The position numbers and the translations under genes were made by a program. A stretch of 64,000 nucleotides of DNA from Deltaproteobacteria bacterium (lineage in GTDB: Bacteria; Desulfobacterota; Binatia; Binatales; Binataceae): assembly GCA_021780225.1 (NCBI GenBank), contig JAJXZF010000033.1, positions 1 to 64,000 of the forward strand. The letters run 5' to 3'. Shown piece after piece: positions 1-64,000 of this stretch (position 1 is the first letter of the stretch; each line of letters opens with the position of its first letter). The notes below the pieces were generated by a model, which did no database searches, was not told the origin of the DNA, and worked only from the letters and a program-made list of their open reading frames with translations.

Positions 1-1134
1 AAACCCTCGCGCGTCGGCGTCCTGCGCGATGCGGCGGGCGATTTCCTCGGCCGTGCCGAGATTCGATCCGTAAAGCGCCAGCAACGGCCGGGCGTGCCGT
101 GCGGCGGATGACGCGGCCGGCGCCGTCGGCCACAGCCGCAGCGTCTCCTTCAGAATCTGATTGAGGTAGCCGAGTTGGTTGACCTGCGCATAGGTCGGCA
201 GGGCCTCGCGGTCGGGGCCGAGCGTGCGATCGACTTCTTCATAAGCGCGCCGCAGAACGTCGGGATTGTTGACCAGCGCATTGATTGCGAACGAAAGCAG
301 GCCGCTGGTCGTCTCGTGTCCGGCGATCAGAAACGTGATTATCTGGTAACGGATATTCAAATCGTCAAGGCGTTCGCCGGATTTCTTATCGACGCCCGCA
401 AGCATGAAAGCCAGCAGATCGCGCCGTTCGCCGGTTTCGTCGCCAGCCTCGCGCCGCTCGCGCACGATCCGATCGACCATCCCGTTCATGTACTCGATAT
501 CGCCGGCGAAACGCCGGTCGCGCCCAATCCGGATCCAGTCCTCCAGCGGCAACCGCCGCACCTGCTCCATCGCGCACGACAGCGCATCGACCATCGCGCC
601 GACGAACGGATGACTGCTCTCGCGATAGAAGGAATTGAACCGGTAGTCGAAGCCGCACAAGCCGATGGTGTCGAGCGTCAGCGAGGTCATGTCGCGCGCG
701 ACGTCGATCTCGTCGTCGGCGTTCAGCCGCGACCATTTCGCGGCCAACTGGCCGGCGATATCCAGCATCATCTCGTGATACGAGCGCATCGCGCGCGCGC
801 TGAAGGTGGGCAGCAGAATATTATGCGCCTTGCTCCAGTTGGGTTCGTCGGTGCGAGACGTGAACAGCCCGTCGCCGGCGAATTTGCGCACTTTGCTGAG
901 CGCGCCCGCGATACTCTTGTCGAAGCGCTTTTCGTCGCACAATTCTTCCGCCAACCGATGTCCCGAGACGACGACCAGGAAGGTCTTGCGCATCCGCAGC
1001 TTGAAAATCGGCCCATATTGGCGCGCCAGCCGCGCCAGTCCCTGCACCGGCGCGGCGCGGTCGAGGTCGAGCAGATTGCCGATCAAAAGGGTTTCGGGCG
1101 GCTGGGGTATTTCGATTAGTGCGGAATTTTCCAT
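1..1134 (-). pseudogene. CYP102-type P450-reductase fusion lacking its heme-binding region (partial)
   Basis: The N-terminus reads like the heme domain of self-sufficient fatty-acid hydroxylases of the P450 BM3 (CYP102) type: FAGDGLFTS, NILLPTFS, LTLDTIGLCGF and YRFNSFYRE all match that family. The oxygen-binding I-helix motif AGHETTS is at residues 271-277 and the K-helix ExxR at E330-R333, followed by LWPTAPA. At about residue 341 the frame runs, after a short Ala-rich linker, into PLLALYGSN (350-358), which is the start of the FMN/flavodoxin domain. In BM3 about 140 more residues lie between these points, holding the meander and the FxxGxRxCxG heme loop. Those are absent, so no heme-ligand cysteine exists and the protein cannot be a working P450. 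The frame stays open to the window edge. ATG at 1134 fits the family N-terminus. It is either a real in-frame deletion or an assembly collapse. Confidence 0.9.
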
Positions 1135-1330
1135 CCGGTCCTCGTTTGGGCCCGTCCGACGGGACTTCGCGGACGATTATAGCGCGCCCGCCGGTTCCGC
1201 CGCCGCATCATTCGGCGCGTCCGGTTTTTCACCGGGCGGGGCGGGCGCCGCGGCCCGTCCGGCGGCTTTCAGCCGGCGCGGAGTTTTTGCTAGCGTCGGC
1301 TTGGCGCGATTTTTCGCGACGGGGTGATCC

Positions 1331-2674
1331 ATGGCGAGCGCGGTGAAAAACCTTCCGGTTGAAGATTGGCGCAAACGTCTGGGCGGCAAGCTGATCGCGG
1401 CCGACGAGGCCGTCGCCCACGTCAAATCCGGCGACCGCATCACGATGTCGATCGCCCAGGCGACGCCGTACACGTTGTGCGCCGCGCTGGCCGGCCGGTT
1501 GATGGAAATCGAGAACGTGGTTCTCAGCCATTCGGCGAACCTGTTCAACTGGGACCTGCCGGGAATCGGCGAACGCTTCCGCCTGGAATCGTTTTACCTG
1601 TCGCCCGTCAACCGCGATCTGTTCGCCGCCGGACCGGGCGAATTCGTGCCGGTTTCATATTACCGCGAAGGAACGCTGCCGCCGGGCTACGACAATTTCA
1701 ACGTTTTCATGCTCACCGTGTCTCCGCCCGACGCGCACGGGATGGTCAATATCGGCGACGCGCAAATCATGTCGAAACTGCTGGCGCGCGGCGCCGAGCT
1801 GACGATCGCCGAAATCGTGCCCGACGCCGTGCGGATTCACGGCGACAACTCCATGCATATTTCCGAAATCGACTGGTTCGTCGAGCGCTCGCCCGACGCG
1901 CCGGTGATTCCGCTCACGCCCCCGCCGGTTCCCGAAGAAGAAAAACGCACGGTGGACGCGATTTGCGCGACCGTCGCGCGCGAGCTGATTCCCGACCGGG
2001 CGTCGATCCAGATCGGCGTCGGATCGACCTCCGGCGCGATGATGCCCTATCTCCGCGGCCATCACGACCTCGGGATGCAAACCGAAATCATTCCCTGGGG
2101 CACGACGCCTCTGGTGCGCGACGGCGTGATCACCGGCAAGTACAAGAAACTGTTTCCCGGCCTCGTGGTCGGCAGCGGTTTCGCCGTCGGCACCCCGCGC
2201 GAAGAGCTCGAGTACGCCGACGACAATCCGGTGTTCCAGCTATACGATTTCAATTTCACCGACGACATCCGCCTGATCGCGCGCGAAGACGGATTGATTT
2301 CCGTCAACAACGCGCTCGCGGTCGATTTCACCGGCCAGGTCGGCAGCGAATCGCTCGGACCGAACATGTACACCGGCACGGGCGGACAGATCGCTTTCGG
2401 CGTCGGCGCGTCGCTGGCCGGCGGCAAATCGATAATCGTTTTGCCGTCGAGCGCGATCGTCAAAGGCCAGCGCGTCTCGCGGATCGGTCCGAGCCTGCCG
2501 CCCGCCACGGTCTTCACGCTGCCGCGCGCCTTCGTGCACTACGTCGTCACCGAGTACGGAGTCGCCACGTTGCGCGGCAAGTCGCTGCGCGAGCGCGCGC
2601 GGGAAATGATTGCGGTGGCGCATCCGGATTTTCGCGCTGAGCTGAGCGCCGAAGCGCGCCGGATGTACGGTTAG
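1331..2674 (+). CDS. Acetyl-CoA hydrolase/CoA-transferase family protein
   Basis: A 447-residue protein of the Cat1/4-hydroxybutyrate CoA-transferase family, which moves CoA between acyl-CoA and a free acid through a glutamyl-CoA intermediate, or hydrolyses acetyl-CoA. The N-terminal half has the GDRITMSIAQATP segment and the second half the IQIGVGSTSGAMM loop. SESLGPNMYTGTGGQ and the C-terminal YGVATLRGKSLRERA signature with VAHPDF are typical of the family. The exact acyl substrate cannot be read from the sequence. It is divergent from the P450 gene across a gap of about 200 bp that presumably holds promoters for both. ATG at 1331 fits the family start; length is normal. Confidence 0.88.
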   Translation: MASAVKNLPVEDWRKRLGGKLIAADEAVAHVKSGDRITMSIAQATPYTLCAALAGRLMEIENVVLSHSANLFNWDLPGIGERFRLESFYLSPVNRDLFAAGPGEFVPVSYYREGTLPPGYDNFNVFMLTVSPPDAHGMVNIGDAQIMSKLLARGAELTIAEIVPDAVRIHGDNSMHISEIDWFVERSPDAPVIPLTPPPVPEEEKRTVDAICATVARELIPDRASIQIGVGSTSGAMMPYLRGHHDLGMQTEIIPWGTTPLVRDGVITGKYKKLFPGLVVGSGFAVGTPREELEYADDNPVFQLYDFNFTDDIRLIAREDGLISVNNALAVDFTGQVGSESLGPNMYTGTGGQIAFGVGASLAGGKSIIVLPSSAIVKGQRVSRIGPSLPPATVFTLPRAFVHYVVTEYGVATLRGKSLRERAREMIAVAHPDFRAELSAEARRMYG

Positions 2675-2684
2675 CCGGGCGGCG

Positions 2685-3026
2685 CTAATGGCCGCCGCCG
2701 GCCGCGCCGATCGCGATTCCGATCATCACGGCGACGCCGACGATAATCGCGAGCATCAACAGCCCGGCGCATCCGCCCGCGGCCGATTGCGCGGCCGGCG
2801 TAACCGGAGTTTCGGCATGCGCCGAGTGGAAGCCGGTATGATGGCCGGTGCGGGAAGTATAGTAGAGACCGGTGCCCGGAATCCCCACCGTTCGGGTCAC
2901 TCCCGAATTTCCGAAAGTAACGTGCGCGCCGCGCACCCCGACCGTCAGACTTGGTCCCGACTTCGAAAGATTGACGCTCAGGCCGGGGAAAATGCTCACC
3001 CGCCTGTAGAAGCGGAAATTGCCCAT
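2685..3026 (-). CDS. DUF4236 domain small membrane protein
   Basis: A 113-residue protein. The N-terminus (FRFYRRVSIFPGLSVNLSKS, then SLTVGVRGAHVTFG) is the DUF4236 signature, a short beta-rich module often found at the start of small membrane proteins; its function is not known. A hydrophobic Ala/Gly/Val segment near residues 85-110 looks like one transmembrane helix close to the C-terminus, ending in GGGH. It converges with the CoA-transferase gene, with 10 bp between stops. No role can be assigned. Confidence 0.75.
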   Translation of the reverse strand: MGNFRFYRRVSIFPGLSVNLSKSGPSLTVGVRGAHVTFGNSGVTRTVGIPGTGLYYTSRTGHHTGFHSAHAETPVTPAAQSAAGGCAGLLMLAIIVGVAVMIGIAIGAAGGGH

Positions 3027-3057
3027 CGGTCGAATCCCGAAGCGGCCTGCGGACCGG

Positions 3058-3729
3058 CTACGGCGAACCCGCGTCGCCGCCGCCCGGCAGCGGAGGCAAA
3101 TCCACCGGCGCCGCCGGTTCGCTCAAGGTAAAATCCGCCGAGACATTGCAACAGAGGCTGAAACTTGTGCCGGCGCGCGGATCCGCGTCGTAACCTTCGA
3201 GCGAACCGTCCGCATTCACCTTGACCGCCTGATAGCTCGTCGAGCCTGACTGCCGTGTAACCGCGAAAACATAGTAATGGCCCGGTTCGAGCGGCTCCGG
3301 CGGACCGGAACCGGGCATGGATTCGACGAAATTCGCCGGCAAGACGCCGTATTGGATCTCGGCGACCGCAAAAGCGCGGGGCGATCCTCCAATCGGCAGG
3401 TCCGAAAACATGCTGCGCTGATAAGCGAAGCTCCACACCTCGACGCCGCCCTCGAACCTGACGATCGAAGCGCCGCCGGGCGCGGGCGCGATCATATCCG
3501 CGCTCGAATATTTGGTTACGGCCAGCGATTTCAGATAGTCGCCCTGCGTCGAGTAACTGATATGAATTTTCGCTTCGGGTCCGGGCAGCGCCTGATTATC
3601 CGGGGATTGCGCCTCATTCGCCGGCGCCGCTGAAGCGGCTTCGCGCTTGCCGAAGATCGAACAGCCTGGCGCGGCCGCGCCAAGTCCAATCAAGGCCGCC
3701 GCAACCACCGCCAGCCGCAGGCCCCGCAT
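3058..3729 (-). CDS. Putative lipoprotein, unknown function
   Basis: A longer open frame begins at 3867, but the ATG at 3729 gives MRGLRLAVVAAALIGLG, a clean signal sequence, followed by AAAPGCSIFG, a plausible though weak lipobox with the cysteine as lipid anchor. The mature protein (about 200 residues) starts with a low-complexity stretch, then a region with YSTQGDYLKSLAVTKY and later VDLPPLPGGGDAG at the end. No family is recognised. It is probably an envelope protein anchored by the Lgt pathway (lgt lies at 10561-11397). The neighbouring minus-strand genes also encode envelope proteins. Confidence 0.6.
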   Translation of the reverse strand: MRGLRLAVVAAALIGLGAAAPGCSIFGKREAASAAPANEAQSPDNQALPGPEAKIHISYSTQGDYLKSLAVTKYSSADMIAPAPGGASIVRFEGGVEVWSFAYQRSMFSDLPIGGSPRAFAVAEIQYGVLPANFVESMPGSGPPEPLEPGHYYVFAVTRQSGSTSYQAVKVNADGSLEGYDADPRAGTSFSLCCNVSADFTLSEPAAPVDLPPLPGGGDAGSP

Positions 3730-3823
3730 GATGCACAACTTATCCGCCGCACGGCGGCCAATTATTCTCGTCACGCGCTTGCTGGAAACTCCGTGATGAA
3801 TTCGGTCCGGCAGACGCCGGCCG

Positions 3824-4327
3824 CTAGCGTGAAAAATCAATCGGTTGCGGCAACGCCCCTCCCGCATTGTAGCCGTACACCATCCATCCGCCCAAATCCG
3901 CGCCTTTCGCGAGCAACGCCACCATCAACACCAACCCCGCCACGAACGCGGCGCGGCCGCGCCGCGGCATCGGACGCGCCCACAGCGCCCATCCGCACAA
4001 GATCACGCTGAGCGCGCACATCGCGAGCATCACGCGCCGATGCGGTTCAAGGATATGATCGCGCACGGCCGGCGCAACCATCACCCCTTCGCCCGCGCGC
4101 AAGCCGCTCCAAACGGCGAAGAGCGCCGCGATCGTTCCCAGCAGCAATGTCCAAAGCGCCGTCCACTGTAGCGCGTCGCGCCTTCCGAGCCACGCCCAAA
4201 GGTATAAAAACGCCGCGGCGGACAGCAGTCCGATCGGAAAATGAACGATCAGCGGATGGATATTCTGCAGGACTTCAACGCCGCGCGGCATGAAAAAATC
4301 GCGCAGCGCGGCCCACAGTCCGGCCAT
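3824..4327 (-). CDS. DUF2231 family membrane protein
   Basis: A 167-residue polytopic protein. IHPLIVHFPIGLLSAA near residues 22-37 is the DUF2231 hallmark (HP, then HFPIG), a heme-protein-like membrane family of unknown exact role. Four hydrophobic segments are visible (about 27-47, 58-78, 97-117, 127-147), and the protein ends in WMVYGYNAGGALPQPIDFSR. It lies just downstream of a small secreted Cys-containing protein on the same strand (6 bp between stop and start), so the two are likely cotranscribed. Confidence 0.72.
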   Translation of the reverse strand: MAGLWAALRDFFMPRGVEVLQNIHPLIVHFPIGLLSAAAFLYLWAWLGRRDALQWTALWTLLLGTIAALFAVWSGLRAGEGVMVAPAVRDHILEPHRRVMLAMCALSVILCGWALWARPMPRRGRAAFVAGLVLMVALLAKGADLGGWMVYGYNAGGALPQPIDFSR

Positions 4328-4333
4328 CGCGCG

Positions 4334-4687
4334 CTATTTCACCGATTGAACGGTGAGGTATTGCACACCGCCTTTTTCGTAGGCGTCGCCGGTGACGGTC
4401 ACTTCGTCTTCCATCCTGCCGACCACGTTCGAGCCAAGCGCGGTGTCATTCTTGGGCGGCAGCAGAATGTAGATTTTGTCCGTACCCTTTTCGACCAGCG
4501 CGACCGGAATGCCCTTTTTCGCGCATCCCATGGCGCATTTCTTATGGCTTGGACCGTGCGCGCCCATCGACACGTAGCAAAAACTGTCTTCGAGCGTGCC
4601 GGTCACGGATTTCTGCGCGGCCGACGCCGCGGTCGCGCAGCTCGCGGCCATCGCCAACCCCAACGCCGCACTCACGAATTTGTTCAT
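4334..4687 (-). CDS. Small secreted cysteine-containing protein
   Basis: A 117-residue protein with a Sec signal peptide (MNKFVSAALGLAMAASCATA, then cut near ASAA). The mature part has DSFCYVSMGAHGPSHKKCAM, then GCAKKGIPVALVEKG, and ends in a beta-rich region (DEVTVTGDAYEKGGVQYLTV) that looks like an OB-type fold. The paired cysteines and histidine suggest a small metal-binding or redox periplasmic protein, but this is inference. The frame is open up to 5200, yet the signal peptide fixes the start at 4687. It is paired with the downstream DUF2231 gene. Confidence 0.7.
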   Translation of the reverse strand: MNKFVSAALGLAMAASCATAASAAQKSVTGTLEDSFCYVSMGAHGPSHKKCAMGCAKKGIPVALVEKGTDKIYILLPPKNDTALGSNVVGRMEDEVTVTGDAYEKGGVQYLTVQSVK

Positions 4688-4788
4688 GACGCCCGCCTCC
4701 ATGCAGAGCGTGCCCGCGGCGCCACGTTGGCCGCGAGCAGCGCTTTTGAATTTCCGAGAATTATTGCAAAAATCGCAGGCGCGAGCGA

Positions 4789-5829
4789 TCAGCGCCGCAC
4801 CGGACGCGCTTCGACCGGCGCGCCCACACCGCCCATCAGCTCCCGCCACCGCGCCCGCCGCAGCCGCCGTCCGCCCGGCCCCAGCCGCGCCAAATGACGG
4901 TCGAGCACCTGCCGGATTTCGTGATCGAGCCGCTCCATTTCGACTTCCTCGGGCAGCTTCGATCGGTCGCGGCCATCTTCGATTCCGTGCCGGCGGCGTC
5001 CGTAAAGCTCTTGCAGACGCAGTTCGGCGCGCGCCATCGCCAGCCGGTATTTCTGATCGAGCCGCCTGAGCGCGCCGTTCATTTCGGCCACGGCGCGGTA
5101 GCGCGCGCGCAGAATCAGCCACTCGACAATCGCCGCCAGCGTGATGCCGAACATCAGCAGCGCCGCGACCGCCGAGCCCCACGCCGTCGCACGCCACCAC
5201 GGCAGCGTCGCCAGCTCGTGCTGGTACTCGCTAACGCTCGCGTCGGCCGAGCTCGCGCGCTGGCGTGCGTCAGCCAATGCGTTCTGAGCGGTTTCCGCCT
5301 TTTGAGCCGATTCCTGCGCGTCGATCGTCAACCGGTCGATTTCGGCGTTGAGCTCGCGTTCGCGCGCCAGAAACGGATTCGGAATGCGCATCGTCTCGCC
5401 CGCTATCAGATTGTCGTCCGAAAGCCGGCGGTTCGCCCGCGTTAAATCTGAAACGTCCACGCCAAACAGCGCCGCGATTCCCTCGAGCGTGTCGCCCGGA
5501 CGAATCGTGTACGGAAAATAGGCGCGCGGCCGATGCGGTTCCGCTTGCGCCGCAGGCGCCGGATTAGCCTGATCGCGCGGCGCGCTCGCATCCGTATTGT
5601 CCGGCTGATCGGTTTCCGCCGGCGCCGCCGTGGACGCGGCCGGCGAAACCGTCGCCGCGGGCGAATTTGCCGGGCGCGCTCGATGCGCCGGCGGCGAGGC
5701 GGGGAGATCCACTTCGGTCGGCTCGGCCAGCGCCGTCCGCACCGTCGGCGATCCGAATGTCACCGCCATCGCCAGCAACATTCCGCCGGCGATTGCCGCC
5801 GCCGGGAATTTTGAAACGGCGCCCTTCAT
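4789..5829 (-). CDS. LysM domain membrane protein with coiled coil
   Basis: The 346-residue protein starts best at the ATG at 5829, giving MKGAVSKFPAAAIAGGMLLA as a signal or anchor segment. A Pro/Ala/Thr-rich disordered part follows, then a LysM domain around residues 125-172 (YTIRPGDTLEGIAALFGVDV, RANR, IAGETMRIPNPF), which binds peptidoglycan glycan strands. A predicted coiled coil (LNAEIDRLTIDAQESAQKAE) precedes a transmembrane helix around WRATAWGSAVAALLMFGI, and a basic cytoplasmic tail closes the protein. The architecture resembles FimV/TspA-like proteins that link cell wall and cytoplasm. No partner gene is visible nearby. Confidence 0.72.
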   Translation of the reverse strand: MKGAVSKFPAAAIAGGMLLAMAVTFGSPTVRTALAEPTEVDLPASPPAHRARPANSPAATVSPAASTAAPAETDQPDNTDASAPRDQANPAPAAQAEPHRPRAYFPYTIRPGDTLEGIAALFGVDVSDLTRANRRLSDDNLIAGETMRIPNPFLARERELNAEIDRLTIDAQESAQKAETAQNALADARQRASSADASVSEYQHELATLPWWRATAWGSAVAALLMFGITLAAIVEWLILRARYRAVAEMNGALRRLDQKYRLAMARAELRLQELYGRRRHGIEDGRDRSKLPEEVEMERLDHEIRQVLDRHLARLGPGGRRLRRARWRELMGGVGAPVEARPVRR

Positions 5830-5971
5830 AGAACTCGCGAATGGATGAAAGTCTAATCGAAACCGCTGCCTTAGCAAAGCTCAAGTTCTACAGCTTTGCT
5901 TCTCATTGCATGATTTGGCATAAATTTGGTCATTTTCGCGCCATCAACGACGAAAACGTCGCCGTAATTCT

Positions 5972-6709
5972 TCACCCGCCAGCGACTTTCAGGCAGGCCA
6001 GATACTCGCGATTCCCCGCCGCGCCGGCGATTGGCGATTCGATCGCGCCCAGCACGTTAAATCCGTTGGTTTGCGCGAATTCCAGAATTTCCGTCAAAGC
6101 GCCGGCGCGCACGCCTTCGTCGCGCACCACGCCGCCCTTGCCGACCATCCCGCGGCCAACCTCAAATTGCGGCTTTACCAGCGCGACGAGGATCGCGCCG
6201 GGCGCCGCCAGCGCGCGCGCCGCCGGCAAAACCAACTTGAGCGAAATGAAGCTCACGTCGATCGTCACCAGATTGGGCCGATACGGCAGGGCTTCGGGAG
6301 CGACATGGCGAATGTTCGCCCGATCGATCACGGTCACGCGCGGATCACGCCGCAGACGGTCGGCGAGCTGGCCGTAACCGACATCGAGCGCGATCACGCG
6401 GGCGGCGCCGCGCCGCAAGAGCACGTCAGTGAAGCCGCCGGTTGAAGCGCCGATATCGAGCGCGCGCCGGCCGGCCGCGTCGATTGCGAAATGCTCCATC
6501 GCGCCGGCCAGTTTGTAACCGCCCCGGCTCGCATATTCGGGCCCGGCGGAGACCACCAGAATTTCCGCGGTTTCGTCAACCCGCAGGTCCGGCTTGGCGG
6601 CCGGCCGCGAATTCACCCGAACCCGCCCGGCCATGATCAGCCGCACGGCGCGCTCGCGGCTTTCCGCCAATCCGCGGCGGGCCATTTCGGCGTCCAGCCG
6701 CGCACGCAT
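5972..6709 (-). CDS. tlyA: TlyA family rRNA 2'-O-methyltransferase
   Basis: A 245-residue protein with an N-terminal S4 RNA-binding domain (residues about 4-60, with ESRERAVRLIMAGRVRVN) and a FtsJ-type Rossmann methyltransferase domain. YASRGGYKL and the SAM-binding motif DIGASTGGFTDVLL (about 85-98) are characteristic, followed by VALDVGYGQL-like and VTIDVSFISL motifs. TlyA proteins 2'-O-methylate cytidines in 16S and/or 23S rRNA. A TTG two codons upstream is also possible; the ATG was chosen. It is the last gene of the minus-strand run that starts with lgt. Confidence 0.92.
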   Translation of the reverse strand: MRARLDAEMARRGLAESRERAVRLIMAGRVRVNSRPAAKPDLRVDETAEILVVSAGPEYASRGGYKLAGAMEHFAIDAAGRRALDIGASTGGFTDVLLRRGAARVIALDVGYGQLADRLRRDPRVTVIDRANIRHVAPEALPYRPNLVTIDVSFISLKLVLPAARALAAPGAILVALVKPQFEVGRGMVGKGGVVRDEGVRAGALTEILEFAQTNGFNVLGAIESPIAGAAGNREYLACLKVAGG

Positions 6710-6757
6710 CGTCAAGCCCCGCCCGTCCGGCGCCGAAACCGCGAATCGATGCGCACG

Positions 6758-7054
6758 TCAACCCGAATTGCCGTCATCATCGTCGAGCGGCTCGCTGACC
6801 AGTTCGCCGTCCGGACCGCGCGTCAGCACTTCGACCCGGCGCTCGGCCGCGTCGAGACGGCGGTTGAGCGCGCGCACCAAGCCAACGCCCCGCTCGAAGT
6901 CCGCGATCGATTCTTCGAGCGATCGTTCTCCCGCTTCGATCCGCGCGACGATCGCTTCAAGTTCGGCCAACTGATCTTCAAATTTGATCGAATCGTCTTG
7001 CGGCGCCGAAACGCCGTCGCCGGGAGCCGGCGGATTTTTCCGTTGCGTCGCCAT
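6758..7054 (-). CDS. xseB: Exodeoxyribonuclease VII small subunit
   Basis: A 98-residue acidic protein. IKFEDQLAELEAIVARIEAG, then SLEESIADFERGVGLVR, is the XseB signature, a helical hairpin. XseB binds several copies to the XseA large subunit to make exonuclease VII, which degrades single-stranded DNA in both directions to oligonucleotides. The gene directly follows xseA with an 8-bp gap, the usual order, and precedes tlyA. Confidence 0.93.
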   Translation of the reverse strand: MATQRKNPPAPGDGVSAPQDDSIKFEDQLAELEAIVARIEAGERSLEESIADFERGVGLVRALNRRLDAAERRVEVLTRGPDGELVSEPLDDDDGNSG

Positions 7055-7062
7055 TCCGATGC

Positions 7063-8427
7063 CTAGACCTCCCGGCCGGTCGTGCGGGCGCGCAAACGCC
7101 CGCGATAGAGCATGATTTCCAAATCATCGCCGACCGCGGCCCGTTCAGCGTCAGTCAGCGCCCGCCCGGTCGCGGCATCCTTGACGACCGCGTAGCCGCG
7201 CTCGAGCACGCGCAGGGGCGAAACGCCGTCGAGGCGGCCCGAGGCGGCGCCGAAGCGGCTGCGCGCCTGCTCGATTCGCAACGAAATCGCGGCATGCAAA
7301 CGTTCGGCCGCGGTCGCCGCGGCCAGCCGCCGCTCGCGGATGATCGGCGCGGGACTGCGCAATGCGGCGCGCAACTCCGCCGATCGCGCGCGCGCCATCT
7401 GGATTCGCCGCCCAAACGCGGCCACAAGTTCCATCGCCATATCGTCCGCGGATTGGCGAGCCTGGCGGATTACCGCGACCGGATCGCCGAAGCGGGCGCG
7501 GAGATGACCGAGATCGCGCCGCCAGGCTTTAATCGAGCGCGCGGCCGCGCCCGCCAGCTTGTCCAGCCGAACGTTCAAGAAATTCTGGAGTTCCGCCAGT
7601 TCAGGCACGACCATCTGGGCGGCCGACGACGGCGTCGGCGCGCGCCGATCGGCGACGAAATCGGCGATCGTGAAATCGATCTCATGGCCGACGGCCGAAA
7701 CGACCGGAATCCGCGATCGGTAAATCGCCCGGGCCACAACCTCCTCATTGAACGCCCACAGATCTTCGAGCGATCCGCCGCCGCGGCCTGCGATTATCAC
7801 CTCGGCGCGTCCGTCTGCGTTGAGATCGTCGATCCCCGCGGCGATATCGGCCGCCGCCGACTGACCCTGCACCAGCGCGGGCCTGACGATGATATGCAGG
7901 TTGGGAAATCGATCGTGCAGAATGCGCAGGATATCGCGCAGGCCCGCTCCGCCGCGCGCCGTCACCACGCCTACTGCGCGCGGCAGATACGGCAGCTCGC
8001 GCTTGTGCGCGGGATCGAACAGGCCTTCGCTTTCAAGCCGGCGCTTCAGTTGCTCGAAAGCGATCTGCAGCGCGCCGGCGCCGCGCGGCTCAAGCTCCTC
8101 TGCGTAAACTTGCAGATCGCCGCGCGCCTCGTAGATGCCGACGCGGCCGCGCACGAGCGCTTCCATGCCGTTGTCGAGCTTGAAGCGCAGGCGCCGGGCC
8201 GCCGACGCGAACATCACGACGGAAATCGCGCTCTGCGCGTCCTTGAGCGTGAAGTAACAATGACCCGATGGCGGGATGCGGAGGTTCGAGATTTCGCCGG
8301 CGACCCAGAATTCGCCAAGGTTGCGCTGCAACGCATCGCGCACCGTCCGCACCAGTTCGGTGACGCTTAACGCGCCGCGCGCGGTTGCGGCCGCGCGCGG
8401 AATCGTCAGTTCCAGCTGTCCCGCCAT
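7063..8427 (-). CDS. xseA: Exodeoxyribonuclease VII large subunit
   Basis: A 454-residue protein from ATG 8427; a TTG at 8475 would add 16 residues. It has an N-terminal OB fold (SVTELVRTVRDALQ, FWVAGEISNLRIPPSGHCYF), then the catalytic Exonuc_VII_L core with VGVVTARGGAGLRDIL and ADIAAGIDDLN. IIAGRGGGSLEDLWAFN and PVVSAVGHEIDFTIADFVAD are the key conserved motifs. A long helical region and C-terminal RVLERGYAVV segment complete the family layout. It forms exonuclease VII with xseB, involved in mismatch repair and recombination. It starts close behind the ctpA stop, so the run is probably cotranscribed. Confidence 0.93.
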   Translation of the reverse strand: MAGQLELTIPRAAATARGALSVTELVRTVRDALQRNLGEFWVAGEISNLRIPPSGHCYFTLKDAQSAISVVMFASAARRLRFKLDNGMEALVRGRVGIYEARGDLQVYAEELEPRGAGALQIAFEQLKRRLESEGLFDPAHKRELPYLPRAVGVVTARGGAGLRDILRILHDRFPNLHIIVRPALVQGQSAAADIAAGIDDLNADGRAEVIIAGRGGGSLEDLWAFNEEVVARAIYRSRIPVVSAVGHEIDFTIADFVADRRAPTPSSAAQMVVPELAELQNFLNVRLDKLAGAAARSIKAWRRDLGHLRARFGDPVAVIRQARQSADDMAMELVAAFGRRIQMARARSAELRAALRSPAPIIRERRLAAATAAERLHAAISLRIEQARSRFGAASGRLDGVSPLRVLERGYAVVKDAATGRALTDAERAAVGDDLEIMLYRGRLRARTTGREV

Positions 8428-8481
8428 CGCAGGGGTCGCGCCGGACGCGCCCGCCCGGCTTCGCGCGCGCTTCAAGCGCGC

Positions 8482-9891
8482 TCAGTTCGCGCTCGACGCG
8501 TTGACCGCCGGGGGCGGCTGATCGTTGCGCGCGAGATCGGTTTTGTACTTGCTCCAATGCTCCAGGATGCTGATCGCTTTCTCCAGTTGAACATCTTTTT
8601 GCGGCGCCGGCGCCGCCCCCGGCCCCGATTGCCGCCCGGACGCGCCCGCTCCGCCGCCGGCCGCAGGCTGCGCCTTGCGGCGCACCTGCCCGTTTTTGAA
8701 ATGATGGAGCAGGTCGCGCTCGTGGATCTCCTCGTTGAGATCGATTTTCGCGCCCGACTGTTCGAGCGCGGCGATCGTCTCGGCCGGCGGTTCGACCACC
8801 ACGTCCGGCGTGATTCCCACCGCCTGAATCGAGCGGCCGTTGGGCGTGTAGTAGCGCGCCGTCGTCAGCCTGAGGGCCGACTCGTCGTCGAGCGGCAGAA
8901 TCGTCTGCACGGAGCCTTTGCCGAACGTCTGCGTACCTTCGATTATCGCGCGCCGCTGATCCTGCAGCGCGCCGGCCACGATTTCGCTGGCGCTCGCGCT
9001 GCCGCCATTCACCAGCACCACCATCGGATAGTCTTCAAACGCTTTTTTCTTCTGCGCGAAAAATTTCTGCTGCTGGCTTTCGGTGCGGCCCTGCGTGTAA
9101 ACGATCAACCCGCCGTCGAGAAAATCGTTGCCGATCGCCACCGCCTGATTCAACAGGCCGCCCGGATTGTCGCGCAAGTCGAGCACCAGGCCTTTGATTT
9201 TGCCGTGATCCTCCTTGCGGAATTTCGCCAGCGCGGCGGCCACGTCGGTGTCGGTTCCGTCCTGGAAAGTGGTGATCCGGACGTAATCGTAACCGTCCTT
9301 GAGATTCTTGGCTTTGACCGAGTCGATATGAATCACGTCGCGCGTGACCGTCACCGTGAAGAGGTCGGGAATTCCCTCGCGATGGATGGTCAGGCGAATT
9401 TCGCTGCCCTTCGGCCCGCGCATCCGCTTGACCGCGTCGGTAAGCGTCATGCCTTTGGTGAAATCGTTGTCGATCTTGACAATCTGATCGCCCGATTTGA
9501 TTCCGGCTTTGTACGCCGGCGTGCCCTCGATCGGCGAAACGACGGTGAGCACGTCGTTTCTGATCGTAATCTCGATGCCCAGGCCGCCGAAACTGCCGCG
9601 CGTCTCGACTTCGAGGTCGCGATACAGGTCGGGCGTCAGGTACGCGCTATGTGGATCCAGCGACGCCAGCATCCCGGTTATCGCACCATTGATAAGCTGC
9701 TTGGTCGTAACCGGTTCGACGTAGTTTTTCTGCACGATCGCCAGCACGTTGGCGAAAGTCTGCAGCTCCTTGTAGGTGTCGTCGGGCAGGGCCTGCGCGC
9801 GCTCGACCGCCAAATCGCCGATTACGAACACGCATACGCCAAGCGCGATCAACAGCGCCACGATCCACCGGTTGCGTTTGATTGATGACAT
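8482..9891 (-). CDS. ctpA: C-terminal processing peptidase, S41 family
   Basis: A 469-residue periplasmic serine protease. An N-terminal hydrophobic segment (about residues 8-26) is a signal anchor. A PDZ domain lies at about 97-175 (GSFGGLGIEI, SPIEGTPAYKAGIKSGDQIV). The S41 catalytic core has VLDLRDNPGGLLNQAV, the nucleophile loop NGGSASASEI (295-304) and the lysine of FGKGSVQT (K325), the Ser/Lys dyad of CtpA/Prc. It trims C-termini of envelope proteins. The C-terminus is Ala/Gly/Pro rich and less conserved. It lies between xseA and a TlpA-like thioredoxin gene on the same strand. Confidence 0.93.
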   Translation of the reverse strand: MSSIKRNRWIVALLIALGVCVFVIGDLAVERAQALPDDTYKELQTFANVLAIVQKNYVEPVTTKQLINGAITGMLASLDPHSAYLTPDLYRDLEVETRGSFGGLGIEITIRNDVLTVVSPIEGTPAYKAGIKSGDQIVKIDNDFTKGMTLTDAVKRMRGPKGSEIRLTIHREGIPDLFTVTVTRDVIHIDSVKAKNLKDGYDYVRITTFQDGTDTDVAAALAKFRKEDHGKIKGLVLDLRDNPGGLLNQAVAIGNDFLDGGLIVYTQGRTESQQQKFFAQKKKAFEDYPMVVLVNGGSASASEIVAGALQDQRRAIIEGTQTFGKGSVQTILPLDDESALRLTTARYYTPNGRSIQAVGITPDVVVEPPAETIAALEQSGAKIDLNEEIHERDLLHHFKNGQVRRKAQPAAGGGAGASGRQSGPGAAPAPQKDVQLEKAISILEHWSKYKTDLARNDQPPPAVNASSAN

Positions 9892-9957
9892 CCGAAATCC
9901 GCCTGGGTTCAGTTAAATCCCGTCCGCACGGCGCCTCGCGGCGCGCGGCGGATCGAA

Positions 9958-10557
9958 TTATCCGTTCTTCGCCTTGACCAAATCCTCGAGCGCTTCGCTT
10001 ATATCCGGATTCGCCCAATCGTAGGGTCCGAGATGATGCGCCACGATCCGGCCTTGCTGATCGATGATAAAGGTTTCCGGGATGCCGCTCACGTCGTAGG
10101 CGTCGCCGACTTTGTTGGCCGGATCGAGCAGCACCGGGAATTTAAAGCCGTATTTGGCCATGAAGGGCGCGACCGCGGCCTTGCCCTCATTATCCTGACT
10201 GACCGCCAGAATCACGAACTTGGGATCGTCGCGCAGCTTTTCATAGAGTTTTTCGATCGACGGCATTTCTTCCCGGCACGGCCCGCACCATGTCGCCCAG
10301 ATATTCAGAAATACCACTTTGCCGCGCAGATTGGAGAGCGTGACGGTCTGGCCGTCGAGGCCGGTCAAAGTGAAATTCGCCGCCAGCTTGCCCGCGGCGA
10401 CCTCGTCTTCCGCCGTCGCCGGCTTAATCGTCACAGGCGCGTCGCCCGCCGTATCGGCGGGGCCGGCGCCGCCGAAATTCACCGCCGCGACCAGAACCAT
10501 CGCCGCCAGCAGCACCGCGCCCGCGATCAGCGACAGAATCTTGGCGTCGCGTCCCAT
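9958..10557 (-). CDS. TlpA-like membrane-anchored thioredoxin-fold protein
   Basis: A 199-residue protein with an N-terminal membrane anchor (about residues 8-27). The thioredoxin/AhpC-TSA fold includes NLRGKVVFLNIWATW and the redox motif CGPC at residues 91-94. ASP-type segments GDAYDVSGIPETFIIDQQGR, with the cis-proline before ETF, are normal. Such proteins reduce periplasmic disulfides, for example in cytochrome c maturation. The gene sits 3 bp downstream of lgt, so it is likely cotranscribed. Confidence 0.88.
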   Translation of the reverse strand: MGRDAKILSLIAGAVLLAAMVLVAAVNFGGAGPADTAGDAPVTIKPATAEDEVAAGKLAANFTLTGLDGQTVTLSNLRGKVVFLNIWATWCGPCREEMPSIEKLYEKLRDDPKFVILAVSQDNEGKAAVAPFMAKYGFKFPVLLDPANKVGDAYDVSGIPETFIIDQQGRIVAHHLGPYDWANPDISEALEDLVKAKNG

Positions 10558-10560
10558 CGC

Positions 10561-11397
10561 TCAGACTCGCAACGTGGCTGGCGGTTCGACCGCGGCGGCG
10601 CGCCGCGGCGCGGTGGCGTACCAGGCCGCCGCGCCCGCCGCCATCATCACGATCGAAATCAGTTGCGCCTCGCTCAGGCCCCACAGCACGCGCGGGTTGA
10701 TTCTCAGGAACTCGACCAGAAAACGCGCGAGTCCCGAAAGCATCAGGTACAACGCCAGCATCCGTCCTTCCGGCGCGCTGCGCCGAATCGTCCAAAGCAG
10801 CGCGAAGATGCCCGTGTAAAGAATCGCCTCGTAAACCGGCGTCGGATGCACCCGGACGCCGGGGAAATAGCCCGAAACCAGGTTGTCGTTGGCGTCGAGC
10901 GTGAGCACCGTATGCGCGTTCCATCCGACAATCGCCTTCGGATAGGCCATCGCCCACGGCAACTTTGACGGCAGGCCCCAGTCGCCGTCGCCCGAGAGCA
11001 GGCATCCGATTCGTCCGAACGCCTGGCCCAGCACCAGCGCAGGCGCGCTCATGTCGAATAATTGAACGATGCCAACGCGGTAGCGGCGCGCGACGATCGC
11101 GGTCGCGACGACCCCGCCGATGAAACCGCCGTACCATACGAATCCCGCGCCTGAAAATACGATCGACCACGGATTCGCCTGATAAAGCGGCCAGTTATCG
11201 ACCACGTCATAAAGCCGCGAACCGGCGATTCCGCCAATCGCCGCCCAGACCACCGCCGCGTTCGCAAGGTCCGTATCAAGCCCGCGCCGGCGGCATTCGC
11301 TCGTCAGCAGCAGATCGGCGCAGATGAAGCCCAGCGCCATCATCAGGCCGTAGCTGTAAATTGTAATCGGCCCCAGATGCAGCAAAACCGGAATCAT
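10561..11397 (-). CDS. lgt: Prolipoprotein diacylglyceryl transferase
   Basis: A 278-residue integral membrane enzyme. It transfers diacylglycerol from phosphatidylglycerol to the lipobox cysteine of prolipoproteins. Seven hydrophobic segments are visible. Family motifs are YSYGLMMALGF near the N-terminus, VWYGGFIGGV, the GQAFGRIGCLLSGDGDWG loop with its essential arginine, and HPTPVYEAILYT. ATG at 11397 fits the short periplasmic start (MIPVLLHLGP). It heads the minus-strand run that continues to tlyA. Confidence 0.95.
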   Translation of the reverse strand: MIPVLLHLGPITIYSYGLMMALGFICADLLLTSECRRRGLDTDLANAAVVWAAIGGIAGSRLYDVVDNWPLYQANPWSIVFSGAGFVWYGGFIGGVVATAIVARRYRVGIVQLFDMSAPALVLGQAFGRIGCLLSGDGDWGLPSKLPWAMAYPKAIVGWNAHTVLTLDANDNLVSGYFPGVRVHPTPVYEAILYTGIFALLWTIRRSAPEGRMLALYLMLSGLARFLVEFLRINPRVLWGLSEAQLISIVMMAAGAAAWYATAPRRAAAVEPPATLRV

Positions 11398-11504
11398 TGT
11401 TCAACCAAGTATAATACGGTTGCGGCAAGTACGACACTATCGCGGCGGCCGATGCATCCCTCCGGGGTTGCGCGGCGCCGCCCTGCTGATTTATTGACGC
11501 TCCG

Positions 11505-11951
11505 ATGCGCGCGATTGTTCAACGGGTCAGTTCGGCCGAGGTTCGGGTCGGCGGCCGCATCATCAGCAAAATCGGCCGGGGATTCGCCGTGCTGCTCGGC
11601 GTGACTCACGACGATAGCGAGGCCGACGCGGATTACCTCGCCGATCGGATCGCCGGGATGAGAGTTTTTGCGGACGCGGCCGGCAAGATGAATCTGGCGC
11701 TCGCGGCCGTGGGCGGCGCGGTGCTGGCGATTTCGCAATTCACGCTCTACGCCGACGCCAGCCAGCGCCGGCCCTCGTTCGTCGCGGCGGCGGCGCCCGA
11801 ACCGGCGCGCCGCCTGTACGAATGCTTTGTCTCGCGCCTGCGCGCGCGCGATGTTACCGTGGAGACGGGCGAGTTCGGGGCACACATGGAGTTGGCGCTG
11901 GTCAACGACGGTCCGGTTACAATCATCCTGGACAGCCGGGAACGCCGCTAG
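11505..11951 (+). CDS. dtd: D-aminoacyl-tRNA deacylase
   Basis: A 148-residue protein that hydrolyses D-aminoacyl-tRNA and glycyl-tRNA(Ala). The start MRAIVQRVSSAEVRV, the SQFTLYAD motif (about residues 80-87) and the catalytic NDGPVTIILDS loop near the C-terminus are intact. The gene ends in TAG at 11949-11951, and the G of this stop is also the first base of repeat copy A; the protein end (SRERR) is therefore set by the insertion. Length is normal for the family, so the insertion did no harm. Confidence 0.95.
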   Translation: MRAIVQRVSSAEVRVGGRIISKIGRGFAVLLGVTHDDSEADADYLADRIAGMRVFADAAGKMNLALAAVGGAVLAISQFTLYADASQRRPSFVAAAAPEPARRLYECFVSRLRARDVTVETGEFGAHMELALVNDGPVTIILDSRERR

Positions 11952-12134
11952 TGTGGTGTCCCGCAAATAAATTCCACCTGACGCCTTGTCGGCTCCGCGC
12001 GCAGGCCGCCCAGCGCGGGGCGACTTGGGATGGATTGCCGGGTCTGGGCACGGCAATGACGCACAGCGTTTGTCATGCCCGGACTTGATCCGGGCATCCA
12101 GGCGGAGCGCAAACTTATCCAGGGGACGCCACAC
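11951..12134 (+). mobile_element. MITE-like stop-codon element, copy A
   Basis: A 184-bp copy. The left end GTGTGGTGTCCCGC follows directly on the TA of the dtd stop codon; the right end is GGACGCCACAC, its inverted repeat with one mismatch. Inside are two hairpins, GCCGGG/CCCGGC-like (partly decayed here) and a perfect CCCGGACTTGATCCGGG. It lacks about 20 bp near the right end that other copies have. The right flank is TG, not the TA seen at copies C and D, so one base may have changed. No transposase is encoded. Confidence 0.85.
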
Positions 12135-12173
12135 TGGCCGGCTCGTTAGATTCCTTCGGAGATTATAAAAGCG

Positions 12174-12659
12174 ATGGCGCGGGCAGGATTTTACGCGGTC
12201 GAGTCGGGCAAAATTTCGTTCCGCCGCGACGGCCATTGGTACAATGACGAGGAACGCATCGAGAATCCGCGCATCGCGCTGCTCTTCAGCCGCAGCCTCA
12301 AGCGCGCCGCCGACGGCGGCTTCTACCTGCAGGTGGCCGAAGAGCGCGCGCCGATTACGATCGAGGACACGCCCTACGTCGTGGTCACCGTCGAGGACGC
12401 GCCGGACGGCGGCGTGATCGTCGTCACCAACGACGAGGAACGCGAACCGCTCGATCCCGCGACGCTCGCGGTCGGCTCCGGCCACGTTCTGTATTGCGCG
12501 GTCAAAGGCGGCCAGTTCCGCGCGCGCTTTCTGCGCTCGTCCTATTTCCATCTGGCCAACCGCTTCGTCGCCGAGGATGGCGGCAGGAGCTTCGCGATCG
12601 AAATCGGCGGCCGACGCTATCCGATTCGGTACGACGCGGCCGCGAACAATCCTTCCTGA
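12174..12659 (+). CDS. DUF1285 family protein
   Basis: A 161-residue soluble protein. YAVESGKISFRRDGHWYNDE, then IENPRIALLFSRSL, and GFYLQVAEERAPITIEDTPY with VVVT match the DUF1285 layout, a two-domain beta-rich family of unknown function. It starts at ATG 12174, 40 bp after repeat copy A, so dtd and this gene are separated by the insertion. It overlaps or abuts trmL downstream. Confidence 0.72.
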   Translation: MARAGFYAVESGKISFRRDGHWYNDEERIENPRIALLFSRSLKRAADGGFYLQVAEERAPITIEDTPYVVVTVEDAPDGGVIVVTNDEEREPLDPATLAVGSGHVLYCAVKGGQFRARFLRSSYFHLANRFVAEDGGRSFAIEIGGRRYPIRYDAAANNPS

Positions 12660-12666
12660 CACCAAA

Positions 12667-13161
12667 TTGGCGACGCGCGCGGCTCCGACCTTCAATATAG
12701 TGCTGGTGCGGCCCGAGATTCCGCAGAACTCCGGGTCGATCGGCCGGCTGGCCGCGGCGGCCCAAGCGCGGCTCCATCTGGTGGGCCCTCTCGGCTTCTC
12801 GCTCGAAGATCGCTATCTGAAGCGCGCCGGCCTCGATTACTGGCCATACGTCGATTTGCGCGTCTATCGCGATTGGGCGGAGTTTGACGCGCTCCATCAG
12901 ACGATGCGTTCGCTCGCCTTTCGGTATTTCTCGGCGCGGGCGGAAAAAACCTATCTCGCGGCGGATTATCGGGCCGGCGATTTTCTTGTCTTCGGCAGCG
13001 AGACCAAGGGTCTCGGCGCGGAATTCCTCGAGCCCCGCGCCGGCGACGCCTACCGGATTCCAATCTTCGAACCGGGCGTGCGCAGCCTGAATCTCGCCAA
13101 CGCCGTTTCGATCGTTTTGTACGAAGGTCTGCGCCGCGCGAATTTTCTCGATCGCGAGTGA
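12667..13161 (+). CDS. trmL: tRNA (cytidine/uridine-2'-O)-methyltransferase TrmL
   Basis: A SPOUT-class methyltransferase that 2'-O-methylates nucleotide 34 in tRNA-Leu. Motifs are VLVRPEIPQNSGSIGRLAAA, LHLVGPLGFSLEDRYLKRAG, DYWPYVDL, FGSETKGLG and the SAM-binding knot region RIPIFEPGVRSLNLANAVSI. An open frame runs back to 12577 inside the DUF1285 gene, but similarity begins near FNIVLV. TTG at 12667, 8 bp past the DUF1285 stop, is the best start and gives 164 residues, the normal length. Confidence 0.9.
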   Translation: MATRAAPTFNIVLVRPEIPQNSGSIGRLAAAAQARLHLVGPLGFSLEDRYLKRAGLDYWPYVDLRVYRDWAEFDALHQTMRSLAFRYFSARAEKTYLAADYRAGDFLVFGSETKGLGAEFLEPRAGDAYRIPIFEPGVRSLNLANAVSIVLYEGLRRANFLDRE

Positions 13162-13174
13162 CTCCTGGGTTGCG

Positions 13175-14377
13175 TCAGCGCTGCGAACGCCGGCCCAAGC
13201 TCAGGACCAGCGCGCCGCCGATCGCCGAAAGCGACGAGCCTGTCAAAATGGCAAGCTTGGCTTCCTCGACCATCGCGCTCTGATAGCCGAAAGCTAACTG
13301 CGCGATAAACAGCGACATCGTAAATCCAATCCCGGCCAACATCCCGAGACCGACGAGCGTCCGCCCCGCCATCCCGTCCGGCAGCTCGCCGACGCCCGTG
13401 CGGACGGCCAGCAACGTCGCGCCAATCACTCCAATCGGCTTGCCCAAGAGCAGGCCGAGGGCCGTGCCGGCGGCGGCGGGCGCAGCCGCCGCCGCGAAGC
13501 CAAGGCCACCGAAGCTTAACCCGGCATTGACAAGCGCGAAGATCGGCAGAATCGCGAAATTGACCCACGGATTCAGCAGATGCTCCAGATGACGGAGCGG
13601 CGAGTCGCCGCCGCGGTCGGGATGCGTTTCAAGCGCGAGAAAATCATCCACGCCGGCGGCCGCCGGGCGTGATCGTCCGGGCACGCAAAGCCCGATCACC
13701 ACGCCGGCGATCGTCGGATGCACTCCGCTTCGGAAAACCGCGCCCCACAAGACCGCGCCGATCGTCAAATACGGCCAGAGCCGCCTGACGCCCGCCCAAT
13801 TTATCGCGATCAGCGCGGCGGCGGCGATCGCCGCGACGCCCATGGCGCCGATCGCAAACGTCTGGCCGTAAAACAAACCGATCACCAGTATCGCGCCAAG
13901 GTCGTCGATAATCGCGAGCGCCGTAAGAAACGCGAGCGCCGCCGGCGGCACGCGCGAACCCAGCGCGCGCATCACGCCCAACGCGAACGCGATATCGGTC
14001 GCCATCGCGATTCCCCATCCGTGGGCGGCGCCGCCGCGCCCCGCGATCGCCGCGTAAATCGCGATCGGCACGATCATGCCGCCGGTCGCCGCGATCGCCG
14101 GGGTCGCCGCCGCACGCACAGTGTTCAATCTGCCGGCGGTCAATTCATATTTGATTTCAAGGCCGACCTGCAGGAAGAAAACCGCCATCAGAAGGTCGTC
14201 GACCAGATGCGGGATGGAGGCGTACGCCTCGAACGATCCGATCCGCAGTCCGATTTGCGCCTGGCGGAATGCATCGTAGATGTGGGACCAGGGCGAGTTC
14301 GCCCACGCTAGCGCAATCAGCGCGGCGCCCAGCAGCATCGCGCCCGGCAACCCCTCCCATTCGACTATCCGCTTCAT
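13175..14377 (-). CDS. nhaA: Na+/H+ antiporter NhaA
   Basis: A 400-residue membrane protein with about 12 hydrophobic segments. It exchanges protons for sodium across the inner membrane. NhaA signatures include VDDLLMAVFFLQVGLEIKYE, GWGIAMATDIAFALGV (with D128) and LTALAIIDDLGAI, where D158-D159 correspond to the ion-binding pair D163-D164 of E. coli NhaA. Its C-terminal GIGFTMSLFIAQLAF is also typical. It converges with trmL. Repeat copy B lies 89 bp upstream of its start. Confidence 0.95.
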   Translation of the reverse strand: MKRIVEWEGLPGAMLLGAALIALAWANSPWSHIYDAFRQAQIGLRIGSFEAYASIPHLVDDLLMAVFFLQVGLEIKYELTAGRLNTVRAAATPAIAATGGMIVPIAIYAAIAGRGGAAHGWGIAMATDIAFALGVMRALGSRVPPAALAFLTALAIIDDLGAILVIGLFYGQTFAIGAMGVAAIAAAALIAINWAGVRRLWPYLTIGAVLWGAVFRSGVHPTIAGVVIGLCVPGRSRPAAAGVDDFLALETHPDRGGDSPLRHLEHLLNPWVNFAILPIFALVNAGLSFGGLGFAAAAAPAAAGTALGLLLGKPIGVIGATLLAVRTGVGELPDGMAGRTLVGLGMLAGIGFTMSLFIAQLAFGYQSAMVEEAKLAILTGSSLSAIGGALVLSLGRRSQR

Positions 14378-14466
14378 CCGGCGCGCATGCGGGCGCGATC
14401 AAATTTCGCGGCGGCGAAACCGCCCCGCGACCATTCAAACTTATGGCGCGTACGAATTCCGATCCA

Positions 14467-14668
14467 GTGTGGCGGCCCGCAAATAACTTCCACCTGAGGC
14501 CTTATCAACTCGATACGCAGGTCGCCCACCGCGGGACGGCAAGGGAGGGATTGCCGGGTCCATGCCCGGCAATGACGAACCGAGCTGGTCATGCCCGGAC
14601 TTGCTCCGGGCATCCACGCCGAGCGCAAGATCGACGCGGAGTGCAAACTTATTCAGGGGACGCCACAC
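14467..14668 (+). mobile_element. MITE-like element, copy B (intergenic)
   Basis: A 202-bp copy of the same element as at 11951. The ends are GTGTGGCGGCCCGC and GGACGCCACAC. Both hairpins are present: ATTGCCGGG...CCCGGCAAT and ATGCCCGGA...TCCGGGCAT. This is the only copy not placed at a stop codon; it lies between the nhaA start and the downstream end of the 14712-15200 gene. The flanks are CA and CG, not TA, so either the target differed or the flanks have changed. Confidence 0.85.
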
Positions 14669-14711
14669 CGGGCCGCGCGCGAAAATCCCGCTTCGTCGGC
14701 CGCGCCCGACT

Positions 14712-15200
14712 TCAGGCGCCATGCGCGCCGCCCGGCCCGTCAGATTCGGTTTTGGTTCGCGGCACCGCGCCAAACGGCGTGATCTTGAAGTCACTCGCGT
14801 CTTTCACTTCGGGCGTCCTGAGCGCCCAGTAAAACGCGATGATCCATCCCGCCACCGTCCAGCCAAAACATAGATTCAACACGAAAACGTTCTGATAATT
14901 GGCTTGCCCGAGGCTGATTGCCGCGATCGTCGGCAAAAAGTAAACCACCACCGCAAGCGCCGGAATCGCTACAAACAGCAGCGTGTCGCCCCAGGTTCGC
15001 TGATCGGTAAGCGGCATCACCGCAAGACTGCACAGGAACGCAAAACTGACGATGAAGGTCCAAAGTTTGTGCTCCGGCGCCAGTTCGAGCAGCCATCCGG
15101 CCGATGACGCCAAGAGCGACGCGACAATCAGCGCCACCACGATTGACAGAGCAAGAGTGGCGAGCCATTCGACGAATGCCGGATCGTTGAAAATGCCCAT
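14712..15200 (-). CDS. Superinfection immunity family small membrane protein
   Basis: A 162-residue protein with several hydrophobic segments. The region YFLPTIAAISLGQANYQNVF followed by VLNLCFGWTVAGWIIAFYWA matches the superinfection-immunity membrane family first seen in phage T4 Imm and widespread in bacteria as an uncharacterised housekeeping or phage-derived protein. The N-terminal 90 residues are extra membrane segments. No phage genes are nearby, so an anti-phage role is not implied. Confidence 0.65.
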   Translation of the reverse strand: MGIFNDPAFVEWLATLALSIVVALIVASLLASSAGWLLELAPEHKLWTFIVSFAFLCSLAVMPLTDQRTWGDTLLFVAIPALAVVVYFLPTIAAISLGQANYQNVFVLNLCFGWTVAGWIIAFYWALRTPEVKDASDFKITPFGAVPRTKTESDGPGGAHGA

Positions 15201-15428
15201 GGCGCAACTTGACCGCTGTTTAGCGTGACCGCTGGTTTAATTAGCGCTTATAGTGAAATAGGTCAAACGTCCGCTACAAAGATAAAAATAGCTAAACTGG
15301 CGCCCCTCCCCGATTAAAAAATCAGTTTCGCCGCTATTTGCCAGTCGGCGAATGCTTCCCCTCAACTCGCGCAAACAGTTATGCGACGTATTGGATATAC
15401 TTGATGCCTGTCGCAATCGCGCACGCCG

Positions 15429-16451
15429 ATGATTGATACGTCCATCGCTCACGAATCGTTGCAGGAGGCGCCGCCTGTAGCGGCGCGGCCGATCAACCCG
15501 CGGCGCCATTACGCCGGCGATCTCATCGCTGTCGTCTATATCGGCGCAATCGGCCTGATCGCCGCGCTGAGCGGCGCCATCTATGTTTTGTTTCCCGAAT
15601 TGGGCGCGCTCTCTTGGGACGTGATGCGGCGGCCGCATGGCCGCTGGGGTTCGGCGCCTCTCATGTTGGCGATTACGCCCGCGCTGACCGGCGCGGCCGG
15701 CACGATCGCGACCCGCAATCTGCCGTATGGATTCGTCTCGGTCATGATCGTCGTCTGCGCGTCGATTTTAATTCTGCGGGCGACGCGCTCTCCCATCGCG
15801 CCGGCAATCTCCGCGGGCTTGCTGCCGCTGGTACTCGGCGTCACCAGTTGGTGGTATCCGCCCGGCGTCTTGCTGGGCTCGACGGTGCTGGCGATTCTGC
15901 TGCTCGGATGGCGCCGGTCGTCGCCGCTCGAAAACACGCTCCTTGCGTCTGTGACACGGCGCGACGCCGGGCTTGAATCCGAGCCGCATTTTGAATCGTT
16001 GATCGCGCTAAATTGGCTCGCTCCGTTGCTGATTTTCGTCTTGAGCGCGACTGCGATGGTCGATCTGACCGGGATGCGCTTTATCTTGTTTCCGCCGCTC
16101 GTCGTGTTGCTGTACGAGATGTTCCACGATCCCGATCGATGCCCATGGACGCCCCACCTGGGGCGGCTGCCTGTGGTATGTTTCGCTGCGGCCCTCGGCG
16201 GTTTCCTAATCCATCAGCAGGTTCCGTTGATTCCGCTGGCGGCGGCGCTGAGCATGGCCTGGGGCGTGATCGTCCTGCGCATTTTCCGGACCAACGTGCC
16301 GCCCGCGCTAGCCGTCGCGTTGTTGCCGATGGTAATCGACCATCCGACGGTTCTTTATCCGATTTCCGTCGGCATCGGGATCGCTGCCGGCACCCTTTGG
16401 TTTGTGGTTATCCGAAGATTTCTCACGCCTTCACATGAACTTCACGTCTGA
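15429..16451 (+). CDS. Polytopic membrane protein, possibly HPP-like
   Basis: A 340-residue protein with about ten hydrophobic segments arranged as two similar halves. LLPLVLGVTSWWYPPGVLLG in the first half and MRFILFPPLVVLLYEMFHDP in the second resemble HPP-family segments, with FPP and a following Asp-Pro. VALLPMVIDHPTVLYPISVG near the C-terminus repeats the LLPLV...YP pattern. Transport substrate is unknown. Start ATG 15430-region (MIDTSIAHESL) has no close upstream gene; a 228-bp gap separates it from the divergent immunity-family gene. Confidence 0.55.
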   Translation: MIDTSIAHESLQEAPPVAARPINPRRHYAGDLIAVVYIGAIGLIAALSGAIYVLFPELGALSWDVMRRPHGRWGSAPLMLAITPALTGAAGTIATRNLPYGFVSVMIVVCASILILRATRSPIAPAISAGLLPLVLGVTSWWYPPGVLLGSTVLAILLLGWRRSSPLENTLLASVTRRDAGLESEPHFESLIALNWLAPLLIFVLSATAMVDLTGMRFILFPPLVVLLYEMFHDPDRCPWTPHLGRLPVVCFAAALGGFLIHQQVPLIPLAAALSMAWGVIVLRIFRTNVPPALAVALLPMVIDHPTVLYPISVGIGIAAGTLWFVVIRRFLTPSHELHV

Positions 16452-16556
16452 AGCAGGCGACATGGCGCTCGATGTTCCTTCGCCTGAATGGATTTAAACC
16501 ATCGCGGAAGAAAGCTTGGCGCCAGAAAATCCTGCATCGTCATTATCTTGGGCAGG

Positions 16557-16581
16557 TTCGCGAATTTTCGGAATTCGCGAA
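16557..16581. repeat. 10-bp inverted repeat, intergenic hairpin
   Basis: TTCGCGAATT and AATTCGCGAA flank a 5-base loop, TTCGG, in the 246-bp gap between the membrane protein and the TPR gene. It is followed by a run of seven As on the plus strand and does not have the T-run of a plain terminator on either strand. It could be an RNA hairpin in the 5' leader of the TPR gene or an operator. Confidence 0.55.
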
Positions 16582-16697
16582 AAAAATTCACAGTCGGGTT
16601 TAAGCCGACTTAATATGCGATTCGAAGATTTTTCCAATGCTTACGGATACTCGAGGGGTGCGGCGCGAAAGGCGCCGAATTTGCTTGAGTTGAAGTC

Positions 16698-17405
16698 GTG
16701 CGATCGATGGCTCGAATCGCGGCAGTCGCGCTTTTCATCATCGCGGCGCCTCTTGCGCTTACGACGCTCGCGCGCGCGACGGACTTGGTTTGCGATCCGG
16801 CCGCCGATTACTACCTCGGTCAAGAAGACTACGCCAACACGATCGCGGCGCACCGGCGCCTGATCGCGACGAATCCCGACGACGCGCTCGCGCATTACCA
16901 TCTTGGATTCGCCTACGCCATGACCGGCCAGCGGCAGGCGGAACTCGCCGAATATCGCAAAGCCGCGGCGCTGGGCCTGCGGCAATGGGACTTTGAACTT
17001 AATTTCGGCCGCGCGGAGCTTGAAAGCGGCGATCCCGCGGCGGCGGCCGGCTCATTTCAGCAGGCGATTGCGCTCGCTCCGCGGCGGCCGGAGGGCTATT
17101 TCAATCTTGGCCTCGCGGACGAACGCCGCGGGATGTATCAGCAGGCTCTGGACGCCCTGACCGCCTCGCTGGCGCTGGATTCCGACCAACCCGATGCGCG
17201 CAACATGCTCGGCGTCATCTACGCGGAAAAGGGCGACTACGCACGCGCTCGTGAAATATGGACGCGGCTGGCTCATTCCGCACCCGATTTTGCTCCAGCC
17301 CGCGAAAATCTGGCTGCGCTTGATCGGATGACGGAAACGCCCAAAACTCCGCCGGGCCGCGATCGATCGCCCTTTCGCACCGCCCTTGCCGGCGACCTTC
17401 GCTGA
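16698..17405 (+). CDS. Secreted TPR repeat protein
   Basis: A 235-residue protein with a signal peptide (MRSMARIAAVALFIIAAPLA, cut near ARA). It has about five tetratricopeptide repeats: YANTIAAHRRLIATNPDDA, HYHLGFAYAMTGQRQAELAE, FELNFGRAELESGDPAAAAG, GYFNLGLADERRGMYQQALD and NMLGVIYAEKGDYARAREIW. TPR arrays are protein-binding scaffolds; the partner is unknown. The second cysteine-containing segment after the signal (LVCDPAADYY) is not a lipobox. It probably acts in the periplasm. Confidence 0.8.
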   Translation: MRSMARIAAVALFIIAAPLALTTLARATDLVCDPAADYYLGQEDYANTIAAHRRLIATNPDDALAHYHLGFAYAMTGQRQAELAEYRKAAALGLRQWDFELNFGRAELESGDPAAAAGSFQQAIALAPRRPEGYFNLGLADERRGMYQQALDALTASLALDSDQPDARNMLGVIYAEKGDYARAREIWTRLAHSAPDFAPARENLAALDRMTETPKTPPGRDRSPFRTALAGDLR

Positions 17406-17487
17406 ATCTCAACCCGCCCGCGCTCACGCGGATTCGCCCCGCCGGCGCGACGCCGCGTGACAGCGCTCGCATCAGACGCCCTTTCTA

Positions 17488-17691
17488 GTTTGGCGTCCCC
17501 TGAACAAGTTTGCGCTCCGCGTCGATCTTGCGCTCGGCGTGGATGCCCGGATCAAGTCCGGGCATGACACCAACGCTGTGCGTCATTGCCGGGCCCAGAC
17601 CCGGCAATCCATCCCTTGCCGCCCCGCGCTGGGCAACCCGCGCGCCGAGCTGATCAGGCGTCAGGTGGAAGTTATTTGCGGGACACCACCC
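17488..17691 (-). mobile_element. MITE-like stop-codon element, copy C
   Basis: A 204-bp copy read on the minus strand. Its left end GGGTGGTGTCCCGC joins the TA of the stop codon of the outer-membrane gene at 17692-17693, making TAG. The right end GGGGACGCCAAAC is followed by TAG on the minus strand, so TA is present on both sides: a clean TA target duplication. Both hairpins are perfect or nearly so. The original site reads as the gene's own TAG stop. Confidence 0.9.
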
Positions 17692-18638
17692 TAGAAAAAC
17701 GGGATGCGCATCGTGACCAGCCATTGATGATTGAACGTGCGCGCCTGAGTCGCCGCGAATTGCAGACCCGCGCCCAGCACGAAATAGGCATGCTGGCTCA
17801 GCCTGAAGCGCCCGAGAATCAGGCCGGGCGTCAGGTAAAGCTGCTGCTGGCCGCGCGTCTCGCCGTTCGGATAAGAGACCCATGTGGTCTCGAATTCCGG
17901 CCAGACCGGAATCACGAATCCGTCAAGGCTGAATTTCCGCCCGTACTGGAAGGCGCTGTTCCATCCGATCGGCGTGCCCAGCTTTCCGGCCTCGCCATCC
18001 GGCACGGAGGGACCGATAGTCGCTTGATAGTCGAACTCCCCGAAGCGCGTCTCGAACCCTTTGCCGAAGCCGAGCATCGGCGTGAACACGTCATGATTGG
18101 CTGAAACATATTTATTCGAGCCGGTCGCGAAGCTGTTGCCGAGCAGGAAGGTCACGACATAATTCCCGGCGTCGCTCGGCGAAGCGAGAATCCGGTACTT
18201 GAACAGAAACGTCCAATCGCCCCATCCCGAAGTCTGCTTGTCCGCCGGAAGATTTTTCGTGACGTAAACCGGATTGCCGAAAATCAACTCGGTGTTTTCG
18301 GTCGGAATGATCTCGGCGCCCTTGCTGGCGTAGGTGAAAGTTTGCAATCCGTGCGGCGCGAAGGCGAACCCGTAATCGGTGCGGATTTCCTGCTGCAGCG
18401 TGGGAATTATGGTCACCACCGGCGTCATCCAGTCCGGCTGCTCGTATTCGTGGGTGCGATGGACCATGTCGAGCCAGCGGTTGTAATAGCCGCCGAGCGT
18501 ATCGAGCAGCGAAAAATTCGCTGGCGCCGCCGCGCTCTGCTGCGCCAGCGCGACCGCGGACGGCAGGCTCAAGATTGCGCCGGCCAGCGCCGCGCCGGCG
18601 ACAAAAGCGAGTTTTCGGAAGAGCGAAACTGATTTCAT
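17691..18638 (-). CDS. Outer-membrane beta-barrel protein (phenol-degradation MetA-like family)
   Basis: A 315-residue protein. ATG 18638 gives MKSVSLFRKLAFVAGAALAG, a good signal peptide ending near ALAQQ; an upstream ATG would only add 6 residues. The mature part is rich in alternating beta-strand patterns and aromatic residues (FAPHGLQTFTYASKG, WGDWTFLFKYRILASPSDAG, YVVTFLLGNSFATG) and ends with MRIPFF, a typical C-terminal aromatic barrel signature. It resembles the MetA-pathway/transporter-annotated barrel family. Its stop codon is completed by repeat copy C. Confidence 0.75.
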   Translation of the reverse strand: MKSVSLFRKLAFVAGAALAGAILSLPSAVALAQQSAAAPANFSLLDTLGGYYNRWLDMVHRTHEYEQPDWMTPVVTIIPTLQQEIRTDYGFAFAPHGLQTFTYASKGAEIIPTENTELIFGNPVYVTKNLPADKQTSGWGDWTFLFKYRILASPSDAGNYVVTFLLGNSFATGSNKYVSANHDVFTPMLGFGKGFETRFGEFDYQATIGPSVPDGEAGKLGTPIGWNSAFQYGRKFSLDGFVIPVWPEFETTWVSYPNGETRGQQQLYLTPGLILGRFRLSQHAYFVLGAGLQFAATQARTFNHQWLVTMRIPFF

Positions 18639-18968
18639 GGCCGCGCATGATGCCATTATAAAAGCTAAATGACAAGTATTATGGCTTTCTCACGTATGAA
18701 TTCGGACGTCCATTCCGAGCGTGTCGCCAAAGAGGTGATGCGCGTGTTCGATTCGCAGCGGGCCGAGAGCCGCCAAATTCCCTAACGAGCGGCTTCAGAG
18801 TAGAGTGACGGAAAATTTTATCGCTGAGGATCTGGAAAGACCCGACGAAGCATGAACCAAAGCGGCCTTGACCTGGGGACAGGCTCGCTGATCCAGGTCG
18901 GCGCTCATTGACCGCAACGCGAAAATGGACAGGGGCTGAGAGGTTCAGGGTAGCGGCGCTGGTGGCGG
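18639..18968. other. Intergenic 330 bp before the methylase gene
   Basis: The stretch starts with the outer-membrane gene's leader (TTATAAAAGCTAAATGACAA), then carries a small broken reading frame at 18681-18855 (listed separately). The remaining 110 bp before the methylase start show no clear gene. No convincing controller-protein box was found ahead of the methylase. Confidence 0.5.
18681..18855 (+). pseudogene. Small broken reading frame upstream of the methylase
   Basis: From ATG 18681 the frame gives MAFSRMNSDVHSERVAKEVM, then RVFDSQRAESRQIP and a stop at 18785. Removing one base from the CCC run before that stop lets it continue as NERLQSRVTENFIAEDLERP and DEA to a stop at 18855, making a 57-residue, helix-rich protein. 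The total of 175 nt is one more than a multiple of three, as this requires. No family is recognised. The reading is suggestive only, but it fits with the other broken genes in this island. Confidence 0.4.
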
Positions 18969-19828
18969 ATGGGAACGTCACGCTTCACGTTTATTGATCT
19001 CTTTTGCGGAATTGGCGGCATGCGCCTTGGGCTGGAATCCGCCGGTTGCGAATGCCTGTTCTCGTCCGATTGGGACGCGCCTGCGCAGAAGACTTATGCC
19101 GAGAATTTCGGCGAGCGACCCTGCGGCGACATTCGCGCGATAGCGTCGTCCGAGATTCCGGATCACGACATTTTCGCGGCCGGATTTCCGTGTCAGCCAT
19201 TTTCAATTTCTGGCGTGTCGAAAAAGAACAGCCTCGGCCGCGCACATGGGTTCCGTGACCAAACCCAAGGGACCCTTTTCTTCGAGGTGAAGCGAATAAT
19301 TCGCGACCGGCGGCCTGCTTCGTTCCACAGCATCGCGAGCGCGTTTATCTGGTCGGATTCAGGGAGCCTCGATATTTCGATTGGCCAGTTTTCCCGGCCG
19401 GCGAGACTACTATCTCGGAAATTCTCGAAGACCAGGTCGATCCGAAATACACCCTGAGCGATCGCTTGTGGGCATACCTTCAGGATTACGCAAAGAAACA
19501 TCGCGAAGCGGGTAACGGATTCGGACTGGTCCGCAAAGATGGTATTGCCCGAACGCTGAGTGCAAGATACTACAAAGACGGATCCGAGATTCTCGTGCCC
19601 CAAGGTCGTGCCAACCCCCGTCGGCTGACACCCCGCGAATGTGCGCGGCTGATGGGGTTCGCGGACTCTTTCAGGATACCCGTTTCAGATACCCAAGCTT
19701 ACAAGCAATTCGGCAACTCGGTAGTTGTTCCACTTGTCTCCGCGCTGGCGAAACAAATCGTCAGAGCGCTGACCACGCCGGCGGCCCGCATGCCGAAACA
19801 GATGCGCCTGTTGCGAAGCGTATCTTGA
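18969..19828 (+). pseudogene. Dcm-type DNA (cytosine-5) methyltransferase, internal deletion
   Basis: The first part reads FTFIDLFCGIGGMRLGLESA (SAM motif I) and FAAGFPCQPFSISGVSKKNS, with the catalytic PCQ cysteine, as far as RIIRDRRPA. The frame then shifts: from about 19311 another frame gives [20 protein letters not shown], the later QRRER-type motif VIII, the recognition region, and [11 protein letters not shown] and QFGNSVVVP (motifs IX and X), ending at 19828. In related enzymes about 45-50 residues lie between these, including the catalytic ENV motif; they are missing. The total of 860 nt is not a multiple of three. Features such as GNGFG and [16 protein letters not shown] fit the Dcm/EcoRII/MvaI-site group. 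Not functional as read. Confidence 0.88.
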
Positions 19829-20309
19829 CGAAGCGCCAACGGGCGCTCGATTCGAACGTGGCTGACATAGTAGCGCCTGCCGTCCGCAGCCGCATGATGG
19901 CCGGGATCCGGGCCAAGCATACCAGGCCGGAATTATTGATCAGGCGCGGACTTCACGCCTGCGGATTCCGCTTCCGGCTGCACCAGCGAAACCTGCCCGG
20001 TAAGCCTGACCTTGTCCTGGCGAAATACCACGCGGCCATATTCGTCAATGGTTGCTTCTGGCACTGCCACGACTGTGAACTGTTCAGATGGCCGGCTAGC
20101 CGCGAGGCCTTCTGGCGGCGAAAGCTTTTGTCAAACCGCGAGTCAGACAAAGTGGTCCGGAATGAGCTGTTGCAAGCCGGCTGGCAGTTTTGACCATATG
20201 GGAATGCGCTATCAAGGGTAGACATCGCCGTAGTGAACAGGAAATAATCCGCCGTTCGGCGAAATGGATTCGATCGCGCCGCCGAAATTACGAAATCCGC
20301 GGAAGCTGA
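19825..20309 (+). pseudogene. vsr: Very short patch repair endonuclease Vsr, frameshifted
   Basis: Vsr nicks 5' to T:G mismatches made when m5C deaminates in methylated sites, so it partners m5C methylases. The frame starts at TTG 19825 overlapping the methylase stop (TTGA), or GTG 19858. It reads VRSRMMAGIRAKHTRPELLI, LPGKPDLVLAKYHAAIFVNG, and CFWHCHDCELFRWP, with the metal-binding residues. It stops at 20191-20193 right after QAGWQF. Adding one base to the TTTT run before that stop gives LTIWECAIKG, the conserved final strand, and a natural stop at 20309. The 485-nt span plus one is a multiple of three. So a one-base loss has broken the C-terminus. Confidence 0.88.
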
Positions 20310-20368
20310 AACCCGATTCAGCCAGAGTGAGCAGATAAATCGCCACGCTCGCAAAAATAGGCGCGCTG

Positions 20369-21719
20369 ATGGCGGCAGCCGGCGTTGAGCGTCTTTACAT
20401 CAAGCGGCTCGCGCCTAATGACAACTCCAAAAATCAGGTTTACCTCGGTTCCGACTTCGAGGCGCTCAATATCCTGCCCAATCAGGGAGTTCGCGCTGAA
20501 AGCGAGGGCCGTTCGAAAATTTTCAGGGCCGCGATCAGTTTTTTCTGGCTCAATACCGACGGCGAACTCGACGCGGCGCGCGGGACCCAACTAATCCTTT
20601 ATCCGCAATATCCCGAAGTTCGAATGTCTGGGTTTCTGAGGGGCTGCCGGAAAGCCCCTTCAACGATTATGACGAGCCGTGATCCCGGCCGCGTTCTACT
20701 TCTGGGCGTCCGCAACGACGGCAAGCTGGTCGGATTCGCCGCCGCGGCTGACAGCGCCATATCCAGAGAACTCGAGGATATGCGCGATCTTCCCGAAGTC
20801 GGGGTCTTCAACGAAGTTCCACTTCGTTCGAAGAGCGATTCGCGCCTTCGCCTGCTCGCGGAACTGCGGCGAATAAGCCATGCGGGCTGGATCAATTCCA
20901 AACGACTCCTTGCCTCCGGCGAGCTTGGACCATGCGCGGCGCCGAACTGCGGCGGATACACGCTCGAAGCCGAAATGGGTATTCTTCCCAATAGCCTGTC
21001 CGAACCCGATTTCGAAGGTTGGGAACTCAAACAATTCGGCGTTTCACGACTGGACCATTTCGAGACCGGGATCCTCACCCTTATGACCCCCGAACCTACG
21101 GGTGGATACTACCGGGAACGCGGCGTCGAAGCGTTCATACGGCGCTTCGGCTACCGAGACAAACGCGGCCGGCCAGACCGGATGAATTTCGGGGGCATCC
21201 ACCGCGCCCGGATGAAACACGCGGAAACGCGGTTGACCCTCACGCTCCATGGCTACGAACGCTCGTCAGGGAAAATCGCCGACCCATCGAGCGGAGTCTG
21301 CCTCATGTCGGACGAGGGTGAATTCGCGGCATTATGGCGGTACGACGACCTGATGACCCACTGGAACCGCTTGCAACTGGTAAATTATTTACCAGTTAGC
21401 GCGCTTATGGCGGTACGACGACCTGATGACCCACTGGAACCGCAAGCATGCTCGCGCGGCTTACGTGCCATCAGTACGAAGGAGCGATCCCGACCTGCAA
21501 TATCGTTTCGGCTCATCCATCCGTCTTGGGGAAGGAACGGATTTCCTGCTTTTCCTCAAAGCACTTGACCAAGGCGCCGTCTATTACGATCCGGGCATCA
21601 AACTGGAGCATGCTTCCTCCACACAAGCTTCGACGAAACGACGAAGCCAGTTCAGGGTCAGGTCGCGAGACCTCTCCGCGCTTTACAACCGCCTTGAAAC
21701 GCTCAACCTTGCGGAATAG
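20369..21719 (+). pseudogene. MvaI/BcnI-type restriction endonuclease, insertion-disrupted
   Basis: Family hallmarks: RLAPNDNSKNQVYLGSDFEA near the N-terminus, then GGYTLEAEMGILPNSLSEPD with the nuclease core SEPDFEGWELKQF (an Asp, then Glu-x-Lys), and LMTPEPTGGYYRERGVEAFI with GRPDRMNFGGIH. These enzymes cut CCWGG or CCSGG, matching the Dcm-like methylase. At 21371 the frame is broken by a 73-bp insertion. Removing the 73 bp restores one frame to 21719 (425 residues), which ends LSALYNRLETLNLAE. The active-site residues are intact, so only the C-terminal domain is lost. Codons before the ATG (GALMAAAG) still look coding, so the true start may be lost. Confidence 0.88.
21332..21443 (+). repeat. 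39-bp direct repeat around a palindromic spacer
   Basis: An identical 39-bp sequence (starting TTATGGCGGTACGACG and ending ACTGGAACCGC) stands at 21332-21370 and 21405-21443. Between them is a 34-bp spacer, 21371-21404, not found elsewhere in the gene, with an 11-bp inverted repeat AACTGGTAAAT, one T, ATTTACCAGTT. The insertion is 73 bp (39 plus 34), which explains the frameshift in the restriction nuclease gene. Confidence 0.95.
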
Positions 21720-21867
21720 TCCAAAAGCTCGGTCAATCCGAACTCGGCCCATAGAGAATTTCAGGCGAAAGCCACAATAAAAGCGGCGGCCGGAGGGACG
21801 CGACCGCCGTGCGATCGCGAACCATCCGCCCGCCGTCGATGCGGACGCTCTCGTTAGAACAGGGTTA

Positions 21868-22069
21868 TTGTGGCGTCCCGCGAATAAGTTTGCACTCCGC
21901 GTCCATCTTGCGCTCGGCGTGGATGCCCGGATCAAGTCCGGGCATGACCAGCTCAGTTCGTCATTGCCGGGCCCAGACCCGGCAATCCATCCCTTGTCAC
22001 CGTGCGGTGGGCGGCCTGTGCGCCGAGCTGATCAGGCGTCAGATGGAAGTTATTTGCGGGACACCACAC
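21868..22069 (-). mobile_element. MITE-like stop-codon element, copy D
   Basis: A 202-bp minus-strand copy. Its left end GTGTGGTGTCCCGC begins in the stop codon TAG of the FBP aldolase/phosphatase gene (TA at 22070-22071). Its right end is followed by TA (minus strand CCACAA then TAACCC), so TA occurs on both sides and the ancestral stop would have been TAA. The right TIR is TTGTGG instead of GTGTGG. Both hairpins are intact. Confidence 0.9.
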
Positions 22070-23217
22070 TAGGCGGCCTTTTTCTTGCGACCATTGCCGG
22101 CCGCGGCCTGAATTTCGTCTTTGCGCACGATAAACCGCTCGTCGAGCTGGCCCATCTTTTCGACCACGCCGCCGTATTCGAGCTCGCTGTACGGCAGCAT
22201 CGCGGGGCCAGAGAAGCCCTGATTGCGGATTTCCGCCGCCTTCTGCGAGATGTTGTTGCGCACCCAATCCCAGAAGGGATGGTCGAAGGCGTCGACCGGC
22301 TCCGTAAATTTGCCGTTGTGCACGCAGAACGCGGCGGCGCTGACGATCGCCGGCCCGTCGAAGAATGAAATCGTCGAATTCAGCTTCACCGGCATCAGCG
22401 GACCGTTATGGCTGCCGCGCATCGTGCCCGCGACGTAATGGCCGATGCGGAAGGGCGAGAGGATTTCGCCGGTGGCCGGAAAGTTGCCCTGCGTGCGCAC
22501 CAGCGCGACCGGATCGTCCTTGCCGGTGTAGGTGCCGGCGATATTGTGCAGGCGCGAGGTCGAAACCACGGCCGCGACGTCGTTGTTGGCGCGGCTGCGA
22601 ATCGATTCGACGACGAAGCGCTCGTTGTCGCGCAGCAGGCAGGCGATATCGTAAATCTCCTCGGGCGCATTCAGCTCGATCACGCGGTCGCCCTCGGTGT
22701 GATTAACGTCCATGATCGTGAAGGTGAAACCCTTCGCCATCTTGGGCGACAGCAGCAAGCCCGCGCAGTGCATCGGATCGCAGAAGGCGAGGTAGAGCGG
22801 CAGATTGTACGCGCCCGGATCGGTCTTGTCGGCGGCGAAGAAAATGAACGGCTCGTTGGGGCGCTCCTCGAATTCCATTTCGCACGAGGCCGGACCGAGG
22901 CCGCGAATATTGCCGGAGAAGGCGTCTTTCAGCAGATCCTGCCCGGCGCCATAGAGGCCCTGCTCTTTGGCGACTTTGGTGCCGGCCATGAAGGCGTCCC
23001 ACGCCAGCTCATGGATTTTTGAATCGTTGACGCCCCGGTCGTGGGTCATCAACAGCGCAACGTCGTCGCCGGTGGAGCTGACGTACAGATCGCTCAGCAG
23101 CCGCTTGCCCTTGTCGCGAACGAACTGTTCGACGGCCTGCTTGAGCTTCGCGCTCGGCTTGATATGCCCGCCGATCGATCCAACGTCGGCCTTGATTACT
23201 GACAACGTGGTTTTCAT
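22069..23217 (-). CDS. fbp: Fructose-1,6-bisphosphate aldolase/phosphatase (class V)
   Basis: A 382-residue bifunctional enzyme known from archaea and deep-branching bacteria. It condenses triose phosphates and dephosphorylates FBP in gluconeogenesis. The start MKTTLSVIKADVGSIGGHIK puts D11 and H18 exactly where the family has metal ligands. The pair D51-D52 (SSTGDDVAL) and the loop Y230-x-x-K233-D234-D235 (GTYTGKDDP) match the catalytic Tyr, Schiff-base Lys and Asp pair of the Sulfolobus enzyme. KADKTDPGAYNLPLY-type and GEILSPFRIGHYV regions also match. The protein ends KKKAA; its stop codon is completed by repeat copy D. It lies next to the dead restriction island. Confidence 0.93.
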   Translation of the reverse strand: MKTTLSVIKADVGSIGGHIKPSAKLKQAVEQFVRDKGKRLLSDLYVSSTGDDVALLMTHDRGVNDSKIHELAWDAFMAGTKVAKEQGLYGAGQDLLKDAFSGNIRGLGPASCEMEFEERPNEPFIFFAADKTDPGAYNLPLYLAFCDPMHCAGLLLSPKMAKGFTFTIMDVNHTEGDRVIELNAPEEIYDIACLLRDNERFVVESIRSRANNDVAAVVSTSRLHNIAGTYTGKDDPVALVRTQGNFPATGEILSPFRIGHYVAGTMRGSHNGPLMPVKLNSTISFFDGPAIVSAAAFCVHNGKFTEPVDAFDHPFWDWVRNNISQKAAEIRNQGFSGPAMLPYSELEYGGVVEKMGQLDERFIVRKDEIQAAAGNGRKKKAA

Positions 23218-23289
23218 TGGTTTAGCGCCTCCGATCCTGAACTCGGCTTATAGATTTCCACCGCACTTCGCGAGACCGGCCGCCGCGAA

Positions 23290-23547
23290 CTAACCGCGCC
23301 GCGTCGCGCATCCGCAACCGCCGCCGCATCCGCCGGAACGGCGCGGCTCGCCGATCTGATAGCCGGCCGCCTCGAGTTCCGCCGCGCCGAGCCAATCCAA
23401 CTCCGCATCGACCGCCGCGTCGCAATGGACGCAGCGGCGGCGTTCCCCAAGCTCGTCAAAATCGACGTAGGTCAGGACGGTTCGGCCGCAAGCCGCGCAT
23501 CGCGCGGTGGGAAAGGAAGTTTCGGTTCGCGCGTTCTCGCGTATCAC
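23290..23547 (-). CDS. Small zinc-ribbon protein
   Basis: An 85-residue protein. CAACGR and CVHCDA form a CxxC...CxxC zinc ribbon at residues 17-42. The C-terminus, GGCGGGCGCATRRG, is a glycine-cysteine tail that could bind another metal. The region between is acidic and helical (AAELEAAGYQIGEP). Function is unknown; small proteins of this type are often metal or nucleic acid adaptors. It lies 72 bp upstream of the FBP aldolase/phosphatase gene on the same strand. Confidence 0.6.
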   Translation of the reverse strand: MIRENARTETSFPTARCAACGRTVLTYVDFDELGERRRCVHCDAAVDAELDWLGAAELEAAGYQIGEPRRSGGCGGGCGCATRRG

Positions 23548-23693
23548 TGGATTTCTTTATAGTAGTTTTCCGTCCGCTGGCAAAGCAACCGCCGCTCTAT
23601 GAACGCGCCGCGCCATGCTAATTTTGCGGCAAGGCGCGTCATCGCGGCGCCAATCCATATTCGACCGAGCAGAACTGTGCGAGAAGCCGCCCG

Positions 23694-24422
23694 ATGAAGC
23701 CAAACGTCACGACCCCCACGCCGATTCCGACCGCGCTCGTGCTGGCCGGCCTGCTCGACCATAGCGAGCTGGGCGGCGCCGGCGGCGCGGTATGGCGGGC
23801 CGAGGTGGTCAGCGCCCGGCCGGTGCGGCCGCGCGCGGGATGGCACTACCTGACCGTCGCGATCGCGCGCAACGGCGAAGCGCCTTCGGCGTCGCCGCTG
23901 ATGACCGGCATCCTGAGCGGCGGCGGCCGCGGCGTTAAGCCGTGGTGCGAATGCCGGCTTTATCCGGAAGTGCGCACCGCCGGCGGCGCGACGCTCGACG
24001 CGCGCGCGGCCGGACTGGAAGCGGCGTTGGTCGGGCGCTTCGGCGAAATCATTCCGGACGGCGGCCATCTGATGGCCGAGTACGAAAGTCCGGGGCAGGA
24101 ACGCACGCACGCGGAACTGTTGCTGCGCGTGCCGCCGGCGGCGTCGTATCTGGGTTCGCTGATGTTCGACGCGGGTTTTCGCGGCGCGTTCAAAGATTGG
24201 TACATCTCCGAAGGCGGCCACGAAGGCCCGCGCAAGCTGCAGGCGAACAAATCGCCGAACTCCGCCGCGGCGCGCGCGGCGCTGCGCGAGCATGAGCGCG
24301 AGTTGGGCGATTTCCTCAAGCGGCGGCTGCCCGACAATCTCAAGGACGCGGAAATCGTGCGCACCGCGCAAGGCCGCGCGCGCCGGATCCTCGCCACGAT
24401 TCGCCGCATCCCACGCCGCTAA
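23694..24422 (+). CDS. Hypothetical protein
   Basis: A 242-residue protein with no signal peptide. Notable segments are LMTGILSGGGRGVKPWCECR, then GEIIPDGGHLMAEYESPGQE and FRGAFKDWYISEGGHEGPRK, followed by a basic helical C-terminus. The GGG loop, Trp-Cys and Glu-Tyr-Glu residues give it an enzyme-like look, possibly related to DUF1122, but no clear family is recognised. It stands alone between divergent neighbours. The codon use and GC-rich third positions match the surrounding host genes, so it is probably a real gene. Confidence 0.55.
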   Translation: MKPNVTTPTPIPTALVLAGLLDHSELGGAGGAVWRAEVVSARPVRPRAGWHYLTVAIARNGEAPSASPLMTGILSGGGRGVKPWCECRLYPEVRTAGGATLDARAAGLEAALVGRFGEIIPDGGHLMAEYESPGQERTHAELLLRVPPAASYLGSLMFDAGFRGAFKDWYISEGGHEGPRKLQANKSPNSAAARAALREHERELGDFLKRRLPDNLKDAEIVRTAQGRARRILATIRRIPRR

Positions 24423-24437
24423 TCCGATTTTTCCGGC

Positions 24438-25349
24438 TCACGGACGGACATAAGGCTCGCCGAGCGCGGAGGGCGCGTCGGCCTGTCCGCCCGCCAGCGC
24501 CAGCACCGCGACCGTCAGCAGGTAAGGCAGCGCCAGAAACAATTGATAGGGAATCGTGGCGGCGGTCGCCTGCAGAACGAATTGCAGCGCGATCGCGCCG
24601 CCGAACATCAGCGAAGCCGCCGCGACGCCCCACGCGTTCCAGCGGCCGACGATGACCACCGCCAGCGCGACGTAACCGCGGCCCGCCGAAATGCCCTCGA
24701 CGAAGGTGTCGGCGTAGGCGAGCGTCAGATAGGCTCCGCCGAGTCCGCTGAGCACGCCCGACGCGAGCAGCGCGATCCAGCGCAAGCGGTAAACGCCGAG
24801 CCCGAGCGCATCGGCCGCTTCGGGGCGTTCGCCGGCGGCGCGCAGGCGGAGTCCGAAGCGGCTGCGGCCGATTATCCAGGCGATCGCCGGAACCAGCGCC
24901 AAAGCGAGATAGACCAGCGCGGATTGGTCGAACAGCGCGCGGCCGATTACCGGCAGACGGACCAGCGGACCGAGTTCGATGGATCGCATCGGCGTAACGG
25001 TGAAGGCGCGCCCGGTGGCGCCGAAAAGCCGCTGGTACAAGACTCCGGTCAAACCCGTCGCGAGCAGGTCGATCGCGGTTCCGGCGACCACTTGATTGAC
25101 GGCGAGATTGACCGCGACGAACGCGAAGATCGCGTTGATCGCCGCGCCGGCGCCGATCGCCGCGGCGACGCCCGCCAGCGCGCCGCCGGTGGCGTGGGCC
25201 ACGGCGATCGCGGCGAACGCCCCGGCAAGCATCGCGCCCTCGATTCCGATATTGATCACGCCCGCGCGCTCGACCAACAGCTCGCCCAGGGCCGCGAGCA
25301 GGATCGGCGTCGCCATCGCGATCGTCGCAGCCGCGAACGCTTCAAACAT
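24438..25349 (-). CDS. ABC transporter permease, BMP/nucleoside type (second permease)
   Basis: A 303-residue inner-membrane permease of the BPD_transp_2 fold, with about 8-10 hydrophobic segments. TPILLAALGELLVERAGVIN followed by IGIEGAMLAGAF is the signature of the YufQ-like subunit of nucleoside/BMP-lipoprotein ABC importers. The reading frame runs back to 25430, but ATG 25349 overlaps the upstream stop as ATGTTTGA and matches the family start. It probably forms a heterodimer with the 25342-26421 product. Confidence 0.88.
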   Translation of the reverse strand: MFEAFAAATIAMATPILLAALGELLVERAGVINIGIEGAMLAGAFAAIAVAHATGGALAGVAAAIGAGAAINAIFAFVAVNLAVNQVVAGTAIDLLATGLTGVLYQRLFGATGRAFTVTPMRSIELGPLVRLPVIGRALFDQSALVYLALALVPAIAWIIGRSRFGLRLRAAGERPEAADALGLGVYRLRWIALLASGVLSGLGGAYLTLAYADTFVEGISAGRGYVALAVVIVGRWNAWGVAAASLMFGGAIALQFVLQATAATIPYQLFLALPYLLTVAVLALAGGQADAPSALGEPYVRP

Positions 25350-26421
25350 CGCCGCCCTCCGCGCCGGCGTTCGGCTCGGCCGGCGCGCCCGCGCCGAACG
25401 CTTCGCGCCATCCGCCGGCCGCCGACGCATCGAAGGCGAGCAGCGCGATAATCACCAGCGCCTGTATGACATAGACCAGTTGCGGCGAGATGCCGTCGGC
25501 GCGCTGCATCGCCTGAGAGCCGTTGTCGAGCGCGCCGAACAGCAGCGCGGCCGGCACGATACCGAGCGGACTCAGCCGCGCGACCAGCGCGACCGCGATC
25601 GCTTCGTAACCCCATCCGGGCGATATCGTTTCGTACAGGCGATGGGTGATCGCGGAAATTTGCACCGCTCCGCCGAAGCCCGCGAGCATGCCCGACAGCG
25701 CCATCGCGCCGGCCGTGAGCCGCGCGATCGGCACGCCGAAAAAGGCGCTGGCGCGCCGGTTGCGGCCGAGCGCGCGCAACTCGAAGCCGGGCGCGGTGCG
25801 GAACAAGCCGAATTCGCAAACCGCCGCGAGCGCCAGCGCGAAGAGCATCGCGAGATTGACGCGGCTGGGTGGGAAATAAAGCTGAAGCCGCGCCGCGGCC
25901 GCGATTTTGCGGCTGGCGGGAAACGCGCCCGACGGCTCCATCAACGGCCCGTGCACGGCCCAGCTCAGCAGTTGCGCGGCGATAAAATTGAGCATGATCG
26001 TGCTGATCACTTCGTTGACGTTGCGGCGCGCCCGGAGCCATCCGGCCAGCCCGCCCCAAATCGCTCCCGCCAGTCCGCCCGCGCCAATTATCGCGGCGAT
26101 CGCCAGCGTGTGCGGCCATCCGCCGAGCGCCGGACCGATCGCGCCGGCGGCGAGCGCGCCGACAATCAATTGGCCGTCGGCGCCGATATTCCAAAGCGCG
26201 CCGTGAAAAGCGATCGCCACGGCGAGGCCGCAGAAGACCAGCGGCGTCGCGCGGGCGAGCGTATCGGTAAAGGCGATCCAATTGCCGAAAGCGCCATCGG
26301 CCAGATCGGCAGCGACCGCGACCGGCGATGCGCCAAGCAGCGCGAGCGCGATCGCCACGACGCCAAGCGCGCAGCCGATCGCGCCAGCCGGACGGAGCGC
26401 CGCGGCGAGCAACCGCCTCAT
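25342..26421 (-). CDS. ABC transporter permease, BMP/nucleoside type (first permease)
   Basis: A 359-residue YufP-like permease. FCGLAVAIAFHGALWNIGAD followed by GQLIVGALAAG, and VISTIMLNFIAAQLLSWAVH, are family motifs. The N-terminal arm is hydrophobic and there are about 8-10 membrane segments. It overlaps the ATPase gene upstream by 4 bp and the second permease by 8 bp, so the three are one operon. No BMP-type substrate-binding lipoprotein gene is in the cluster, unlike most systems of this class. Confidence 0.88.
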   Translation of the reverse strand: MRRLLAAALRPAGAIGCALGVVAIALALLGASPVAVAADLADGAFGNWIAFTDTLARATPLVFCGLAVAIAFHGALWNIGADGQLIVGALAAGAIGPALGGWPHTLAIAAIIGAGGLAGAIWGGLAGWLRARRNVNEVISTIMLNFIAAQLLSWAVHGPLMEPSGAFPASRKIAAAARLQLYFPPSRVNLAMLFALALAAVCEFGLFRTAPGFELRALGRNRRASAFFGVPIARLTAGAMALSGMLAGFGGAVQISAITHRLYETISPGWGYEAIAVALVARLSPLGIVPAALLFGALDNGSQAMQRADGISPQLVYVIQALVIIALLAFDASAAGGWREAFGAGAPAEPNAGAEGGDV

Positions 26422-27890
26422 TCCGCCGCGCCCGCCATCAACAGTCCCAGGCGCTCTGGATCGCGGTCGGCGGTTTCATGGACGCGGCCGCGGACCATCA
26501 CCAGCAGCCGTCCGCAGCATTCGAGCAGCTCGTCGAGGTCGGTCGAAATCAGCAGCACCGCGCCGCCTCCGGCGGCGAACTCGGCAAGCCCGCGATGCAC
26601 CTGCGCGGCGGCGCCGAGATCGAGGCCGCGGCAAATGTCGTGCGCGACGATCGCGCGCGGCGCGCCGGCCAGCGCGCGGGCGACGCTGAGCCGCTGGCGG
26701 TTGCCGCCGGAAAGCGCGCCCGCCGCGCACGCCGGACCGGCGGCGGCGCGAATCGCGAAGCGGTCAAGCAGGTCGGCGCAAAAGCGCCGCGCCGCGCCGC
26801 ATCCGATCAACCCGCGCGGCGCGAAACGCGCCCGCAGCGGAGCGGCGAGCATCAAGTTTTCCCACAGCGGCAGCTCGAGCACGAGACCGTCGCGGTCGCG
26901 ATGCTGCGGAATCACGGCCACCGCCGCGCCGCCGGGCGCGGGCGCGATGCTCCCGGCGTCGAGTTTGACGGCGCCGGCGATCGCTTCGACCAGCTCGGCC
27001 TGGCCGTTTCCGTCAACGCCGGCGAGACCGACGATCTCGCCGGGCCGGACCGTCAGCGAAATTTCGTCGAGCACGCGGCGGCCCTCGCGCACGAGCGTGA
27101 GCGCCGCGAGCGTGAGCGCGGGCGCGGCCGCCGGATCAGGCTCGGGCGGCGGGCGCCGCGCCAGCGCCATGGGCAATGCGCCGATCATCAGCCGCGCCAG
27201 CTCCGCCTCGCCGGTGTCCGCCGCCCGCAGCTCGGCGACGACCCGGCCGCGGCGCATCACCGTGATTCGATCGGCGACGGCGCGCGCTTCGGCCAGCTTG
27301 TGGGTCACGAGCACGACGATTCTGCCGGCGGCGCGCAACCGTCCGAGCGCGGCGAGAAAAATCTTCAGTTCCGCCGGCGCGAGCAGGCTGGTCGGTTCGT
27401 CGAGAATCAGCACGCGCGGCTCGAAGCTGAGCGCGCGCACGATTGCGAGCCGCACGCGTTCGGCGACGGAACGATCGGCGACGATCGCGCGCGGCGGCGG
27501 CAGATCGAAACCGGACGCGGCGGCGATTTGGCGCGCACGCGCCGCGACGGCGTCGAGTTCGCGCGGGGCCGCGCCGGCGTCGAAGCCGCCGAGCGCCAGA
27601 TTCTCCTCCCACGTCATCCGCTCGAACAGCATCGGGCTCTGATAGACCGCCGCGATTCGCGCGCGGCGCAAAGCGGCCGCGGATGCGCCCGAGCGAAGCG
27701 CCGCGCCGTCGAGCAGCACTGCGCCCGAATCGGCGGCGAGGCGGCCGGCGATGATGCCGACGAGCGTGCTTTTGCCCGCGCCGTTCTCGCCAATCAGCGC
27801 GTGAATTTCGCCGGGACGGGCGTGAAAATCCACGCGATCCAGCGCGAGCGTGCGGCCGAAACGGCGGCTGATGGCGCGGGCTTCGAGCAC
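26418..27890 (-). CDS. ABC transporter ATP-binding protein with two cassettes, nucleoside/BMP type
   Basis: A 490-residue protein with two ABC domains in tandem. The first has Walker A IGENGAGKST (residues 33-42) and Walker B LILDEPTSLL. Its signature region, DRSVAERVRLAIVRAL, is degenerate. The second cassette has GLAGVDGNGQAELVEAI in the place of Walker A, also degenerate, but a good LSGGNRQRLSVARAL signature and Walker-B-like IVAHDICRGLDLG. This split of functions across the halves is usual in YufO/RbsA-type ATPases. It powers the two permeases downstream. It follows the CCA-enzyme gene by 6 bp. Confidence 0.9.
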   Translation of the reverse strand: MLEARAISRRFGRTLALDRVDFHARPGEIHALIGENGAGKSTLVGIIAGRLAADSGAVLLDGAALRSGASAAALRRARIAAVYQSPMLFERMTWEENLALGGFDAGAAPRELDAVAARARQIAAASGFDLPPPRAIVADRSVAERVRLAIVRALSFEPRVLILDEPTSLLAPAELKIFLAALGRLRAAGRIVVLVTHKLAEARAVADRITVMRRGRVVAELRAADTGEAELARLMIGALPMALARRPPPEPDPAAAPALTLAALTLVREGRRVLDEISLTVRPGEIVGLAGVDGNGQAELVEAIAGAVKLDAGSIAPAPGGAAVAVIPQHRDRDGLVLELPLWENLMLAAPLRARFAPRGLIGCGAARRFCADLLDRFAIRAAAGPACAAGALSGGNRQRLSVARALAGAPRAIVAHDICRGLDLGAAAQVHRGLAEFAAGGGAVLLISTDLDELLECCGRLLVMVRGRVHETADRDPERLGLLMAGAAE

Positions 27891-27896
27891 TACGGG

Positions 27897-29234
27897 TCAG
27901 GCGGTATCGGCGACCGCGGGTTTGAAGTTCTCGCGCACGAAGGCGAGCGCCTCGTCGCGCGTGGCGAGCGCTCCGTCGAGATGCAAATCCTCGATTTCGC
28001 GCAGGATCGTTTTGAATTCCGGCCCCGGCCGGAATCCCATCGCAATCAGATCGTCGCCGCCGATCAGCCGCGGCGGCCGGATCGCTTCGGCGCCGAGCGC
28101 GGCGAGCGCGCGCCGGCACAGATGATAGAAGCCGAGGCAGGAGCTGGACGCGAGCGCGTCGCACAGCGCCAGCTCGAGCAGTTCGTCGAAACCGTCCTCG
28201 GCAATCATGCGCTTGAGCGTCGCCGGGCGCATCCGCGGCGCCATCGTCAAGCGCAGATGGTCGCGAACGAGGTAGCTGACGCGCTCCTGCACGAAGCGCG
28301 AGCGGCGCAGCCGCCGCATCATTTCCGCCGCCATCTTCGCGCCGATCTCGGTATGGCCGTAGTAGGTCATCTTGCCGTTCCCGTCCACGGCGAAGCAGCG
28401 CGGCTTGGCGATATCGTGGAGCAGCGCGCCGAAAGCGAGCGTCTCCGCGCATCCCCGCCGCAGCATCGAGAGCATCAGCCGCGTATGCCGGTAGACGTCG
28501 CCCTCGGGATGGAAATTGGCGGGCTGCGGACATCCGGGCAGGTCCAGCACTTCGGGCGCCACGACCGCGGCAAGACCGCTTTCGACCAGCAAATCGAGGC
28601 CGCGCGCGGCGCCGCCCTCGGTCATGATCATGACCAGCTCCTCGCCGACGCGCTCGGCGGAAATATGGGCGATCGCGGGCGCGCTGCGCTTGATCGCCGC
28701 CCAGGTGGCGGGATCGACCGCGAAATCCAGGCGTGCGGCGAAGCGCACCGCGCGCAGCATCCGCAGATGGTCCTCGTCGAAGCGGGCGTAAACGTCACCG
28801 ATCGCACGGATGATGCCGGCGCGCAGGTCGCGCATCCCGCCGACCAGATCGATCACGCGGCCGGCCGCCGGATCGAAGTACATCCCTCCGATCGTGAAAT
28901 CGCGCCGCTGAACGTCTTCTTCGATCGCGCCGAAACGGACTTCGGAGGGACGGCGGCCATCAATGTAGCCGCCCTCGGCGCGGAACGTCGCGACCTCGAA
29001 CTGATCGTCGCCGATCACCACCAGAATCACGCCGAAACGGGCGCCGACCGGAATCGTATGCTCGAACAGGCGCTGGACGGCGTCGGGACGGGCGTCGGTC
29101 GCGATATCGTAGTCCTTGGCCGGGACGCCGAGTACCCGATCGCGCACGCATCCGCCGGCCAGATAGGCGGCGAAGCCCGATCGGCGCAGCCGATCGATAA
29201 TCGCGAAAGCTTTCTTTTCCTTCTCGACAGCCAT
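27897..29234 (-). CDS. CCA tRNA nucleotidyltransferase / poly(A) polymerase family protein
   Basis: A 445-residue class II nucleotidyltransferase. LAGGCVRDRVLGVPAKDYDI has the GG and the metal-binding D41-x-D43 pair. DVQRRDFTIGGMYFDP, RFDEDHLRMLRAVRFAARLD and a C-terminal HD domain with GALLHDIAKPRC (H273-D274) complete the layout. CCA-adding enzymes and poly(A) polymerase I cannot be told apart from this alone; the HD domain favours a CCA enzyme with phosphatase or phosphodiesterase activity. It heads the minus-strand run continuing into the ABC transporter. Confidence 0.88.
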   Translation of the reverse strand: MAVEKEKKAFAIIDRLRRSGFAAYLAGGCVRDRVLGVPAKDYDIATDARPDAVQRLFEHTIPVGARFGVILVVIGDDQFEVATFRAEGGYIDGRRPSEVRFGAIEEDVQRRDFTIGGMYFDPAAGRVIDLVGGMRDLRAGIIRAIGDVYARFDEDHLRMLRAVRFAARLDFAVDPATWAAIKRSAPAIAHISAERVGEELVMIMTEGGAARGLDLLVESGLAAVVAPEVLDLPGCPQPANFHPEGDVYRHTRLMLSMLRRGCAETLAFGALLHDIAKPRCFAVDGNGKMTYYGHTEIGAKMAAEMMRRLRRSRFVQERVSYLVRDHLRLTMAPRMRPATLKRMIAEDGFDELLELALCDALASSSCLGFYHLCRRALAALGAEAIRPPRLIGGDDLIAMGFRPGPEFKTILREIEDLHLDGALATRDEALAFVRENFKPAVADTA

Positions 29235-29415
29235 GGCCCGTTTAGCCTAATGTAGCGCCTTGTTCGCGCCATGCGCCATCTGGGGGACGATTCGGAAGGG
29301 CGTCAGGCGTGCGAAGCGGGCGGAGATTATCCGCCTTAAAAGTTTAACAAGATTTGACGGAATCGTATGAAGATGGTAACGATTCCGCCGGAAACCACCT
29401 TGCGGGGGAGGAGAA

Positions 29416-29886
29416 ATGGCGCTTAAACGTCTTGGATTTTGGAACTTGGCGGCCGTTTTGGTGTTGGGCGGCGCGATAGTGGGCTTCACCGCTAATTCGG
29501 CGATGGCTCAGGGTGTCTCAATGAGCGCTGGCGGACGCGCGACGTCGGGCAAACTCGAGTTCCGCCAGTATTGCGCGCAATGCCACGGCATGGACGCGAT
29601 CGGCGACGGGCCTGTGGCGCCGGCGCTCAAGAAGAAACCGGCGAACCTGACTTTGCTCTCGAAGAAAAACGGTGGGGTCTTCCCGGAAAAGGAAGTCCGC
29701 GATTTTATCGACGGCTCCAAAACCGCCGCGAGCCATGGCACGCGCGAGATGCCGATCTGGGGTTATGCCTTCATGTACCGCCGCGGCGCCCAGGCCAGCA
29801 CTGGCGCTGAGCCGTTGAGCCAGGAGCAGGTCGATCAGAAGATCAACCTGCTGGTCGCGTACGTGAAGTCGATTCAGGAGAAATAG
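29416..29886 (+). CDS. Class I monoheme cytochrome c
   Basis: A 156-residue periplasmic protein. The signal peptide (FWNLAAVLVLGGAIVGFTAN, cut near AMAQG) is clear. The heme motif CAQCH is at residues 53-57. A methionine in REMPIWGYAF (M112) is the likely sixth ligand. KKPANLTLLSKKNGGVFPEK and VRDFIDGSK are typical of small electron-carrier cytochromes of the type that go with dehydrogenases. It is followed by a strong rho-independent terminator at 29935-29983, so it is probably transcribed alone. Confidence 0.92.
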   Translation: MALKRLGFWNLAAVLVLGGAIVGFTANSAMAQGVSMSAGGRATSGKLEFRQYCAQCHGMDAIGDGPVAPALKKKPANLTLLSKKNGGVFPEKEVRDFIDGSKTAASHGTREMPIWGYAFMYRRGAQASTGAEPLSQEQVDQKINLLVAYVKSIQEK

Positions 29887-29934
29887 CGGCGTTACCCGCG
29901 CCGGCGTCAAGCCGGTCAGAGTTCGATAACGATA

Positions 29935-29983
29935 CGCTCGGCGCGCCGCCCTCATCGGGAGGGCGCGCCGAGCGTTGTTTTTT
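29935..29983 (+). terminator. Rho-independent terminator after the cytochrome c gene
   Basis: A 13-bp perfect stem, CGCTCGGCGCGCC (29935-29947) with GGCGCGCCGAGCG (29962-29974), 14-base loop, followed by TTGTTTTTT. The loop GCCCTCATCGGGAG can pair further. It lies 49 bp downstream of the cytochrome stop. Confidence 0.92.
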
Positions 29984-30028
29984 GGCTTAAATCGCACAGT
30001 ATCCGCACGGAGCGGGTTCTGCCGCGGA

Positions 30029-30819
30029 TCACTCCGCGGGGCGCAGCGGCGGACGGCCGAGCACGATTCCACCATCGATCGCGAGCACTTGTCCGGTAAC
30101 GTTGATCGCCTTATCCGAGCATAGCCAGGCGACGGCGCGACCGATATCGGCCGGCGTCTGCTCGCGGCCGAGCGGAGTAAGCGTTTTGACCGCATGTTCG
30201 AAGGCAAGGCGGGGCGATCTTTGCCGCCGCCGATCGCGGCGCCCAATTCCTCCCAGATTTTGGTGTAAATCAGGCCGGGCGCGACCGCATTCACGCGAAT
30301 TCCTTTGGGTCCGAGCTGTAAGGCGAGGCTGCGCGTGTATGAAATCACGCCGGCCTTGGCGGCCGCATACGCCGCGAGCAGCGGCGGCGCCAGGAGGCCC
30401 GCGATCGACGAGGTGTTGCAAATGACGCCGCCTGCGCGCATCCGCGGCGCGACCTCTTTGGAAACGAGCTAGACCGAGTTGAGGTTCAAATCGACGTAAC
30501 GCCGCCAGATATCGACGCTATGCCACTCCGCGTGGCTGCCCGCCTCAAACCAGTTCGCCTCGCCGCCGCCGGCGTTGTTGCAGAGGACGTGCGGATGCGG
30601 ACCCAGCTTTTGCGCGATCGCCTCGACCGCGGCGCGCACCTGCGCTTCGTCGGTTACGTCGGCGGCGAAGGCATGGACGCGGCCGGCGAGATCGGCGGGC
30701 GGCGCTTCGGGCCGCAGATCGATCACGGCGACCGCTTCAACCGCCTGCTCTTCAAACAACGCGCGAACGATCCCGAGTCCAAGGCCGCGCGCGCCGCCAG
30801 TGACTATTCCGTATTTCAT
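30029..30819 (-). pseudogene. Short-chain dehydrogenase/reductase with nonsense and frameshift lesions
   Basis: The N-terminal part has the cofactor motif TGGARGLGLG and NNAGGG, and after a stop the catalytic AAYAAAKAG (Tyr-x3-Lys) and RVNAVAPGLI follow. Two lesions break it. First, TAG at 30469-30471 interrupts NLNSV/LVSKEVAPRM in the same frame, where the family normally has an aromatic residue. Second, a one-base loss near 30212-30225, in a C-rich stretch, moves the frame; TPADIGRAVAWLCSDKAINV and TGQVLAIDGG are then read from frame two to the stop at 30029. With both repaired it would be a normal 263-residue SDR. Substrate unknown. Confidence 0.9.
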
Positions 30820-31976
30820 CGGTTGCTTTCTCCTATCGATCGCCCAATCTCCTTGCCGGGCGTGGCGGATTGCGTGGTTGACGGCGCGGCATCGGCGTTC
30901 ACGCCATCGACCGCGGCGGCTTCGTTCACATACGTGCGCTGATAAACCCCGAGCAACGCGGCAAACACCGCAATCACCGCTGGACCAAGAAAAATTCCAA
31001 GCGGACCGTAAGCTTCGATCCCTCCCGCCAGTCCAAAAAACAACGCCAGCGTGGGCAGCCCCGTGCCGTGGCGCATCGCCAGCGGCTTGACGAAATTATC
31101 GATGATCGCGAGCGCCACGAGCGCCCATCCGGCCAGCATCACGGCTTTAAGCCACGAATCCGCGACCGCCAGATAAATCGCGATCGGAATCCAGACGAAG
31201 GCGGTGCCGCCGAACGGAAGCAGCCCGCCCGCGGCGGTCAAGATCGCAAGCGCCGCCCAATAGGACACGCCACATGCCAGATAGCCAAAACCTATGGTTA
31301 GACCGTCAAGCCCCGCAGTGAGCATCAGGCCGCGCATCACGGACGACAAAGTCGCCGTCAGCGTGCCGAAAATCGCGGTCTGATCCGCCTCGCTGAGCGG
31401 GGTCAACGTGCGCAGTTCTTCGTACCAGGCTTCGCCGTCGCGCAACAGGTAGAAGAACGTGATCAGCATCACGCCGAAATGCAGGATCGAACTGGCGACG
31501 TTGCTCGCGGCCGAGCCGCCATGCGAGAGCGCGTATTCGCTCGCGATTTTGCCCGCCAGCGCCGCAAAGTGGCGGATTTCGTCTTCGAGATTGTAGCCGC
31601 GGCGGGCAAGGATATCGGAAATTCGCACGCCGAGCGGCGTCGAGCCGAGCCATCCAACGAATTTTTTGAGCCCGCCGTCGGCGGAGAAGCTCGAGAGCGA
31701 ACCATAGAGCGCCTGCGCCTCGCGCACGAGACGCGCGGAAAGCCAGATGGCCGGCAAAATCACGCCAAGCGCGACAATGATCGTCACGAGCACCGCAGCG
31801 AGGCTCCGGCTGCGAATATGGCGATGGAGCCGGTCAAGAACGGGATGGACCAGAAAGGCGAGCAGCATCGCCCACGCGATCGGCGCAAGAAACGGATCGA
31901 TTACTTGATAAAGTTGCCACGCGATGACCGCAAGAAAGCCAAAGAAGAAAACCTGGACAATTCGTTCCTGGTTCAT
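30816..31976 (-). CDS. AI-2E family transporter (PerM/TqsA-like)
   Basis: A 386-residue inner-membrane protein with eight or so hydrophobic segments. WQLYQVIDPFLAPIAWAMLL followed by VHPVLDRL, LPFGGTAFVWIPIAIYL and a final LFFGLAGGIEAYGPLGIFLG are AI-2E family marks. Despite the family name, members include channels for sodium or protons, and signal export is not proven for most of them. The start overlaps the SDR pseudogene by 4 bp (ATGA), so they were once co-transcribed. Confidence 0.88.
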   Translation of the reverse strand: MNQERIVQVFFFGFLAVIAWQLYQVIDPFLAPIAWAMLLAFLVHPVLDRLHRHIRSRSLAAVLVTIIVALGVILPAIWLSARLVREAQALYGSLSSFSADGGLKKFVGWLGSTPLGVRISDILARRGYNLEDEIRHFAALAGKIASEYALSHGGSAASNVASSILHFGVMLITFFYLLRDGEAWYEELRTLTPLSEADQTAIFGTLTATLSSVMRGLMLTAGLDGLTIGFGYLACGVSYWAALAILTAAGGLLPFGGTAFVWIPIAIYLAVADSWLKAVMLAGWALVALAIIDNFVKPLAMRHGTGLPTLALFFGLAGGIEAYGPLGIFLGPAVIAVFAALLGVYQRTYVNEAAAVDGVNADAAPSTTQSATPGKEIGRSIGESNR

Positions 31977-32124
31977 TTCACGGCCACCGCGAGCGCTGGC
32001 AGCTTAACAAATGCGCGGGTTGGCGTCGCGCGGTTGCCAATTGCGACCCGCTCGCATCTAATCGGGATGCTTGGCGCCAGTCGCCGGTAAGCCAAAAAAA
32101 CGGGATCGGATCGCTGTAAGACTC

Positions 32125-33096
32125 ATGGCCGACGCCACATCGTCACCACATTCCGCTCAGGACGCCGCAGCGCGGATTCGCGCGCAAATCGACAAGCTTT
32201 ATCGCGAAGGCGTTATCCATTGCGATGACGGTTTCACTAAAAGCCTTTATCCAACCAGCGTGACGCCCGGACGCGGCCGCTTCCTTGCGGACCTGGCGCG
32301 CAAACTGGCGCCGCGCGCCACGCTTGAAGTCGGGATGGGATGGGGACTTTCGACTCTCCACCTGCTCGAAGGGATGCTGCAGGCGGGCGGCGTCCATCAG
32401 CCGCATGTCATCATGGATCCGTTCCAGCATTCGAACCTGCATGGCGGGGCGTTGCGGGCGATTCGCGAAGCCAGCGCGATGGAATTGATCGAGTTCCATG
32501 AGGTCCCGGCCGAAATTCACATGCCCAAGCTGGTCGAGCAGGGCCGCAAGTTCGATTTCATCTTTATCGACGGCGACCATCGCTTCGACGGCGCTTTCGT
32601 CGATCTGGTCTTTGCGAACAAACTGCTCGTTCCAGGCGGCGTGATGGCGGTGGATGACACCGAGCTCGACCCGGTCTATCTGGCTTGCCGGTTCGCCGAG
32701 ACCAACTGGAATTACAGCTTCGTTGATGGCCATACCGACCGCACCAGCGAGGGCGCGGGCCGCCATCGCTATCGCAACGCCCGGCCGCGGCCGCAGATTG
32801 GCGCGTGGCGCAAGCCGACGGCCGAACCCGAGCGCGGGCAGGTGCATTTCAACTCGTTTGTCGAAGATTTTTCGCCCTATATCCGGATTAATCGGCTCAA
32901 GAGCAATCGGCTCGCGCATGAGGGTCTGGTCGCTTTGCGCGAGGGCGATCGCGAAGCGGCGCGACGGTTGTTTCGCGCCGCGCTGCAACAGGATCCGGCG
33001 AACGTAAAAAACATCTTCCGCTATCTGCGGACCTATTTGCCGCCCGGGATTGCGCGCATGTTGACCGGCCGCAGCAAAGACGCCGCCGCTGATTAA
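32125..33096 (+). CDS. Class I SAM-dependent methyltransferase
   Basis: A 323-residue protein (ATG 32125 chosen over 32071, as similarity-like sequence begins after MADATSSPHS). A Rossmann core has ATLEVGMGWGLSTLHLLEGM as motif I, then the acidic VIMDPFQHSNL and FDFIFIDGDHRFDGAFVDLV, with PGGVMAVDDTEL later. This is the Methyltransf_24/CmcI-like layout. The C-terminus has TPR-like helices (LVALREGDREAARRLFRAAL). Substrate unknown. It stands alone before the VOC gene. Confidence 0.78.
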   Translation: MADATSSPHSAQDAAARIRAQIDKLYREGVIHCDDGFTKSLYPTSVTPGRGRFLADLARKLAPRATLEVGMGWGLSTLHLLEGMLQAGGVHQPHVIMDPFQHSNLHGGALRAIREASAMELIEFHEVPAEIHMPKLVEQGRKFDFIFIDGDHRFDGAFVDLVFANKLLVPGGVMAVDDTELDPVYLACRFAETNWNYSFVDGHTDRTSEGAGRHRYRNARPRPQIGAWRKPTAEPERGQVHFNSFVEDFSPYIRINRLKSNRLAHEGLVALREGDREAARRLFRAALQQDPANVKNIFRYLRTYLPPGIARMLTGRSKDAAAD

Positions 33097-33125
33097 CCTG
33101 CGCGCCGAAGGGATAAAGTCCGGTC

Positions 33126-33560
33126 ATGGAAATCAACGGCGTCGCGCATATTTTCGTGAGCGTGATCAAATTCGACGAGTGCGCCGCGTTTTACCGGCGG
33201 CTGTTGCCGTTTCTCGGCCTGACTCATACCGTGCGCGACACGCCCGACCAGCTTTATTGCATCGGCGGACGCACCGGCTTCGGGGTCGCGCGATGCGCGC
33301 CGGAGTTCCGCGCTTCGCCCTTTTCCCAAACGCGCAGCGGATTGCATCACGTGTGCTTTCGCGCGCGCTCGCGCGAGGACGTCGATTCGGTTTACCGGAT
33401 GGCGCGGGAACTGGGCGCGAAAATCGTCCATGCGCCTGATCATGGTCAGTGGGCGCCGGGCTATTATTCGGTGCTGTTCGAGGATCCGGACGGCATCCGG
33501 CTGGAGGTCAATCACATCCCCGGCAAAGGCCTGCTGGCGCCGAATCAGTCCGGCCAATGA
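33126..33560 (+). CDS. VOC family (glyoxalase-type) protein
   Basis: A 144-residue metal-dependent fold protein. INGVAHIFVSVIKFDECAAF starts the first beta-alpha-beta-beta-beta module; SGLHHVCFRARSREDVDSVY starts the second, and YYSVLFEDPDGIRLEVNHIP ends it, with His and Glu residues in metal-ligand positions. Members include glyoxalases, dioxygenases and resistance proteins, so the reaction is unknown. It lies 29 bp downstream of the methyltransferase on the same strand. Confidence 0.85.
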   Translation: MEINGVAHIFVSVIKFDECAAFYRRLLPFLGLTHTVRDTPDQLYCIGGRTGFGVARCAPEFRASPFSQTRSGLHHVCFRARSREDVDSVYRMARELGAKIVHAPDHGQWAPGYYSVLFEDPDGIRLEVNHIPGKGLLAPNQSGQ

Positions 33561-33583
33561 CCCGCACGAACGGAGGCCGGAAA

Positions 33584-33892
33584 TTATTTTGGCGTTGGCA
33601 GATGCAACGCCGTCAACAACGTTGGCGCGATCAAATTCACCAGGAATGCGAGAATCGGCAGCGCAATCGCTATAACGACACTCGCGGCATAGATGCGATG
33701 GCTGATTTTATCGAGTATCTCGGCCTGTTTCTCAGTCCGGTTCTTTAGAGCGTTGACCGCCTCGGTAAGTCCGCCGACCGTTCGCTGCAATTCCATAATC
33801 GCTTGCAGCGTGAAGCTATAGTCCGTCATCGGATACCGAGGCGGCGTCGCTTCGGGAATTTCCGTAGGAGGCGTACTACCGGCTTGAGCCAT
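33584..33892 (-). CDS. Small membrane protein with coiled coil
   Basis: A 102-residue protein. A Pro-rich N-terminus is followed by a helical region (FTLQAIMELQRTVGGLTEAV, NALKNRTEKQAEILDKI), likely a coiled coil, and one strong transmembrane segment (YAASVVIAIALPILAFLVNL). It ends with LHLPTPK. Start ATG 33892 overlaps the stop of the upstream gene in TAATG, implying translational coupling. No family recognised. The architecture resembles small membrane-anchored adaptors or holin-like proteins, but this is speculative. Confidence 0.6.
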   Translation of the reverse strand: MAQAGSTPPTEIPEATPPRYPMTDYSFTLQAIMELQRTVGGLTEAVNALKNRTEKQAEILDKISHRIYAASVVIAIALPILAFLVNLIAPTLLTALHLPTPK

Positions 33893-34191
33893 TATTCGAC
33901 CTGCTGCAGCTTCGCGGCGACCCACTCCCATATCTGTGGAGAACTGCGGCCATAATAGCCCGCGACGTTAAGGACCACGGCGCTGCCGTTGCTGCCGTCC
34001 GTGATCCCTAGCCGGTCGGAGACCTCTTTCGCCGTAGCGGCCACTTTCGGGGAGACCGCGACGAAATAATTGGCGTCAGGAGGAATTTGAATGTAATTTG
34101 CAGGAAAATTAGCGTTTAATGCCGCCACCAACTTGACAGGTTCGGTCGCTCCGACGATCGCGAAGATGGTCATCGGGGCTGAGTTTGACAT
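33892..34191 (-). CDS. Hypothetical protein coupled to the coiled-coil membrane protein
   Basis: About 99 residues from ATG 34191 (an ATG at 34173 is also possible). It begins MSNSAPMTIFAIVGATEPVK and has ANFPANYIQIPPDANYFVAV, KEVSDRLGITDGSNGSAVVL and NVAGYYGRSSPQIWEWVAAK. The beta-alpha pattern and aromatic C-terminus look like a small nucleotide- or ligand-binding domain of unknown role. Its stop overlaps the next start (TAATG), so the two proteins are probably made in equal amounts. The neighbours give no clue. Confidence 0.6.
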   Translation of the reverse strand: MSNSAPMTIFAIVGATEPVKLVAALNANFPANYIQIPPDANYFVAVSPKVAATAKEVSDRLGITDGSNGSAVVLNVAGYYGRSSPQIWEWVAAKLQQVE

Positions 34192-34314
34192 CGCAAAAGA
34201 TAGCGGGCAAGCAATTTCCGCTACGCGTCTGGAAGAGGCGGCGGTTGCCGACCGCACGCGATTTATCTATTCTTCATATTTCACTGCGCGAATGCGCAGG
34301 AACCTTATATGCAC

Positions 34315-34389
34315 AGGCACGTAGCTCAGCGGGAGAGCACTTCCCTGACACGGAAGGGGTCGGCGGTTCAATCCCGCCCGTGCCTACCA
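34315..34389 (+). tRNA. tRNA-Val (anticodon GAC)
   Basis: A 75-nt cloverleaf with CCA encoded. The acceptor stem AGGCACG pairs with CGTGCCT; the D arm is GCTCAGCGGGAGAGC. The anticodon stem CTTCC/GGAAG holds the loop CTGACAC, anticodon GAC (Val). The T arm is GGCGG TTCAATC CCGCC. All stems are perfect, so the gene is functional. It precedes thrS. Confidence 0.96.
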
Positions 34390-34479
34390 GTTTGTTCGCC
34401 GGTTATGCTCTCAGCCGTTCGATTATCGCGCGCGGCGGCTTTCCCAGTCCGCGCCGGATACGCTTTGATGTCCGCTTAA

Positions 34480-36417
34480 ATGAGCGCCGAAATCACCGTC
34501 ACCGTTAACGGCCACGCCCGGACCGTTCCGGCGGGCGCACGGGTGCGCGAAGCGCTCGACGGCGCCGCCGGCCGCGACCTAATCGCCGCGCGCGTCAACG
34601 GCAGGCTTATAGACCTCAACCGCGCGCTCGACGCCGACGCGGAAATCGAGCCGATCGCGGCGGACAGTCAGGCAGGACTCGACATCATCCGCCACTCCAC
34701 GGCGCATCTGATGGCGCAGGCGGTGCAAAGTCTGTTCCCCGGCACGCAGGTGACGATCGGGCCGACGATCGAGGACGGCTTCTTTTACGATTTCGCGCCG
34801 CCCCGCCCTTTTACAGTCGATGATCTGCCGAAGATCGAGCAGAAGATGCGCGAGCTGGCGAAGGCCGATCTCAAAGTCGAGCGAATCGAGGTTCCGCGCG
34901 CAGAAGCCGCCGAAACCTTCGGCCGGATGGGCGAAAAATACAAGGTCGAGATTATCGACGGCATCCCGGAGGAGCGCGTTTCGATTTACCGGCAGGGCGA
35001 CTGGATGGACCTCTGCCGCGGACCGCACGTGCCGTCCACGCGCTATATCCGCGCCTTCAAGCTCACCGGCGTCGCCGGAGCGTATTGGCGCGGCGACGAG
35101 CGCAACGCGATGCTCTCGCGCATCTACGGCACGGCCTTCGCCACCAAAGAAGCGCTGGAGGAGCATCTCAAGCTGCTGGAGCTGGCCCGCTCACGCGACC
35201 ATCGCAAACTCGGCCGCGAACTGGGTCTCTTCCTGTTCGATCCGATTTCGCCGGGTTCGCCGTTCTTCCTGCCCAAGGGCGCGATCATCTACAACGAGCT
35301 GGTCGATTATATGCGGCGGCTTTACCGTCGTTACGGCTTCGACGAAGTGATAACGCCGCAGATTTTCCGCAACGAGCTGTGGCATGCCTCGGGCCATTGG
35401 GACAATTTCCGCGAGAATATGTTCCTGACGGCAGACCAGGAGGGCGACGGCCGTATCGATTCGAGCCCGGACGGCTGGCGGCAGGGCTACGCCGTCAAGC
35501 CGATGAATTGTCCGGGCCATACCTTCGTTTACGCCGCCGAAAAACGCTCGTATCGCGATTTGCCGCTGAGAATCGCGGATTTCGGCCGCTTGCATCGCGC
35601 GGAACGTTCCGGCGCGCTGCACGGCCTGACGCGCGTGCGCACGATGGCGCAGGACGACGCGCACGTCTTCTGCGCGCCCGAGCAGGTGGCGGAAGAGATC
35701 GATTTGAATCTCAGGATGGTGCGCGACGTTTACAGTGCGCTCGGCTTCGAGAGGCTCGAATCGAAGCTCGCGACCATGCCGGAGAAGCATCTTGGGACCG
35801 TCGAGCTGTGGCGCGAGACCGAAGCGGCGCTGGGCCGCGCGCTCGATCGCAACGGTCTGCCGTGGGAGGAAAATCCCGGCGAAGGGGCCTTCTACGGCCC
35901 CAAGATCGAGATTTACGTGCCCGACGCGCTCAAGCGCAAATGGCAGCTCGCGACGATTCAGCTCGACTACAACATGCCCGAGCGGTTTGATCTGACGTAC
36001 ACGACCAGCGCCGGCGCGGAGGCGCGGCCGGTGATGATCCATCGGGCTATCCTCGGCTCGCTCGAGCGGTTTATCGGCGTGCTGATCGAGCATACCGGCG
36101 GCGTGATGCCGTTCTGGCTCGCGCCCGAACAGGCGCGCGTGCTTTCGCTGAGCGAAAAGGTCGAAGCATACGCCGCGGAAATCGCCGCGACGTTTAAGCG
36201 CCAGGGCTTTCGCGCCCACGCCGATTTGCGCAACGAAAAGCTGGGCTTCAAGGTGCGCGAGGCGGAGTTGGCCAAGGTTCCGTACATGATCGTCGTGGGC
36301 GAGCGCGAAGCCGCGTCGCGCGAGGTTTCGCTGCGCCGCCTGCGCGGTCCGCGCAACGAAACCATGGCGCTCGAACAACTGATAAATCTGCTCAGGGACG
36401 AGCACGTCCCGTCATAA
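34480..36417 (+). CDS. thrS: Threonyl-tRNA synthetase
   Basis: A 645-residue class II aminoacyl-tRNA synthetase. The TGS domain opens it (VTVNGHARTVPAGARVREAL). The editing domain follows (HSTAHLMAQAVQSLFPGTQV, with zinc-type histidines; DWMDLCRGPHVPSTRYI). The catalytic core has MNCPGHTFVYA (zinc-binding Cys), LHRAERSGALHGLTRVR (motif 2) and IHRAILGSLERFIGVLIEH (motif 3). The anticodon-binding domain closes it. Length and domain order are normal. The start ATGA overlaps a TAA (TAAATGAGC). It begins the run of translation genes. Confidence 0.97.
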   Translation: MSAEITVTVNGHARTVPAGARVREALDGAAGRDLIAARVNGRLIDLNRALDADAEIEPIAADSQAGLDIIRHSTAHLMAQAVQSLFPGTQVTIGPTIEDGFFYDFAPPRPFTVDDLPKIEQKMRELAKADLKVERIEVPRAEAAETFGRMGEKYKVEIIDGIPEERVSIYRQGDWMDLCRGPHVPSTRYIRAFKLTGVAGAYWRGDERNAMLSRIYGTAFATKEALEEHLKLLELARSRDHRKLGRELGLFLFDPISPGSPFFLPKGAIIYNELVDYMRRLYRRYGFDEVITPQIFRNELWHASGHWDNFRENMFLTADQEGDGRIDSSPDGWRQGYAVKPMNCPGHTFVYAAEKRSYRDLPLRIADFGRLHRAERSGALHGLTRVRTMAQDDAHVFCAPEQVAEEIDLNLRMVRDVYSALGFERLESKLATMPEKHLGTVELWRETEAALGRALDRNGLPWEENPGEGAFYGPKIEIYVPDALKRKWQLATIQLDYNMPERFDLTYTTSAGAEARPVMIHRAILGSLERFIGVLIEHTGGVMPFWLAPEQARVLSLSEKVEAYAAEIAATFKRQGFRAHADLRNEKLGFKVREAELAKVPYMIVVGEREAASREVSLRRLRGPRNETMALEQLINLLRDEHVPS

Positions 36418-36527
36418 GAAAATTTGGCTTTAATCCTAAATCATTTTGGAGTTAGTCTAGGTGCCGCATCGCCGGACGCGTCGCGCGCCGGCGGCGTCAG
36501 GACGCGCCCGAGGGCGCTGAATTCAAA

Positions 36528-36552
36528 CTCGGCCCATCAGCCGAGGGAGGTG
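36528..36552 (+). promoter_or_regulatory. infC leader hairpin and Shine-Dalgarno
   Basis: CTCGGC (36528-36533) pairs with GCCGAG (36540-36545), a 6-bp stem whose 3' edge touches the Shine-Dalgarno GGGAGG (36545-36550). The SD lies 6 nt before the ATC start codon at 36557. The stem could limit access to the SD and so tune IF3 synthesis. Confidence 0.6.
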
Positions 36553-36556
36553 GCTT

Positions 36557-37093
36557 ATCCGTAGAGATTTCCGTACCCCACCGTCGCGGGAACCAGCGAT
36601 TCGCTATAACAATCTGATTCGCGCTCCCGAAGTTCGCGTGATTGACGCCGACGGCTCGCAAGTCGGCGTGATGAATATCCGCGAGGCGTTGCGCGTGGCC
36701 GAAAGCCGCGGTCTGGATCTGGTCGAAGTGGCTTCGACCGCGAATCCGCCAGTCTGCCGCATCACCGACTTCGACAAGTACCGCTATGCGCAGAAGAAAA
36801 AGGTGCATGACTCCAAGCGTCATTCCACCGCCAGCGCGGTCAAGGAAGTCAAGATGGGCGCGCTGACCGACAAGCACGACGTCGATTTCAAAGTCGCCCA
36901 TATCAGGCGCTTTGTTGGCGAGGGCCAGCGTGTTAAGCTCTCGATTTCGTTTCGCGGCCGGCAGATAACCCATCCGGAACTTGGCCGCGCCCTGCTCGAC
37001 CGTATTGTCGAACAGGTGCGCGACATCGCGCAGCCCGAAGGACCGGGCCGGATGGAGGGTCGGAATATGTCGATTCTGCTCACGCCGCGTTAG
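36557..37093 (+). CDS. infC: Translation initiation factor IF-3 (ATC start codon)
   Basis: The 178-residue factor binds the 30S subunit and checks start-codon fidelity. The N-terminal domain reads RRDFRTPPSREPAIRYNNLI, then RAPEVRVIDADGSQVGVMNI; the C-terminal domain has MGALTDKHDVDFKVAHIRRF and VKLSISFRGRQITHPELG. ATG or GTG starts further in would lose the conserved N-terminus. The upstream frame shows ATC at 36557, six bases after GGGAGG, and IRRDFR is just where IF-3 begins. IF-3 genes often use rare AUU/AUC starts because IF-3 discriminates against them, giving self-repression. Followed by rpmI and rplT, the standard order. Confidence 0.92.
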   Translation: MRRDFRTPPSREPAIRYNNLIRAPEVRVIDADGSQVGVMNIREALRVAESRGLDLVEVASTANPPVCRITDFDKYRYAQKKKVHDSKRHSTASAVKEVKMGALTDKHDVDFKVAHIRRFVGEGQRVKLSISFRGRQITHPELGRALLDRIVEQVRDIAQPEGPGRMEGRNMSILLTPR

Positions 37094-37119
37094 AAATTTC
37101 AGCGGAACGCGTAATAGTT

Positions 37120-37317
37120 ATGCCGAAGATCAAAAGTTCGCGCAGCGCCGCCAAGCGCTTTTCGTTCAGCAAGACCGGACAGGCGAAGCACAAGCGCACC
37201 AACTTGCGCCATCTGCTGTCCAGCAAGAGCCGCGCGCGCAAGCGCCGCCTGCGCCGCGCCGGGACGCTCAACGCGGCCGACAACGCGATGGTGCATCGCC
37301 TGCTGCCCTATCTTTAG
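37120..37317 (+). CDS. rpmI: 50S ribosomal protein L35
   Basis: A 65-residue basic protein of the large subunit. MPKIKSSRSAAKRFSFSKTG and KHKRTNLRHLLSSKSRARKR match bL35 throughout. It lies between infC and rplT, 26 bp after infC, in the conserved infC-rpmI-rplT operon. Confidence 0.96.
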   Translation: MPKIKSSRSAAKRFSFSKTGQAKHKRTNLRHLLSSKSRARKRRLRRAGTLNAADNAMVHRLLPYL

Positions 37318-37379
37318 GATTGAGGAACGCGCCCGAACGGCCGCGTCCAGCGACTATTTGAAGGAAGGATTGTTCTCCG

Positions 37380-37748
37380 ATGCCACGCGCAAAGGGCGGT
37401 CCCAAGACCCGCCGCCGCCATAAGCGGCAACTCAAGCTCGCCTCCGGTTTCGTCGGCGGGCGCAAGCTCTACCGGCAGGCGCGCAGCACCCTCGAAAAGG
37501 GGCTGACCTACGCCTATCGCGATCGCAAACAGAAGAAGCGCGAATTCCGCGCGCTCTGGATCACGCGAATCAACGCGCTCGTGCGCGAACACGGGCTGAG
37601 CTACAGCCGCTTTATGGACGGCCTCAAAAAGGCCGGCATCGAGCTCGACCGCAAGCAGCTCGCGGCGCTCGCGATCGAACGCGAAGCGCTGTTCGCGGAA
37701 CTGGCGAACGCGGCCAAGCAGGCGCTGGGCGCGGCGCAAGCCGCGTAG
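37380..37748 (+). CDS. rplT: 50S ribosomal protein L20
   Basis: A 122-residue basic protein needed for early 50S assembly. [40 protein letters not shown] and [20 protein letters not shown]-like segments match bL20. In other bacteria L20 represses its own operon by binding the leader; a hairpin before infC could have such a role here, though no match to the E. coli site was checked. Confidence 0.96.
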
Positions 37749-37782
37749 GCGCGCCGCGCGTCCGGCGGGCGGGCGCCATAAG

Positions 37783-37808
37783 GGACCATGCGGATTTCCG
37801 CATGGTCC
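37783..37808 (+). terminator. Hairpin between rplT and pheS
   Basis: Perfect 11-bp arms, GGACCATGCGG (37783-37793) and CCGCATGGTCC (37798-37808), around a 4-nt loop ATTT. The T-run after it is weak (TTGCGTTTG), so it may be a weak terminator, attenuator or mRNA processing site. No leader peptide with Phe codons is visible. Confidence 0.7.
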
Positions 37809-37856
37809 TTGCGTTTGACGGTCCTAAGCCGCGGTGAACCGTTCCGGAATAGCCTG

Positions 37857-38906
37857 ATGAGAGAACAACTCGAAGAGATTCGCGAGCGCGCGCTCGCCGA
37901 ACTCGGCGACGACGCCGGCGACGCCCAAATCGAGACGGTGCGGGTGCGCGTGCTCGGCCGCTCCGGCGAGCTTACCGGGATCATGCGCCGGATGCGCGAG
38001 GCGCCGCCCGACGAGCGTCCGACGATCGGCCGGCTGGTCAACGAAATCAAAGACCAGCTTGAAGCGCGCATCGCGGCGCTGGTCGAAATCCGCAAAGGCG
38101 AGGCGATGGCGCGTTCGCTCAACGCCGCCGCGCTCGACGTGACGCTGCCGGGCGCGCGAATCGCGCGCGGCTCGCTCCATCCGGTGACGCTCAGCCGCGA
38201 GCGGATGCTCGACATCTTCGCCGCGATGGGCTTCGAAATCATCGACACCCAGGACGTCGAGGACGATTTTCACAATTTCGGCGCGCTGAATTTCCCCGCC
38301 GACCATCCGGCGCGCGAGATGCAGGACACCTTTTTTCTGCCGGGCGGGATGCTGCTCAGGACGCATACGTCGAACGGGCAGATCCGCGTGATGGAGCGGC
38401 GGCGGCCGCCGCTGGCCGTCGTCTGCCCCGGCAACTGCTACCGGCGCGACGAGCTGAGCGTGCGCGCTTCGCCGATGTTCAGCCAGATCGAAGGCTTCAT
38501 GGTCGATTACGCCGGCCACGTCACGATGGCGCATCTGAAGGGCGTGCTGACGGAATTCCTACGCGCTTTTTTCGGGTCGGACACGGGCGTGCGCTTTCGC
38601 GCCAGCTTTTTCCCATTCACCGAGCCGAGCGCCGAAGTCGATATCAGTTGCCTGCTCTGCAAAGGCGCGGGATGCCGCGTATGCAAGCAGAGCGGATGGA
38701 CCGAAATTCTCGGCTCCGGGATGATCCATCCGAACGTGCTGCGCGCGGTCGGCTACGATCCCGGGGAATACCAGGGCTTCGCCTTCGGGATGGGCGTCGA
38801 GCGGACGTCGCTGCTCAAGCTCGGCGTCGATGATTTGCGGCTCTTCTTCGAAAACGATCTGCGCTTTCTCGAACAGTTCCGTTCCGCCAGCGAGGGCGCG
38901 CTATGA
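37857..38906 (+). CDS. pheS: Phenylalanyl-tRNA synthetase alpha subunit
   Basis: A 349-residue catalytic subunit. The N-terminal coiled coil starts at MREQLEEIRERALAELGDDA. The core has SLHPVTLSRERMLDIFAAMG, NFPADHPAREMQDTFF (motif 1 area), FFPFTEPSAEVDISCLLCKG, and GMGVERTSLLKLGVDDLRLF at motif 3. An open frame starts at 37788 inside a hairpin, but the ATG at 37857 fits the family. The stop overlaps pheT by 4 bp (ATGA), so both subunits are coupled. Confidence 0.96.
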   Translation: MREQLEEIRERALAELGDDAGDAQIETVRVRVLGRSGELTGIMRRMREAPPDERPTIGRLVNEIKDQLEARIAALVEIRKGEAMARSLNAAALDVTLPGARIARGSLHPVTLSRERMLDIFAAMGFEIIDTQDVEDDFHNFGALNFPADHPAREMQDTFFLPGGMLLRTHTSNGQIRVMERRRPPLAVVCPGNCYRRDELSVRASPMFSQIEGFMVDYAGHVTMAHLKGVLTEFLRAFFGSDTGVRFRASFFPFTEPSAEVDISCLLCKGAGCRVCKQSGWTEILGSGMIHPNVLRAVGYDPGEYQGFAFGMGVERTSLLKLGVDDLRLFFENDLRFLEQFRSASEGAL

Positions 38907-41344
38907 AACTGCCGCTGAGCTGGCTCGATGACTTCGTCGCGCTTGAAGCCGATCTCGAAGATTTGGCGCGGCGCCTCACGCTGGCCGGACTCGAAGTCGA
39001 AAACGTCGAGCGAATCGCGCCGCTGTTCGACGGCGTGTTCGTGGCCAAAGTGCTCGGCGTCGAACGCCATCCCAACGCCGATCGCCTGAGCCTGTGCGAA
39101 GTGGACGCCGGTCCCGCCGGTCATTTCCGCGTGGTCTGCGGCGCGCCCAACGTCCGCGCCGGCATGATCGCGGCGCTGGCCCAGGTCGGCGCGCGGCTGG
39201 CGGCCGGCGCGCACAGCCAGGGCACGGGCCGGCTGGAAGACGCGGAACCGCTCAAAGCCGCAGTGATTCGCGGCGTCGAATCGCACGGCATGCTCTGCTC
39301 GGAGCTCGAACTCGGCCTATCGAAAGAGCATACCGGCATCCTGGAACTGCCCGCCGACGCTCCGGCCGGCGCGGATCTGGCCAGCTATCTCGCGATGGGC
39401 GACACGGTGCTCGATATCGCGATTACGCCGAACCGCGGCGATTGCCTTTCGATTCTCGGCCTCGCGCGGGAAGTCGCGGCGCTTTTCGATCTGCGGATGA
39501 AGCCGCCGCGGATCCGTCCGCCCCACCCGCCCAAAGAAACGGCGCTGCCGCTGAGCGTCCGGATCGAGGCGGCCGACCTGTGTCCGCGCTATGCCGGACT
39601 CGCGATGGATCGAATCAAGCTCGGCGCCTCCCCGGTCAGGATTCGCCGCCGCTTGGAACTGTGCGGGATGCGCGCGGTGAGCAATGTGGTCGACGTCACC
39701 AACTACGTGATGCTCGAACTGGGACAGCCGCTGCACGCCTTCGACGCCGGCCGGATCAAGGACGGCGCGATAATCGTGCGGCGCGCCGGAAGCGACGGGA
39801 GAATCGAAACCTTGGACGGCGCGACGCGGATGCTCGATCCGTCCGACCTGGTAATCGCCGATCCGTCCGGGCCGCTGGCGGTCGCCGGCGTGATGGGCGG
39901 GCGCAACTCCGAAGTCGCCGACGGCGCCACGCGGATCGTTCTGGAGAGCGCCTATTTTGAGCCGATGACCGTCGCGCGGACCGCGCGGCGCCTTGGTCTG
40001 CGCAGCGAGGCGAGCTACCGCTTCGAGCGCGGAATCGATCGCTCCGGACAGGTCCGCGCGCTCGCTCGCGCGGCCGAGCTGATTCGTGAAACCGCCGGCG
40101 GGCGGGTCGCGGGACCGATTATCGATGTCGAGCCAACTCCGGCCGCGGCGCGTGAAATCGCGCTCGAGTTGCCGGCGCTGACGGCGCTCCTCGGCGTCGC
40201 AACGCCGCCGGCCGAAGTTCGCCGCCGGCTCATCGCGATCGGCGCGACCGTGCGCACGACCGGACGCAATCGGCTGCAAGTGACGGCGCCGCCGTTCCGT
40301 CCCGACTTGAACGAAACCGCCGACTTGGCCGAGGAAGTCGCGCGGCTGGCCGGACTGGCCGAAATTCCGGCGACCGTTCCGGTGCGGTTCGCGACCGTGA
40401 ATCCGCCAAGCCCCGAACGCGCCTTCGCGCACCGGCTGCGCAACGTGATGGTCGGGAGCGGCCTGCTCGAAGCGAAAACGATCGGTTTTATCGCGCCGGC
40501 CGACAATGAACGTTATCCCGGCTTCGAAATCGGCGACGCGATCCGGGTCGCGAATCCGCTGTCGGCCGAGCTGTCCGAGATGCGCCGCAGCCTGCTGCCG
40601 GGATTGTTGGCGGCGCTGCGCTTTAACCTGAATCGCGAAGCGGCGGCGTTTCACGCTTTCGAGCTGGGGCGCGTATTCGGGATGCGCAACGGCATGGTCG
40701 GCGAGAGCGAACGGCTCGCCGGCGTCAGCCTCGGCGATTACGCCTTGGGCGCAATCGGCCAGCCTGCGATCAAGGCCAACTTCTGGACCGCCAAAGGCAT
40801 CGTCGAGGCGTGTCTGCGCGCGCTTGGACTAGAAGGACGGGTCGCTTACGAACCGGCTGGCGATTCAACCCCTTATCTTCATCCGGGACGTGCTGCGGTC
40901 GTCAAGCTTGATGGTTCCGTGATTGGCTTGGTCGGCGAGCTGCATCCCGAGGAAGCGCATCGGCTCGAATTAAGCGATCCTTGTGAACTATTTGAACTTG
41001 ACTCTCGAAAACTCCTCGCATATGAGTCTGAAACACGCCATTCGTTGGTCACACCGCCCAAATTCCCGGCTGTAAGGCGCGATTTGGCGTTAGTACTGGA
41101 TCGTGACTTTCCAGCTGCCAGGGTGCTTGGGACGATCGGGGATTTGAACGCGCCGATGCTTGAAAATGTTGAAATATTCGACGTTTATGAAGGCGCTCCG
41201 GTGCCGCCGGGGAAAAAGAGCATCGCGCTTGCCTGTCGCTACCGCGGCACGGACCGAACCTTGACGGACGAGGAAGTTAATCGGACTCACGCCGCATTGG
41301 TGGAGGAAGCCCGGCGCCTTCTGGGCGCCGAGTTGCGGCAATAA
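38903..41344 (+). CDS. pheT: Phenylalanyl-tRNA synthetase beta subunit
   Basis: An 813-residue subunit. The tRNA-binding domain (EMAP/OB) lies near residues 40-150 (VLGVERHPNADRLSLCEVDA, RVVCGAPNVRAGM). B3/B4 and B5 domains follow (ITPNRGDCLSILGLAREVAA; RRRLELCGMRAVSNVVDVTN; RFERGIDRSGQVRALARAAE). The synthetase-like core and the C-terminal ferredoxin-like anticodon-binding domain close it (KFPAVRRDLALVLDRDFPAA; CRYRGTDRTLTDEEV). The order, length and motifs are normal. It forms the (alpha-beta)2 enzyme with pheS. Confidence 0.96.
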   Translation: MKLPLSWLDDFVALEADLEDLARRLTLAGLEVENVERIAPLFDGVFVAKVLGVERHPNADRLSLCEVDAGPAGHFRVVCGAPNVRAGMIAALAQVGARLAAGAHSQGTGRLEDAEPLKAAVIRGVESHGMLCSELELGLSKEHTGILELPADAPAGADLASYLAMGDTVLDIAITPNRGDCLSILGLAREVAALFDLRMKPPRIRPPHPPKETALPLSVRIEAADLCPRYAGLAMDRIKLGASPVRIRRRLELCGMRAVSNVVDVTNYVMLELGQPLHAFDAGRIKDGAIIVRRAGSDGRIETLDGATRMLDPSDLVIADPSGPLAVAGVMGGRNSEVADGATRIVLESAYFEPMTVARTARRLGLRSEASYRFERGIDRSGQVRALARAAELIRETAGGRVAGPIIDVEPTPAAAREIALELPALTALLGVATPPAEVRRRLIAIGATVRTTGRNRLQVTAPPFRPDLNETADLAEEVARLAGLAEIPATVPVRFATVNPPSPERAFAHRLRNVMVGSGLLEAKTIGFIAPADNERYPGFEIGDAIRVANPLSAELSEMRRSLLPGLLAALRFNLNREAAAFHAFELGRVFGMRNGMVGESERLAGVSLGDYALGAIGQPAIKANFWTAKGIVEACLRALGLEGRVAYEPAGDSTPYLHPGRAAVVKLDGSVIGLVGELHPEEAHRLELSDPCELFELDSRKLLAYESETRHSLVTPPKFPAVRRDLALVLDRDFPAARVLGTIGDLNAPMLENVEIFDVYEGAPVPPGKKSIALACRYRGTDRTLTDEEVNRTHAALVEEARRLLGAELRQ

Positions 41345-41364
41345 CGCGCTCGCAAGAGCGGCTC

Positions 41365-41670
41365 TTGGGGGAACCTACGCCGCACGGATTGACTAAAGCG
41401 GAGCTCGTGGAGTTGGTTCACGAGCGGGTCGGTTGTCCAAAAAAAGCGGCCGTCGATGCGGTTGAGACGGTTTTTGCTATAATCAAGGACAGCTTGCGCC
41501 GGAATGAAAAAGTCAAGATTTCGGGATTCGGCAGTTTCGCGGTGAACCACAAGCGGGCGCGCCGCGGGCGAAATCCGCAAACCGGCGCCGAGATTGTGAT
41601 CGATTCCCGCGTCGTCCTGTCCTTCAAGCCGAGCCAAACGCTCAAGGATCGGGTCGACGGCGGCAAGTAA
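41365..41670 (+). CDS. ihfA: Integration host factor alpha / HU-type DNA-bending protein
   Basis: A 101-residue histone-like protein. LTKAELVELVHERVGCPKKA, then VETVFAIIKDSLRRNEKVKI, SGFGSFAVNHKRARRGRNPQ with TGAEI and VLSFKPSQTLKDRV are DNA-bending family motifs. Placement right after pheT and before a MerR gene is the usual ihfA context. The best start is TTG 41365; the family N-terminus begins around LTKAELVE. Confidence 0.9.
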   Translation: MGEPTPHGLTKAELVELVHERVGCPKKAAVDAVETVFAIIKDSLRRNEKVKISGFGSFAVNHKRARRGRNPQTGAEIVIDSRVVLSFKPSQTLKDRVDGGK

Positions 41671-41678
41671 ACGCCGCG

Positions 41679-42143
41679 ATGACGCGCCAACGAGCAAAAA
41701 CGGCCACGGCGCGGCCCAAAACCCGGGCCGTCCCGAAAACGCCGGTCGAGACCGCCGACGGTCTGGTGAAGATCGGCGAAGCGGCGCGGCTGGTCGGGGT
41801 CGAACCATACGTGCTGCGCTTCTGGGAGACGCAATTCCCGTTTTTGCGCCCTCGCCACGCCCGTTCGCGCCATCGCCATTACGATAAAGAAACGCTGGAA
41901 GCGCTGAACGTCGTCAAGCGCCTGCTGCACGGCGAAGGCTTTACGATCGCCGGCGCGAAAAAATATATCCGCGAGACCGGAATCGAGAATTTGCGCTCAG
42001 GGGCGAAGCCGTCGTCCGCGCCGCCGCCGGCCGCGATACGCAACGAAAAGGCGGCGGCCAACGGAACTCCATCCGCGCTGAAACGCGAACTGACCGCGAT
42101 TCGCGACGATTTGCGGTCGTTGCACGCAATCCTCGCGCGCTGA
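41679..42143 (+). CDS. MerR family transcriptional regulator
   Basis: A 154-residue regulator. The HTH region KIGEAARLVGVEPYVLRFWE, then TQFPFLRPRHARSRHRHYDK, is a MerR-type winged helix. The next helix has LKRLLHGEGFTIAGAKKYIR-like sequence. No effector-binding domain is obvious after it; the C-terminal half is low complexity (APPPAAIRNEKAAANG) and ends in a helix. Such genes follow ihfA in many Gram-negatives. Target unknown. Confidence 0.85.
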   Translation: MTRQRAKTATARPKTRAVPKTPVETADGLVKIGEAARLVGVEPYVLRFWETQFPFLRPRHARSRHRHYDKETLEALNVVKRLLHGEGFTIAGAKKYIRETGIENLRSGAKPSSAPPPAAIRNEKAAANGTPSALKRELTAIRDDLRSLHAILAR

Positions 42144-42161
42144 ATCAATCCCTCCCGCGCT

Positions 42162-43550
42162 TCATTCGCGCGGCTCCCCGGCGACGGAGGGTTTCGGCGC
42201 CGGGTCGAAGGTTCCATTCGCGAGATCCTGAAGCGTGACCCGCTCGGTGAATGAGCGTTCCGCGGCTTCAATTCCGGCGAGCGCCGCCGCGAGCCGTTCA
42301 TCATCCGCCGGCGGCAAACCCAGCGGGGCGAGCGCCTCTGCGATCGTGATCGCGGAGGAATTGCGGGCGAGAAAGATTTCGTGCGGATTTCCGTCGCCGC
42401 CGCTGGCCGCTTCCACGAGTATGCCGCCGCGCTTGAGCCGCTCGACCAGCGGCCTCAAAGACTCCTCGCCGACGCCGAGATCGGCCGCGATCTGGTTCAA
42501 CGCGGATCGGCCTGACGCGCCCGAATCGTCCATCCGGCGCGCCGCGCGAAGCAAAATCAGGAGCGCCGCCGCGCGCGAAAATCCCGGCGCGGCTTCATCG
42601 AGCGCAACCGGCGCTTGCGGAGTCTGCGCCGCCGCCGTCAGCTCGGCGCCGAAGAGCACGATAAGCCACGCGACATAAATCCAGGTCAGCAGAATCGGCG
42701 CCGCGGCGAGCGCGCCGTAAATCGCGTGATAATTCGCCGCGCCGACCTGAAATCTGACGTAGCCCCATTGTCCGGCCTGCAGCGCGATCGCGGCCGCCAG
42801 TCCGCCGATCGCGGCGCATCCGGGACGCACGCGGGTGTTGGGAAAAAACAGATAGAGAAACGTGAAGGCGATCCAGAGCGACATGGTCGACGCCGCCCAT
42901 GCCGCGCCCGGCAGATGCGGCATCGCGTGCAACAGATGCGAGCGCATCGGCGCCGCGGCCACGACCAGCAGCGGCACGGTGAAGGTCACGCTCAGATAGT
43001 CGGAGAACTTGCGCAACCAGGTGCGGCCGCGGGCGACGTTGAAGATCGCGTTGAAGGCGTTTTCGATCGCGCCGAGGGTCAGCACGGTCGTCACCAGCAG
43101 CGTGGCCCCGCCAATCTCGCCGAGCGAGCGCGCGCTCACGTTGCTCACGAACTTCATGATCTGATCGGCGGCCTCCGGCGAATTCATCGCCAAATAGCGC
43201 TCGACCAGTTGCCGGATGCGCCCTTCGCCGCCCACTCCCGCCAGCACCGAGAACGCCAGCGCCAGCATCGGCACCAGCGCGAGGCTCGAAGTATAGGTAA
43301 GCGCGGAGGCCCACAGGACGCCGTTGTGACGGTTGAAACCGGCGACCGCGGCGCGGAGCGTGCGCCATGGTTCGCGATGCGTGAAACGCTCGACCCGTTC
43401 GATGCGCGAACGGACCGCGGCGGAGCCAATCTTCGCCGCCATCCGTTCGCGAAGTTCCGCCGTGCTCATCTCGCATTCCTCGTGCTCTCGGAATTCGCTC
43501 AATTTCCCGCCCTTGCCGATCACGGTCAAGCGCTGTTGGCGGGCGCTCAT
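42162..43550 (-). CDS. YihY/BrkB family inner membrane protein
   Basis: A 462-residue protein once mis-named RNase BN. HREPWRTLRAAVAGFNRHNG, LWASALTYTSSLALVPMLAL, GGATLLVTTVLTLGAIENAF and FPNTRVRPGCAAIGGLAAAI are family motifs with six membrane helices. The C-terminal 150 residues form a winged-helix-like domain (NQIAADLGVGEESLRPLVER, LKRGGILVEA), found in a subset. It starts at ATG 43550 overlapping the tamB stop (TGATG); an ATG at 43469 is an alternative. Confidence 0.85.
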   Translation of the reverse strand: MSARQQRLTVIGKGGKLSEFREHEECEMSTAELRERMAAKIGSAAVRSRIERVERFTHREPWRTLRAAVAGFNRHNGVLWASALTYTSSLALVPMLALAFSVLAGVGGEGRIRQLVERYLAMNSPEAADQIMKFVSNVSARSLGEIGGATLLVTTVLTLGAIENAFNAIFNVARGRTWLRKFSDYLSVTFTVPLLVVAAAPMRSHLLHAMPHLPGAAWAASTMSLWIAFTFLYLFFPNTRVRPGCAAIGGLAAAIALQAGQWGYVRFQVGAANYHAIYGALAAAPILLTWIYVAWLIVLFGAELTAAAQTPQAPVALDEAAPGFSRAAALLILLRAARRMDDSGASGRSALNQIAADLGVGEESLRPLVERLKRGGILVEAASGGDGNPHEIFLARNSSAITIAEALAPLGLPPADDERLAAALAGIEAAERSFTERVTLQDLANGTFDPAPKPSVAGEPRE

Positions 43551-46500
43551 CAGTATTGTTTGGAGATGTTCAGGAAAATTTCGCTCGATCCATCCGCAAG
43601 CATCGAGGTCTTAATCGAAAGCCAGCGCTGGAGATAATACTGAATGCTGGCTTTGCGCGCCTGCGGTCCCATGCTTAAGTTCTGCGACGCCGAAACGTAG
43701 GTATTTTTCGTCACGTATTTGCCGAATCCGACCCCGCCGCTTCCGACCGTGACCCCGGCCGATTGCAATCCGAGCGAACCGGCTACCGCCTGCCCAATCG
43801 TTGAAGCCGCCGCGCCCGCCGCCATCGAGGCCGCCTGCTGGCGCAGGTTCGATTGCTGCGATTGACCGAGGCCCGCCGACGTGCGGCCGAACAGAATCAG
43901 CGACAGGATATCGGTCTGCGGCAAATCCGGAACGCTGCGCAATTTCAACACCGGCCTGCTGGCCATGCCGGTCACGAGAACGTCCACGATGTAATTCCCG
44001 ACCGCCATGCGCGCATCGATATCAAGAGATGGATCGATATTTTTGCCGCCGGTGAAGATGAACCGGCCGTATTCGAGATTGAGCTGCCGACCTTGAAAGA
44101 CAAGCCACCCGCGCATCGTGTGAATCTCGCCAGTGACCGCGATCGGTCCGCCCGGATGCTTGCGCACGGACAAAGCGCCATCGAGTTCCGCCTGTGCGTC
44201 CTCATGGCGAATCCAGGCGTTGCGATGCAGAACGATGCGAAGATCGAGCGCCAGATTACGCATCAACCCGTTGGATTTTTGCGGCGCTCCGTTCTCCGCC
44301 GGATTGGTTTGACGGCTCGCGGGAGCTTTTGCGCCAGGCTCGATTACTTCGATCGTCGGATCGCGCGCGAGCGGCTGCGACTGTTCGAGAAACGCCAAAT
44401 CCGGATGGATGGTCGCCGCCGTCACATCGACTCTACCGCTCACTCGCGGCGTGTCGAGCGATCCGCCGGCTACGATCCCGGCGTTGATCGTCGCCGAGTA
44501 CCGCCGCGTGCCGACCACGGGCCATTGATGCGCACTGAGACGCAAGGCGAAATTGCCGGGCGCGTAGTCGGTGAGCGCGATCGCGCCGCTCACGTTCAAC
44601 GTCCCACCGCCCGCCACGGCCGCGAAACGTTCGACCTTTACCGAGTCCGGCGTCAATCGCAGATTGACCGTCAAAACTTGGACCTTGACGCCGAGCGGTC
44701 TGATTTCCGCCGCGCCCGATTCGATTCCGATCGTCCCGGTAACTTGCGGCCGTGTGAGCGAACCGCGCGCTTCGAGATTTGCGGCCAGCAATCCGCTCCC
44801 GTTGCGAATCGCCGCCGGCGCCGCCGCCAGAAACGGCGCGAGCCGAATTCCCGCCGTGCCGATCCGCAAATCCGCATGCGGTTCGAGACGAATCGCCACT
44901 CCATGCGCAAACCCGAGCGTGAGCGGCACGCTGCCCTGCGCACGCAACGAATGCCGGGAATCTTGCGACAACGTCGCGTCGATAGTCATCGCGGCGCCCT
45001 GAAAATCGCTCTTCAACGCCAGATCGCCGGCGCGTTGACCGTTGAATGCAAGCGCGGCCACGGCCGCGCGCATCGCGATCGTCGGCGCATTCGCGGTCCC
45101 GGCGACGTTAATCGTCGCATCGAGCGTTCCGCGCGGCGCGACTTTCCAATCAAGCAGAGGCGCGAGCGCCGCGAGGTCGATGTGCGACAGGCAGAGAGCG
45201 AGTTTCTGCGACGCGCCGATGCCGACCGCGCCATCGAACGCGATTGCGCTTGCGCCATGTTCCAGATCGAATCCGACAATCGTGATTTCGCGCGCATCGC
45301 GCGAGAAGCCGGCAGCCTTCGCGAGACGCCACGCGCCGCCCGGCAGTGCGAGCGCAAGGCTTTCGAGACGCCCCGCGATCCGTCCATTGGCGATCGAGAA
45401 GTTCACCGACGCGGCGTCGGTCCGGTGCGCGTCGTCATGAACGAGAATCGTCGTTGCGACGGATTGGGTTGGTCCCGCGGAGATACGCGCGCCGGCTTTA
45501 ACGTCGTGGAGCTTCAGTCCGCGCGCCCCGATTCCGCTGAAATTCATTTCGGTCTCGCCGGCCGGAATCGTGGTCGCGCCAACGCCGGTCAGCGCAAATT
45601 TCATCGCTCCCGAAGCGATTGCGATTCCGCTTGCGGCGACGCTTTTCAGGTCCGCCGAGCCGTCAAGCGCGAACCCCGAAGACTGCGCGCGCGCCAGGTA
45701 GCCTGATGCGACGCCGCGAAGCTGGAGCGCGCCGGACCCCTCCAATCCAGCCATCGCAAACCATGGCTTGAGCGCGGGCGCGTCGATTCGAAAGCTAATT
45801 CTGGTCGGCGCGTCGCGAACGATTCCGACCACGCCATTTGCCGCCACAGACGCGCCCGCGCTCGCGATACGCATGGATGAAATCATCGCGCGGCCGTTGT
45901 TGATTTGCGCGACGCCAGAGGCCGAATCGATCGCGGCCGCGCCAAGCCGGGAAGGCCGCATCGCGAACGTGACGCGCGCGCTGGTTTTCTCCAGAGCGAG
46001 TCCGGCTCCGTTAATTTTGAGTTGCGCGTTGAGATTGGTTGGCGGAGCGGACCGAAGCAGCGCGGCAAGATTCAACCGCTCGGCATCAAGCGTTACATTG
46101 CAGGACGGAGCAGCGCCGACGACGACGGCGCCGTCGAGGAGAATTTTCCCACTGCCGGCGTCGTCGAACGAAAGCGCAATCCGCGCGCGCCCGCGTTCCA
46201 TCCCGCCTTTCAATTTGAGGTTTCCGTTACGGATTCCGCCCCAGCGAAGCTGCGATCCGGATAAATCGACAGTCGCGGCAAGCGCGTCCAAATTGGCGAT
46301 AACGCCGCGCGCCTTGAGCGCGGCTTCAACGGTTCCGCTAACGCCCGCGGCGGCAAGTCCCGCACGCGCGAGGTTGAGCCGCGCCAGATTCAGCGCCGCG
46401 AGCTTTGCCGAGGCGGTAAAGGATGGCGCTTTGGCCGTCAGATCGGCCATGCCGGACAGATCGAGCGCAGCGCGGCCAGCGCGCAAACTGCCGCCAAGTT

Positions 46501-47380
46501 TGAGCGCGTCGGCCGCGCCCTTGATCGAAATCGTTCCCGTTAAATCGTCGCGCAGAGGCGATCGCGGGAGGAACGCCGCGAGGTCGGCGGCCGCGAGCCG
46601 TTTCAGATCGAGCGCGGCGTCAACGTGGAAGGGTCTTCCCGAACGGTATTTCCCGCCCATAGTCAGCGCGGATTGCGCGGTCGCAACCGTTATCGCCGGC
46701 GCGTCAATGCCGAGCCGGTCATCGAGGTCGCGCAGCGTCAGTGCGCCGCCGATCATCGTCTGCGGAAAGCCGGGCGCCTCGACTCCAAGAGCGATTTCCG
46801 TCAACGCCAGTTCCAGTCCCGACGGCGGAAGGTCAAGCGATCCACGAACAGCTTTTAGCTGCGCATTGCATCCGGCGCCGCATCGGCCGGGCATCTTGAG
46901 CGCCAGACTTCCGCCGGAGATTTCGAATCGTTCGATGCTGACCGTAAACGCGCTGGGCGGAGACCCGGCGGTTGGCGCCGGCGTTCGCGACGCGAACGCC
47001 TCTTCTATATTCCATTTGCCGGAATCGTCGCGCGCAAGATTTATTTCCGGCCCTTCGATCTCGACGTCAAGGCGAATCTCGCGCCACAGCAGCGGAACCA
47101 GGAAATAGCTGACGGTCGCGCGTGGAATCCGCAAGATCGAACCGGCGGCGTTGGCGACGGAGACGTCGTCAATGACGATCGCGCCGCTTAACGACGGCGC
47201 GATCCGGCCCACCGCGATCGCGCCGCGGAGGTTGGCGGCAAGCCACGCGTTGGCCTGCGCTCGCGCGATTCGCCCGAATTCCGGCGTGCGAATGAAAACG
47301 GCCGCGGCCAGGAACAGGAGCGCGGCCAGAATCGCCAGCGCGGCCAAAGCGCGCTTGAGGTATCGAATCGCCCGGCCCAT
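43550..47380 (-). CDS. tamB: Translocation and assembly module protein TamB
   Basis: A 1276-residue AsmA/DUF490 protein. An N-terminal signal anchor (LKRALAALAILAALLFLAAA) is followed by repeated beta-rich segments making a long periplasmic groove. The C-terminal DUF490 region shows GGPIAVTGEIHTMRGWLVFQ, GRFIFTGGKNIDPSLDIDAR, LPQTDILSLILFGRTS and YLQRWLSIKTSMLADGSSEI. It spans the periplasm and, with TamA, takes part in outer-membrane protein assembly and phospholipid transport. It starts 3 bp after tamA and its stop overlaps the yihY start. Confidence 0.93.
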   Translation of the reverse strand: MGRAIRYLKRALAALAILAALLFLAAAVFIRTPEFGRIARAQANAWLAANLRGAIAVGRIAPSLSGAIVIDDVSVANAAGSILRIPRATVSYFLVPLLWREIRLDVEIEGPEINLARDDSGKWNIEEAFASRTPAPTAGSPPSAFTVSIERFEISGGSLALKMPGRCGAGCNAQLKAVRGSLDLPPSGLELALTEIALGVEAPGFPQTMIGGALTLRDLDDRLGIDAPAITVATAQSALTMGGKYRSGRPFHVDAALDLKRLAAADLAAFLPRSPLRDDLTGTISIKGAADALKLGGSLRAGRAALDLSGMADLTAKAPSFTASAKLAALNLARLNLARAGLAAAGVSGTVEAALKARGVIANLDALAATVDLSGSQLRWGGIRNGNLKLKGGMERGRARIALSFDDAGSGKILLDGAVVVGAAPSCNVTLDAERLNLAALLRSAPPTNLNAQLKINGAGLALEKTSARVTFAMRPSRLGAAAIDSASGVAQINNGRAMISSMRIASAGASVAANGVVGIVRDAPTRISFRIDAPALKPWFAMAGLEGSGALQLRGVASGYLARAQSSGFALDGSADLKSVAASGIAIASGAMKFALTGVGATTIPAGETEMNFSGIGARGLKLHDVKAGARISAGPTQSVATTILVHDDAHRTDAASVNFSIANGRIAGRLESLALALPGGAWRLAKAAGFSRDAREITIVGFDLEHGASAIAFDGAVGIGASQKLALCLSHIDLAALAPLLDWKVAPRGTLDATINVAGTANAPTIAMRAAVAALAFNGQRAGDLALKSDFQGAAMTIDATLSQDSRHSLRAQGSVPLTLGFAHGVAIRLEPHADLRIGTAGIRLAPFLAAAPAAIRNGSGLLAANLEARGSLTRPQVTGTIGIESGAAEIRPLGVKVQVLTVNLRLTPDSVKVERFAAVAGGGTLNVSGAIALTDYAPGNFALRLSAHQWPVVGTRRYSATINAGIVAGGSLDTPRVSGRVDVTAATIHPDLAFLEQSQPLARDPTIEVIEPGAKAPASRQTNPAENGAPQKSNGLMRNLALDLRIVLHRNAWIRHEDAQAELDGALSVRKHPGGPIAVTGEIHTMRGWLVFQGRQLNLEYGRFIFTGGKNIDPSLDIDARMAVGNYIVDVLVTGMASRPVLKLRSVPDLPQTDILSLILFGRTSAGLGQSQQSNLRQQAASMAAGAAASTIGQAVAGSLGLQSAGVTVGSGGVGFGKYVTKNTYVSASQNLSMGPQARKASIQYYLQRWLSIKTSMLADGSSEIFLNISKQY

Positions 47381-47383
47381 CGC

Positions 47384-49261
47384 CTAAAAATACTGTCCGA
47401 TGCTGAAATAGACTTGCCAAAAGGAGTCGCCGCGTGGTGTCTGCGTCGGAAAACCGAGATCGATCGTCGCCGGCCCGACCGGCGTGACCAGACTCGCGCC
47501 CGGCCCGTAGCCGCACTGCGGAGAATCGACGCGCAGATCATACGGATGCGTCGACACTTGGCCGCAATCGAGAAAAATCGAGCCAATTATTTTCGACGTC
47601 ACCTGATGGCGCAGTTCGACCGAGGTCTCATACAAGCTGAGACCGCCCAACGGATCATTGGCGGCGCTGAGCGGACCGATTCTCCTTAGGCCGTAGCCGC
47701 GCACGCTGCCTTCGCCGCCGGAATAAAAACGCTCGGAGAGGGGAATGTCGCCGATCGTGCCGAGCGTGTTCTCGAAGCCCAGTTTCAGGCGCATCGCGAG
47801 CACTGTGTTCCAGCCAATGCGATGGTAGCGGCGAACTTCGGCGGAGGTCCGCCAATACTGGTAGTTCGATCCGAATTGATGGAGCGCGGCGTTGCCGAGC
47901 AGCGTCACGATCATGCCGCGCTGCGGATTGAGCGGATCTTCCGTGTCGTTGTAAACAAAGCCCGCGTTGGGGCCGGAAAGGATTCCCTGCCCGCGATAAC
48001 CGCCGATCGCGGCGATCGTCGAAGGCGCCGCCGAGTTGAATTTCATGTACTCGAGGCGCCATCCGGCGAACGCCGTCAATGACGGCGAAGGGCTCCACGT
48101 CAGGCGCGGAACGAAGCGCGACGCATACAGGGTGTACGTCTGGTAAACCTCCTGGTCCTGGCGCGCCTCGAGCACGAGGTTGGTGTTGCGGGTCGGAAAC
48201 CACGGCTGGGTGACGCGCGCATCCAGCGTGCTGACGACGCTCGAGTAAAGCGCGGCGAAATAGGCGCGCCGGGCGCCGCCGAAGAAATTGTAGTCCTGCC
48301 AATCGACGCCGGCGTTAAACAGCGTCTCGGTATTGTAGCCGACCGCGCCGGTGAGCGTGCGGGTGCGTTGGTCGGTGACTTTGATCTCGATCGGCGCTAC
48401 GCCGGGATTCGCCGCATCCCGTTGCGGCCCGAAATCGATCGATCCGAAAAGGTTGAGCGCCACGATGCGCGCGCGTGACACGGCGATTTTGCGGCTGTCG
48501 AAGGTTTCGCCGCGCCGGTAATCAAGTTCGCGCAGAACGATTCCGGGAGCCACGGCATTCGTTCCGGCCACCGTGGTTCGGCCGAAGATCGCCTTGACGC
48601 CGGGATGAATATCGTAGCTGACGCGCGCTTCGTTGTCGGAGACGAAAACCCGGGCGTGACGGCTGACGCGAACCCATGGATAGCCGCGACTCAAATACAG
48701 TTGCGTCAACTGATGCGCCGTTTCCTGATAGCGCGCCTGTTCGAATATCTCCCCCCGCTTCAATTCCAGCTTGAATTTCGAATCGAGCATCTTCGGAGCG
48801 GGCGCGCCGGCGGGAGTCATGGTCACGCCGATTTCCACGACCCTGACCGCCCGCCCTTCGCCAATCTCGATCTTCGGCGTTACTTCGCTGCCGCTTATAT
48901 GCAAGTCATAACGAACTTCAACTTCGTAGTAACCGCGCGATTGGTAAAGCCGGTGAATCCGATCGAGATCGTCCTTGAAGGTATCGGGATCGAATTCTGG
49001 CCGGGGCTTCCACAGTTGATACGCCGGCCGCGACTGGGTTCGCATAACGGCGCGAACGTCCTCGGCGCTTACGGCCTTCGCGCCGTCAATTACAACCGAT
49101 TTGATTCTGTAGTCGCGCGACGGAGATAGATCGCCGAGCGTCGCGGCGCTCGCGATAGCTGCGTGGAAAATCAGGGTAACGATGGACGCGACCAGAAAGA
49201 CGCGCGCGCGCGCATGGCGGCGCCTCCGCGGCGCCGCGGGGATGCGGTTTGCGATGGACAT
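47384..49261 (-). CDS. tamA: Outer membrane assembly protein TamA (BamA/Omp85 family)
   Basis: A 625-residue Omp85 protein. A signal peptide (RARVFLVASIVTLIFHAAIA) precedes POTRA-like modules (YRIKSVVIDGAKAVSAEDVR; SRGYYEVEVRYDLHISGSEV; GRTTVAGTNAVAPGIVLREL). The 16-strand barrel has LPLSERFYSGGEGSVRGYG-like VRGY loop and ends with FWQVYFSIGQYF, a typical C-terminal aromatic signature. It works with TamB. It is the first gene of a three-gene operon tamA-tamB-yihY. Confidence 0.93.
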   Translation of the reverse strand: MSIANRIPAAPRRRRHARARVFLVASIVTLIFHAAIASAATLGDLSPSRDYRIKSVVIDGAKAVSAEDVRAVMRTQSRPAYQLWKPRPEFDPDTFKDDLDRIHRLYQSRGYYEVEVRYDLHISGSEVTPKIEIGEGRAVRVVEIGVTMTPAGAPAPKMLDSKFKLELKRGEIFEQARYQETAHQLTQLYLSRGYPWVRVSRHARVFVSDNEARVSYDIHPGVKAIFGRTTVAGTNAVAPGIVLRELDYRRGETFDSRKIAVSRARIVALNLFGSIDFGPQRDAANPGVAPIEIKVTDQRTRTLTGAVGYNTETLFNAGVDWQDYNFFGGARRAYFAALYSSVVSTLDARVTQPWFPTRNTNLVLEARQDQEVYQTYTLYASRFVPRLTWSPSPSLTAFAGWRLEYMKFNSAAPSTIAAIGGYRGQGILSGPNAGFVYNDTEDPLNPQRGMIVTLLGNAALHQFGSNYQYWRTSAEVRRYHRIGWNTVLAMRLKLGFENTLGTIGDIPLSERFYSGGEGSVRGYGLRRIGPLSAANDPLGGLSLYETSVELRHQVTSKIIGSIFLDCGQVSTHPYDLRVDSPQCGYGPGASLVTPVGPATIDLGFPTQTPRGDSFWQVYFSIGQYF

Positions 49262-49374
49262 CAGCGATCGAACCGAACGGATTGGTCGATCTTAGCCCGG
49301 CGCTTGCCGCCATTCGAACGCTAAATTATAAGGTACGACGATTTAGCCGGCGCCACCCGGCGGGCGGCGCCGTA

Positions 49375-50499
49375 TCAATGCGCCGCGGGCTGGATCGGCC
49401 GCGACATCGGATGCGCGGCTGGCTCCGCGCGTGGACGCTCGGCGCGGGCGGCGGCGATGCGCCGCATTTCAGCCACGCGCGAAATTTCGGAGGCCGATTC
49501 GTTCATCCGCGGAGCCAAAGCAGTATCCGCGTTTGCGGCCGCGTGCGAGCGTCCAAGCCACTGCTGAACGCGCGAAATCGCCTCTGCGATTCCAATCGCG
49601 GCGGTTCTGGCTGGCGCGAAAATCCGCCGGCGCGATCGCGAATCGCGCGCCTCGCTTGCGCTGGCGGAATCGTCCGCCGCCGCGGCGCGGTCATGTGCGC
49701 GATCCGCGGCCGCGTCATGCGTTGGGCCGCTTGATGCCGGCATCTCGCCGGCAGGCGGCGCGATGCGGCGCGTGACCGTCGCAAAATCGGACGGCTCCGC
49801 GTGCGGCATCAGCACTCCGGCGGCGCCCAGCGCGATTGCGGCCGCGGCCAAATCCGCCATTTGCGGGTCAACGGCCGCAAGCTCGACGAGAAACGGCCGA
49901 TGACCCACGGATTCTTCCAGCCGGGAGAGTTCGCCACGAATTTCGGATACCGAGCGCGCCATCAGCGGCGCAACCAGAATGTCGGCGGCGAGCGGCGGCG
50001 TGGCGCCCTCGAACCGCGCGGCGATCAGGCGATCGCGATCGGCCGCGCGCAATCTTGCGATCGCGGCGTCGAGAAGCCGCTCCGAAGATTCGCCCGATGC
50101 TGCGCAATTGTCGCCGAACGGCGCGACGCTCACCAGATAACCCGCCAGCGAGCGCATCCCGCGCATCTGCCGCACGGTATGCGCAATCGCCATCGCTTCG
50201 CGCGGACTGACAAACTCGTCGCCGGCGGCGGTCAAAGCGATTTCGACGAACGCATACAGCCCCGCATAGCCCGCAATTCCGATCGCGGAATCGGTCGCGT
50301 GACTGTCAAAGACCACGGTATTGACGCCGGCAGTCCGCAGTTCGTTCAAATGCCGGCTCAACGCGAGTTTGGCGTTAAAATCGAACGGCTCGGGGAGGCT
50401 CGGAATCCGCGCGGCGGAGACGATCACTCGTCCGCCTGCGTATCGCAGATATTTCCCCTCGACGGTCAATTTCGCATCGAGGTTCTTTCCGGAGCCCAT
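49375..50499 (-). CDS. Hypothetical protein with (beta/alpha)-barrel-like N-terminus and disordered tail
   Basis: A 374-residue protein from ATG 50499. Near the N-terminus, VEGKYLRYAGGRVIVSAARI and LRTAGVNTVVFDS resemble the start of glycoside-hydrolase-like barrels found ahead of family 2 glycosyltransferases, but the usual catalytic acids are not obvious and no transferase follows. The middle (GLYAFVEIALTAAGDEFVSP, HTVRQMRGMRSLAGYLVSVA, LVAPLMARSVSEIRGELSRL) has barrel-like spacing. From residue 270 it is Ala/Ser/Asp/Arg-rich, likely disordered (ASEISRVAEMRRIAAARAER). A real gene by codon use; function unknown. Confidence 0.6.
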   Translation of the reverse strand: MGSGKNLDAKLTVEGKYLRYAGGRVIVSAARIPSLPEPFDFNAKLALSRHLNELRTAGVNTVVFDSHATDSAIGIAGYAGLYAFVEIALTAAGDEFVSPREAMAIAHTVRQMRGMRSLAGYLVSVAPFGDNCAASGESSERLLDAAIARLRAADRDRLIAARFEGATPPLAADILVAPLMARSVSEIRGELSRLEESVGHRPFLVELAAVDPQMADLAAAAIALGAAGVLMPHAEPSDFATVTRRIAPPAGEMPASSGPTHDAAADRAHDRAAAADDSASASEARDSRSRRRIFAPARTAAIGIAEAISRVQQWLGRSHAAANADTALAPRMNESASEISRVAEMRRIAAARAERPRAEPAAHPMSRPIQPAAH

Positions 50500-50748
50500 A
50501 CCGCACTGCTTTCGCCAGAGCCGTGCCAACCGCAAACGCGCGATTTTCAGCCGCTTTTGGCCATCCAAACCCGATTGTGCGCGCAAATGGGATGGTCCGT
50601 TTACGATTTGGGGAGATTTTATCCTGCCGAATGCCGCTTGCGGTCAGAGCAAATTTTTTGCAAAATGCAAATTATAGACTCTTGTAGATTGACTGCTGTT
50701 TGTCTGACGAAGTTAAGCGCTCACCCGCCGATCGCAACCAAATTTCTA

Positions 50749-52469
50749 ATGGAAAATATCGAAGCATCGAATCCGCCGCAACGCCGATTGCTTGCCGCCA
50801 AAGGCAGGACGCGACGCCGACCGACGCCATCGCCGCGCGAAACCACCGATCAGGCGATTATCGCTACCCCCGACGAATTGGCGTCGATTCGCGCGATGTT
50901 CGGTTCGATCGAAATGATGGTCACGCGGCTGTTCGGCGCCGCCTACGGACGCGACGCCCAGGCCCTGGAAATCCGGCGCAAGGCGGCCGAAATCGTCGAG
51001 CGAAATTTCGAGGCGATCGTCGAGGAATGGGCGCATTCCGTGGAACAGGTGTTCGACGAACTGCATGCGCTGCATCGGCCGACCCTGGCGAACGCGCTGG
51101 TGCGTTTCCTCGCGCATCTGCGCGATCCCAACGACCTGCGCACCTACATTCATTTGCGCCGCCATTGTCAGGAAGGGATGCTGGCGCGCGCCAAACCTTC
51201 CGAGTTCAACGTTTTCCATATCGCGCTCAAGCAGGTGATTCTGGTCCACGTCCGGCGCGAAACGCGCGGCCGGCGCGGCGAACAAATCCGCGACTCGGTG
51301 GTGGCGGCGATCGACGAACGGCGCCTGATGGTGGCGCAGTTCTACATCGAGTCGCGCGAAAACGCCCTGCGCGCCTCGGAAGAAAAATATCGCAACTCGA
51401 TCGACCACGCGCCCGACCCGATGTACGAAATCGATCCGGGGACGCTCGAAGTGCTGAGCGCGAATTCCGCCGCGCTCGAACTCCATCGGATTCTCCCCTA
51501 CGAGCGCGGCACGCCGTTGATCGGCCAGCGGCTCACCGATTTGACGCCGCCCGAGATGCAGCCGCTCATCTACAAACATATCGCGCAAGTGCGCAAGAAC
51601 GGCTCCGATCAGACGCTCGATATACCCATGCGCAACCGCTACTTCGACATCAACTCGGCGCTGATTACCGCCGGCAGCGGCAAATTCCTGCAGATGATCC
51701 TGCACGACGTTTCGCAGCGGCACGAGATGCTCGACACGCTGCTCAAGGCCGAACGGCTCGCGGCGGCGGGCACTTTCGCGAGCGGCGTCGCGCACGAGGT
51801 CAACAATCCGCTCGCCTCGATTTCCTCGCTGGTGCAATCGCTGGTGCCCGACGAAACCGACCTCGATCGGCGGCGCACGATGCATACGATACTCGAGCAA
51901 ATCACGCGGATTTCGCGCACGCTCAAGGACCTGCTCAATTTTGCGCGGCCGGCGCCGGGCGAGCGCAAGGCGATCGACCTCAACAGTCTCATCGATGAAA
52001 CTCTGCGGCTGGTCGCTTACAACAAGCGTTTCTCCGCGATCCGGATCGAACGCGACCTCGCGCCGGACCTGAAACCCGCGATGGCGGACGCCAACGGCGT
52101 GCAGCAAGTGCTGCTCAATCTCCTGTTCAACGCCGCCGACGCCTTGCGCGACGGCGCGGGCGTGATTCGGGTCTCGACTTCAAACCGACCCGGAACGCCG
52201 GCCGAACCGGCGGGGCGGGTGATGATGCGCGTGGCGGACAACGGCGTGGGCATACCGGCGGAAAACCTCGAACGCGTGTTCGATCCGTTCTTCACCACCA
52301 AGCCGGCCGGCGCGGGCGCCGGTTTGGGGCTTTCGCTGTGCCAGCGTATCGTGGTCAACAATCACGGCTCGATCAAAGTCAAAAGCGCGGTCGGCGCAGG
52401 CGCCGCGTTCTCGATCTGCCTGCCGGCGGCGGCCGTTCGCTCCTCCGGCCGTGACGCGGGGAGGCCCCA

Positions 52470-52473
<4 letters not shown>
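50749..52473 (+). CDS. NtrB-like sensor histidine kinase
   Basis: A 574-residue soluble kinase. Residues about 70-205 form a helical sensor ([34 protein letters not shown]), like the globin-fold RsbR N-terminal group. A PAS domain lies at about 212-320 ([40 protein letters not shown]). HisKA follows with the phospho-acceptor H349 in [16 protein letters not shown]. The ATPase has [20 protein letters not shown] and [20 protein letters not shown] with [17 protein letters not shown]. No transmembrane helices. It overlaps the sigma-54 activator downstream by 4 bp (ATGA), so the two are a two-component pair. Confidence 0.9.
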
Positions 52474-53921
<1,448 letters not shown>

Positions 53922-53946
53922 CGAGAAAGCGCAGACGACGCGCGGG

Positions 53947-54705
53947 TCAGGCATTTTCCGGCGCGGGATTTGGATGCCGGATCACGACCGCCTGACCGGA
54001 GTGAAGCGCCAGCGGCGTTTCGCTCTTGTCTTTGAAAAATTCATCGACTGCCGCGCGCGCTCCCGGACAAGACGGTAGTCCGTAATCGTCGAACAGTAAA
54101 ATTCCACCGGGGGTGAGGCGGTCGTAAATAAATCGGCAACAGTCGGCCACCGACTCGAAGATATCGACGTCGACGTGCGCGAAGGCGAATTTCTCGCTCT
54201 CAAGGCCTGAAAATGTGCTCGGAATCAAGCCTTGCCGGTAAATGATCCAGTCTTCACGCCCCACGAACTTGGCCACCGCCTCCAGGCTGGTATCAGCAAA
54301 ATCGCCCGATTTGTGTAAATCAAGACCACGGCGAGTTGCCGGCATTCCAGCAAATGTGTCGAATAGGTAAAGCTGGCGCACACCGCCGGATTCCTCGATA
54401 ACTCGGCGCAGCAGGCGGGCGGTTCCGCCTCGATAAACGCCAGCCTCCAGAAAAGCGCCGGAAGATCCCAAAGCTTGGCGCGCCAGCGAATAGAAAATCC
54501 ACGCGCTTTCAGGAGTGATTAAAGTGCGATTCTTGATTTCATCATAGCGGGACTGGAACTGCGGCAATCCCCTCCATGGCTGAAACGTCGGGTTATATAA
54601 ACGAGCGTCTGGAACATTGTTTAGCCGCGCGCGCCATCGAAAGAGAAATCCCGGCACCGCGCCACGCCGCAGGGCGATTTTTAATTTTTCGAATCGAAAA
54701 GACAT
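53947..54705 (-). CDS. TylF/MycF-like SAM-dependent methyltransferase
   Basis: A 252-residue class I methyltransferase of the macrocin O-methyltransferase family. It has GSSGAFLEAGVYRGGTARLL as the SAM motif, then LYLFDTFAGMPATRRGLDLH, FAFAHVDVDIFESVADCCRF, and LTPGGILLFDDYGLPSCPGA, with the DVD and FDD metal-site residues. Members methylate sugar hydroxyls, often in cell-surface or natural-product sugars; here the target is unknown. It converges on the NtrC gene. AT content is a little higher by eye than in neighbours. Confidence 0.85.
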   Translation of the reverse strand: MSFRFEKLKIALRRGAVPGFLFRWRARLNNVPDARLYNPTFQPWRGLPQFQSRYDEIKNRTLITPESAWIFYSLARQALGSSGAFLEAGVYRGGTARLLRRVIEESGGVRQLYLFDTFAGMPATRRGLDLHKSGDFADTSLEAVAKFVGREDWIIYRQGLIPSTFSGLESEKFAFAHVDVDIFESVADCCRFIYDRLTPGGILLFDDYGLPSCPGARAAVDEFFKDKSETPLALHSGQAVVIRHPNPAPENA

Positions 54706-55087
54706 ATAACGCGTCGGCGAATCTAAATTAGCGGTTTAATCCTTCGAGTTCGCGATATTTAACGAATGAGCTTCGGGAATCACTTGAATTCGACGGCTTT
54801 CGGTCCGCGGTGGATTATACGCTTGCGCTCGCGGCGGACAATCTCGACAAAACTTTCGTCTTCGCACCACGTCGCCAACGCATACATCCTCGAGAGACTG
54901 GCCAAGCTTCAATTCTAGCCGGCTGCCGAGCCGTGCGCATAGAGACGAAACCTGGCGAATCGTTTCTGGATATTCTTCAAATTGGAAGCGCAACCGGCGA
55001 GCTGTGCGATGGGCGTGGCGTTTAGACGCCGGCGCGGTTAGAATTGAATGAATCGAACGGCCGGGGAAACCGGTCCGGAGCGGAACT
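54706..55087. other. Intergenic region, 382 bp
   Basis: Between the divergent TylF-like gene and tatA. The first 40 bp are AT-rich (TTAGCGGTTTAATCC), probably promoter DNA for the methyltransferase. A short plus-strand open frame at 54810-55025 has no family-like sequence and is not called. No RNA gene or repeat was seen. Confidence 0.5.
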
Positions 55088-55306
55088 ATGGACATTCTTG
55101 CGCCAACCCATCTGTTGATCTTGCTGCTGATCGTGTTGGTCATTTTCGGTCCGAGCAAACTCGGAGATGTTGGCGGAGCGCTCGGCCGCGCGATTCGCGA
55201 CTTCAAGCAGGCGATGAACGAGCCGGACGGAGCCAAGAACGCGACCGCAAGCGCCGATCAAACCGCCGCTTCCACCGCTGAACCGAAAGCCGACAAACCC
55301 GCCTGA
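55088..55306 (+). CDS. tatA: Sec-independent protein translocase TatA/E
   Basis: A 72-residue protein. The short N-terminal transmembrane helix (THLLILLLIVLVIFGPSKLG), with the FGP hinge, is followed by the amphipathic helix VGGALGRAIRDFKQAMNEPD. The tail is disordered. It forms the pore of the twin-arginine export system for folded proteins. tatB and tatC are not in the window. Confidence 0.93.
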   Translation: MDILAPTHLLILLLIVLVIFGPSKLGDVGGALGRAIRDFKQAMNEPDGAKNATASADQTAASTAEPKADKPA

Positions 55307-55793
55307 AACGGGCGATCGTTTCGAGTCGAAAAGCCTGCGGCCGGCTCGGAAAAGGTCCGCCCGAACGATAATTCCAGGCATCCTCCGCCCGACCGGGCCG
55401 ATCGTCCCGCGCACGTTGATTAATCACGACGTTTAAGTAATCTAGCGCGCGAATGCGCGTGCGGCGCATCCGGGGAGGCGCCGTGAGCAAGCTGTTTCGA
55501 TATGGCGGATGGACGGCGGTCGCCTCGTGGGGTTTTCCGGTCACGCCCGCGGAGATGGCCGCGCTGGCGGCCGGTCACGACGGGCGGAATCGATGCTGCT
55601 GAAGCCATCGAATTCCCGAATCTGGAATTTTTCCTAGGTATTTTTCCTTAATCGATTAGGTATTTTCCGGGTCCGCATTAGCAGGAATCCGGGTTTTGCC
55701 GCGAGCGAGGCCGCGCTAGCCTTCGATTGTCTTTTTCGCGAACTCTTCGCCCTCGCTCCGGGGCGGAGGCTGCGAGAGAGCTCAGGAGGCATC
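55307..55793. other. Intergenic region, 487 bp
   Basis: Begins with the tatA trailer and ends with a good Shine-Dalgarno (CTCAGGAGG) before the kinase at 55794. A 39-residue frame at 55483 is listed separately. The stretch near 55620-55690 is AT-rich (TTTTTCCTAGGTATTTTTCC, TAATCGATTAGG), including the palindromic CCTAGG and ATCGAT hexamers, and looks like a promoter region. No clear RNA gene. Confidence 0.45.
55483..55602 (+). CDS. Possible small protein, unknown function
   Basis: A GTG-started 39-residue frame: VSKLFRYGGWTAVASWGFPV, then TPAEMAALAAGHDGRNRCC. A GGGGAGGC lies about 4 bases before the GTG. Amino-acid use is protein-like, but no family is recognised and the frame is too short to be sure. 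It could also be the 5' end of a degraded gene. Confidence 0.3.
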   Translation: MSKLFRYGGWTAVASWGFPVTPAEMAALAAGHDGRNRCC

Positions 55794-56678
55794 ATGGAAA
55801 ACCAATCTACAGCGCCGTTCGTTGCCTCCCAATTGAACGAACGATCAGGCAGCCGGCGAATCGCCCGCATCTGGAGCCACGGAGTACGGCTCGAAGCGAT
55901 CGCGAATCTGGCGCACGAATTACGCACGCCGGTGCAGGTTTTACTCGGATATCTGGAAATTCTCCGCGACGAATACGGCGACCAATTGACGCCCAAACCG
56001 CGCGAATTGATCGAACGCATGAACGCGAACGTCCACGATCTCGCGCAGACGATCGAGAATGTGATGCATTTCGTGCTCGCCGAAGCGGGGGCCGAATCGA
56101 TCGTCGATGAAGACCTGTCAATCGAGGGACTGATTGCGGAAATCACGCCCACGCTCGAAGCCGCGAATCAGCATAAGGACCTTCGCCTCGATTTCGACGT
56201 GCGTTCCGCGCCGAAACGGATCAAGGCGTCGCGCCGCGCGCTGCGATCAATAATCCTCAATCTTGGGCTTAATGCGATCAAGTTCACCGAAAGCGGCGCC
56301 GTGCGTGTGGAAATTCGCCGCGCGGCCGCAGCGAATATGCTCGAACTGAAATTGACCGACACCGGGCCCGGCATGAATCCACTGCTGCTCGCGGAAGCGA
56401 CGCGTCCGTTCGCACAACTGTCGAACAGCCGCGCCCGGCGCTACCGGGGTCTGGGCTTGGGTCTGGCGGTGGTGCAGCGGCAAATCGCGGCGATGAACGG
56501 CCAACTGGAATTGCGCCCGCGCGAAGGCGGCGGATCGATATTCGTGGCGACGGTGCCGGTCAAGATCGTCGAGGAAGTCGCGCGTCCGGCGCGGACCCCG
56601 ATTGCGCATCGCAAGCCCGCGCAAGTTCCGCCGCCGGCTCCCGCCGCGCATCGCAAACCCGCGCGAAATCCGCTCTAA
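55794..56678 (+). CDS. Stand-alone soluble sensor histidine kinase
   Basis: A 294-residue kinase with no sensor or membrane domain. HisKA has LEAIANLAHELRTPVQVLLG (H41); the ATPase domain has ALRSIILNLGLNAIKFTESG (N box), LKLTDTGPGMNPLLLAEATR (G1) and RRYRGLGLGLAVVQRQIAAM (G2). After about 255 the C-terminus is a Pro/Ala/Arg-rich tail with two HRKPA repeats, likely disordered. No response regulator is adjacent. A strong SD, AGGAGG, precedes the ATG. It may act on an unlinked regulator. Confidence 0.88.
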   Translation: MENQSTAPFVASQLNERSGSRRIARIWSHGVRLEAIANLAHELRTPVQVLLGYLEILRDEYGDQLTPKPRELIERMNANVHDLAQTIENVMHFVLAEAGAESIVDEDLSIEGLIAEITPTLEAANQHKDLRLDFDVRSAPKRIKASRRALRSIILNLGLNAIKFTESGAVRVEIRRAAAANMLELKLTDTGPGMNPLLLAEATRPFAQLSNSRARRYRGLGLGLAVVQRQIAAMNGQLELRPREGGGSIFVATVPVKIVEEVARPARTPIAHRKPAQVPPPAPAAHRKPARNPL

Positions 56679-56758
56679 CCCGCGCTTCGACCGGCCGCGC
56701 TCGTCGCGCGCCCATCGCCGGGACGACCGCGCTCAACCAAAGTAAAAATTTGCGCTTG

Positions 56759-56960
56759 GCGTGGCGTCTCCTGAATAAATTTGCACTCCGCGTCTATCTT
56801 GCGCTCGGCGTGGATGCCCGAATCAAGTCCGGGCATGACCAACGCTGTTCGTCATTGCCGGGCCCAGACCCGGCAATCCATCCCTTGCCGCCCCGCGCTG
56901 GGCGATCTGCGCGCCGAGCTGATCAGGCGTCAGGTGGAAGTTATTTGCGGGACACCACCC
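56759..56960 (-). mobile_element. MITE-like stop-codon element, copy E
   Basis: A 202-bp minus-strand copy. Its left end GGGTGGTGTCCCGC completes the TAG stop of lexA (TA at 56961-56962). Its right end is GGAGACGCCAC, with one extra base and no TA at the far flank (GCCAAG), so that side has decayed. Both hairpins are present. Except for these ends it matches copies C and D closely. Confidence 0.85.
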
Positions 56961-57565
56961 TAACGATAATGGCGCATCAGTCCGACGACCACGCCGCGGA
57001 TGCTCAAGTTGTCCTCGTCAACGAAAATCGGCTCCATCGTCGGGTTTGCCGGCTGCAAGCGTATCCGTCCGCCGCCCTCGGGATAATATTTTTTGACCGT
57101 GGCTTCGCCGTCGATTAGCGCGACCACGGTCTCGCCCGCATTCGCCGACTCGCGGCTTTCCACGATAATGTAATCGCCGTCGCGGATGCCCTCGTCGATC
57201 ATCGACTCGCCGCGCACGCGCAGACAAAAGGTCGCGTCGCGCCTGACGAACTCTTCGGGCACGGCGATCGTGTCGCGCGCCTCTATCGCTTCGATCGGCG
57301 CGCCCGCCGCGACCAGGCCGAGCAGCGGCAGATCGCGCGCGCCAGCCGGTCCCGCGCCGGCGATCTCCAACGCGCGGCTGTGATTGTGGGTTCGGCGGAT
57401 CGCGCCTTTCTGCTCGAGATTCCGCAGATGCTTGTGCACGGTCGCCAGCGACGACAGCCCGAAATATTCGCCCATCTCGGCCAGAGTGGGCGCGTAACCG
57501 TGCTCTCCGATATAATCGTTAAGGTAATCGACCATCTGCTTCTGCCGCTTGGTCAGGGTCGCCAT
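56960..57565 (-). CDS. lexA: LexA repressor, SOS regulator
   Basis: A 201-residue repressor-protease. The winged HTH covers about residues 1-65 (TKRQKQMVDYLNDYIGEHGY, APTLAEMGEYFGLSSLATVH). Self-cleavage is at A87-G88 in LVAAGAP. The protease dyad is S121 (VRGESMIDEG) and K158 (EATVKKYY). The frame reaches back to 57619, but MATLTKRQKQ at 57565 is the natural start. The stop is completed by repeat copy E and the protein ends normally (VVVGLMRHYR). No LexA box was found upstream by eye. Confidence 0.95.
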   Translation of the reverse strand: MATLTKRQKQMVDYLNDYIGEHGYAPTLAEMGEYFGLSSLATVHKHLRNLEQKGAIRRTHNHSRALEIAGAGPAGARDLPLLGLVAAGAPIEAIEARDTIAVPEEFVRRDATFCLRVRGESMIDEGIRDGDYIIVESRESANAGETVVALIDGEATVKKYYPEGGGRIRLQPANPTMEPIFVDEDNLSIRGVVVGLMRHYR

Positions 57566-57714
57566 CGTCGTCGCCTCCCGGCTGCAAAGAATCATGGCGA
57601 AAATTGGGCGAACACGCAAGCGGCGCTTTTGCGCGCCGCATCGCGCAAGTATTCTCCCAAACGATGGCGTCAGCCGCGCCTTGACGTGCGGATGCGGGGT
57701 CAGATCGGTGCTTG

Positions 57715-58086
57715 ATGGCTAAGCTAAGGATAATTTTCGAGAACGGCGAACCGGAGCGGACGATCGATTTCGATCCCGCCGCGGCGCCTTTCCAGCACGA
57801 CGGCAAGCCGGGTTCGATTCTCGACGTGTTGCTCGGACACGGCGTGCATCTGGAGCACGCATGCGGCGGAAACTGCGCGTGCACGACCTGCCATGTGATC
57901 GTTAAGCAGGGCTATGAGAAGCTTGAAGAGGCCTCGGAACAGGAAGAAGACCTGCTCGATCGGGCGCCCGGACTCACCCCGCGGTCGCGGCTCGGATGCC
58001 AGGCCGTGCTCGAAGACGCCGACGCGGAATACGTAATCGTCGTGCCGCGATTTACGATCAATCAGGTAAGCGAGGGCCGCGGATGA
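57715..58086 (+). CDS. Adrenodoxin-type 2Fe-2S ferredoxin
   Basis: A 123-residue electron carrier. Cluster ligands are C50, C56, C59 and C95 (HACGGNCACTTC with CxxxxxCxxC spacing, then SRLGCQAVL). SEQEEDLLDRAPGLTPRSRL matches the ISC/adrenodoxin group, with VIVKQGYEKLEEASEQEEDL as the acidic docking region. It may serve Fe-S assembly or a P450/oxygenase. It is overlapped by its probable reductase (ATGA), so electron transfer between the two is a good guess. Confidence 0.9.
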   Translation: MAKLRIIFENGEPERTIDFDPAAAPFQHDGKPGSILDVLLGHGVHLEHACGGNCACTTCHVIVKQGYEKLEEASEQEEDLLDRAPGLTPRSRLGCQAVLEDADAEYVIVVPRFTINQVSEGRG

Positions 58087-58829
58087 CCGGCGCGGGCAAT
58101 CCCGCGCCGCCGGCGCCGGCTCCCGCGCGCCGGCCGGCGCTGCGCGCGCGCATCGAACGGATGCACGATCATTGCGCCGATACGCGCTCGCTATGGTTGC
58201 GCACGATCGGCGTCGCCTTGGCGCGGTTCGCGCCCGGAATGTTTGTCTCGATCGCGATTCCGCTGGCGGCGGGCGCGCGCGTGCGGCCCTATTCGATCGC
58301 GTCCAGCCCGGAAGACGGCGAGCCGTTCGAGATCTGCTTCAACCGCGCGCCCAACGGCGCCGGCGCCGCGTGGCTCTTCGAGCGCGAAACGGGCGACGAG
58401 CTCGAATTCACCGGACCGTTTGGCGCTTTCACATTGGATCGTGCGCCGGAGGCGGAAACGATCTTCGTCGCCGAAGGCACGGGCGTCGCGCCGATTCGGC
58501 CGATGATTCGCCGGGCGCTCGCGGATCGCGAAGGCCCGCCGATCCATCTGCTGTATGCGGCGGACCGCGCCGAGCATCTGCTGTATCGCGGCGAATTCGC
58601 AGGTCTGGCGCACGAACGGCCGCGCTTCCGCTTCGAGCCAAGCATTCTCCCGGCCGCCACGCTGTGGGACGGTTTGGGGCGAAGCGTGCAGCGGCGCTGG
58701 CTGGATTCCGACGCCGTTCGCATCCGCAATTTCTATATCTGCGGGGTCGGCAAGGGCGTGCTGGAGTTGCGCGACCGCCTGCGCGCGGGCGGTTACGAAC
58801 GCCGTTCAGTCCGTTACGAACAGTGGTAA
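58083..58829 (+). CDS. Ferredoxin-NAD(P)+ reductase family flavoprotein
   Basis: A 248-residue FAD/NAD(P)-binding reductase. The FAD domain has ARVRPYSIASSPEDGEPFEI (RPYS flavin-binding motif); the NAD(P) domain has IFVAEGTGVAPIRPMIRRAL, LLYAADRAEHLLYRGEFAGL, and FYICGVGKGVLELRDRLRAG. The reaction moves electrons between NAD(P)H and the ferredoxin encoded next to it, most likely NAD(P)H to ferredoxin. Overlaps that ferredoxin gene by 4 bp. The Pro-rich N-terminus is short. Confidence 0.85.
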   Translation: MTGAGNPAPPAPAPARRPALRARIERMHDHCADTRSLWLRTIGVALARFAPGMFVSIAIPLAAGARVRPYSIASSPEDGEPFEICFNRAPNGAGAAWLFERETGDELEFTGPFGAFTLDRAPEAETIFVAEGTGVAPIRPMIRRALADREGPPIHLLYAADRAEHLLYRGEFAGLAHERPRFRFEPSILPAATLWDGLGRSVQRRWLDSDAVRIRNFYICGVGKGVLELRDRLRAGGYERRSVRYEQW

Positions 58830-58854
58830 AGGCGCGCGCCGCGCGGCCGATTAA

Positions 58855-59742
58855 TCAGCCGAAGCGCGCCAGCAGCGAGATGGTTTCGCGGATTCCGGCG
58901 ACGCGCCGATGGCGCACGATCGCGCCTTCCCGTTCCAGGCGCGCGGCGGCGCGATCGACCAGCGCGGGTTCGATCGCCAGTACGCGCGCGATCGCGCGTT
59001 CGGCCCCGTAACCAGCGATATCGAAATAGCGGCGCACGATCGCCAGCGCCGCCGCGCCCGGCGTCAGCTCGCGCGCCGCGCGCAGCGCTTCGCCCCAGCG
59101 CCGCTCCATCGTGTCCCAAACGTATGTGAACGGGTCGTAACGCTCTTCAACTTTGAGGGCGAGGAATTTTTCCTGCAATTCCTTCATCGCGCGATCGAAG
59201 TCGCCGCGCATTTTGGGTTGCGCGTAGCCGCTCGCGAGCTTGAGCGCCAGCGTCTCGGCCGCGCCGCGCTTCGCCAGCGCGTCCATCACCAGCCGCGCGC
59301 ACTGCGAAAGCATTCCGCGCGCATACAGTTTCCGATATCCGCCCGGAGCGACGCGCAGGCGCAAAAACGCCGGCAGCATCGCGGGCGCGATAAAACCCGG
59401 CCGGCCGCCGATCGCCTTGCCGTAATAGACCGCCTTGCGGGCGGGCAGCGCGTCCTTGAGATTCCAGGTCATGATGATCGCGCGGTCGTGCTGGATATGT
59501 TCCGGCAGCGGCGGCTCGCGCCGCCCTTCGATCGCTTCGCGCACGCACGGCACGCCGAGTCCGGCGGTGAATGCGGCGCAGAACCCGGTCTCCTCGATGA
59601 AAGCGAGCGCTCCGGCCTCGCCGCTGATCCGGCGCGACGGCAGGCGGCGAAAGGTGTGGTCGCGATGGGCTTCGAGGGCGGCGGCCAGCGCGCCGTCGGG
59701 CGATTGGCCGGCCGCGTCCGCGATTGCCGTGCGTTTCGCCAT
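58855..59742 (-). CDS. AlkZ-related winged-helix DNA-binding protein
   Basis: A 295-residue protein. TFRRLPSRRISGEAGALAFI, then EETGFCAAFTAGLGVPCVRE, WNLKDALPARKAVYYGKAIG, and GRPGFIAPAMLPAFLRLRVA resemble the AlkZ/DNA-glycosylase-related HTH family. The C-terminus has a winged-helix pattern (ERAIARVLAIEPALVDRAAA and LEREGAIVRHRRVAGIRETI). A DNA repair role is inferred; AlkZ proteins remove crosslinks, but the catalytic QxQ motif was not found. ATG 59742 is chosen; a longer frame upstream lies in ubiB and is a shadow. Confidence 0.65.
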   Translation of the reverse strand: MAKRTAIADAAGQSPDGALAAALEAHRDHTFRRLPSRRISGEAGALAFIEETGFCAAFTAGLGVPCVREAIEGRREPPLPEHIQHDRAIIMTWNLKDALPARKAVYYGKAIGGRPGFIAPAMLPAFLRLRVAPGGYRKLYARGMLSQCARLVMDALAKRGAAETLALKLASGYAQPKMRGDFDRAMKELQEKFLALKVEERYDPFTYVWDTMERRWGEALRAARELTPGAAALAIVRRYFDIAGYGAERAIARVLAIEPALVDRAAARLEREGAIVRHRRVAGIRETISLLARFG

Positions 59743-59756
59743 CGCGCTTTCGCGGT

Positions 59757-61094
59757 CTAGCGCGCGGCGTGCGCGCGGGCGGCGCGCCGCACGCAATCGC
59801 GGAACAGCGCCGCGTAATTCATGCTGGCGCCAAGGCCCTTCATGATCCCGTCGAGGCCGATTAGCGCGCGCAGCAAAAAGATGCTGTGGCGCGGCGATTT
59901 GTAGAGCTTGTGTTCGAAGGCGATTTCTCCGACGCGCGCCGCCTTGCCGACCGCGTCGTATTCGTCGGGATGATACGGCCGATCGGTGATTACCGGCTCG
60001 AACAGCAGATAGATAACCTCGACCATCGGCGCGGGCTCCTGCGCGCGATCGAGATAACCGAGCTTGACCAGCGCCGCCGCCATCGCCGCGTCGTCGCGCG
60101 CGATGATCCCCTGCGCGAGTTGCAGGCTCGCCTTGCGCACCGCTTCGGAAAAGTGCCGCACGGAACCGAAATCGAGGATGCCGAGCCGCGGATGGTAGGT
60201 GACGAGGTAATTCCCGGGCTGCGGATCGGTGTGCAGCACGCCGAATTCCAGAATCTGCCGCCACACCAGGCAGTAATATTTCTTCGCCACCCACGCGCGC
60301 AGCGTCGCGTCGGCTTCCGCGCCGAAGACGTCGGCAAGCCGATAACCGTCGATGTACGACATCGTCAGCACCCGGCGCGAACTCAACTCGCGCACGACCC
60401 GCGGCATGACGATTTCTTCGTCGTCTCCGAGCAGCCGGTTGAATTCCGCGATATTGCGGGCTTCGGCGGCGTAATCCAGCTCCTCCCGCAGACGTTCTTC
60501 GAGTTCGGCATAGATCGTCCGGGTGTCGATCTTCTGGCGCATCAGATCGCCCGCGAGCGCTTGCAGAGCGCGCAACAGCAGCTTCAGGTTGCCGAGGTCC
60601 TGCTCGACCGTCGTATCGACGCCGGGATACTGGATTTTAACCGCGACCTCGCGCCCGTCCTTGAGGCGCGCGCGATGCACCTGGCCGAGCGACGCGGCGG
60701 CGAACGCCTCCCGCTCGAAGCTCGCGAACAATTGTTCCGGCGCCTTGCCCAGCTCCTTGCGAAGCTGTTTCGCGATGGCCGCATAGTCCATCGGCGGAAC
60801 GCTCGATTGCGTCGCCTTCAGGATGTCAAGCGCCTCGCCGGGCAGCAGATCGGCGCGCGTCGAAAGCATCTGAATCAATTTCATGAAGGCGCCGCGCAAT
60901 TGCTGCGAGCCTTCGACGATCCGCCGGGCGTTGCGCAGATGCGTATCGAGCAGCGCCTGTTCGTAACGGCCCGATTCCAGAAAGGGACGGCGCAGGGAAT
61001 TCCAGAGGTAACTCGAGCCGACCTGGGAGGCGAGACCGCCGATTTTGATCGCGCGGCGGGCGCGCCCGCTGGTCAACCCCTTGCTATCAGCCAT
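59757..61094 (-). CDS. ABC1/UbiB/AarF family atypical kinase
   Basis: A 445-residue protein of the UbiB/ADCK family, involved in isoprenoid quinone synthesis or lipid transport. After an N-terminal KxGQ-like helix region with GAFMKLIQMLSTRADLLPGE, motifs AFAAASLGQVHRARLKDGRE, VAVKIQYPGVDTTVEQDLGN, ELDYAAEARNIAEFNRLLGD, VLTMSYIDGYRLADVF, HTDPQPGNYLVTYHPRLGIL with DFGSV follow. The start [10 protein letters not shown] at 61094 overlaps the larB stop (TGATG). Followed 14 bp later by the AlkZ-related gene. Confidence 0.88.
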   Translation of the reverse strand: MADSKGLTSGRARRAIKIGGLASQVGSSYLWNSLRRPFLESGRYEQALLDTHLRNARRIVEGSQQLRGAFMKLIQMLSTRADLLPGEALDILKATQSSVPPMDYAAIAKQLRKELGKAPEQLFASFEREAFAAASLGQVHRARLKDGREVAVKIQYPGVDTTVEQDLGNLKLLLRALQALAGDLMRQKIDTRTIYAELEERLREELDYAAEARNIAEFNRLLGDDEEIVMPRVVRELSSRRVLTMSYIDGYRLADVFGAEADATLRAWVAKKYYCLVWRQILEFGVLHTDPQPGNYLVTYHPRLGILDFGSVRHFSEAVRKASLQLAQGIIARDDAAMAAALVKLGYLDRAQEPAPMVEVIYLLFEPVITDRPYHPDEYDAVGKAARVGEIAFEHKLYKSPRHSIFLLRALIGLDGIMKGLGASMNYAALFRDCVRRAARAHAAR

Positions 61095-61864
61095 CACTCG
61101 CGTCCATCCGGCAATCCCAGCCGATTGATCAGCGTCGCCGCGAAGGCCGCGCCGAAGCCATTGTCGATGTTCACCACGGTAACGCCGCTCGCGCAACTGT
61201 TGAGCATCGCGAGCAGCGCGGCGACTCCACCCAGCGAGGCGCCGTAGCCGACGCTGGTCGGCACCGCGATCACCGGCCGATCGACCAATCCCGCAACCAC
61301 CGAAGGCAGCGCGCCCTCCATCCCGGCGACGACGATCAAAGCCGCGGCGCGGCGGAGTTGTTCGAGATGAGCGGTCACGCGATGCAATCCGGCGACGCCG
61401 ACGTCGTACAATCTTTCCACCAGATTGCCGAAAATTTCCGCGGTCAGCGCGGCCTCTTCCGCGACCGGCACATCGGAGGTGCCGGCGCTCACGATCGCAA
61501 TCGGCCCGTGGCCGCGCGGCCGGAGTTTTTCGCGCACGATCATCCCGATGCGCGCGTCGGCCCGGTAATCCAGCGCCCGCAACCGCCGCCGCACCGCGCC
61601 CGCCTTGGCGGCGTCCAGCCGAGTAATCAGCAGATTCGTGCCGGCGGCGACGATTCGCCGCCCGATCGCGGCGATCTGCTCGGCGCTCTTGCCCTCGCCG
61701 AACACGACTTCGGGCAATCCGCGGCGGAGCGCGCGATGGTGGTCGATGCGCGCGAAACCGAGATTCTCGAACGGCAGATGACGCATCCGGTCGAGCGCGG
61801 CCGCGGGTTGCACGCCGCCCGCGGCGACGCGCTTGAGCAGTTTGAGCAGGCTGGCTTCGGTCAT
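61094..61864 (-). CDS. larB: LarB, nickel-pincer cofactor biosynthesis / AIR carboxylase domain protein
   Basis: A 256-residue protein. The C-terminal domain has the PurE-like fold: [60 protein letters not shown] and [20 protein letters not shown] are LarB marks. LarB carboxylates and hydrolyses nicotinic acid adenine dinucleotide in the first step of the nickel-pincer cofactor used by lactate racemase. larA, larC and larE are not in the window; distant partners or another use are open. Its start overlaps the CNNM gene stop, and it leads into the ABC1 gene. Confidence 0.9.
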
Positions 61865-63153
61865 CGGCGGCGCGTTTCCGTCGGACGCAACGGACGGTCG
61901 AGATGAATCACCACTTCGCGAACGGCCCGCGCGTCGCTGCGCGCCACGGAAATCGTCAGATCGCCCGCCTTGAGCTGCTCGCCGGGCTTGGGAATATGGC
62001 CTAATCGCTCCACCACCAAGCCGCCGATGGTAGCATACTCGGCGCCCTCGGGCAGGTTCAGGCCATAGCGCTCGTTCAGTTCGGCGACGCTCGCCAGCGC
62101 CGCGACCGCCAGCGTGCGCGGCCCGACGAAACGCGCGAAATCCTCGGCCGTATCGTGTTCGTCCTCGATTTCGCCGACGACCTCTTCGAGCAAATCTTCC
62201 ATCGTGATAATCCCGGCGGCCCCGCCGTATTCATCGACCACCACGGCGAGCGTCTCGCGCGTGCGCTGCAGCGCCAGCAGGATTTCGTCGAGCGGCGTCG
62301 CTTCCGGGAAATAGCTCACCGGGCGCATCACCTCGCCGACCGCGCGGTTCAAATCCGGCGCCTCCAGCAGGTCGAACGCGTGCACGACGCCGACGATATT
62401 GAAGATGCGCTCGTGGAAAACCGGGATGCGCGTGAAGCCCTCGCGCCGCACCAGCTCGATCACGCCCGCGAGCGTCGTGGTTTCGGGCGCGGCTTCCACC
62501 CGCACCAGCGGCACCATCGCTTTGCGCGCCTCGGCGCGGGTGAAACGAAAGATGCGGCTGATCATCTGGCGCTCGGCCGGCAGAATCGCGTCGTGATGCG
62601 GCGGCGCGAGCGGATGGGCCTCGCCGGGGCGGCGGACCAGACGCGCCAGATCTTCGCGGCTCAAAAAGACGCTTTCCGCCTCGGGCGAAACGCCGACGAT
62701 CCGCCGCAGCATCCGGCCGATCGCGGTCTCGACGACCAGCAGCGGGGTCAGCATGGCGGCCAGGATTAACAGCGGCCGGGCCGCGACGCGCGAGACTTTG
62801 AGCGGCGCGCGCAGCGCCAGCATTTTCGGCACGGATTCGCCCAGCAGCAGCGTGATCGGCGCAAGAATGAACGGCGCAAGATAGGCGCAGCGGCCCGAGC
62901 GAGCATGCAGGTAACTGGTGAGCGCCGCGGCGGCGATTACAGTCGCCAGATTGTTGCCGGTCAGCAGCAGCGCGACGATTCGATCGCGCCGCTCCAGCAT
63001 CCGGGCGACCGGCCGCGCGGTCTCGACCCCGCGCTCATGGGCGGCGCGAACCTTGATTTCGTCGGCCGCGACCAGGGCGATTTCCCCTGCGGCGAAAAAA
63101 GCCTGAAACGCCACGCAGGCGGCGACGATCGCGATCAGGAGGGCGGCGTGCAT
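61861..63153 (-). CDS. CNNM/CorC family transport protein with CBS domains (paralog 2)
   Basis: A 430-residue protein (ATG 63153 chosen; the frame reaches back to 63369 inside the neighbour). An N-terminal CNNM transmembrane domain has [40 protein letters not shown] and [20 protein letters not shown]. Two CBS modules follow ([56 protein letters not shown]). The C-terminal CorC_HlyC domain is also present ([20 protein letters not shown]). The family is linked to magnesium efflux. Overlaps the similar upstream gene by 19 bp. Confidence 0.9.
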
Positions 63154-64000
63154 CGTTTGAGCCTCACCGTCTCCACCGTCGCGCCGCGCACGCGCTCGAC
63201 CGTCGCCACGAAGTCGCCAAGCCGCATGCTTTCGCCGCGGCGGGGCACGCGCCCCAACCGGCGCAACAGCAGCGCGCCGAGCGTGCGCGGCCCGTTCACG
63301 CCGACCGAACCATAAGCGCCAAGCGCGTCGCGCAAGCGCTCGAACTCGATTGCGCCGGAGGCGAGCCATTCGGAATCGCCGACGGCGGTCAGCTCGGGCC
63401 CTTCGTAATCGAACTCGTCGCGAATTTCGCCGAACAGTTCTTCGAGCAAATCTTCGAGCGTGATCAACCCGAGCACCTTGCCGTACTCGTTGACCACGAT
63501 CGCGAGCTGAAAGCGTCCGCGCCGCATCTCGTCGAAAAGTTCGCCCAGCGGTTTTCCCGGCGGCGCGAACACCGCCGGACGCAGCAGCCGGTCGAGCCGC
63601 GGCTCGGCGGAATCGAGGCGGCGCGTCACGAGGTCCTTGACGTGCAGGATGCCGGCGACGTTGTCGGGCGAGCCCCGATAAATCGGAATGCGCGAAAAGT
63701 GGCCGGCGACCACCTCCGCGTGCAGACGATCCGGGGGTATTTCGATCGGCAGCGAAAACATCTTCTCGCGCGGCGTCATTACTTCGCTCACCCGGCGAGT
63801 GCCGAAATCGAACACGCGATGGATCAGCTCGCGCTCCTGCGGCTCGACTTCGCCCTGATCTTCGCCGACGCGCAGCAGCGCCTTGAATTCCTCTTCGGAG
63901 AGCGGTTCGAGGCGCGGCGGCTCGAACGCCGGAGCGAACCGTTTCGTCACCGGCTCGGCGAACGACGCCAGCGCCGCGAGCGGCCGCGCGGTGAACGACG
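63135..64000 (-). CDS. CNNM/CorC family protein (paralog 1, 5' end beyond window)
   Basis: Only the C-terminal part is in the window. The frame is open to position 64000 (RPLAALASFAEPVTKRFA), so the CNNM membrane domain lies outside. Visible are CBS modules (VFDFGTRRVSEVMTPREKMF; HFSRIPIYRGSPDNVAGILH; FQLAIVVNEYGKVLGLITLE, then DLLEELFGEIRDEFD) and the CorC_HlyC ligand domain (ESMRLGDFVATVERVRGATV). It overlaps its paralog downstream; the two make a tandem pair and may form a heteromer. The GTG at 63950 is not the true start. Confidence 0.88.
   Translation of the reverse strand, partial: SFTARPLAALASFAEPVTKRFAPAFEPPRLEPLSEEEFKALLRVGEDQGEVEPQERELIHRVFDFGTRRVSEVMTPREKMFSLPIEIPPDRLHAEVVAGHFSRIPIYRGSPDNVAGILHVKDLVTRRLDSAEPRLDRLLRPAVFAPPGKPLGELFDEMRRGRFQLAIVVNEYGKVLGLITLEDLLEELFGEIRDEFDYEGPELTAVGDSEWLASGAIEFERLRDALGAYGSVGVNGPRTLGALLLRRLGRVPRRGESMRLGDFVATVERVRGATVETVRLKRCTPPS

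What the first reader, a model, noticed from the sequence alone, without database searches (positions are those of the whole stretch)
11949..56962. A five-copy MITE-like element placed in stop codons of four genes
Copies A, C, D and E (dtd, the outer-membrane gene, the FBP aldolase/phosphatase gene, lexA) begin exactly after the TA of the stop codon, so TA plus the element's first G make TAG. The host protein is unchanged. Always the same element end faces the gene, although both ends begin with G and could in principle do this. C and D have TA on both sides (target duplication), consistent with a Tc1/mariner or IS630-type MITE. Four of five at one codon is far from random. It may be strong target preference, selection for harmless sites, or use as a 3' UTR module.
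Basis: partly seen in the sequence, partly recalled or inferred. Interest (0 to 1): 0.85.

Follow-up and report, generated by a model that had tools for sequence, protein, structure and literature searches.

The report
Mobile mini-element that restores stop codons
A short non-coding jumping element has spread to more than a hundred places in one bacterial genome, and about half of the copies sit exactly on the stop codon of a gene, because it likes to insert at the letters CTAG and its own first letter rebuilds the stop codon, so the gene's protein is unharmed.

Summary
The five repeats are real; four (A, C, D, E) start exactly in a TAG stop codon. In the window's own genome (relatives named Candidatus Binataceae) I delineated 113 copies, a few partial, then 13 more, 7 partial. 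Of the 113, 58 lie on a stop codon: 34 by the left end, 25 by the right, one by both; with the later 13, 61 of 126. So stop-codon placement is genome-wide, but 'always the same end' is not (p=0.30). The target is CTAG with TA duplicated: C-TA-[G...C]-TA-G (70 of 113 reconstructed targets). Same-genus genomes hold element-free sites with a stop at the same place for all four genes. An IS630-type IS with matching ends sits in another genus, a partial one in the same genus. CTAG is scarce; 16 of 70 empty CTAG sites are stop codons. Target choice, near-absence from genes, and the element's terminal G explain most of the pattern. A 2.5-fold excess at stops over intergenic CTAG remains (p=0.012). 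Two internal palindromes are unusually conserved. Verdict: an IS630-type MITE with a neat stop-restoring niche.

The parts
11949..12136 (+). Copy A (186-bp type, shorter inside): TA + element 11951-12134 + TG; first G completes the TAG stop of dtd (11505-11951 +)
   Evidence: Pfam PF02580; element-free CTAG in G003
14465..14670 (+). Copy B, not at a called stop codon; flanking dinucleotides CA / CG
17486..17693 (-). Copy C with TA on both sides; first G completes the TAG stop of a 321-aa gene (17691-18656 -)
   Evidence: no Pfam match; element-free TTAG stop in G003 and G004
21866..22071 (-). Copy D with TA on both sides; first G completes the TAG stop of the FBP phosphatase (FBPase_3) gene (22069-23217 -)
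   Evidence: PF01950; element-free GCCGCC-TAG in G001 and in the named MAG of L212
56757..56962 (-). Copy E; TA / CA flanks; first G completes the TAG stop of lexA (56960-57619 -)
   Evidence: PF00717/PF01726; element-free CTAG in G003 and G004
21959..21988 (-). Palindrome P1 of copy D (approximate: consensus positions 84-113 counted from 22071)
   Evidence: coordinates projected from the consensus
21921..21948 (-). Palindrome P2 of copy D (approximate: consensus positions 124-151; the exact 25-mer is at 21922-21946)

Best explanation
The repeat is a non-autonomous IS630-type MITE of about 202 bp. Its ends read GTGTGGYGTCCC..., and it was probably mobilised in trans by an IS630 transposase acting on the same ends. 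It inserts at the TA of CTAG and duplicates the TA, giving C-TA-[G...C]-TA-G. CTAG is scarce in this genome, and a good share of the CTAG sites outside elements is the end of a gene (NNC-TAG). When the element inserts there, its terminal G takes the place of the displaced G and the codon is still TAG. This holds in either orientation, since both ends begin with G. Insertions inside genes are hardly seen, presumably because they are lost. The result is about half of the copies on stop codons. Shown: copies, ends, target, element-free sites, placement, orientation, near-absence from called coding sequence. Inferred: trans-mobilisation, and the loss of insertions in genes by selection.
For: 113 copies delineated, 13 more. 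The reconstructed target is CTAG in 70 of 113; TA is intact on both sides in 65 of 113. 58 of 113 are at stops, 34 by the left and 25 by the right end; one other gene runs 15 nt into an element. Empty CTAG sites: 38 intergenic, 16 stop, 16 in CDS of 70; 212 CTAG observed, element ends included, against 1435 expected from base composition in 419 kb. CDS depletion: counting that one gene, 1 of 113 copies against 16 of 70 empty sites, p=8e-7. Element-free sites in same-genus genomes for A, C, D and E. A 1166-bp IS630 in G021, 366-codon open frame with DDE_3, ends matching left-to-left and right-to-right; a matching left end in same-genus G006 followed by a short IS630 match with one stop inside, cut by the contig end. 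The CTAG preference of IS630 is in the title of Tenzen & Ohtsubo 1991, seen in the reference list of PMC2170065. In 22 loci of relatives 23 of 33 end matches are CTAG and 6 are at called stops; one place is listed twice there, so 22 of 32 distinct ends.
Against: Stops are occupied more often than the CTAG census predicts: 58 stop / 55 other copies against 16 stop / 38 intergenic empty sites, OR 2.5, p=0.012. The other copies show no avoidance of divergent (promoter) regions that would explain this (9 of 48 copies and 6 of 27 empty sites with both neighbours known). 43 of 113 reconstructed targets are not CTAG, and the empty site at C is TTAG. The full IS in G021 has TA on the left but TG on the right. 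No autonomous element with these ends was found in the own genome: its 10 IS630 matches include elements with other ends.
Confidence: 0.88

Rival explanations
1. Co-opted 3' UTR module: copies at stop codons are kept because the hairpins act as terminators or mRNA stabilisers for the upstream gene.
For: Palindromes P1 and P2 diverge 3.0% and 1.4% from consensus, against 10.3% for the other columns of the same 89 copies; changes seen in at most 4 copies 1.4% against 2.5%, p=3e-4. An old insertion shared by G000 and G004 at one stop codon has kept both palindromes while its spacer diverged. Stops exceed intergenic CTAG 2.5-fold.
Against: Both orientations occur (34: 25). 55 of 113 copies are not at called stops. 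The four window insertions at stops are absent wherever a sister site could be compared (A, C and E in G001, G003, G004; D in G001, G003). No Rfam match in window 11900-22200. Palindrome conservation could also come from gene conversion, or from constraint on the mobile source.
Confidence: 0.12
2. The transposase or a host partner aims at stop codons or gene ends themselves (for example by meeting terminating transcription or translation), beyond the CTAG sequence.
For: 2.5-fold excess at CTAG stops over intergenic CTAG.
Against: CTAG alone, with loss from coding regions, already gives 16 of 54 non-coding sites as stops; the excess is modest, the sample of empty sites is small, and the gene caller is home-made.
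Confidence: 0.07
3. Chance or artefact: a few repeats that happen to abut stops, or over-called genes.
For: Four of five is a small sample; a few called genes have low scores.
Against: 51 of 113 remain with coding score 25 or more; three of the four window genes are Pfam-supported, and each of the four has a stop at the same place in at least one element-free relative.
Confidence: 0.01

Closest known systems
IS630 / Tc1-mariner family MITEs, e.g. RUP of Streptococcus pneumoniae (IS630-Spn1)
   Same: Short, about 100 copies (RUP 107 bp, 108 copies), terminal repeats like those of an IS630 element, insertion at TA (RUP passages in PMC2229807)
   Different: Other sequence, host and size; a CTAG target rather than TA as described for RUP; half the copies on stop codons; two REP-like palindromes inside
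IS630 of Shigella sonnei
   Same: TA in 5'-CTAG-3' preferred (title of Tenzen & Ohtsubo 1991 in the reference list of PMC2170065; the paper itself was not held)
   Different: That is an autonomous IS; I saw no statement about stop codons
BOX elements of S. pneumoniae
   Same: Repeat supplies the stop codon of genes: 36 of 58 CDSs overlapping BOX (passage in PMC3049150)
   Different: The passages read describe no stop codon restored at a TA/CTAG target; different element
REP/BIME palindromes (name recalled)
   Same: P1/P2-like palindromes occur without the transposon ends in same-genus genomes
   Different: Here they ride inside an element bounded by inverted repeats and duplicated TA

Membership tests
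IS630-type MITE | Terminal inverted repeats matching those of an IS630 element | tested here: met
   G021:C31 1166-bp IS with matching left and right ends; left end plus a partial IS630 match in G006
IS630-type MITE | TA target duplication | tested here: met
   TA on both sides in 65 of 113 copies, on one side in 38, on neither in 10; element-free sites with a single TA
IS630-type MITE | No transposase of its own, small size | tested here: met
   Mostly 203-205 bp in my count with one TA, range 184-285; too short for a transposase gene
IS630-type MITE | Many dispersed copies | tested here: met
   113 + 13 copies delineated; 3 pattern matches each in sisters G003 and G004 to the sister version, none in G001
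IS630-type MITE | Mobilised by the transposase | not testable with these tools
   needs a transposition assay
IS630 CTAG target preference | CTAG as target | tested here: met
   70 of 113 reconstructed targets; element-free CTAG at A, D and E, but TTAG at C
REP/BIME | Palindromes that occur on their own, without transposon ends | tested here: not met
   In the own genome 85 of 100 listed P2 palindromes (of 136) lie inside the 113 copies and 13 of the other 15 loci are further copies; without the ends only seen in relatives
3' UTR regulatory module / terminator | Fixed orientation to the gene | tested here: not met
   34 left, 25 right ends at stops, p=0.30
3' UTR regulatory module / terminator | Effect on transcript | not testable with these tools
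   needs RNA data

The most novel reading that the evidence does not exclude
Amber stop codons form a genome-wide safe harbour for CTAG-seeking IS630 elements whose terminal base is G: the element rebuilds the codon it lands in, in either orientation. In this lineage it has thereby delivered a conserved hairpin pair to the 3' ends of dozens of genes, where some copies are now kept by selection as 3' UTR modules.
Probability: 0.2. Interest if true: 0.7.

Novelty: new member of a known kind. Interest (0 to 1): 0.45.

Why it matters
It gives a simple, testable rule for how a transposon can multiply without harm: choose a tetranucleotide that is rare inside genes but occurs at their ends, and carry the base that repairs the stop codon. 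The rule predicts stop-codon enrichment for any CTAG-targeting, G-ended IS630 element in GC-rich genomes. It also warns annotators that a repeat may supply the last base of a stop codon. My paper searches (some with capped listings) listed no paper whose title or shown abstract start states this rule, but the library lacks most subscription journals.

Tried and rejected
An autonomous partner in the own genome was sought with NF033545: 10 matches. The IS at C78 has other ends (GTGCTTCGACCC...), those at C109 and C49 begin TATTGAGTC..., C59:74660 is cut by the contig end with no matching end found, and C62 and C21 are weak remnants.

A fixed orientation to the gene was rejected. Plain TA targeting was rejected as sufficient, because only 127 of 6752 TA dinucleotides are in stops. 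Promoter avoidance as the cause of the stop excess found no support: tandem/convergent/divergent 22/17/9 for the other copies and 12/9/6 for empty intergenic CTAG. No Rfam family in window 11900-22200.

Limits and results against. The gene caller is my own. The empty-CTAG census comes from 419 kb of fragments chosen around copies, so it is not a random sample. Listings were capped: 100 of 114 left-end places, about 100 of 156 ends, 100 of 136 P2 places, so the true copy number may exceed 126. A few of the 113 are partial (for example one with only model positions 4-45), and so are 7 of the 13 later ones. The palindrome test used 89 of 113 copies, those of 202-206 bp with near-complete model coverage. 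Two of the 15 late loci (L348, L354) were not counted as copies. At A the G004 site reads CCAG, so its stop there is lost, and several sister stops at these places are TGA rather than TAG. Element-free sites were compared in three of the six sister genomes (G001, G003, G004). Stop retention (59 of 59 stop-facing ends TAG/TAA; distal ends 31 of 57; ends of other copies 71 of 110) is largely true by definition; adding the one gene that reads into the element gives 59 of 60. In the relatives' table two of the six stop calls are short, low-scoring genes.

Full report
Observation. The repeats are real and at the stated places. The exact borders, counting the flanking dinucleotides, are A 11949-12136, B 14465-14670, C 17693-17486, D 22071-21866 and E 56962-56757. 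In A, C, D and E the TA plus the element's first G is the TAG stop of an ORF. Pfam supports dtd, an FBP phosphatase and lexA; the gene at C has no match.

Genome-wide table. The window is part of a 3.80-Mb, 118-contig genome. Named relatives of its FBP phosphatase gene include 'Candidatus Binataceae' and MAGs labelled 'Deltaproteobacteria' or 'Proteobacteria'; the placement in Binataceae is my inference. I built a profile from the five copies and delineated 113 copies, a few of them partial, in 419 kb of fetched stretches; 15 further loci gave 13 more, 7 of them partial. With a periodic Markov gene caller trained on this genome, 58 of 113 copies lie exactly on a gene's stop codon: 34 left ends and 25 right ends, one copy doing both. 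51 of 113 remain if a coding score of at least 25 is asked. Of the 13 later copies, 3 are at stops, 2 by the left and 1 by the right end, so 61 of 126; orientation 36: 26, p=0.25.

Target. The base before the left TA, the TA, and the base after the right TA read CTAG in 70 of 113 copies; TA is intact on both sides in 65. Both ends begin with G (GTGTGGYGTCCC), so a TAG stop is rebuilt whichever end faces the gene. CTAG is scarce: 212 against 1435 expected from base composition, element ends included. Outside elements there are 70 sites: 38 intergenic, 16 stop codons, 16 in coding sequence. Copies avoid coding sequence (1 of 113, the gene that reads 15 nt into an element, against 16 of 70, p=8e-7), and stops are preferred over intergenic CTAG with odds ratio 2.5, p=0.012. 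That residue is not explained.

Transposition. Three same-genus genomes (G001, G003, G004) carry the four genes without the element wherever the site could be compared. For A, G003 reads CGCCGC-TAG-GCGG; G001 has TGA and G004 has lost the stop (CCAG). For E, G003 and G004 read ATCG-CTAG-GCGC, G001 TGA. For D, G001 reads GCCGCC-TAG-CCC, G003 TGA, and a named MAG (L212) has the same CTAG stop. For C, G003 and G004 read TTT-TAG and G001 TGA, so that target was TTAG or has changed. The large expansion seems to belong to this lineage: a pattern for the sister version of the element finds 3 places each in G003 and G004 and none in G001. At least one insertion is older: at a stop codon in contig C33 (L348) both G000 and G004 carry a decayed element.

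Source. In another genus of the same family (G021) a 1166-bp element has the same ends, left-to-left and right-to-right, and a 366-codon open frame with a DDE_3 domain; its flanks are TA and TG. G006, of the same genus, has a matching left end followed by a short IS630 match with one stop inside, near the contig end. Elements with these ends and other lengths or interiors occur in G017 and G021. In 22 loci of relatives, 22 of 32 distinct ends are CTAG and 6 are at called stops, two of these weak.

Interior. Two palindromes, P1 and P2, are far less diverged (3.0% and 1.4%) than the other columns (10.3%) in 89 aligned copies. In relatives similar palindromes stand without transposon ends. This could be function, gene conversion, or constraint on the source.

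Literature. I read passages only: PMC2170065 (ISY100, TA duplication; the reference list holds the 1991 IS630 CTAG paper), PMC3049150 (BOX supplies stop codons), PMC2229807 (RUP), PMC5896051, PMC2759123, PMC3189936. Searches listed no paper whose title or abstract start describes stop codons restored by a CTAG-targeting element; some listings were capped and most subscription journals are not held.

Verdict. An IS630-type MITE whose stop-codon habit follows mainly from its CTAG target and its terminal G. Ordinary in kind, unusually clear in effect; a modest stop excess and the conserved palindromes stay open.

Noticed in passing
Consensus positions 84-113 and 124-151 of the element (e.g. copy D, about 21959-21988 and 21921-21948): The two internal palindromes are several times less diverged than the rest of the element among 89 copies.
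   Followed up: partly
L348 (G000:C33) and L178 (G004:C53): A decayed insertion shared by two species at the same stop codon, palindromes kept and spacer diverged.
   Followed up: partly
L149 (G000:C78, about 2847-4072) and G000:C10 near 39592: Another IS630-type element, ends GTGCTTCGACCC..., sits in the TA(G) at the right end of a MITE copy at C78; the same end sequence follows a MITE copy at C10.
   Followed up: partly
G000:C56:13225, C19:8912, C36:72320, C27:6546, C53:12491: Several copies share a left flank like TGTGCAGAGMTTCCC (looser at C53), probably the end of another repeat family whose border also offers CTAG.
   Followed up: no
window 21323-21448: A 53-nt direct repeat, 89% identical, start-to-start 73 nt.
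   Followed up: no
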